A stretch of 41,604 bases of DNA. Origin: Saccoglossus kowalevskii (lineage: Eukaryota > Hemichordata > Enteropneusta > Harrimaniidae). Positions 1 to 41,604 of the stretch are shown here, piece by piece. The notes beneath the pieces are model-generated. The model searched no databases, was not told where the DNA came from, and saw only the letters and a list, made by a program, of their open reading frames with translations. Both the position numbers and the translations under genes were made by a program. The DNA lies in assembly GCF_000003605.2 (NCBI RefSeq), contig NW_003126885.1:3600-45203 (forward strand), in the 5' to 3' direction. Positions within the stretch are counted from its first letter, which is position 1. The number at the start of each line of letters is the position of its first letter.

Positions 1-875
1 TTTTTGGCTGTTACTATGGCAACGATAGGCCAATTTTTTTCTTCAGATTTTACCTAATAACTAGGGTGATGGTGTGACCTGCCTATCAAGTTTGAGGGAA
101 ATAGGCCAAGCCAAAACAATCACAGAAGAATTAATACGTGAAAACACCGGAAACCACACACTCAGAAACACAAAATTGATTTTAAGGGCAATCCTAGCAG
201 AACGGATCGCCAATAGTGAACAAAAATGTTCGTAAATATTACTGACCGCAAAAGACGCTCATCGCGAAGTGTCTTGTTATGTTATAAAATAATTTATAGT
301 AAACACACACAAAGAAGTAACGCTAATGTGATATTCAATTGGAAAACTTTGTAATTTTTCATAATTGCGAAAGTGAAATAAATAGTTAAAGCGGGGGGAG
401 TAGTCACCTGCGCATGCGTCAGATGACCATAGCGTGTCATTGTTTACCAACAAGCGTCTACCCATGAGCCTTTGCGTTTTTAGTGTGTGTTGTTATCGTA
501 CGCAGGTGACAACCGCCCCGCTTTAAAATATAAATGAACTTGTGAACATTCAACATGTGAAATATTATTATATGTATCATGGCCACCGAGTTTGGCAAGG
601 GAATACCCTTTCTGAAATGTCGCGCCCCCTATCGACGAACCGCTTGGAGGTTGTATAAAATGTATTATCGCCGAAATCATGTTTATTTTCAGACCAAAAC
701 ATTCATTAATAATAGAAACAAATATCTGTGTCCTCATTCTAAAATTTGAATTCATAATTAGGCACTCGTGTTTCTCCGCACTTTTCTCGGAACGAGAAAG
801 CCCCAATAGACTTACACAATGAAGTTGAATATTGTGACGTCAGTACGTGGTCAATAATATGATGTTGGAACTTAC
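1..875. other. Intron 6 of the minus-strand gene, partial
   Basis: Sequence after the exon 6 donor. Holds MITE A copy 1 at 386-526. The remaining bases are AT-rich; the minus frame at 480-806 has no acceptor in the required phase, and two candidate AGs lead straight to stops. No further exon seen. Confidence 0.5.
386..526 (+). mobile_element. MITE family A, copy 1, TTAA flanked
   Basis: A 141-bp non-coding element starting TTAA-AGCGGGGGGAGTAGTCACCTG and ending with the inverted match CAGGTGACAACCGCCCCGCT-TTAA. The interior contains the family landmarks GCGCATGCGTCAGATG and GCGTGTCATTGTTTAC. TTAA on both sides fits piggyBac-type target duplication. It lies in the intron after exon 6. Confidence 0.75.
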
Positions 876-935
876 CATCCGAGTTATTCAATGATGGGTA
901 CGATTCTCCTAGGTCTGCTTTTACTTGCAAATAAT
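876..935 (-). CDS. Exon 6: 60-bp exon, last one visible
   Basis: The acceptor CTATTTCTAATTTTAG|ATTAT has a good pyrimidine tract, and the donor AACTCGGATG|GTAAGT is strong. The exon starts and ends in phase 1, so it completes an Asn codon with exon 5, encodes YLQVKADLGESYPSLNNSD (residues 743-761) and leaves one G. A length divisible by three with matching phases means it could be skipped without a frameshift. An alternative acceptor, GTAAAAGCAG, lies 25 bases inside but has a poor tract. No following exon in phase 1 was found in 1-875, so the transcript continues to the left of the window. Confidence 0.65.
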
Positions 936-1775
936 CTAAAATTAGAAATAGATCATGTGTGTCAAATTATGGCGGAGTGCATACAATGCATTTCGCCGTT
1001 CAGTAATATGTTTACGTCTCAGACCACTAATAAAGGTCTGAGTTTGCAAGTAGTACTTTGGCCACCCGAGTGAAGCACACAAATGCATAACTTATTTCAC
1101 CCGCCCTATCTATAAGCACCGTTTATGTAGGCACTGTGTTGTTGCAGTACATGTATTTCTTTTATTTGCTTATTGACTGATATTGCTGAATATTTGCTTT
1201 TAATGATATGCTTGGTGCGCGCTTCAACTTTGTGTGGCATATATGTGGCTGATTGTGAACACAGAGGCCCATCGTTTGCTACTAAGACATTTGATGGAAT
1301 AAATGATGCAATATTTATAGTTATTTTAAAAAGATGACACAATGGAATAATTACAAGCGTTTAAGGTTTGCATGCAATCATTCAAACAAGCACAAATTAA
1401 GGACTCCGTACCTGAAAAATATCCAGACGCGAGGCCTTCGAAAAACGAGGAAAACACAAACATTAAATAAGGGTGATTCTATGCTACGTACATAACATTT
1501 GAAGCTAAAAAAACAAAACACACACAACAACAGCCAACCCAAAGTTTGCCCGACCGTGCAGCATCAATTCCGAAACGAAAAACAAGATTGAAACCAATGC
1601 TTTTTTTTTTTAAATGAAGATACTAACTGACAGCCAATCAGCTCATCATTCCATTTTCAGTTGAGGTAGAGTGAATAGAGGAAGACAGTATTAATGACAG
1701 TCAAACATAAAACAAGATACTGTTAACCAGTCATGCTTGCGTGCATTTTATATGCGTGTGAAGGGACCGACTTAC

Positions 1776-1906
1776 TTGCTAACAAATGACTTGTACCGGT
1801 TTCCAAACCGGCGAGCGACACGCCATGAACGACATGCAGATCGCCTGGCGAAATTTGTAATGACGGCAAACTTACAATGTTCGCACTGGGACGCCGCGAT
1901 TCGAGC
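1776..1906 (-). CDS. Exon 5: Leu/Ser-rich 43-codon exon
   Basis: A 131-bp exon. The acceptor is preceded by a T-rich tract and reads TTTTCCCCGCCAG|GCTCG; the donor is AGCAA|GTAAGT. In the frame fixed by exon 4 it completes a glycine codon and then encodes residues 699-741, starting LESRRPSANIVSLPSLQ and passing through VVHGVSLAGLETGTSHLL, before ending in phase 1. RRPS is a plausible basophilic kinase site of the R-R-x-S type, but this is only motif reading. A second frame is also open across the exon but gives a less protein-like sequence. A stronger GTAAGT donor inside the exon (after GAACATT) could give a shorter form. The family is not recognised. Confidence 0.65.
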
Positions 1907-2256
1907 CTGGCGGGGAAAATGACATACTCAATATTAAAAAAACAAAACACGAATATGTATGATATTTTATCAGAAATTAATAATCACGTTATATTTAATA
2001 TGAAAAATTATTTATAGAAAAATAATTCTATTTATGTTGGCTATGATATATATGTCAAGTAATCAAGCAAGGTATTGGACATGTGCCATTCCAGTAGTAT
2101 ATGATTGGTGAATGCATGCAATGTTTTATTTCGAATAATTTAATATCAGTATGCCTCGGTTTGTATTAAGTGGGAACAAATTGAATCGTTGATATATCAG
2201 CAAACTGAATCATGTGTCGGAAAGATTATTGGGGAGACAGTAATTGTGGTACATAC

Positions 2257-2297
2257 CCATATTGAGGACCGTTTTCGGATTCCTCGTCTAATGTATC
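2257..2297 (-). CDS. Exon 4: 41-bp microexon
   Basis: A short exon with acceptor TTGAGTTACAG|GATACA and donor CAATATGG|GTATGT. It encodes DTLDEESENGPQY plus two bases of a glycine codon, so it starts in phase 0 and ends in phase 2. Its phases fit exon 3 (ends 0) and exon 5 (starts 2) exactly, which is the main support, since it is too short to stand alone. It is acidic and carries no domain. Skipping it would shift the frame, so it is probably constitutive. An upstream extension in the same frame (ATG ATT GAG TTA CAG) would be readable if another acceptor were used, but TTACAG is the best one I see. Confidence 0.62.
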
Positions 2298-2534
2298 CTG
2301 TAACTCAATCATAATATCAAATCAATATCCAATTGGCTTTAAGCAGAAAAGAAATCACGTTCGCCTTCTGCTTTCTAAATACTCTCAGTTTGTCTTTATT
2401 AAAATGGACACATATGACATGTATAATTTAATCATCATTTGCCCTACGTCTATTCCCACAACAAATTTGTTGGTTAATTTGGAGAATCACATACGTTCAA
2501 ATTGAAGATCAGTATCAGATAGTTTTCCACCCAC

Positions 2535-2663
2535 CTGAACTTCTAAAGTAGTGCGCAGTGTCTCTGACGTCATAGCTCCACGTCGCCTCCTGAACGCTGA
2601 GGGTGGTGGCCTGAGGTCTTCTTCTTCGTCTGTCTGATTGTCCGACCCTGAGGAATACTTCAC
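2535..2663 (-). CDS. Exon 3: acidic, proline and RRRRGA segment
   Basis: An exact 43-codon exon in phase 0 at both ends. The acceptor is AAAATACAAAATAG|GTG and the donor is GTTCAG|GTGGGT. It encodes residues 642-684. The order of features is striking: a Ser/Gly/Asp start, an acidic run TDEEED, PPPSAF, then RRRRGA (residues 666-671), followed by MTSE. In cAMP-dependent protein kinase type I regulatory subunits, the linker also has an acidic and Pro-rich stretch and then RRRRGA with Ser-Ala-Glu, where the alanine replaces the phosphorylated serine. The rest of this exon does not resemble RI, and no cyclic-nucleotide-binding domain is visible in the window. It could be an independent pseudosubstrate-like motif or simply a basic patch. 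It joins exon 2 and exon 4 without a frame change. Confidence 0.73.
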
Positions 2664-3042
2664 CTATTTTGTATTTTTTAAATAAAAAAACAACAACAAC
2701 ATCAAATGAAATAATCTATTCATTACAGGAATGAGTAGAACAGAAGTAAACCTCCTGGCTAAATGCATCAAATCAATGACGCGCAAAGTGCGTTATTATA
2801 CTGGCGTGCCTCATTACTCCAGCGACTCAGAAACCTAATAGAATATTGAAAGTCAATTTGTAAACATTAAGACGAGTTTTCAAGTTGGTGACTAATAAAA
2901 AGAAGTATCATGTAACTGCTCGTGTCAATTAAGAATCGTCGACTGATTTATCGTCCAGTCGTGAAGTTAGACAAAACTCAACAACAAGAATTCCTAGGAT
3001 GGGCCCAGGAACGCGTCATGGATTTATAACAAGGAAATGTAG

Positions 3043-3202
3043 TTGAAAGCGGGGGAGTCGTCACCTGCGCATGCGTCAGTTGGCCATAACGTGTCATTGT
3101 TTACAAACAAGCGTCTACCAATGAGCCTTTGCGTTTTTAGCGTGTGTTGTTATCGTCGCTTGGGACTCAATTTCCGCGCGTGCGCAGTTAACGACCGTTT
3201 AA
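3043..3202 (+). mobile_element. MITE family A, copy 2, degenerate ends
   Basis: About 160 bp with the same landmarks as the 386-526 copy (GCGCATGCGTCAG, GTGTCATTGTTTAC, GAGCCTTTGCGTTTTTAGC) plus the longer right part GGGACTCAATTTCCGCGCG that copy 1 lacks. The left end has decayed to TTGAAAGCGG and the right end to GACCGTTTAA. In intron 2, close to exon 3. Confidence 0.75.
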
Positions 3203-3549
3203 GTATATAGATCTTTCGTAAGTATGAGCCTCTTATTAGTGATTCAGTGGAATCATATTGGGTAATCCATTTAATTACTCTGGTCAATGTCGATGAACTG
3301 CGGAGCGGATTCGACACATCATACTGTCATATATACTAAGGAGTAATTTTCTCGTTAACTTCTCCTCCTCATACAGTATATATATATTACGGTTGTGTGC
3401 GGAGCGTATCTGACAGAAATCGACATTTGTAATAAACCTCGTGTATTGTGTGTGTAAATTGTAAACTAACATTCACATCAAACATTATGACCTTCAGAAA
3501 CCCCCACTATTTTATGTTGATTACAACGAGCGCGCCTGTAATAGAACAA

Positions 3550-3600
3550 AGACTATAGAGAAGATATATATAGTCTATAGACAGTGACTATATATAGTCT
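3550..3600. repeat. Nested TATA-rich palindromes
   Basis: Contains the perfect 14-bp palindrome GACTATATATAGTC at 3586-3599 and overlapping GACTATAG and TATAGTCTATAGAC arms just before it. Could form alternative cruciforms. No associated gene. Confidence 0.6.
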
Positions 3601-5193
3601 TTGAATAGAAATACCTTGTTATTTTTGTTTGGCCTAACAAGCCCGGAAGCAAGCAAGTCATACGCCATTGAATTTGACGTGCCTATGATGCGCAATAATA
3701 GAGCAAAACAACAAACCATATTTGCAGTGATATCCTGCATTAATGAAATATCTTGGGTACTTAGCTGATTGGGTTCGTAGAAAATACTATTAAAAAAGCA
3801 ATTTCTTAAGTTTGTTACGTACATTATATATGGGAACAATCTATTTCAATCCATTTCTCCACAGTTAAAGCTTTACCCATTGTTTAACAAAATGGCCGTC
3901 GTTTTGGGGCATAGTGTTTTGAAAATGACATCATTGCTTTCATGGATATACAGAACTTAAACTCAATTTATGGAATCTGTCAACTATGAAAAATTAGAAA
4001 CAGTTACAACTGTAATAAAGTATCATAAGCTGAATACTACTGTACGTCAATCGCCCTGTTGTGCCACAAGACAGGTCGCTACAACGAAATATTATGTTAA
4101 TTGCCTAATCATTATGCATAAACAAAACTAAGCTCGGTTTGCTTTTGTCTTTGTGATATCATAATGCCGCGAATGGTTCTATTGATATTAAGAATCAAGT
4201 ATAGACAGACGTATAGGCGGGTAGGTGGACAGACATTCAGACATACGTACACTCACCATATTGTCTACACGATACGCCGCCCTGGTCTGCAACGTATCGG
4301 GAATGGGTACTGTCAACGAACTAGCATCGCTCACTACAGACTCCTGTGAACCTGGAATAGAAATCAACATTATAAACATCCCAATACAGTGCCACCAGTA
4401 CTCGCCTGAGACAAGGAGTGTGTACAATTGTTTTATTCAAATACAACATGACGTCTTTGGTAAATGAACGACACCTATGGATATGTAAATTGACTCATGA
4501 AAAAGCACCATTTTACCTATTTAACATCAATAAAACACAAATTCTCAATTACAGTAGATTTTTCAATTTCAATTAATAAAATAAATGCATAGAAAAATGA
4601 TATCAACTAGTACGACTTCATGGGGAAGGTGATTAACATTCAAAATCACCGCAACCTTTCATCAAAACAAAACTGAGGGCGTGAATCAATCAGGGTGCGA
4701 TCACGACATGCGAAAAAAAGATATTCCATGTCTTTAGATATCCCAAAATCATTCCCATCACAAAACTCGCAATTATACGCAATATTTCCTTTAATTTCTA
4801 CTACGTACGTGTGTTTGGATCCTCATATAACGATACAGACGTAGCGACGCACATCATTGACTTTCAAAGATCAAAAAAAAATGGAATGATCGATTGAAAT
4901 GAAATATTGCTTATAAGTTAATTATTAACAACCAAATCGATGATGCACAAATAAATTACCCTCTTCTCAGACGTATTCATGCGAAAACGCCAAGCTTGGG
5001 GGAAATTGTTTCCGCGTATGGGTACTATGACACATACAATAAATCACCACTCGAAAACCAAGCAGTCCCAGCTTAGATCCAGTAAGACTAGCACACAAAT
5101 ACGTAACCACCATACTGGCCGGGTATTTAGCATTTCCAACGGAAGTTGAATACGTTGGGAACTCAAGAATTGCCGTTCCAAGTGATTCCGAGA

Positions 5194-5326
5194 TTAAAGG
5201 GCGGTAGTCGTCGTGCTACGTATTGTTCGATATGGGATTCATAGCGACGTATACAACGCGTGTAAAATACATTGTTTATTTACATGAAATTCGAACACGC
5301 GCTGCGCGACGACCACCGCGCTTTAA
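5194..5326 (+). mobile_element. MITE family B, copy 1, TTAA flanked
   Basis: A 133-bp element between TTAA sites: TTAA-AGGGCGGTAGTCGTCG at the left and CGACGACCACCGCGCT-TTAA at the right. The interior has GTTCGATATGGGATTCATAG and ACGCGTGTAAAATACATTG. No coding capacity. In intron 2. Confidence 0.75.
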
Positions 5327-5681
5327 ACACAGACACTGAATAGCAGTAAAAACTGACAAAAACTTGGTAAGGATCCCTTCAAGAAACAAGTTCTGCTTAA
5401 TAGCTTCATTCATTATATTTTTTTTTATCTGTAATTAATACAATCACACTATTTCACAGGAGAATGTATGAAATGTGATTTAATTGAAGATTTATTCTTT
5501 ATTAAACATATGATATTTTATTTCTCTCACACATTTCGAGAAAAACACGAGTCAATATAAAAATACAGTGGTTAAATTTGTTGGTTATGGTGGGAAGCTG
5601 CTCCAAGATCGATTATTTGAAAAGTTTCGAAAGTTTAATCATCTATTATACAATTAGAAGGTGTTGACAAAACGCAGAGCC

Positions 5682-5782
5682 CTGGGTGTATTTTAACTCA
5701 CCCAGACTTACTCGGCCCAGGTCAGCTCGGAATCAAAGGGATGGTCTCAACTCTGTGTTCCGGAATTAACTCGAGTTGAGAC
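5682..5782. repeat. Two hairpin-forming inverted repeats
   Basis: CTGGGTG (5682-5688) pairs with CACCCAG (5699-5705) across a 10-base loop. GTCTCAACTC (5744-5753) pairs perfectly with GAGTTGAGAC (5773-5782) across 19 bases. May be the remains of a small inverted-repeat element. Confidence 0.55.
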
Positions 5783-6813
5783 ACGGGTGAAGTATCCATG
5801 GTTGAAACAACGCCATCTAACGGCACCCCCAAAAGGTATCGGATTATCAATCTACGAGATGGCAGACAACGCGCAAGCAGCTCATGAACACAGCAACAAT
5901 ATTTACAGAGCGTTCGAACCCCCCCCCCCCCATTCTTTGGCTCTTGTGACTACTCCATTAGAGATAAGCTTTCACTTTTCACAGAATGTCAGGTTGCTAA
6001 TTGTCAATTCCGGAATTCATAGACAATTCTAGAAAGTTGACGGGAATTATGACTAATCCATTTCCGATACGTTGGCGGAACCCCGCGGTGGGGATTACCC
6101 ACACTTCACTGAGATCAGACTGTTCGCCACTCTCCCTTGCAGAGTCTTCGTGACCTAGGGAGCCACAGAGAGCCCCACTGGACGTTCCCTAGCGACTACC
6201 TAGCTTAGTGATAAAAGACCCATAGTGGCTGACGGAGAATGGCTATTCGCATTAGTGTTAAACAGTATTGCGTCATATTAAAGGGACGAATACTATTTAT
6301 CCGTCGGTTTCACCCATATAATGTCGAAATACTGACATTTAGGCATTCTGTATGATATTTTAGAATCTGAGAAAGTCACAGGTGACTATCGAAAATTCTA
6401 CAAGATAATCATAATATCCCGATGAATTTACAGTGCTTTCAACTGTTCGTATGAACACGAGTAATTTATAGCCGCGTCCATAAAAATAAATAAAGTACAC
6501 CAAATGCCAAGTCAATTCATATTTATTTACCTTTAACCAGGATTAAAATGTGTGGCGAAATTCAAAGCATTATCGCCCACATTTTTCTAAACACGGCGAG
6601 ATTCAACGAATTAAAAGTTCGCCCCTGTGCCCTTAAGTAAAGTACGTCACCCCTTATTCAGTACGAGTGGGCATCGTACATCTGACTCATTCATCCGGGC
6701 TATGTAAATTTTATTACACGTCTGAAGTATGTTTGTTTTGGTGTCGATGTGACTATACGAGTGATATGACCTCGAACACGACATCGATATTAATAATAGC
6801 GTGTCCACCAATC

Positions 6814-7450
6814 CACATTGTTTTAAATGTCCGCCAATCAGCCACTTTGAATCCGAATAAGAATGACGTCTATGTGGAATAAAACACATGGTCGCTGTCG
6901 GTAATCTCGCGTTAGACACAGCACACATAAATAAACTGTGGATATAGTTCCCGTATGTTCAACTTTAGACACAGTTGCACATTGTTTTAAATGTCCGCCA
7001 GTCAGCCACTTTGAATCCGAATAAGAATGACGTCTATGTGGAATAAAATACATGGTCGCTGTCGGTAATCTCGCGTTAGACACAGCACACATAAAGAAAC
7101 TGTGGATATAGTTCCCGTATGTTCAACTTTAGACACAGTTGCACATTGTTTTAAATGTTCGCCAGTTCGCCACTTTTAATCCGAATAAGAATGACGTCTA
7201 TGTGGAATAAAACACATGGTCACTGTCGGCAATCTCGGGTTAGACATAGGGGAATATGGACACCGTTCCAATATGTTCAACTTTAGACACAGTTGCACAT
7301 TGTTTTAAATGTCTGCCAATCAGCCACATTTAATCCGAATAAGAATGACGTCTATGTGGAATAAAACACCTGGTCACTGTCGGTATTCTCGCGTTAGACA
7401 CGGCACACATAGAGGGACTGTGAACACAGTTACCTCACCTTTAATCCAAA
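6814..7450 (+). repeat. Tandem array, about 164-bp unit, 4 copies
   Basis: Units begin with CACATTGTTTTAAATGTCCG at 6814, 6978, 7142 and 7296, so spacing is 164, 164 and 154 bp; the last copy is partial. Each unit contains GAATGACGTCTATGTGGAAT and GCTGTCGGTAATCTCGCG. Small frames in it (for example 6647-6928 minus) repeat with the unit and are not genes. Confidence 0.85.
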
Positions 7451-9283
7451 TAAAAAGGACGTCCATGCACGTGGAATAAAACAAGCCATTCAGTATTGAT
7501 TATACCTACTCACAATTTAAATCGAAGCACGTACACATGCTATTTCTATTTCTTCCAAATTGAAATTTTTTAAAGAAAGCTATGGAGTACGATTTTTTAT
7601 AATCACAGATAATCGTCGGAGCACGTTGTGGCTGACATATTAGCAAGTGTAGGGCGGCAGACTCACACAGATTAACCTATCGTTTACACGCATTCCGTGG
7701 GTTATAGTGGCGACTCGAATTCAGTAAATGATCGTACAAAATTGACAGAGGTCAAAACCACAATAACAGAGATCTATGATCTAACGACTGCTTTGTATTC
7801 TATTTTTATTTTCTATAAATTCCGAGCATACCATCATGAATGGCGAAGACACATACATGGGTATGTTACTATAGTAACGCTAACTGTAGGTATATTTATA
7901 CCTTAGACAATCGAAACACTCACCTCTCCCGAGCAAGTAGAAGTGAAAGCAAATGAGAAGTGATTTCAGCTTTTCTTCTTCTTCTTATTATTTTAATAGA
8001 ACATTCCAGGGATTTTCCAGTTATGGAAAAATTGAAACCATAGTCGAATTAGGGCACATATAGTACAATTTTTTTTTTGCATCCAATTTTGATTTTATTT
8101 TCAACCAGATCCGTTAAATCACAATAAACTACAACCTAATGAATTCAGACTGTAATTTATTTAACCTGATTCGTAGATAGAGGGCGGTTGCGCGGCCATA
8201 TCGATTACCAGCCCGGCTGGCCTAGGCAGCAAATACTTATCTTTTCACGTAAAAACATGTTTAAAAAAAAAAACTGTAAAATAATACTCGCGATTAACAA
8301 ACGTTCACACTCACGGGACTTAGTCGGTAAAAAATGTTTCTAACATGTTTTCACATTATATAGGGACGTTCAATATTCCTATGGGTGGTATTCAATGAAT
8401 ACCGGTACTTGTAATGTGAAAGTAAGCTAAACGTTGACCAGTAATAATACGTTATTGTTATTTCTACACGTCTAATTCGAAATACTTTGATTATTGGCTG
8501 ATTCACACACTAAAGCTTTTGATTACTCTGATGAAACTCTGTATTCTGAGAATAAAATGAGGGCTTCGTTTTATTACAAAGTAATAAAAAAAACTCCAAA
8601 CACAAATGTTAAATTAGCTGTGGTGTACGTTGCCATACTATCTCAAGATGTTTACACAGTATATGCTGGGCAGCGATGCAATAGGGTTATGTATAGACAC
8701 GTTTCCATGGAGATGAGAATCTCAAAATATAACTGCCTTTACGAAGAATGGTGATTTTATTAAAATACGAATAACTCTTAAAAGATGTGCCAGTTTAATT
8801 TCTTACTTTACACACGAGGTATACTTTTCATACCAGTATTATGTAGTGGTGTATACGTACTGATTGCAATGTTGGGTTTCAGGTTTATGCAAAATGATTT
8901 TATATCTTGATAAAAATAATAACAGTAAATGTGATTATTTTGGTACTAATAGTAAACATTTTTTAATTGCCGAAAGACGAATAAAAATGAAGTTAAACAT
9001 ACTAAAATTAAATGTAAAAAGTTGGTATTAGATGTTAGTTGTGAAAACTGTAAATCATTTTGACTGCCACATAGCATGATGCAATTATTTAAACTAAAAT
9101 TGTTATGACCCAAAATCATTACAAATGGAATAACTTTTTAGAATGCCCGATTACCCTAGCTTTTCTAATCATTTTTACTCACTACCTCCGGGCTCCATCC
9201 CATAATATTATTCCATGTGCAATATTTGTTTTCTTTCAGTTTAACCCTCTCAAGTGCCAGCATTTTCCCCGCCAACATTTTCA

Positions 9284-9442
9284 TCAAAGCGGGAGGGTCG
9301 TCACCTATGCACGCGCGGAAATTGAGTCCCAAGCGACGATAAATAACACACGCTAAAAACGCAAAGGCTCATGGGTTGTTTGTAAACAATGACACGCTAT
9401 GGCCATTTGACGCATGCGCAGGTGACGACTCCCCCGCTTTAA
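9284..9442 (-). mobile_element. MITE family A, copy 3, reverse orientation
   Basis: Inverted relative to copies 1 and 2: it begins AAAGCGGGAGGGTCGTCACC and ends GGTGACGACTCCCCCGCTTTAA, with terminal inverted repeats of about 20 bp. Interior landmarks read in reverse (AACAATGACACGCTATGGCC). The left TTAA is eroded to TCAA, the right one is intact. Confidence 0.75.
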
Positions 9443-11496
9443 GTATTTTCTATAATTTTTGGGATCATTTTGGACCAAATAGACATACTTTCCTACTGGC
9501 TACAATTCTTGATTACAATTTCGTAAACAAAATATGGAAAACGTAACATATTTTATTTTGTCAACTTGAATGAGTAGTTTTCTATGATTTAGACATAATC
9601 ATCCCATTGACTGCAGGCAGTGATAACAAAAATTAAAAATACTTATTTTGTGGATGGTGACAAAAGTTGACTTCCACTTTCATAGTGTAATATAAATCAC
9701 TTACTGTGTATGCTGTCACAAAAAGGACGTTCGTACTTATCCGAATAATCGTCGTTGAAACACGTAATGAGCACTTGAGGACTTCTTCTTTTTAACACAT
9801 TCTCATCCCTTCCCTGCTGAAAAAAAAGAATACGTCAAAACGGATTAATGCCACGCTCCGTAACGAGTGTATATTCCCACAAACCATGTTAACATAAAAC
9901 ACTCATCGTCCTCGTTAAAAGGGTTGCTATAATCGACGTCTTCAAAGCTGGACACGAGAAAGACGGTCGAATCCATCTACTTAGAACTTCTCACTTCATA
10001 CAAGTCTAACGTGATAAAAACAACGCTAGTTGTGAATATTCTTTAAGAACTCGTTTAACACGACATGTTGGCATTCAATGGAAACACGAGTATTTAACCA
10101 AATTTCTCTGAAGAGTCCATAATCATTAGTTAGAGCCTCTACTGGCTCGTCAAGAATTCGTTCCCGAAACCATGTTATTATATTGAGTAATGTAACGCAT
10201 CATACCATTGACGAACGTACGTTTTTTAGCTTAACTAGGCACATTTAAGAGAAAAATGGAACATTTCCGTCAGAAAAAAAATTCTGCGCGAAAACAAGCA
10301 CATATTTAATTGGGAAAACATAAAAACAATGTTACAGAAATATCATCCTGAAAAAAAAATCTAGCAAAAAACTAAAGAACAAAAAAAATAATTTTCACAG
10401 TTATTTTTCCGTACTACCAAAAAATGCCTAATAATGATCAAGCACTAACGTTTCATAATCAACTATTGGAGTGTACAAGGAGATCACTAAATTTAGGTGG
10501 CGCCAACAATTTTGTTTCTTTTGCTTTACACGAGATATTTTAAACTTATTTCGGCATTATCTACACGTTTTACGCCCACGTATGTCTAAGTACAGGTTTC
10601 TAGGCTTTCTCTTCAGGATGTCTGGAGTTACAATTATTATAATTCCGAGGAGAAGACCTTTCGCCGCTATAACGAGTTTACTAATAAGAAAGGTACTACA
10701 CGTGATATCTGAAAAAAACATATCTTGTTCGTCCTTTTCCCTTTTTCATGTTATGTACGTGGGATGATGACGCAGTGTCAGCGAGAAACTTGTGTTTTGG
10801 GACACCGTAGTATTTAATCATGCTTTATTGTATCCTCCAATTAAAATAAATTAAAATAAAATGTATTACGTCAGTTACACGACGTAGCATGAAACCCACA
10901 TCGTGTGCTTTAACACTTTTGTTTTGGTGGTATTATTTGTAATAATACCGTGACGACCATGTGTTCGTTTCTGTGTAAAAACCGGTTTCGTGGCTTTTTA
11001 AGCTAAGAGTGTGTTGTACTGACTGATTTATCAATATAAGATAGTTAATTAAATACCGCGGAACGTGACAAATGCTGGATGTTACTTATTCAGTGTGAAC
11101 TAATTAAATTACTGACTATACATGGAATGAGGCTTATTCACTTTCGTCGTGTACTGAAGGGAATGTTCGAACGTTATCTTTGGAGAGGGGGGTCACGTAC
11201 ATTTGGCCATTTAAAATAATGCTTTGCTTTCCTTTTAGGTTTCTTTTCTTTCAAATATATTTTTTTTTTTGTAATTTTTGCCTTTTTTATTTGTTGTTTC
11301 CTTCTTTCCCTATCCGAGTTTATAGTATGCCTCTCCCCTTACAGTAGTTTGGTTTCAAACTATCTCGACTTTACCATAGTTATCAAGACAGTGCATAGCA
11401 TCACGTTCTTGCAATGAAGTATGCGTCGTGGGCCAAGTTTTGAGGGGCGGTATGGTTGCCCTACAATACAGCATCGATCTGCTAGCTTTTGTAGCA

Positions 11497-11653
11497 CAGT
11501 GGCGGATCCAGAGGGGGGGCAGGGGGCCATGGCCCCCCAAACGCATGACGATTCATATCATCTGGATTACGCATAGCTTCTCTGCGATTTTCGCTCCGTA
11601 TAGCTTAAGCGAAGCTTGCCCCCCCCCAATACATTTTGCTGGATCCGCCGCTG
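11497..11653 (+). mobile_element. hAT-type MITE with perfect 8-bp target duplication
   Basis: A 157-bp element with inverted ends CAGTGGCGGATCCAG and CTGGATCCGCCGCTG (one mismatch). G-rich and C-rich runs lie just inside each end. It is flanked on both sides by TTGTAGCA (11489-11496 and 11654-11661). An 8-bp target duplication and CA/TG termini are the hallmark of hAT-superfamily insertion. No transposase is encoded, so it is non-autonomous. The clean duplication implies a fairly recent insertion. In intron 2. Confidence 0.85.
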
Positions 11654-11951
11654 TTGTAGCACTAATGAACGTTGATCCACCGAGAGGGTTGATTGATGAA
11701 GTAGGCAACGTGGTCGACGTTCTTTGTCACAAAAGATGTCGTGTACACAGTTAGCTAGCGTAAACGTGATCTACAGCTTTGCCGATACCCGACCCGGACA
11801 AAAAACTAAGTTGTCGAACGTGTTTCCCCTATATCTTGTACCAACGAATAGCTTGGTTTGTGATCGTTTGGATGTGTTCTCTGTTTTGTTTTGCAACATT
11901 AGTTTTTTTCAGGTCCGAATCTCATTCAAGATGTAGTTAGTACATGTATCG

Positions 11952-12298
11952 GTAAATTAGACGCATTTGTTTGCTAAGTTGTGGTCATGTAGTCCATCAG
12001 TGCCCACCTTTGGTACGCAATGGTCGCCCTCATGTAGTAAGTAAATTAGACGCATTTGTTTGCTAGGTGGTTGTGGTCATGTAGTCCATCAGTGCCCACC
12101 TTTTGTACGCAATGGTCGCCCTCATGTAGTAAGTAAATTAGACGCATTTGTTTGCTAGGTGGTTGTGGTCATGTAGTCCATCAGTGCCCACCTTTTGTAC
12201 GTAATGGTCGCCCTCATGTAGTAAGTAAATTAGACGCATTTGTTTGCTAGGTGGTTGTGGTCATGTAGTCCATCAGTGCCCACCTTTTGTACGTAATC
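11952..12298 (+). repeat. Tandem array, about 92-bp unit, 4 copies
   Basis: GTAAATTAGACGCATTTG starts at 11952, 12041, 12133 and 12225. Copies are nearly identical (CATGTAGTCCATCAGTGCCC is in each), and the first is 3 bp shorter, so expansion appears recent. Confidence 0.88.
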
Positions 12299-12555
12299 TT
12301 AATTCGGAGCTACTTGTACGCTTAACACGTTATATTGCGCTTGAAATTCAACTCCACAAGCTGCCGTAGATATCAGCCCGGGGTTAACAGAGAGTTTAAT
12401 GTAAGCAATTATTTAAGTGCACCCAGCCATGGGATAAGCACGGTACAAGCATCTGAATAGCTAGAAGTCCTCTCTCTACTTGAAACAGAACAGATTTTAA
12501 AACTGTAAATAAATCAATTTCGGGGTGTACTTAAATAGTGTTTTCCCCGGTCTTA

Positions 12556-12813
12556 TTAAAGGGTGGTAGTCGTCGCACCACGCATGCGCGAAGTATATGG
12601 GTCTCATATAAACAATAATGGCGACTTTCACTGTTGCGCAGATCAACGAGTACAAACTGGGACATTACCAAGTTTTAATTAAGTAATTTTTAGTTTGATT
12701 GAAAGGTATCGAAGGAGATAATCACGGTGCAAGTCGCGCCCGGATTGTGGGAAAATCAATGTTTATCAACACAAATATCGCACAAGCGCAGCGCGATGAC
12801 CATCGCCCTTTAA
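12556..12813 (+). mobile_element. MITE family B, long subtype, 258 bp
   Basis: TTAA-bounded, with left AGGGTGGTAGTCGTCGCACC and right GCGATGACCATCGCCCT. Unlike the short copies it has a distinct interior with GGAAAATCAATGTTTATC and AACACAAATATCGCACAAG near the right end. The same interior appears in reverse beside the assembly gap at 28779-28888, which defines a subfamily. Confidence 0.72.
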
Positions 12814-12916
12814 ATATTTCGGCACTTATTTACTTCATCGATGTTATGCAAGTTACGGCTGTGTTCAGTTAACATCTTACACCACCAGCTCCCCGTATTC
12901 ATACAACTCACAGTAA

Positions 12917-12963
12917 AATGCAAAGGTTCATGGGTAGACGTTTGTAAACAACGACACGCTTTG
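12917..12963 (-). mobile_element. Fragment of MITE family A
   Basis: A 47-bp piece, AATGCAAAGGTTCATGGG followed by TAGACGTTTGTAAAC and ACGACACGCT, matching the interior of family A in reverse. No terminal repeats remain. Confidence 0.5.
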
Positions 12964-13114
12964 AATAAATCTGCCCTGGTATTACGGTCGTTTACTAATG
13001 GTCATCATCTAACGTACGTGCCATCCACCATCGACAGGCGGCCTCTATCGTCGTCGACACCTGTTTACATTTGTATCGCATGTATTCGTATTACATGTAT
13101 TCATTCATGGTGAA

Positions 13115-13562
13115 TGGGATATAAGATGTATCAAAAACCGAATCACAATGCGAATTCATACATATACACGGGCAGTGCTCGTCGTACAGCACTGCGTTCG
13201 CGTTTTACACACGTTGTATACGTTGTATAACGACGCGGTGTGACGTCCACTGCGCCGCCCTTTTAATCAAACGATTTATTTTTCTTTGGTCATGGATTAC
13301 GATAAATGACCATATGTATCAAATGAAAGCGAATTCACAATGGGATATAAGATTTATCAAAAACCGAATCACAATGCGAATTCATACATATACACGGGCA
13401 GTGCTCGTCGTACAGCACTGCGTTCGCGTTTTACACACGTTGTATACGTTGTATAACGACGCAGTGTGACGTCCACCGCCCTTTTAATCAAACGATTTAT
13501 TTTTCTTTGGTCATGGATTACGATAAATGACCATATGTATCAAATGAAAGCGAATTCACAAC
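13115..13562 (+). repeat. 226-bp tandem duplication containing MITE B end
   Basis: TGGGATATAAGATGTATC starts the first unit at 13115 and the near-identical second at 13341. The second unit has lost a few bases (GTCCACTGCGCCGCC against GTCCACCGCC). Each unit carries a degenerate family B end with ACGTTGTATACG and GACGTCCAC. Confidence 0.85.
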
Positions 13563-14453
13563 GGGGTCGATGGTCATGTTACACCACCGCGTTCTCAAAT
13601 TTCACTCGAACCTTCGATTATTGGGTGAAACGGGCCTTGATACACAAATATGTTGCCCGTTCATTGAAAAAGTGATCCAGAATACATATGCGCATGCTCC
13701 GGGAAATATTTTGCAATTATAGTGTGAAACCTATCATTTTCCGTCGAGGCATGACGCGCTTTTTTTGTTTATTACACCATGCTTTTACAGTTCAATCATA
13801 CGTACACAGTGATAGACGATGCGTCAAATGATTGGCAGCATGTTTTGCTTGCGTATTAAAGTAGCATTACTGTTGCCTGACAATAACACCCGTTTCCAAT
13901 TGCACACACTGAAAGGGAAACGCAGAGACATCACCTGATGCCTGGAATAGCACGATCGATCTGAATATATCGCCATTCTACACTTCAGTTCGACGGTTAT
14001 TGCGAGTATTTATTGTATATGGCCAGTGCTGGGTACTCGTCATTCGGTTGCCGTTTTTCATTCTCCATTGGCGCCGTCGGAGAATTGGGGCGGTTTGAAT
14101 ATTATAAATCTATTCCGTGTATGATTATCCGACAACATTTGGCACCGGAGAATATGTCAATAGACAGTTTGAAGTAATCTTTATCCACATAATAAAATAT
14201 TAATCCGGTAGTAGATATTTCTGAACACTGTCGCATTACGTGGAATTGACGAGGGACGTCACATTGACGGAGCAATATGCTAACAGGCGTAAGCAGACCT
14301 TCTATTCAACATATAGACCCGCGGGGGGTACATCTAATTATTAATAAATGAACAAACATAAAGCTTTCAGTATGTTATGCTCGGAATTAAATGTCACAAT
14401 ATCTACAACCCAAAATGTTCTTCATAAACCACGTTTTTGTCACATTATTTATT

Positions 14454-14573
14454 TTAAAGCGCGGTGGTCATCACACAGCGCGTGTTCGAATTTCACGTAT
14501 TTTACACGCGTTGTATACGTCGCTATGAGTCCCATATCGAACAGGACGCGGCACGACGACTGCCGCCCTTTAA
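14454..14573 (+). mobile_element. MITE family B, copy, 120 bp
   Basis: TTAA at both ends, left AGCGCGGTGGTCATCACAC, right CACGACGACTGCCGCCCT. The interior GTGTTCGAATTTCACG and ACACGCGTTGTATACGTCG is the reverse complement of the 5194-5326 copy. Confidence 0.75.
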
Positions 14574-15436
14574 ACCACGTGCAATATTGAATACTTCACA
14601 GTCTGTTCTTGTCTAAACTCGCGTTCAAAATTACCCACCTGACAAGGGTCTAAGTAATATCCTTAATATCAAATTATCGGGTGCGTCACTGTCAGTACCC
14701 GACTCAGACTTCAGTTACAGACTCAGAATCCAGTTACAAATCAAATACCTGCTGCTTTCATGAATTACGGAAAATTGGCACGGAAATTAAAAAAAAATAA
14801 TAATATAAGATAATAACATAACGCCTTGAATTATATAGCTAATGGATCATTTAATCACAATAAAACTAATAATTCCAAAAATGTGATTTCGTTCCATTTC
14901 AGTAAATAGGCTGGATATGCGGGAAATCATGACAACATGGTATCTTGTGAGAACATTTCTAGATGTTTCTGTCACGTAGTCTTTGTGTCAATTAGTTTTT
15001 AAAATGTACTTATCAAATAATGGGTTATCGAAATAATTTCCATTGTATTTTTAATATTGTTTCCCTATCACTGAAGCACCAATTTTCGGTTCACTGCTAG
15101 ATCGCGTATTATGCGGGAACCTAAGGTAAATAACATGACAAATAAAGGTCACAGCGTCGTAGTGTGTCAAAACATTGCGCGGGTTTCGACAAACGTGGAA
15201 CTATTTTATTTGGGGGGGGGGATTTCCACGCTTACTAATATACATTTGATGATGATCAATTTTGATAGAGAAGAGATATCTCAAAGCCATGTTTCTCCTT
15301 GAAAGATATGAATTTCGACATTGAACTGTAAAATCAGATTTCAAGCTCAATATCAGTTGATTTATTTTGTGGCGGAATGTCAAACCACGTCTTTCACGCG
15401 AGAAAGTGATCTACTGAAGCGAGAACGACGTTAACG

Positions 15437-17612
15437 GGAAACACACAGTATGTCAGTGACACCCACTGTTAACACGAGAACACTCAGTATTAAAATGGCA
15501 CCAACTGTGAACAGAGGAACACCCAGTATGTCAGTGACACCCACTGTTAACATGAGAACACCCAGTATGTCAGTGACACCCACTGTTAACAGGGGAACAC
15601 TCAGTATGTTGGTGATACCCACTGTTAACACGAGGACACTCAGTATGTCAGTGACACCCACTTTTAAAAGAGGAACACTCAGTATGTCAGTGACACCGAC
15701 TGTTAACAGATGAACACTCAGTATATCAGCATGTCAGTGGCATCAACTGCGAACAGAGGAACTGTCAGTGGCACCAACTGTGAACATAGGAACACTCATT
15801 ATGTCAGTGGCACCAACTGTGAACAGAGGAACACTCAGTATGTAAGTGGTACCAACTGTGAACAGAGGAACACTCAGTATGTCACTGACACCAGCTGTGG
15901 ACAGCAGAACAATCAGTATGTCTATGGAACCAACTGTGAACAGAGGAACACCCAGCATGTCAGTTACACCAATTGTGAACAGAGGAACACCCAGTATGTC
16001 AGTTACACCAACTGTGAACAGAGGAACACTCAGTATGTCAGTGACACTGACTGTGGACAGCAGAACAATCAGTATGTCTATGGCACCAACTGTGAACAGA
16101 GGAACACCCAGCATGTCAGTTACACCAACTGTGAACAGAGGAACACCCAGTATGTCAGTGGCATCAACTGTGAACAGAGGAACACTCAGTATGTCAGTGG
16201 GACCCACTGTTAACAGAGGAACACTCAATATGTCAGTGGCATCAACTGTTAACAGAGGAACACTCACTATATCAGTGGCACCAACTGCGAACAGAGGAAC
16301 ACCCAGTATGTCAGTTACACCAACTGTGAACACAGGAACACTCAGTATGTCAGTGGCACCAACTGTGAACAGAGGAACACCCAGTATGTCAGTTACACCA
16401 ACTGTGAACAGAGGAACACCCAGTATGTCAGTTACACCAACTGTGAACAGAGGAACACCCAGTATGTCAGTTACACCAACTGTGAATAGAGGAACACCCA
16501 GTATGTCAGTGGAACCCACTGTTAACAGAGGAACACTCAGTATGTCAGTGGCACCCACTGTTAACATGAGAACACCCAGTATATCAGTGACACCCACTGT
16601 TAACAGGGGAACACTCAGTAAGCCAGTGACACCCACTGTTAACATGAGAACACTCAGTATGTCAGTGGCATCAACTGTGAACAGAGGAACACTCAGTATG
16701 TCAGGGGCACCAACTGTGAACAGAGGCAAACTCAGTATATCAGTGACACTCACTGTTAACAGATGAACACTCAGTATGTCAGTGGCACCAACTGTGAACA
16801 GAGGAACACTCAGTATGTCAGTGACACTGACTGTTAACAGAGGAACATTCAGTATGTCAGTGGCACCAACTGTGAACAGGAGAACACCCAGTATGCCAGT
16901 GACACCCACTGTTAACAGGAGAACACTCAGTATGTCAGTTACACTCACTGTTAACAGAGGAACACCCAGTATGTCAGTGTCACCCACTGTTAACAGAGGA
17001 ACACCCAGTATGTCAGTGTCACCCACTGTTAACAGAGGAACACTCAGTATGTCAGTGACACCGACTGTTTACATGAGAACACGCAGTATGTCAGTGACAC
17101 CCACTGTTAACAGAAGAACACTCAGTATGTCAGTGGCACCAACTGTTAGGAGAGGAACACTCAGTATGTCAGTGACACCGACTGTTAACATGAGAACACT
17201 CAGTATGTCAGTGTCACCGACTGTTTACATGAGAACACGCAGTATGTCAGTGACACCCACTGTTAACATGAGAACACTCAGTATGTTAGTGGCACCAACT
17301 GTTAACAGAGGAACACTCAATATGTCAGTGACACCGACTGTTAACATGAGAACACTCAATATGTCAGTGACACCGACTGTTAACACGAGAACACTCAATA
17401 TGTCAGTGACACCCACTGTTAACACGAGAACACTCAGTATTAAAATGGCACCAACTGTGAACAGAGGAACACCCAGTATGTCAGTGGCACCCACTGTTAA
17501 CATGAGAACACTCAGTATGTCAGTGACACCGACTGTTAACATGAGAACACTCAGTTTTTCAGTTACACCCACTGTTAACAGATGAACACTCAGGATGTCG
17601 GTGTCCCCCACT
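15437..17612 (+). repeat. Minisatellite, 39-bp unit, about 55 copies
   Basis: A 2.2-kb array of a 39-bp unit of the type GGAACACTCAGTATGTCAG followed by TGACACCCACTGTTAACAGA. Because 39 is a multiple of three, long frames stay open on both strands. The plus frame gives a 13-residue repeat like RGTLSMSVTPTVN (306 codons at 15846-16766 and 269 at 16776-17585). The minus frame gives LTVGVTDILSVPL-like repeats (427 codons at 15743-17026). Variants include a GTTTAC unit that creates minus-strand stops and ACAGATGA units that end plus-strand frames. An 8-base deletion near 15765 shifts the frame. It is in intron 2, ending about 260 bp from the exon 2 donor. Best read as non-coding VNTR. Confidence 0.9.
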
Positions 17613-17873
17613 TCAGAAAGATCCATGAATCCGACATCATGATATTTGAGCTCTATTAATATATCCTTTAATGGGTTCGAAATGAGTCTGCCTGGATCAA
17701 ACGATATTGATTTCAGTTGTGAGTATTGGTTAGTAACTTTAATCCACTGTCAAGCTAATGAGTAATCAATATGTATCGTGCTAAGCAGATCAACAATTAC
17801 GATAGGAAAAGTACTAGTGGTTCTAACTTGAAAACTGATAGACGTTTTAAGCACATATAAAATCGGATCTTAC

Positions 17874-19000
17874 CCAGCTGACTGGTGATCCAGGGGGTGA
17901 CGGTGTCACTCTGTCGTCATTTAATTGCGTCTGACTGGGGCGTAAAGGTAAATCCACGCTATTGGCCGACTGGAAACGTGGTCGCGGCATGTGATAATCC
18001 ATTTGTGACTGGCTTCGTTTCAAAAACGGGTCTGAATTTGATGATTTGTTGCTGACCTGAGCAAGGTTTTCTGATACACAAATAGTATGCCGCTGAGATT
18101 TATTTAATTTTACGGGGTGGATGTGTCGGAAGTACATATCCCTGAGTTTGTTATTGTTAGACGAATACTCCGTGAACGTCGGCGAACCACTACTGTTACT
18201 TTCCAAACGTCTATTTCGCGATTGAGGTAACGTCACTTCCGAGTGAAAACAGTCGTCTTCCAAAAGTTCCTCTGATGACTGTGGTCTGACGGCCTGTAGT
18301 CGCTTGATGCTGGGTTTGAAACTTATTGCACTGTCGCGGTTTAATTTCGGTGATGACGTAGACGAACTCGACGATGATCCTCTGAGTTCCCGTGCGTGGT
18401 CCACTGCCATTACACTCCTATTAGCCCGACATTTTTCACACACTCCAGTGAATGGTTCGGTTTGGGTACATTTGCTCCTGACTTGCAGCGTTTCACACTG
18501 AGTGAAGACGTCTCGTTGCCATGGAAAACGGTTTTCACTTGTGTCACCGACGATATCCAGCTTGCCGAAGATGGAACTGCTCTCGTGGTTATGATCGTTC
18601 GTTTTAATCAATTTCCCCTCGTCTGAAAAGACGTTATCTTTAAGCGCCGTCGTCGTGGTGTTCTTGTTGCTCATAACAACGGGATGAGAATTGCCAGCTA
18701 TCATATCCTTCTTGCGCTGACACTTCTGCGTGTTGCAAGGTGAATAGTCGTCTATTTCATTGGCGTCAGTCGGCGAACAACGAACCTCGTCCGAGTCCAA
18801 AACTATTGCACTATCAGCGGATAGTTTCGGTCGTCGCAGTTTATTATTCATGTGCCGTAGATCTAACAGTTTGTTGTTGTCACGTGACATGACTACGCCT
18901 TCTTCAAATTGGTGTAAATCTTGCAAAATGATGGGCGTCCTACTGCGGGGAGCGTTGATACTACATTGCGCGGCACGGTCGTCCCTCTTAATGTTCGAAT
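17874..19000 (-). CDS. Exon 2: large Ser-rich disordered exon with KCTQTE motif
   Basis: This 1,127-bp exon has an acceptor TTTTGTAATTGCAG|AT at 19001 and a donor AGCTGG|GTAAGA at 17873. It is open throughout and encodes residues 267-641. Visible parts: PKLSADSAI at about 323-331 and a second copy PKLNRDSAI at about 483-491; KCTQTE at about 442-447, which fits the [KR]xTQT consensus for dynein light chain LC8; four cysteines near 434, 443, 453 and 456, the last two as CEKC; a Ser run SSSSSSTSS at about 474-482; and many SxxS/SP sites towards the end, closing with TPSPPGSPVSW. This composition is typical of a disordered scaffold or regulatory protein. No catalytic domain is visible and I cannot name it. 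A 91-bp copy of part of this exon sits in intron 1 at 19535-19625. Confidence 0.8.
18456..18473 (-). other. KCTQTE motif, LC8-type docking site candidate
   Basis: Codes for K-C-T-Q-T-E within exon 2. The [KR]xTQT pattern is the classical binding motif for dynein light chain LC8 (DYNLL). It lies in a polar, apparently disordered region, which is where such motifs work. Binding is inferred from the motif only. Confidence 0.4.
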
Positions 19001-19534
19001 CTGCAATTACAAAAGGACAACAAAAACATGATGAAATACAAATTACATTACATATTAATCGATGAATATATGAAATGACTTAGGAGGGAACTTGAAATAA
19101 GATTGTTTTGATTCAAAACTACGCACCAATCAGACGACAATAAACTGCCGGTGAAATAGATTTGTACGTGTGATTATATAATAAGCCGTTATGATTAAAA
19201 AAAAAAACTGGAATTGAAATACATTCATAACTCAAACAAATTGAATATATCATAACAGTATTGCATATTCCATCACGATTTAATCCCGTAAATATTTACA
19301 TATGTATATGAATTTCCCACGGTTTACCAAAGAAATCGCGTAAGCTCACAATATAGACGGTCACGTGACAAAAGTAACACGCCATCGAGTTATTGGTAGC
19401 GTTCCCAGCCAGGTAGCGAAGAAAATGACAATATTCTGTCCTGTCGCATCCATATTAACTGAGTATTAAATACTAACATTTTTGTTTTATATATGATAGC
19501 CTTCCGCGCCCGGTTAATCAAATTTAGACTAATG

Positions 19535-19625
19535 TTTAATTTCGGTGATGACGTAGGCGAAGTCGACGATGATCCTCTGATCATGAGTTTCCGAGCGTGG
19601 TCCACTGCCATTACACTCCTATTAG
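19535..19625 (-). pseudogene. Duplicated fragment of exon 2 inside intron 1
   Basis: This 91-bp stretch matches 18340-18424 in exon 2 closely and lies about 1.2 kb upstream of it in transcription order. It has a 6-bp insertion, so the reading frame is kept: exon 2 reads ARELRGSSSSSSTSSPKLN and the copy reads ARKLMIRGSSSTSPTSSPKLN with substitutions. On the minus strand the copy is preceded by TTGTTCCTAATAG, which could act as an acceptor, but a matching donor is not visible after the PKLN end and the frame then runs into unrelated sequence. It is best read as a relic of a small local duplication; a weak cryptic exon is possible. Confidence 0.75.
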
Positions 19626-19693
19626 GAACAATTAGTTAATAGTATTGTAAATAGAAAAAGACGAAGAAGAGTGGAACGACCTAAGTTAAGAAG

Positions 19694-19890
19694 GACACAT
19701 CCGTCAATTTTACGCGGCAATCTTACATCTTGATGGGGATGTGTACGAGCAACGCGGATGCCAAGACTGCCTGCCTGTCGCAACAAGCCTCACTGACGAG
19801 CCCTGTCTGAACTGCTACAAAAAGAAGATCCGGTTTGTTCCATTAGGAGATGAACTCATAAAAAAGGGTCGGCGTATATACGGAGGGGCG
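19694..19890 (+). CDS. Possible coding fragment with CxxC pairs, plus strand
   Basis: An open plus-strand stretch reading EGHIRQFYAAILHLDGDVYE, then RGCQDCLPVATSLTDEPCLN, then CYKKKIRFVPLG. It has two CxxC pairs (CQDC and CLNC) and ordinary-looking codons, unlike the AT-rich surroundings. It lies inside intron 1 of the minus-strand gene. The upstream AG at about 19690 lacks a pyrimidine tract, and the best downstream donor-like site (GGCGTATAT) is weak. It might be a relic of a transposon or zinc-ribbon-like protein, or chance. I do not recognise it. Confidence 0.22.
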
Positions 19891-22597
19891 TCTATTAATC
19901 ACACTAGAGAGCGTTTTCATTGCCACAAAACTATGAATTTATGTTCCCATGGCTATGATTACCATACGATTTATAGGCGAACCTCTGCCGTTTTCTCATA
20001 TCTGCGACTGATCAATCAATGTCACGGTCTAATTCATACGGCAATAATACACTGTTTTATTTGTTTTATCATTGGAACTTGAAGATCGGCCCATCTCCGT
20101 CGAAAGACTGACTTATATCGGAGTCAGATTGGGGTCTAACAAAGTTACACGGATGTAGTGATCCGTGTGGAACGTTGTCTACTGCGTTTTTTTTTTTTTT
20201 TTTTGTCCTTTTCCCGATACTGTTCTCTGGTATGATTCTATGCAATGTGGCAAGCTTCCCCGTGCTGACGTAAATACTCACCAAGACCTCGACTACGGTT
20301 GCGGGAAAAAAATGAATATATCCGATTATCTCCACATAATCACCCATATCAAGTTACAAGAATATTCCAAAACACATTTCCGCTTAGCTGTACGTTTCGG
20401 TGTCACGTGATTACGTAATCAAATACGCCACTTCATTCAGTCTCGTTCGTAGCCTATCGTGCCGTGCAATAGTAAATCTATCGGGTAAAAGTGTTTTCTT
20501 TTTATTATTGAAGCAAAAATCCAGAACATATCCTGAAAAATACTTTTCTGGCGAAAAAAAACACAAAAATTAATTTATAATTGATTGGTTGTATAGAATC
20601 TAAATAGTTTATCGAGTATTCGGGTATGGTGAACCGTGATAAATGAGTCATTGTTTTTAGACGAAATGATCAAAATAGGATACAACAGCCAGAGGGGATG
20701 ACATTTGAGGCTCTGTCGTAGTGTGGGATTATCAGGCGAAGGCAAAAAGTAGTCAGATCGTATGCAACCAAAATCAAGGCAACATTGCCGACGATTTCAC
20801 AATCTGGATAGTTAAAATGGCCCAACTTGCATTTACTTTAATTTACATATGCGTATTTAATTTAATAGTCATTGAGTTGCAAATGTGACTATTAATGAGC
20901 CGCAAAAGGAGACATTTATTTAGGTAAATGAGAGACTGCGTACATATGTATCATGCTGTCCGTAGCGTGTACCCGATTCGAAAATGAAACTTAAGAAAAT
21001 CCTTGAAGAGCGTGTCTGAGTGAGCCTAGGTGACGATGATCAACCTTGTTTTGTCGTGTGAGAGGCTTTTGACGTAAATAATTGAAGCAGATGATGTCGT
21101 TTTTTGATTAGTACTGTAATAAGTTGGGTAGATGAAAATGGTCACTGAAGATCTTTCATGATAAGACACATTGAATACTCGTAATATTTATTATGAAAAA
21201 CGTATACATAAATTTGATATGTTATTGAAATTGTGGCGAAACTACATTTGCAAAATGCGTGACAATTCATAAAGAAATACAAACCAAGCTTCTGTCGCTT
21301 TCTTTGCGGAAAAAAAACGAACACTGAATAAAAAAAACACTGACGCCTGCTAACGACGGCTGTTCGTAAATCGTATTGGGTTGACTATTTAAAAAAATGT
21401 AAAATAAAATGTGGCCTTAATGTCTGAATATAATGACGGCGTCACGTGATGCGGCCAGTTAACATTTGCATGCGTATGTGAAGCTACCAGCAATAAAACA
21501 AATATAAACAAATCCAACCCCCCGTATCGCCATGACAACACAGCTATAACCATCGGACACCTGTTACGGGTGAGCGCATTAATTGAAGGTTTTTGCATTC
21601 CTATGGTAATAATAAAATGTCTTTACTGTGTAGTGTCGCAATCTGGCGTTGAGCGCTTGTTAATATGTTTTCGGCGCGACGTACTCCTTCACTTGGCTAA
21701 TTTTGATTTTCTCACCTCGTTGTCTTTTTCCATTAAAATTGACATGCACTGTGCAAGAATTTATATTAATAATCAATAAAACGTATGGATTGATAAAGAA
21801 AAAATCTAGCTAGCACAGCCTTTGACGAGTGCTGTCTGACTATTTCAATTATGCCACTACAAGTATTCACTCTGTTTAACAAGAATCGCACGAATTGATA
21901 AAAGGGAATAGTGTGGTTGCCAGGCAGCGCCCGCCGATCACTTAACTGAGTAGTATGTTTGCATTTTGATTTATACGCTACAGTGACGACTGTTGACGCT
22001 TTATTATTTTAAAATTGCGCATGTCCACCGCGACCCGACAAAAGATGATCAGGGAACGAGTCTTATATCTATTCCTAGCCGGAAAATTGCGGGGAAGTCT
22101 GATGACAACAACTAAAGACAAACTCCAATTTTAGAATGTTTTGCTTGACATTCAATGAAACTGAATACACGGGAAATCCGTGCATGTCAGTTTCTAATCG
22201 AATGATTTCTGCGATTTCCCCACCATGAGCTTCGCCGTGAAAGCTGGCGGCCATTTAAAAATGAACAACTGTCTGTCTACGATGCCGATGGCAGAACAGC
22301 TTAACTGCACGACTCTGGATTATGTGCCTATATATACATGCACATATGACCAGTTTGAGAACATAATCACGATAGTAAACAGTACAAAAGTTTTAACATT
22401 TGTATCGACAACTACGCAACCCTTTTCCCCTCCACCACTATTTGTTGTATTACGTCACACCTCGCACGTGGTTAATCATGTGATATATGTTGAACCGTGC
22501 AAATAATAGAGGAAATAAAGACGATGCATTATTATGTGTAACAGGGCCAGGCAAGGACGGAGATTTGCGCAATAATGTCGAGACGCAGCCCATTATT

Positions 22598-22754
22598 TGA
22601 AGCGCTACAGTCCTCGCGCGTGTTCGAATTTCGCGTAGTAACAAACAACATATTTTACACGCGTTATATACGATACTATGGTCCCATATCCTAGTACTAA
22701 TACGTCCATGTCATATCGAACAGAACACGGTGCGACGACTGTAGTGCTTTAGTA
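22598..22754 (+). mobile_element. MITE family B, eroded copy
   Basis: Shares GCGCGTGTTCGAATTTCGCG, ATTTTACACGCGTTATATAC and the right arm CGGTGCGACGACTGTAGTGC with family B. Both TTAA ends have decayed, and there is an insertion relative to the 120-bp copy. Confidence 0.55.
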
Positions 22755-25700
22755 GGCAAACACCCCCCCCCCCCCCATTCGAGCCTTGTTATTACGCTAT
22801 AACGGCGGTGCTGAGTCTTTTATGTCAATTATACTTCAGAAGAATGGTAGCTTGTATTTCAGTGATTACGGGTAGAAGCAAATGACATGCGCACACAGGT
22901 AAATAAATGACCTGATAATGGTGGTTTGTTGTTTAAACTATTTTTACAAATGTGGGGGGAAACATTGAATGTTGAAATCTTTCTCCACGTGATACAGATC
23001 GGCCAATTCGAATACGGATGAATGGAGGTCCGTGTAACTCTTCTAATCCACAATATAATGAATGCTATGTCCAATGGTCATGGCATGGTCATCATTTCAT
23101 TTCAACTTTAAAATGCATTACAAAGTCGAAACCCGACCAAGCCCGGGAATCCTTTTTAGTTCGTTTATATGGAGCAGAATTATATAGATATACACTGCAG
23201 ATAATTTTAAATACGGCTGCGTCGGCTGATGATCTGTTTCTGATTTACGGCGCGTGGTCACGTCGACATTACAAATAGTTAGGAGTCGCATCACCTTAAA
23301 GTCGCCATGGGAATTACTCGGTGTAAAATACAATCAGCGTTGGTGACGGTTTATTTAATCTTTCCGCGTAACACTTCTTGTTTTTAATACTGTGTAATGT
23401 GCACGATTGGTTTCGTAACCAATTCTCACGGTTATCGTTTCAACTGCCTATGATAGTCAGACGAGTTTGATTTGTTAGGGTACAATGGGCCACCAATTGA
23501 ATGCTAGCGATAAGAGATGTGAAACAGAACGTCAGACGAATCTGTCGCACTGTATCTATGACACTCAGGCTCATATAACCGAGACGACACAAACAGAGTT
23601 CTCGATACAAATGTTATATAGATGTCTGCATCTGTCGTTCAAAAACCTACACATGTTGCCCCATATCAGCGTTGCATCATGGGAAATCGTCCTTTTCTTG
23701 AACATCGGTATGTAATTCTTCTCGGTTCAACATAGTGACCAATGATCACAATCTGAAGTGACAGACGCCATGAAATTGTCCCCAAGGGTCGGAACGTCTC
23801 TGATTAGAAATGGCGGATAACCTCGATCTCGATTTTTGCGGGCTTCATTGCGAGAACTTTAATCGGGAGTTGTGTAAGTTGCGGGGAGTTTTTGTAGTTG
23901 GTTGATACTGAATGGTGGTGTTGAAATCGGACAAAGAACGGGACACCATATTTTTCACGAGATGGTCTCCACCCTACATGACACAGCAGTGGTATTCTAC
24001 ATATGGTTTTATTTGTTATGGGGGAAATAGTGACGAATCATGTTACTTACGTTTTTTACCCATTGTCTCCGAGTGTCATCACAGGGGAATTCCACCAATT
24101 TTAACACGGGACAGAAATAGAGACTCGCCAGAATTAATCACGCAGTGCCGCCAAAACGGGAACTGAACAGCTATAAATCCAAACACCCGTTGTCGTGCAA
24201 TTTATGACAAATTTTGAACACGCATACATATCCCAAGCAACGTAAACAATTTTTAGTTGAAGTACTCGTCTGGGGTTTGTTTTGCACTCAGGCTTGCGCG
24301 ATATGGCCCGTGTTTGTTCAACGATATTACAACAAATAACAAATGCGTTATGATGGATGCTCACAGTATCCACACATTCACGGTCGAAATCAGTTTAACC
24401 ACGCCTGAATAATTCCCCGTCCTTGGTTTAGTCAGAGGACGTTGCCCTCGCGCACAAAGTTTCAAAAATTATGTACGCATCGTCGGCAAGCGACACCAAA
24501 AGCGCCAGGCAATCACTAGAATAATCCAGATGTTGGCAGTTCAGAAATATGTATGAGTGTAAGCATGTGTATAATACGATACAAGTGAATGATTAAATAA
24601 ATACAAAAATACCAATGTCTAAGAACGTTACTCGATACAGAAATATGCAAGCACTAATGTTTGCTTTACAGTAAAACATGTGTTCATTACGCAGATGTGT
24701 CGAATATTAATTTAAAAAAAATAGGTAAATGCGGAAGAGATATTCACTCGAAGCTGTGTTCACAGTTAATATTAATAACGCCGTGCTTAAGTGCAAAAAC
24801 CCGGTCTGATGGAACAGTATGTTTTGTTATATTTGTGCCGGAGTAGCGCACTTGGAGGGTTTATTTATGGGTAAATAATAGACAACCAGTCAGCCAATTG
24901 CAATCACATAACCATACCAAGTATATACCTGCACAAATATATAGTCTCCGTGCATAGATTTCAACTTCTTACATAGATTGTTAAAACAGTGTCAGTTATA
25001 CATGGCTTGTTGCGAGGTTATGTGATGAACTGAAGGTTACATTGACAGTCGAATCTACGACTAGTACCCCCCCCCCCGCAAGTCATGACATGACGGCACG
25101 CTTTTCAAGGCAATGACTGGGAAATCAAATAAACAGTACATGTGGTGAAATGAATACGCTTTTTCCTACCTACTGAAAGAGACCAACTAGAGATATGCAG
25201 CCGGGTGTCCATCATTTAAGGGCCTGCAAACGTGACTGATGTCTCAACGTTATGTGTTCTGTTACTTTGCAACGGCCAGTCAAGTCTCCATGCCACGGGC
25301 AAATATCGACATTTCTTTGAGCGCAATGCACGTTGTTTTTACAACGATCCAAATTAAACGAAGTGGAAAAAACGAACACGAAGACAATGTTGACGATGTT
25401 AAGGCTATTCAAGAGATATTCATGGATGTTTCTATCGAGTTTTGTATGGTTTCTTTCTTGTGTTTACGGATAAGGAAGCACGCATATAGATGGGCCCAAA
25501 CAAGCAATAGTCCACCAGAACCACAGTGAGATAGTATGTGTCCTGCAGTTGCAATCTTGTTGATATTGCCGATGGCAAGAACACATACCACTGTCAGTGC
25601 ATTGGACAACGTCACGGAACACGGGACAAAACAGTTTTAATTACCTCCTAGTCCTTGGTGGGAAAATAAACTGGACATTGTTTATTGCACGAGCTATGCA

Positions 25701-28700
25701 AGTAAAGATAGTTTTAATAAGGCCTTTTCTTGAATGAGTACCCATTGTACATATGTGTGTCACCGTTTTCACCAAACAAGCACCACAAGTTCATGTTGGT
25801 CCGGACGGATATACTACACTGCTAAATTCGGAGCCTCGTAACAATATGCCTGGGAAAAAAACCAGCAGAAGACAGAAATAGTACACGAATGTTCATGCGC
25901 TGCTATTTACCAATACGTTATGATATGGCCGCCATTTAAAGTTCAAACTCAAAAATAGCGGTTTACGTTACCGTATGTACAAACGAAATATACTCAAATG
26001 ACATAATAATACAACTGTTACATTATTATTATTTTATATGTTCCGTTGCAGTCTCCAGATCATTTTTCTTAGCTTCTCTATTTCCCTGCTAGAAAAATGA
26101 GTGGCAAATATTATCCTGAATGTAAAGAAATGCAAAGTGCGCGGTCACGATTCATCACTCAAAATATATCAGTTATGGGCCACAAAAAGACTTTGACTAA
26201 ATCAAGACAGTAGGGAGGGCCATGGCTGGCGGCATTACGTCAACGTGCCCCGGGCCGGGAGAGTTGTATATCAGCGGGAACTATCATAACGCGATATTCG
26301 TTTGTTTAAGCCAAGAATTAACTATTGAATGTTATAAATTGACAATGGCGATTCAATCTGATGGATTGCTTTTTCTCTGCTATTTCTGTCCGTTATCTAC
26401 CCGGATATATTCGTGATGCTGGGTGTCACGATTCAACTAACTGGTTTAATACAGAGTTATGGGGTCATTGCATCCTCGTTCTCAATGTTATTAAGCCAAT
26501 GCATCCTCGTACCTAATCACGGGTTTCCAGAAGACCGTAATAACGTTGAATGAGTCGACGCTTTCTCCATTGTCGGATTATATTATAAGAGATGAAATGA
26601 AAGTCAAGCGAATGGAAAAACAAAACAAAATACGCTCTTCTTCTTCTTTTAGTCAGTATCCATGGTTATACTTTGTGACAAGCTTGTCGTTAGAGATAGT
26701 ATGCCGTGTGTTATCACATGAGAAGAGGGCAATTACAAATTGATTGTACTAATATCAGATAAGATATTAGCAAGATATAGAAATATATGACCTGGGTGCG
26801 TTAGTGGGGCTGATTTTGTTATTTTTGTATAAAAATGTACGACTGTCTTCGTTGTGGTCCTTGGTGAAAGCCTCGATGAAATCACACAGAATGATCATAT
26901 ACACACGAATACCGAACGCTGTATATAGCTAGTATCCCCCTCGCTTTCTATCAATATGATGAGCTTCAAGCATGCTATATTGTGCCACATTACAAATACG
27001 TGCGTTAACGTATCATCAACAATCAGTATTGAGTATGTACATAGACCCTCTGGTCTATGGTATGTAGCATGTGCATACAGGGCACTGAAAGAGTTGTAAT
27101 CCAGGGATCGAGTGGTCGGTCGGGACTGGGTGACCGGGAACTGACCTGGCAGTGTGTAGTGCGCAGTTTGTAAAAGGTAACAGGTCGTACTTTGAATGCA
27201 TTTATTATTCACTGGTGTTTAATTTCACTGGTTTTACAGATAAGTAAATTTAAATTCACGTGAACACGTAAAATACCAATACAATTGTTTCCCTGGGAAA
27301 TTCGAGAATTTACAATGCAATGTAATTGTGCAAAAAAAATCAAAATAGTGAAATTAAATGGCAGTGAAAATCAATGCTTTTACAGTAATAGGTAGCCTAG
27401 TAGCCTAGTAATTGTCAACATATGTACCGTTGTGTATTTTTACTTGGCTACAGAATTTTGCTATGCAAATCCGACTGCGCTCTGTCTGTACTGTACTCCA
27501 AGGCATGTCAATAACACAGCGTCAGCGCTTTCTGTAATTCGATTAACGTCAACTGCTGTCACTAATTGTTTCAAAATATTATTATTACACAGCACCGAGT
27601 CTGAGCCGAGTGCGCGTTCACAGGTCTATATAGCCTAGAAGGTCCTGAGTTATCACAGTCACTGTGGTCGTCCCGAATGCTGACATTCGGCAACGGTCGA
27701 TACGCATCGTTTCAACTATTTCACGATGTACGATATACATGCGGACTAAACTAGCTTTTTTTGTTATCACATCCAGCTTTTAAATGTCGTTCAATATTCA
27801 CACATGCTCGCATGCAACCCTCTCGACTGAGTCTCGCTGTCATCTCGCGATCGCCCACAAAGAGCGCATTTACTGATGATGACCTTTCGGGCTAATTAAA
27901 TACATGCATCTCGCTATCAAACCAAACCAAATTAGTGAAATTATATCACCCCCAATACTGTTCATTTAAGAGAAACTTGTTGGTGGCTTTTGGGAAAACA
28001 TGTTACATACGTAAAGACGAGTTTCCGATACCTGCATGGTTACCGACACTTCGTGTGATTCGCCGGTATAACAGGGATGATTTTAACACAGTTCTCCGAA
28101 ACACCGGCAAAATACACTTTAGTAGCAACGACCTCGTTGTCGGTGTATATCCAAGTATGTTGGTGGCATGATTCAGTTGAGATTTCCGTGTTCACAGCAC
28201 AGCCTTCAACGGGCCGCAATCAGGATGACTCCGCGTGGCGTTCCCGGTGAAATCGTCAACTGTGCGATACTGTTCAACTGTCTCTTCGTCACAGTATCCA
28301 CTCATACTATAATACACGGGTCACGTGACACGTTGCCCCCTTTTATAATAATTATTCACGTACCGCATACTGTGGCTTAATATAAACATGGTGTTTCAAA
28401 AAGTCTATTTTTCATATTTTCCAAATAATTCTAACCAGAATTTTATTGCCGTGATGATTACGCGAGGTTTACTAACATCCGGTTACAAATGAGATTACGA
28501 TCTTCAAACTGGAAAACATTGATGTTTAAGCAGTGAGTGCGTGTGGGATAAGGGAGTGGGTATCAATCTCAGCACGGTCATTACGAAAATTGGAATCGTG
28601 TCTAAAAGGCATTGTCGTTACATAACCAGGATGACCGAATATGTCACGAGGACTGATTTAGGAAGATTCGAGAAGTAAATAAAAACACGCATCATATAGT

Positions 28701-28778
28701 CGGAAATGTTGAACACAAGAAATGTTCACAAATAAATGTCGGTATAAAGCAAAAACTACACGCGTCCTTCATTGGAAA

Positions 28779-29206
28779 TTAAAGCGCGGTAGTCTCGCGC
28801 TGCCGCATGTGCGACATTTGTGTTGATAAACATTGATTTTCCCACAATTCAATGCCTCTTCAAATGGAAATCACGACATGACGTTTGANNNNNNNNNNNN
28901 NNNNNNNNNNNNNNNNNNNNNNNNNNNNNNNNNNNNNNNNNNNNNNNNNNNNNNNNNNNNNNNNNNNNNNNNNNNNNNNNNNNNNNNNNNNNNNNNNNNN
29001 NNNNNNNNNNNNNNNNNNNNNNNNNNNNNNNNNNNNNNNNNNNNNNNNNNNNNNNNNNNNNNNNNNNNNNNNNNNNNNNNNNNNNNNNNNNNNNNNNNNN
29101 NNNNNNNNNNNNNNNNNNNNNNNNNNNNNNNNNNNNNNNNNNNNNNNNNNNNNNNNNNNNNNNNNNNNNNNNNNNNATGCGCAGCGCGACGACTACCGCG
29201 CTTTAA
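28779..29206 (-). mobile_element. MITE family B, long subtype, interrupted by assembly gap
   Basis: The left end TTAA-AGCGCGGTAGTCTCGCGC and the right end GCGCGACGACTACCGCGCT-TTAA are inverted repeats lying on either side of the N run. The left arm continues with GTGTTGATAAACATTG and TTTTCCCACAATTC, matching the reverse complement of the right side of the 12556-12813 copy. The two arms give 140 known bases. Confidence 0.65.
28889..29176. other. Assembly gap, 288 N
   Basis: Unresolved bases. Open frames crossing the run are artefacts. It falls inside a MITE with inverted ends. Confidence 0.99.
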
Positions 29207-29830
29207 ATTATTAGTACGTGAGTATTTTTTCGGCGGGTGGCATGCTCGGGATTTTGGAATTATAAATAATACGATAATGAACTATTTATTGTAAATCATG
29301 CATGGACTTTTAAGAATTCTCTTGCATGGTATTCTGTGCACGTTTTTATTAGATTCGGATGAGTTATGGTTGTAAACAGATATGAGATTACTGTCACAGT
29401 AAACGTGGGACGAGATTTCATGTAAGCCTGTGTCAGGGACCCCAGAGGTCAGGGACTAACCACCATCGGTTTTTACACGATAATAACAAATAAACAAATT
29501 AATATTAGGCTGGAAAATTCCATATTCATAAATATAAGCCAAAACACGTTTGGTTACGCAGATATAACACCGGTGACATGCCGTCGTAGTGTTTAATCCG
29601 AATAAACTCCAGGCGAACCTGGCGCGAACTTTAAATCACCATTTGATTCCAAATAGATTGAATTGGCCCGGGCTGTATCATGTCTTTCACATACTTTGTA
29701 AGAATACGGTGAATAATAACTTATACAGGTTGTTTTAAAAATGAACAAATTTCTGTCTGTCGTTGTTGCCATTTGAATTAATTTAAACATGGGAAACATA
29801 AAGTCATGAAGTCGCCACTACGATTTTCAG

Positions 29831-29957
29831 TTAAAACGTCGCATACAACAGTCCGTGTTCGATATGGGTCCCATGCAACGCGAATAAAATAAATTGTTTG
29901 TTTATTTGTTTACACGGAATTTGAACGCGCGCTGCGCGACAGCCGTATAGCGTGTTA
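29831..29957 (-). mobile_element. MITE family B, decayed copy
   Basis: Contains GTTCGATATGGGTCCCATGC, GTTTATTTGTTTACACGG and TTGAACGCGCGCTGCGCGAC, all family B landmarks in the order of the 5194-5326 copy. The right inverted end has been lost. Confidence 0.5.
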
Positions 29958-30581
29958 ACAGCGTTGACGCACTCTGCGGTTCACCTGCGTGGCAAACGGC
30001 TGGTTAAACTGCAGAGCGGGCGATATATGCAATCCATCATCTATCGAAGCATTCACAAGACTAAAAACCGCTCAATATCAGTCGTTACAGCAACAAGGAG
30101 TAAATCCAGGTCAAATGATTGCGCGAAGCAGTCAGTGACAATCTGACAACTTCAGCTGACTTTTCTCTGTCTCGCAGGATTTATTTAAAAATCCTGGAAT
30201 TCAAATTGATTACTTATACTGATTAGGAAGGTTGTTATCAGTCTAGCATACTCTGATCAATGAATCCATACCCATTACTTAATTTGATGCAAATATACAT
30301 ACATGATTCTTAATTTCTAACAAACACGTGAGGGGTCAGAAAAGGCGTTTAGTTCACGTTCCTGTTGACGGGGGGGGGGGGTATATCAATCAGGTTCCTA
30401 ATATTGCATCTTCAAGTCGCATATTGGATTAATTGCACCTTAAACCAAAATAACTTAGCGTGTACAATGTTGCCAGGGGTTTAAGAGAGCATTAATAAAG
30501 ACGTGGCCCTGAATATAATTAAACGAATTATTAATACATTTTTAGAAGGCACCATATTTTATAGATATTTGCCTTGACATC

Positions 30582-30734
30582 TTAAAGCGGGAGAGTCGTC
30601 GCCTGCGCATGCGTCAGATGGCCATAGCGTGTCATTGTTTACAAACAAGCGTCTACCCGTGAGCCTTTGGGTTTTTAGCGTGTGTTGTCGGTTGGGACTC
30701 AATTCCCGCGCGTGCGCGTACCCTCCCGCTTTAA
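30582..30734 (+). mobile_element. MITE family A, copy 4, TTAA flanked
   Basis: A 153-bp copy with intact TTAA at both ends, left AGCGGGAGAGTCGTCGCCTG and right GCGTACCCTCCCGCT. Carries the shared interior (GGCCATAGCGTGTCATTG, CAAGCGTCTACCCGTGAGCC). In intron 1. Confidence 0.78.
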
Positions 30735-33700
30735 ATAAACACTGCAAGCATTGGTATAGATAAATCGTTACATTTAATGTGAGGATCGCTTGAATAATAA
30801 CCAATGATGAAACAAGGTAAAGTTAGTCAACTGCGGCTAATTCAAAATACATTAATTAAATGATGATGCCGCCGTTTGCCCTGGGTAGCACGCGCCGCAC
30901 CAAAATAGCTGTGCAGCCCAGTGGACGCGGAGTGTTATTTCAGGTGAATCACACTAAGACCAGCTTAACCTCCGATAACACTGAGTTATCTGAAGATTTG
31001 ATAGATGAATGTTACTTCGGGCCGGGGGTAATTGTTTACTTTATCTGTTAGATGGCCATTCTATAATTAGTCTTCGTATGCTCAGATTGATCCCCGGTGT
31101 TGTAGGATTATCATTTGTATGACGTCATCGGGGTTATATTGAGTCAAATTGATATTTAATGAACTTCCGCGCTCTGCATCCTGTGGCGTTGGCTTTGCCG
31201 GCTTGCTGATTATCTTCAAGGTTTTTTTATAGGGTGGCGTGTGTGTTTTCAGTGGCGTATCCGCTTCACTGAGCATGAACCAAATTTTTATAAACGACCT
31301 TACATCGAGAGAGACTAGTGGCTTATGACTCTTAACGTTCAATATCTCTGGCTAAGTAGTTTTTTGTGCTATTTCAGGTTACTGTGTATAGAAAAGATGG
31401 ATTGTTAAAGTAAATAGCAATGGTCTTACGCAACCACGCATGTACCAAGTGATGCGATTTCATCGCAAACTGAGCTGCCTGATTTTGGCTAGAAATTGTT
31501 ATGAAAGAAATTACAAATCTGCTATCATGATCGAGTCGGAGGATGTGCATCTGAGGTACTGTCCCATTTATACTCTACAGGCCCGCCTTTTCTGGAGATC
31601 GGTACTGACCCACGATGAAGGGCAGTACCATGTATGGGGGATATCAGTATAACAAAATAATTTACGTCTTGTTATTATTGATTCGGCTTCGATCGGTTAC
31701 CTTCGGTGATTCACACACACTTTATTTCTAATTCGGCATTCGACACACCGAAGCAAACACATAGAGATTATGACGTTATTCTAGACCGTTTTCGAACGCT
31801 TTGGGGGCATCGTCCAAATTTTGAGGGCGCCCTAAATGTTTGTACCGAAGACCGACACCCTATCAATCCTCTGGAAATATTTCAGGACCGAGGACGTTAC
31901 ACATAATTAAATTGGCAATGAACTATTATTTTTACCATGTACACTTGTACCTACTGACTCTCACGACCGTACAAAGACGGCCATTAAACATGTTAATTCA
32001 TAGACAAGAAGATGGTTTATATAGACATTCTTTGTACATGGTAATCTGTGGTGCATTCAAAATCCAGAATAATTACGACGCAATTTTGTTAAGCCCTCTC
32101 CTTCAATGACGGCATGATGAGTTAAATTGGATTTTCTGGTGGTTTGAGGTACTCACTGTGTTTGGAAGAATATCTAGTTAGCGTCAATAGCAAGATGACT
32201 GCCACGAGTAGGAAATTTAAATAATTGCACAATCAATTTGTGATTGGTCTAAATTGTTTATCCTTTCGAGAACACCAAGCTCGCACTAAACAAACTCGGC
32301 TAAATGATATGCTGCACGAAGAGTGCAAATCCTGTACATTCTGCGCATGTCCGATTAGAGGGAATATTAAGGAACACTTAAGGAATATTGGTGCTACGCT
32401 AGTTTGCAGAGGGAGATCGCGTGTTAAATGTTAAAGTCATTGTCGAAAAAACACAGCCTCTTTACGGCACTGGCGACAACAAAACGAAAATTACATATAC
32501 TAGTCGGATTCCGATCTAATTGACCTCGTGTATCTCTCCTGCACGAGGCCAATTTGGGACCGATACACACAATAGTGACATTTCAACTGTTGTGATAGTA
32601 TTCTGAGGTAGAAACGCAAAATTAAACCTTTCCCAAAATGAAAATCGAGTGCTATAGTCGATTTCATCGTATTGGGGGGGGGGAATTATCTTTAAATAGT
32701 TTATCGTATTTAGGCTCATGGCCCATTTACTCTGAGCCTGAATAGTTTTAAAAAATAATAGTAAATTCCAATTCCTCTTCAATTTTAAATGCATGAAAAC
32801 AAAAAGATGATACACTATAAATGTTGGGTATTAATCTTGAATCTATTTGCCTCTCTATAAACGACCTGGATTCACATATAATCATGTGTACTAGGTTTAT
32901 CGTAGATAATTTGTTTGCCTGGATCATCTGGGGTTGTAGAAGACCATGTTATCACCTGTCAAACCATGTTCATTCCGTCCGTCGCCAAACTTGTGTGCGC
33001 ATGGTTTACAACGATAACTGAACGATTATGAACTTCAATCACAAATGGTGCAGTGAAAGAATTTAGAAAAAAACACACACGGACAATTGTATTTTCTTTC
33101 AGAACCGGCACCATGAACTTGATAACGGACACTATGACATTTTCATACAGTCTCGCTATACATGTATAAAACAGGTGTAAATGATCAATTGAAAACTCAG
33201 ACGTCAAGCATGGACAGAGAATAAAACATGAATGTGCCTCATTAGGCGAAACCTGGTAATTACTCTGGCCGTCTTATGCATTCAATAGAGAACCATCATG
33301 ATAAAACACACACTGCACTGTCCGCTCGCTTTATTAAAAGACTTTGCGAAGTACCAAATTATACTAGTGGACAGACAGTATGCACGGCTACTGTACGGTG
33401 CTAGATCATTAACATGGAGTGCATGTATGGCTCAATACAGAACTTTTAAAGATTAGACTAGTCGGTACAATAGAGCCTTATTCTGAAGCGTCATTCCCCG
33501 GTGACCACCAATAATTCCGTCGAATTACGGTGTATGCATGTCGTTACAATAATCCCAATTCCGGTTCATTCAAGCGTGAAATCGGCGTGAAACGGCTTAA
33601 AACACTAGAATATCCGTCATTGAAACCACTGTCATAATTATACGAAGCATGATTTGAAATAAATGGTCATAAATTAAAAACATCAGAAATCGTGGTATTA

Positions 33701-34206
33701 AAAAAAAATACCCAGCGAAGGTGAAGAATGGTCACAGCGATAAAGTTGATTCACCTCAGCGATATGTCATCGATATTATATTGCGTATGTACGAGTACGG
33801 CGTTGCTAGATGTAAATGTGTGCCACCTGTTTGGACGACACATTATCAATTATTCTGACAACTGTGCATTAGTGTGGAATAAAATAACCACGCGAGTCCC
33901 ACAATAAATGTGCGGAAGCGTATGTGCTCTATACATTATAATAACCCTTGTAAATTGATCTGACACCCCTTTGGTATAAACCTTAATACAATTATACAGG
34001 AAACTCGTGTGATCAGCATTTCTGATTTCACGATACGCGTACCAGGGTCTTACATCGCCTACACGGCCGCACTTGTCTGGCAAATGCGTGAGGGAAGTCC
34101 ATTTCAACATTTAAATTTTCATACCGCGCGGGAAGTGACATACAGGTACGTTCAGTATCGCTTGTTCCCGGTCCTGACGATGTATCATCTAAACTTTAGT
34201 ACATAC

Positions 34207-35002
34207 CTTTGGTAACGTCAAAATCCTTCGAAGATATTGTATTGGAATGTGTAATGTCATTATCAGTTGTCGGTTGTATGTTGATCACACGACGTTGAAT
34301 AACGGTATTCAGTGGTGTAGCCGGGATTATATCACTGTTATCATCATTGAGAAGTGACGGTAATGTGCAAGTATATTCCAGCTGTTGCTCAGACAGCCAA
34401 TGATCGGTATCTGTCGGCTGAACCTTGACCTGGAGGGTCTCGCCACGCTCATATTCTTTTCGTTCGGATAATATCGATGTTTTATCCGATGGTGCGGCTA
34501 TGTTCGCGTTATAATACAGACCATGCTTGTGGATTAGTTCCCGCTGCGGTATTTCGGAGTCCCGGTTGTAAATTGAAGCCAAATGAGTGTCTAAAGTCTC
34601 GTAGCTCGATATATCTGCTGGAAAATTAGTTAGATCCGATTCCAACTCTATAAATTCCCCTCCAGGTAATTTAATAATTTCGACATTACCATAAAAGTGA
34701 TTCTCCTCGGGTCCATCACGGTTCAGACGTTTCCGACTCAAATGTTTCTTCTCCTCACATGGGGTTGTTATCGTTGTTTTTCTCCCTCTTGAAGGTGCTT
34801 CTTTCCTGTACGTCCGTGTTTCCAATCCAGACACATTTTGGTTGATGTCAACTTCATTCAGCGTCATCCCCTTGCCATGTCCAGGGGCTGATCGTTGTCT
34901 ATTACCGGGTCGACGTCGGGGTCGGGACTGGTCGCTATTACATCCCCCATTAGCAGCACAAAGGTCGTTAATAATAAACTGTAGTTGGTTTTCCAGGTCC
35001 AT
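34207..35002 (-). CDS. Exon 1 (coding part): N-terminus of an unnamed disordered protein
   Basis: This is the first coding exon, 265 full codons plus one base. The start ATG at 35002 sits in a good Kozak context (AAAAAATGG, with A at -3 and G at +4) and begins MDLENQLQFIINDL, a short amphipathic stretch. A basic segment with PRRRPGNRQR follows at residues 28-37, and there is another Lys/Arg-rich patch near residues 85-94. The remainder is acidic and polar, with no membrane segment, signal peptide or known domain. The exon ends at AAAG|GTATGT, a strong donor, and leaves phase 1. That matches exon 2, which opens with two bases; the split codon makes GAT (Asp, residue 266). An untranslated leader and further 5' exons upstream are possible. 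The open frame and the splice site are seen; membership in the larger gene is inferred from phase and strand. Confidence 0.75.
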
Positions 35003-35110
35003 TTTTTAAATCAACGCGGTCGTTAGTTTCACTTAACCGGCTACAGTAACAGGTACGCCGTGAGTTTGAAACAGTACCCCGTCCACTGATTGGCGGACAC
35101 ACCAGTTAAG
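35003..35110 (-). promoter_or_regulatory. Leader / proximal promoter candidate with CCAAT box
   Basis: Immediately upstream of the probable start codon. A CCAAT motif on the minus strand (ATTGG on the plus strand at 35089-35093) lies about 87 bp before the ATG, within CCGCCAATCAG. No TATA box is obvious. CTGTTACTGTAG at about 35037-35048 could instead be an acceptor for an untranslated first exon, in which case the promoter would lie further right. Confidence 0.25.
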
Positions 35111-36242
35111 GGCAGTGTGTAAATTAACAACGTCTTCTTGGGTAAAATCATGTCATACGGCTCTGGTCCTAGTTAAGAGCTTATGAGCTGACACTTGTTC
35201 CACATAGTTGTAGTTCCGTACTCTCGTTTGTTATTTAAATCATCGGTCTAGTATGTTATAATTATAGTGCAACTGGATTTGATAAAAGAAACAAAGCATA
35301 TACTCGTCCATTCTCCTATTGACGCTGCAAGGCAGGCGACTTTCCTTAGCACAATTCACTGACTCAACAGCCAATAGCCGCACCCATGCATCCACAGAAG
35401 AAGTTATAGCGATATTTGGCCGAACTCCGTGAGTCCTAGGTTACCATAACCACACTAACCATGCACCAGCCATATCAACTCCCTTTTCGTCAGAGGTGTG
35501 TCCATCCGCCCGTCCGTTCGTTCGTTGGATAAGTTGTTTTTCGATTCATTTAATTGGCAGTTGGATATTTGTAGCTGTCACCAGGATGAATCATATTTCA
35601 GACATGGGTCGATTCCATATTTGGCACGAAGGACCCGCACAATTTGACGACAGAATTCGAAATGTTCGGCTGTTAAACATTTTCTTTTGTTTGTGTATCC
35701 GAAGCCACGTTTCACTATATTATCACGTCATGTTCATGACTTTTTTACTGAAAACTTTCTACAGCCGACTTTGTTCAAGTATTAATAAAAAGAAAACAGA
35801 ATTTACACTTTGCTTTTTTCACCCTATTTAATATAGCAACTTTGCTGACTTATCCTAAAACTAATTACGCCCAAACAAGCGTTTAATCAAACTTAGTTTG
35901 ACGATCACATAAATGGTTGGCTTGCCAGTTGGCTAGTTCCCCATGTACGTTGGAGCCATTAAATTTAAAATGGCCGATGGGGACGGGGACTAGGTCATCC
36001 ATCGACAATGATTTGAACTTATGTTTTAACCTGCATATATCATACATCATTTAAACTGAAATTAAACCAAATTCTAGTCTGTCTGACAAAACTATAACCC
36101 AATGCGACATGCGGCTGCCATTGATGACATTTCAGCAAATCCGATGGGGACCGGTTCACTAGCGACGTTGCATCCTTATCCTGTAATGCCATGGACATTT
36201 ATCACTTTGTCTCGACTGAATTAATTTACTTGAAAAGTCCTG

Positions 36243-36439
36243 TCACTCCACTCTGATCAATGATTGCAATTGATAGAGGGTGCCGCGAGAACTCAGACAA
36301 TCGCAACGTGGACTCAGGTGTTCAGATAACGTGTTTAGAAGACTTTTCTGCTCCTGACTCAAGTTGCCATGATTAGTCGCGGTCTGTGGAGTCTTCATTG
36401 AAGACGACTTGCTGCAATCCACTGATAGTATCGATAAAT
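36243..36439 (-). CDS. Possible terminal exon of another minus-strand gene
   Basis: An open stretch on the minus strand after a reasonable acceptor (GGCGTTTTCAACTATCAG|AT). It encodes about 64 polar residues including KSSSMKTPQTATNHGNL and SEHLSPRCDCLSSRG and ends at a TGA at 36243-36245. The composition looks more protein-like than the random frames around it. Because it stops in frame 1.2 kb upstream of the exon 1 start codon, it cannot be an in-frame 5' exon of the main gene; it would be the 3' end of a neighbour lying to the right, or part of a leader. I see no AATAAA within about 180 bp downstream, which lowers confidence. Confidence 0.27.
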
Positions 36440-37136
36440 CTGATAGTTGAAAACGCCAAAAGAGAACATACATTCACTCAGTAAATACAACTACAATCTT
36501 ACAATAAACGTAGTAGTGTGCTGGTCGACATTGCTGTATATTCCGTGGATGTAATTCGGCAGAGGTGTTTTAATACCGGTTTAGTAAAAGACAAAAAAAA
36601 AAAGATCATATATAAGGCGCGATATTGACCATGATTTAAATATGTTCGCTGAGGAGAATACCGTCGATCAGAGCGTAGTCGACGCGGGACATAACAAATC
36701 CGGATTATAAAATGAAACCAATATCAGTAAGTGGGAGCAAGGGTCAACCAGACATAAAAAGATATATATGCCAAACTAAATAAATTGGCAATTAGTCATT
36801 ACCACCGTGACATAATATACACCAGGCAGTCATGGATGACGTATGGTACAGGGATAACCCAATTTGACTGCAGAGGATCAACACGCAGAATGGTATTAAT
36901 GAAATACGTGTACTTCTTTCTAGAGATAAGTATTTTCTTAGCCAGTGACAAATAATGGTGTATCCTTTGATTGGACTAAACGATAATGCACTACGATCGG
37001 ATCGAGGGTGGTATTAATCACGTGATCAGAGCAATTATCAATATTCGCTTTTAGGAGTCACCTTCGTGAATATGAGATTCATTCATCGCATCAAGTATCC
37101 GGAGCTCAATGAACATGGCATGCTTTTCTGAATATA

Positions 37137-37199
37137 AATATTGATTGATTGATTTATTGATTGGTTGAATGATTAAATGATTCATTGATTGATTGAAAT
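37137..37199 (+). repeat. (TTGA)n microsatellite
   Basis: An imperfect run of TTGA/GATT repeats, interrupted by GGTTGAATGATTAAATGATT. No other content. Confidence 0.8.
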
Positions 37200-39659
37200 T
37201 GTGAATTAATAGATATTCGGACGGATTGGTGTCATCAGTCTCAAAAATGTGCGCGTAGTTACATATTACAGATCATTACATTCTTTATGCGTTAATGATT
37301 TGTTAGACAAACATAGTCTGTCTATTTACCGACAATAAATCACTTCGTGGCGTGACTATTAGGACGAATTTCACCGACTGTCGTTACACGCTGTTCAATT
37401 GTAACTTTATTAATAATACGGTGAAATGTGTGGAGAGGATATTACATTGCAGTGTAAACAGTGGCGTAATAACTAGAGAAGTTGGTAAATTTGAACACTC
37501 GTCGACTTCGTCAGTGATGACTACTCCAATAGCAAACACGTGTGCGCCATGCATGAGAAAATAGTTATGAGATGCACCCACAATGCATGTACGTTTAACG
37601 TCCCCCTAAACTTGACATTGAAAATAGTCAAGGGCATCGAGACTCGGCGAATACCGAGGAGCGTCGCGTCGCCGTGTTAAAATATACACTCCAGATTTAA
37701 CGCGTAAAATAAATGCCACTTCCAAGTGCGCCACTGGTGAAACTATTAAACGTGCATTTTGAACAACTTGGGAAGCTCGACTTGAGTTCCGAGGATAAAA
37801 GCATTATTAATGGTTACTCGGTAACAGCATGATATGACATTGCCAATGGGTCACCTTTTAACAGAGCTTCGCAATTGAGACCAATTTGTATCTCCCTTTC
37901 TCATTGACGTCGCGGTGAACGATGTAGTTATCTCATAGTAAAAGAGCCGGGTCAGCCCGAGGTTCACTAAGAGAAGGACCTCTCATAAGGCGAGGTACGA
38001 AGATAGTTCTAACGAAGACAAATGGGCTCAGTTAAGGAGCAAGAAAGAATATATATATGTCGGGAAGAAAAATACAGTACTAACACGTTAAAAGCGTACA
38101 TTGTCTTTCACAATTTGGTCAAAAATATTAATTTCCTACAGTTCCCACCATGATGTCTACATACAAAAAAATAATTATTAATTGAATTATTGATCAAAAT
38201 ATCTATATCAACAGATATGACTAACGTATTGAGAAGTCATAAATTTGCATATGTCAGATTCAGCAACAAACCGGAAATGACGTTTCGCGCATTATTCACT
38301 TAGTTTTTAAAATACGTGACTCTATTAAAAGTCAACGATCAATAATCTCTGCTTGTGCTATTTATTCAGATTTATTCCCCACCTGGTGCCTTACGGCTAT
38401 TTGCAAAATCTTGTGTGTATAAAGTTTATCCAGGTGAATTTATAGCGACAAAGTGATCGTGGGTGCGTTGATTTACTCCTAGGGGCAGAAAAGAAGACGC
38501 GTAGTCAATTTATCACTATACGCCAAGTATTCAATTATAAAAACATCTTCCTTAGGCGAGGAATAACTCTGACAGGTGGTATATGGGACACCAGGGAAAA
38601 TGCGCATTACGTGACGCCCGCATATCACCACAGGTATGTGTTTCTTGCTGAGAATTGGAAGCGAGGATGTCCATACGCAAATAGTTACCCAATTTCATAC
38701 GAGAGCGCCAGAGTTACCCAGCATATATGGCGCGGAGTTGGCACGTGGTTAATTAAAACCAATAGTGTTCGCGTTCAGTTTGGAAGATCTTACTGAGTCA
38801 GACGGCGTGTCTCGACATTTTTCACACTTTTCATCGCTCCTTTGGCGCGACATACTTACTTTCTCGCTTTATCTTATCTCGCTTTATCATGTTTTAATGG
38901 CGATTTATGAGGTCAAATCTCACACAAGAAAGGAAATTGCGATTATGACCGTTCGGTTTAGTTCCAGGAGATATTTGAAGACGACTTGGATTAAATCTGC
39001 CCTTATTCGCACGTATGTTGCCATGGTATCGGATATAAAGGAAGATGCGGATATATACAGTTTATTGGTTGATAAAACTGTCCCAATTTCTTTGATTTAT
39101 TTCTGCTCACCGTGACAATCTTTTTAACTTGATTTCATCGTTTCCAGACGATAAATTTCTTTAGTTTTGTCAAGTAAGAAGAAACCACGGTTACCGTAAT
39201 GGTTGATTAATACTATTCAAAACGGGAGCCTATCTTGGGAAGAATATTTTATCGTGCTTGCACAAACTATTTCAACGTAAATTTTCATCACCAATTATTT
39301 AATCCCGATCTCATCGTGCTGGACGTATTATGACGCATCAATGTACGCCACGTTTATGATTGCTCGTCATCGTTGCAAGCTACGCATTGCCTTGGATCAC
39401 AGTCCTTCTATGACTGAGGGGCTGTGCTTGGATATATGTGTTGGGTTGAATGCTATAATAAAAGAACCAAAATGTTATATTAAACAATTTGGAGTAATTG
39501 TCAACAATGTTTCCGCAGCTAGAACAACAACTTGAAGAGCGCATTCGAACGAAGTTGGAAACGGGGACTTATAATTCTGTGTCCGCCCGTCCGTTTGTCA
39601 CATTTCAGAAGCCTGTGGACCAAATGTGTTCATTCTTGTGCCTAGAACTTTATCTGGGA

Positions 39660-40230
39660 CATGTGTCATGCAATGGTTTACTGACTGAATCCAATATGGC
39701 TGACTGGCAGCCATTTTGTTTTTTTGAAAATGGTATCTTATGCATGCTTTGTCAGTTTTTGTTCAAATATGGTACATATATTATACATGTTAGGATACAT
39801 GTCTATGACAATTTGTTTCGCGATTGGATCAAAGATGGCCGACTGGCAACCATATTGCATTGTGTCCATGCGAATATATCTCCGAGACTCATGAACCATT
39901 TTCATTCATATTTGGCACATACATTATACATATTGGAATAAAATGTTCATGCCAGTTTGTTCCATAATCAGATCAAACATGACCGACTGGCATCCACCTT
40001 CTTTTTTTGAAAAATGTTGTATTTTGGACAGGATTTGTCGGTTTTCGTTTTACATGTCCATGATCAGTCATTTCATGTTCGAAACCCAAAACTCTCTTCT
40101 AATGATACATGTTAGGATACTTGCCCAAGGGAATTAGTTTCACAATCGGACCAAAGATGGCTGACTGCCTGCAATCTTGCTTTTTGACAATACTATTATA
40201 TCAATTTGGATCCAAAAATGTATGAATAAG
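39660..40230 (+). repeat. Degenerate tandem repeat with ATGGCnGACTGGC landmark
   Basis: Four diverged units marked by CCAATATGGCTGACTGGCAG (about 39692), TCAAAGATGGCCGACTGGC (about 39828), TCAAACATGACCGACTGGC (about 39971) and CCAAAGATGGCTGACTGCC (about 40151), spaced 136 to 180 bp. Shared interior phrases are TACATGTTAGGATAC and a T-run before GAAAAT. The open frame at 39498-39941 plus follows the repeat and is not considered a gene. Confidence 0.7.
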
Positions 40231-40290
40231 ATACATATCCTGTTTAATTTCTGACCATATATTCACTCTCAATTACGATACTTTTGAATT

Positions 40291-41604
40291 TGTAAAACCA
40301 CGAATGACCCTCATTGACACAGCATCAGAAACATGTGTAAAACCACGAATGACCCTCGCTGACACAGCCTCAGAAATATGTGTAAGAACTACGAATGACC
40401 CTTACTGACACAGCCTCAGAAACGTGTGTAAGAACTATGAATGACCCTCACTGACACATCCTCAGAAACGTGTGTAAGAACTACGAATGACCCTCACTGA
40501 CACAGCCTCAGAAACGTGTGTAAGAACTATGAATGACCCTCACTGACACAGCCCCAGAAATATGTGTAAGAACTATGAATGACCCTCACTGACTTAGCCT
40601 CAGAAATAAATGTAAGAACTATGAATGACCCTCACTGACACAGCCTCAGAAACGTGTATAAGAACTACGAATGACCCTCACTGACACAGCCTCAGAAACG
40701 TGTGTAAGAACTATGAATGACCCTCACTGACACAGCCTCAAAAACGTGTGTAAAACCACGAATGACCCTCACTGACACAGCCTCAGAAACATGTGTAAAA
40801 CAACGAATGACCCTCGCTGACACAGCCTCAGAAACGTGTGTAAGAGCTAAGAATGGCCTTCACTGACTTAGCCTCAGAAACGTGTGCAAGAACCACGAAT
40901 GACACTCACTGACACAGCCGCAGAAATATGTGTAAGAACTATGAATGACCCTCACTGACACAGCCTCAGAAATAAGTGTAAGAACTATGAATGACCCTCA
41001 CTGACACAGCCTCAGAAACGTGTGTAAGAACTACGAATGTCTCTCACTGACACAGCCTCAGAAACGTGTGTAAGAACTATGAATGACCCTCACTGACACA
41101 GCCTCAAAAACGTGTGTAAAACCACGAATGACCCTCACTGACACAGCCTCAGAAACATGTGTAAAACCACGAATGACCCTCGCTGACACAGCCTCAGAAA
41201 CGTGTGTAAGAGCTAAGAATGGCCTTCACTGACTTAGCCTCAGAAACGTGTGCAAAAACCACAAATGACACTCACTGACACAGCCTCAGAAATATGTGTA
41301 AGAACTACGAATGACCCTTACTGACACAGCCTCAGAAACGTGTGTAAGAACTACGAATGACCCTCGCTGACTTAGCCTCAGAAACGTGTGTAAGAGCTAA
41401 GAATGGCCTTCACTGACTTAGCCTCAGAAACGTGTGCAAGAACCACGAATGACACTCACTGACACAGCCTCAGAAATATGTGTAAGAACTACGAATGACC
41501 CTTACTGACACAGCCTCAGAAACGTGTGTAAGAACTATGAATGACCCTGACTGACACAGCCTCAGAAACGTGTGTAAGAACTACGAATGACCCTCACTGA
41601 CACA
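40291..41604 (+). repeat. Satellite, 46-bp unit, about 28 copies, runs off window
   Basis: The unit reads ACGAATGACCCTCACTGACA followed by CAGCCTCAGAAACGTGTGTA and AGAACT. A 45-bp variant has TAAAACCACG. Diagnostic variants recur at fixed distances: GAATGGCCTT at 40851, 41217 and 41401 and CTCAAAAACG at 40737 and 41103, giving 366 bp (eight units) and 184 bp (four units) of higher-order periodicity. The array reaches the window end, so its true length is unknown. Confidence 0.92.

What the first reader, a model, noticed from the sequence alone, without database searches (positions are those of the whole stretch)
876..35002. A six-exon gene hidden in the window, joined by consistent splice phases
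Only two exons are long enough to stand out as open frames. The four short ones (129, 41, 131 and 60 bp) were found from splice sites, and every junction agrees in phase: 1-1, 0-0, 0-0, 2-2, 1-1. Chance agreement of all five is unlikely. The product (at least 761 residues) is disordered and matches no family I can name, so it may be lineage-specific or a poorly conserved scaffold.
Basis: partly seen in the sequence, partly recalled or inferred. Interest (0 to 1): 0.7.

Follow-up and report, generated by a model that had tools for sequence, protein, structure and literature searches.

The report
Spliced animal-like gene, eight exons
This stretch very probably holds the front part of an ordinary spliced animal-like gene for a long floppy protein of unknown family; two of its exons had been missed, and one exon carries a short motif that looks like a built-in blocker of the signalling enzyme protein kinase A.

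Summary
All five claimed introns are GT...AG and the join is open for 761 codons. The two long frames exceed every simulated maximum. The best phase-consistent exon chain scores 32.5 and adds an exon at 9813-9705; with a movable pyrimidine tract it also adds 4351-4257. So eight coding exons and 829 codons probably lie here, and the gene runs off the window at a strong donor (875). Exons 4 and 6 are the least sure. Pfam, PDB and two collection scans found no family or relative; no animal genomes could be searched. Exon 3 encodes RRRRGAMTSE, 7 of 10 identical to the PKA RI-alpha inhibitory site (0 of 4000 residue shuffles, 8 of 4000 block shuffles). A PKA-binding scaffold is a testable guess, not shown. 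No transcript evidence was available.

The parts
34207..35002 (-). exon 1, first coding exon: ATG at 35002 with A at -3 and G at +4, in-frame TAA starting six bases upstream; ends in phase 1, donor AAG|GTATGT
17874..19000 (-). exon 2, 1127 bp, phase 1 in, 0 out; acceptor CCTTTTGTAATTGCAG, donor TGG|GTAAGA
Another AG three bases upstream (exon start 9816) keeps the frame
Codon score not special (8.8% of equally long open control windows reach it)
Alternative acceptor giving 2647-2535 if 4351-4257 is skipped
2562..2591 (-). codons for RRRRGAMTSE, like the inhibitory (pseudosubstrate) site of PKA RI-alpha
   Evidence: (translation); fits RRxA-hydrophobic of PMC5059767

Best explanation
The minus strand carries the 5' part of one protein-coding gene of an animal-like eukaryote, with eight coding exons in the window (35002-34207, 19000-17874, 9813-9705, 4351-4257, 2663-2535, 2297-2257, 1906-1776, 935-876) and more beyond its left end. 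The first 829 codons specify a long, polar, serine- and arginine-rich, mostly unfolded region. Inferred mechanism: a scaffold that works through short linear motifs. The best candidate motif is an RI-like PKA pseudosubstrate (RRRRGAMTSE), which would sit in the catalytic cleft of PKA and hold or inhibit the catalytic subunit. The exon structure is well supported; disorder is moderately supported; the PKA step is a guess, about one in five. The confidence below is for the gene structure.
For: GT...AG at every junction and one open frame over the eight-exon join. Long frames beyond 180 simulations. Best chain 32.45 against a maximum of 15.1 in 300 simulations, and at most 4.8 in 15 runs on five control stretches. 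In four settings with codon scoring, 41.7-43.3 and 24.1-25.6 against simulated maxima of 15.3 and 7.1, 0 of 100 each (the same 100 sequences throughout). Candidate exons scoring at least 16.3 are expected 0.053 times per region, at least 19 0.013 times (300 simulations). Codon preferences of exons 1 and 2 predict each other (z 3.4 to 4.6). No open control window codes as well as exon 3 (0 of 5349). Disorder: no Pfam family up to E = 10 for the 829 residues, charge-hydropathy index slightly negative overall, exon 1 model pLDDT 34 from one sequence (weak). Motif.
Against: No transcript or homologue. Splice matrices are general values from recall, not trained on this organism. Exons 4 and 6 drop out when only open frames are scored (4 of 4 settings); at the higher exon cost exon 6 drops even with codon scoring. 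With a fixed-position pyrimidine tract, 4351-4257 is left out in favour of acceptor 2647, and the seven-exon join is also open. Codon scores of exons 5, 6 and 4351-4257 are ordinary (reached by 10.8, 6.6 and 8.8% of open control windows). Other unexplained candidates exist in the region (6154-6103, 12.6; 1435-1412, 11.6; 0.76 of at least 11.4 expected). The cross codon scores of exons 1 and 2 are themselves negative at the smaller pseudocount and stand out only against the null. The motif was noticed after the fact; phmmer with 31 residues around it finds no PKA regulatory chain up to E = 10; R-x-x-S/T sites are not enriched (10 against 11.9 expected).
Confidence: 0.78

Rival explanations
1. 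The gene is: six exons here, with 17874 spliced straight to 2663.
For: Frame is open and phases agree. Exons 9813-9705 and 4351-4257 could be alternative exons: with both skipped the frame is kept (204 bp, a multiple of three).
Against: Two high-scoring exons with fitting phases lie inside the supposed intron. The best chain includes both in 8 of 8 settings, and the first.
Confidence: 0.1
2. Seven coding exons: 9813-9705 joins directly to an acceptor at 2647, and 4351-4257 is a pseudo-exon or a cassette exon.
For: Best chain when the pyrimidine tract is scored at a fixed place (32.45); the join is open.
Against: The advantage goes when the tract may lie further upstream (acceptor 2663 scores 4.0, 2647 scores 0.9). 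Two other AGs lie between the T-rich tract and 2647; usually the first AG after the branch point is used (general knowledge; of the papers listed I read none). 4351-4257 would then be an unexplained 16.3-bit exon (0.053 expected).
Confidence: 0.15
3. Exons 1 and 2 are real, but some of the downstream short exons are chance: for example exons 4 and 6 are wrong and 1504-1412 follows exon 5 in another frame.
For: Open-frame-only scoring chooses 1906-1776 then 1504-1412 and leaves out exons 4 and 6 (4 of 4 such settings). Exon 5 is open in two frames.
Against: With codon scoring exon 4 is kept in 4 of 4 settings and exon 6 in 2 of 4; exon 4 beats 99.5% of equally long open control windows.
Confidence: 0.15
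4. Exons 1 and 2 belong to two different genes, or the locus is a decaying pseudogene.
For: They are 15.2 kb apart with a run of N (28889-29176) between them; their phases would match by chance one time in three.
Against: No in-frame stop in 829 joined codons; codon preferences of the two predict each other.
Confidence: 0.07

Closest known systems
PKA type I-alpha regulatory subunit (PRKAR1A), inhibitory site
   Same: RRRRGAISAE against RRRRGAMTSE: 7 of 10 identical, the other three (I/M, S/T, A/S) similar; RI-alpha letters checked in PDB 5jr7_B
   Different: The sequence after the site is unlike RI; no dimerization or cAMP-binding domain in the part seen (Pfam 0 families)
ARHGAP36, PKA antagonist
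   Same: Pseudosubstrate (RRGAV there) inside an arginine-rich N-terminal region; passages of PMC5059767 seen
   Different: No RhoGAP domain in the part seen; whether later exons encode one is unknown. A resemblance to ARHGAP6 around an RRRGAM there is recalled only
PDE7A1 and other C-subunit-binding proteins (C-KAPs)
   Same: N-terminal pseudosubstrate sequences that block the PKA substrate site; passages of PMC6143667 seen
   Different: No phosphodiesterase domain in the part seen; one site, not two

Membership tests
spliced eukaryote protein-coding gene | GT...AG introns and one open frame over the joined exons | tested here: met
spliced eukaryote protein-coding gene | exon chain better than chance | tested here: met
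spliced eukaryote protein-coding gene | transcript crossing the junctions | not testable with these tools
   no reads on hand; organism unknown
PKA pseudosubstrate inhibitors (RI, PKI, ARHGAP36, PDE7A1) | R-R-x-A/G-hydrophobic motif | tested here: met
   RRGAM; a match to RRxA-hydrophobic occurs in 4% of shuffles, RRRRGA-hydrophobic in 0 of 5000
PKA pseudosubstrate inhibitors (RI, PKI, ARHGAP36, PDE7A1) | binds and inhibits the PKA catalytic subunit | not testable with these tools
   needs an assay
PKA RI regulatory subunit | dimerization and cAMP-binding domains | tested here: inconclusive
   absent from the 829 codons; later exons lie outside the window
ARHGAP6/36 | RhoGAP domain | tested here: inconclusive
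   absent from the 829 codons; later exons lie outside the window

The most novel reading that the evidence does not exclude
The gene encodes a new, unrelated PKA catalytic-subunit binder: a long disordered scaffold carrying an RI-like pseudosubstrate that evolved outside the RI, PKI, ARHGAP36 and PDE7A families, so that it would capture or inhibit PKA independently of cAMP.
Probability: 0.17. Interest if true: 0.5.

Novelty: new member of a known kind. Interest (0 to 1): 0.27.

Why it matters
As a gene structure it is ordinary: a multi-exon animal-like gene with long introns. It is useful as an example: exons of 41 to 131 bp were found by reading alone, and a scored search recovers most or all of them plus two that were missed. 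The PKA-like motif would matter if conserved, because it would add a cAMP-independent PKA binder to those such as PKI, PDE7A1 and ARHGAP36 (passages of PMC6143667 and PMC5059767).

Tried and rejected
Family search of the joined protein, six-exon and eight-exon, and of its 3' part: Pfam up to E = 10 gives none, but for one meaningless hit at 0.27 on the 120-residue part. PDB sequences up to E = 10: none for the 761-residue join, for its last 120 residues, for 31 residues round the motif, or for 86 residues spanning the two added exons; the whole 829-residue join was not sent. Bacterial and archaeal genome contigs (six-exon join) and viral contigs (last 120 residues): no relative. I expect next to no animal DNA there, so this is not evidence of lineage restriction; the two added exons were not used in those scans. 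Rfam and tRNA scans: none. Pfam on 20 of the 33 frames (the frames of the two long exons and 11 others were not among the 20): no family at its curated cut-off, some weaker hits, mostly on minisatellite frames. Recalled family names for the protein were considered and dropped for want of a match. That it is an ARHGAP6 or RI homologue was dropped because the sequence after the motif differs (for ARHGAP6 by recall only). Enrichment of R-x-x-S/T sites: not found. The structure model of exon 1 from one sequence was too poor to search with. Papers holding RRRRGAM, RRRGAMS or RRRGAMT: 0 in the library; a search for RRRRGAI was swamped by its second term.
Full report
Check of the observation. The claimed junctions are exon edges; the introns between them all begin GT and end AG, and the six exons join to 2284 nt, 761 codons without a stop, in phases 1, 0, 0, 2, 1. 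The first exon starts at an ATG with A at -3 and G at +4 and an in-frame TAA starting six bases upstream. The sixth ends at ATG|GTAAGT, and no convincing next exon follows in the last 875 bases (the five acceptors that score above 0 reach at most 2.3 bits and each frame meets a stop), so the gene probably continues outside the window.

Is it more than chance? The two long frames (410 and 269 aa, stop to stop) exceed the longest frame of 180 simulated windows (60 each of Markov order 2, 3 and 5; maximum 240 aa). Other frames as long (441, 306 and 272 aa) lie in a 39-bp minisatellite whose period is a multiple of three. Codon preferences of exon 1 predict exon 2 and the reverse, z 3.4 to 4.6 against background codons; the raw cross scores are negative (-13.4 and -11.5) at the smaller pseudocount and small and positive (4.4 and 12.6) at the larger, because the training sets are small.

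That is weak, because sites can be picked to agree. I scored internal exon candidates (acceptor, donor, codon preference trained on exons 1 and 2) and searched for the best phase-consistent chain downstream of exon 2, tandem repeats masked, at a cost of 9 bits per exon. Five control stretches, three start phases each (15 runs), gave at most 4.8; one run had no allowed chain.

Candidates this good (16.3) are expected 0.053 times in a simulated region. The first scoring left it out because the acceptor of 2663 has its T-rich tract some 20 bases upstream and scored -8. When the tract may lie further upstream, the best chain with codon scoring is 9813-9705, 4351-4257, 2663-2535, 2297-2257, 1906-1776, 935-876 (43.3, or 41.7 with a penalty for intervening AG; 0 of 100 simulations, maximum 15.3); at a cost of 12 per exon it loses only 935-876 (25.6 or 24.1; maximum 7.1). 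I made this change after seeing the first result, so the second test is not wholly independent; the simulations were scored in the same way. Scoring by open frame alone keeps both new exons, 2663-2535 and 1906-1776 but leaves out exons 4 and 6 and takes 1504-1412 instead (27.0-28.5 or 12.0-13.5; simulated maximum 19.3 or 6.4; 0 of 100). My order of trust is: exons 1, 2, then 9813-9705, 2663-2535, 4351-4257, 1906-1776, then 2297-2257 and 935-876.

Taken one by one against open control windows of the same length, codon scores are as high in 0 of 5349 for exon 3, 0.5% for exon 4, 1.6% for 9813-9705, 6.6% for exon 6, 8.8% for 4351-4257 and 10.8% for exon 5. The last three therefore rest mainly on their splice sites and phases.

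The eight exons join to 2488 nt, 829 codons plus one base, without a stop. Skipping both new exons keeps the frame (204 bp), so they could be alternative; the seven-exon join with acceptor 2647 is open too.

What the product is. Pfam gives nothing for the 829 residues up to E = 10; the PDB nothing for the parts sent. The product is rich in S, L, D, R and N, lies slightly on the disordered side of the charge-hydropathy line overall and in 12 of the 13 blocks of 60 residues printed (residues 781-829 were not printed), and exon 1 alone models at mean pLDDT 34 (one sequence, so weak), with a possible short helix at residues 3-17. R-x-x-S/T sites are not enriched.

One motif stands out. Exon 3, with the highest total codon score of the short exons, encodes RRRRGAMTSE at 2591-2562. 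PKA RI-alpha has RRRRGAISAE at its inhibitory site (letters confirmed in PDB 5jr7_B). The match scores 38 of 47 in BLOSUM62; 0 of 4000 residue shuffles and 8 of 4000 shuffles of five-residue blocks reach it, and the next best ten-mer in the six frames of the window scores 30. It fits the R-R-x-A/G-hydrophobic rule given for ARHGAP36, RI and PKI (passages of PMC5059767), and PDE7A1 is another protein with N-terminal pseudosubstrates (passages of PMC6143667). The comparison was chosen after seeing the motif, so the numbers flatter it, and a 31-residue phmmer search did not find RI. I hold it as the best functional lead at about one in five.

What was not possible. No eukaryote genomes, proteomes or reads were on hand; the window's own genome could not be searched. 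Species, homologues and expression are unknown; 'animal-like' is an inference from intron sizes and the style of the protein.

Noticed in passing
15440-17603: A 39-bp minisatellite of about 55 copies starts 270 bases downstream of exon 2, inside the intron, and reads open on both strands (441 aa minus; 306 and 272 aa plus, one stop apart). In the plus frame TLSMSVTPTVNRG changes between copies lean to silent ones (ratio 0.60; the minus open frame 0.99; 54 units); not tested for significance.
   Followed up: partly
40291-41604: A 46-bp minisatellite of about 29 copies, with a 366-bp higher-order period, runs to the right end of the window, perhaps where an assembly broke.
   Followed up: no
28889-29176: Run of 288 N inside intron 1, a scaffold gap or a masked stretch.
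   Followed up: no
6814-7422 and 11952-12297: Tandem repeats of 164/318 bp and of 92 bp (97% matches) in the introns.
   Followed up: no
1412-1504 (minus): Alternative exon candidate preferred over exons 4 and 6 when only open frames are scored.
   Followed up: partly
6103-6154 (minus): A further exon candidate scoring 12.6 that the best chains do not use; about what chance gives.
   Followed up: no
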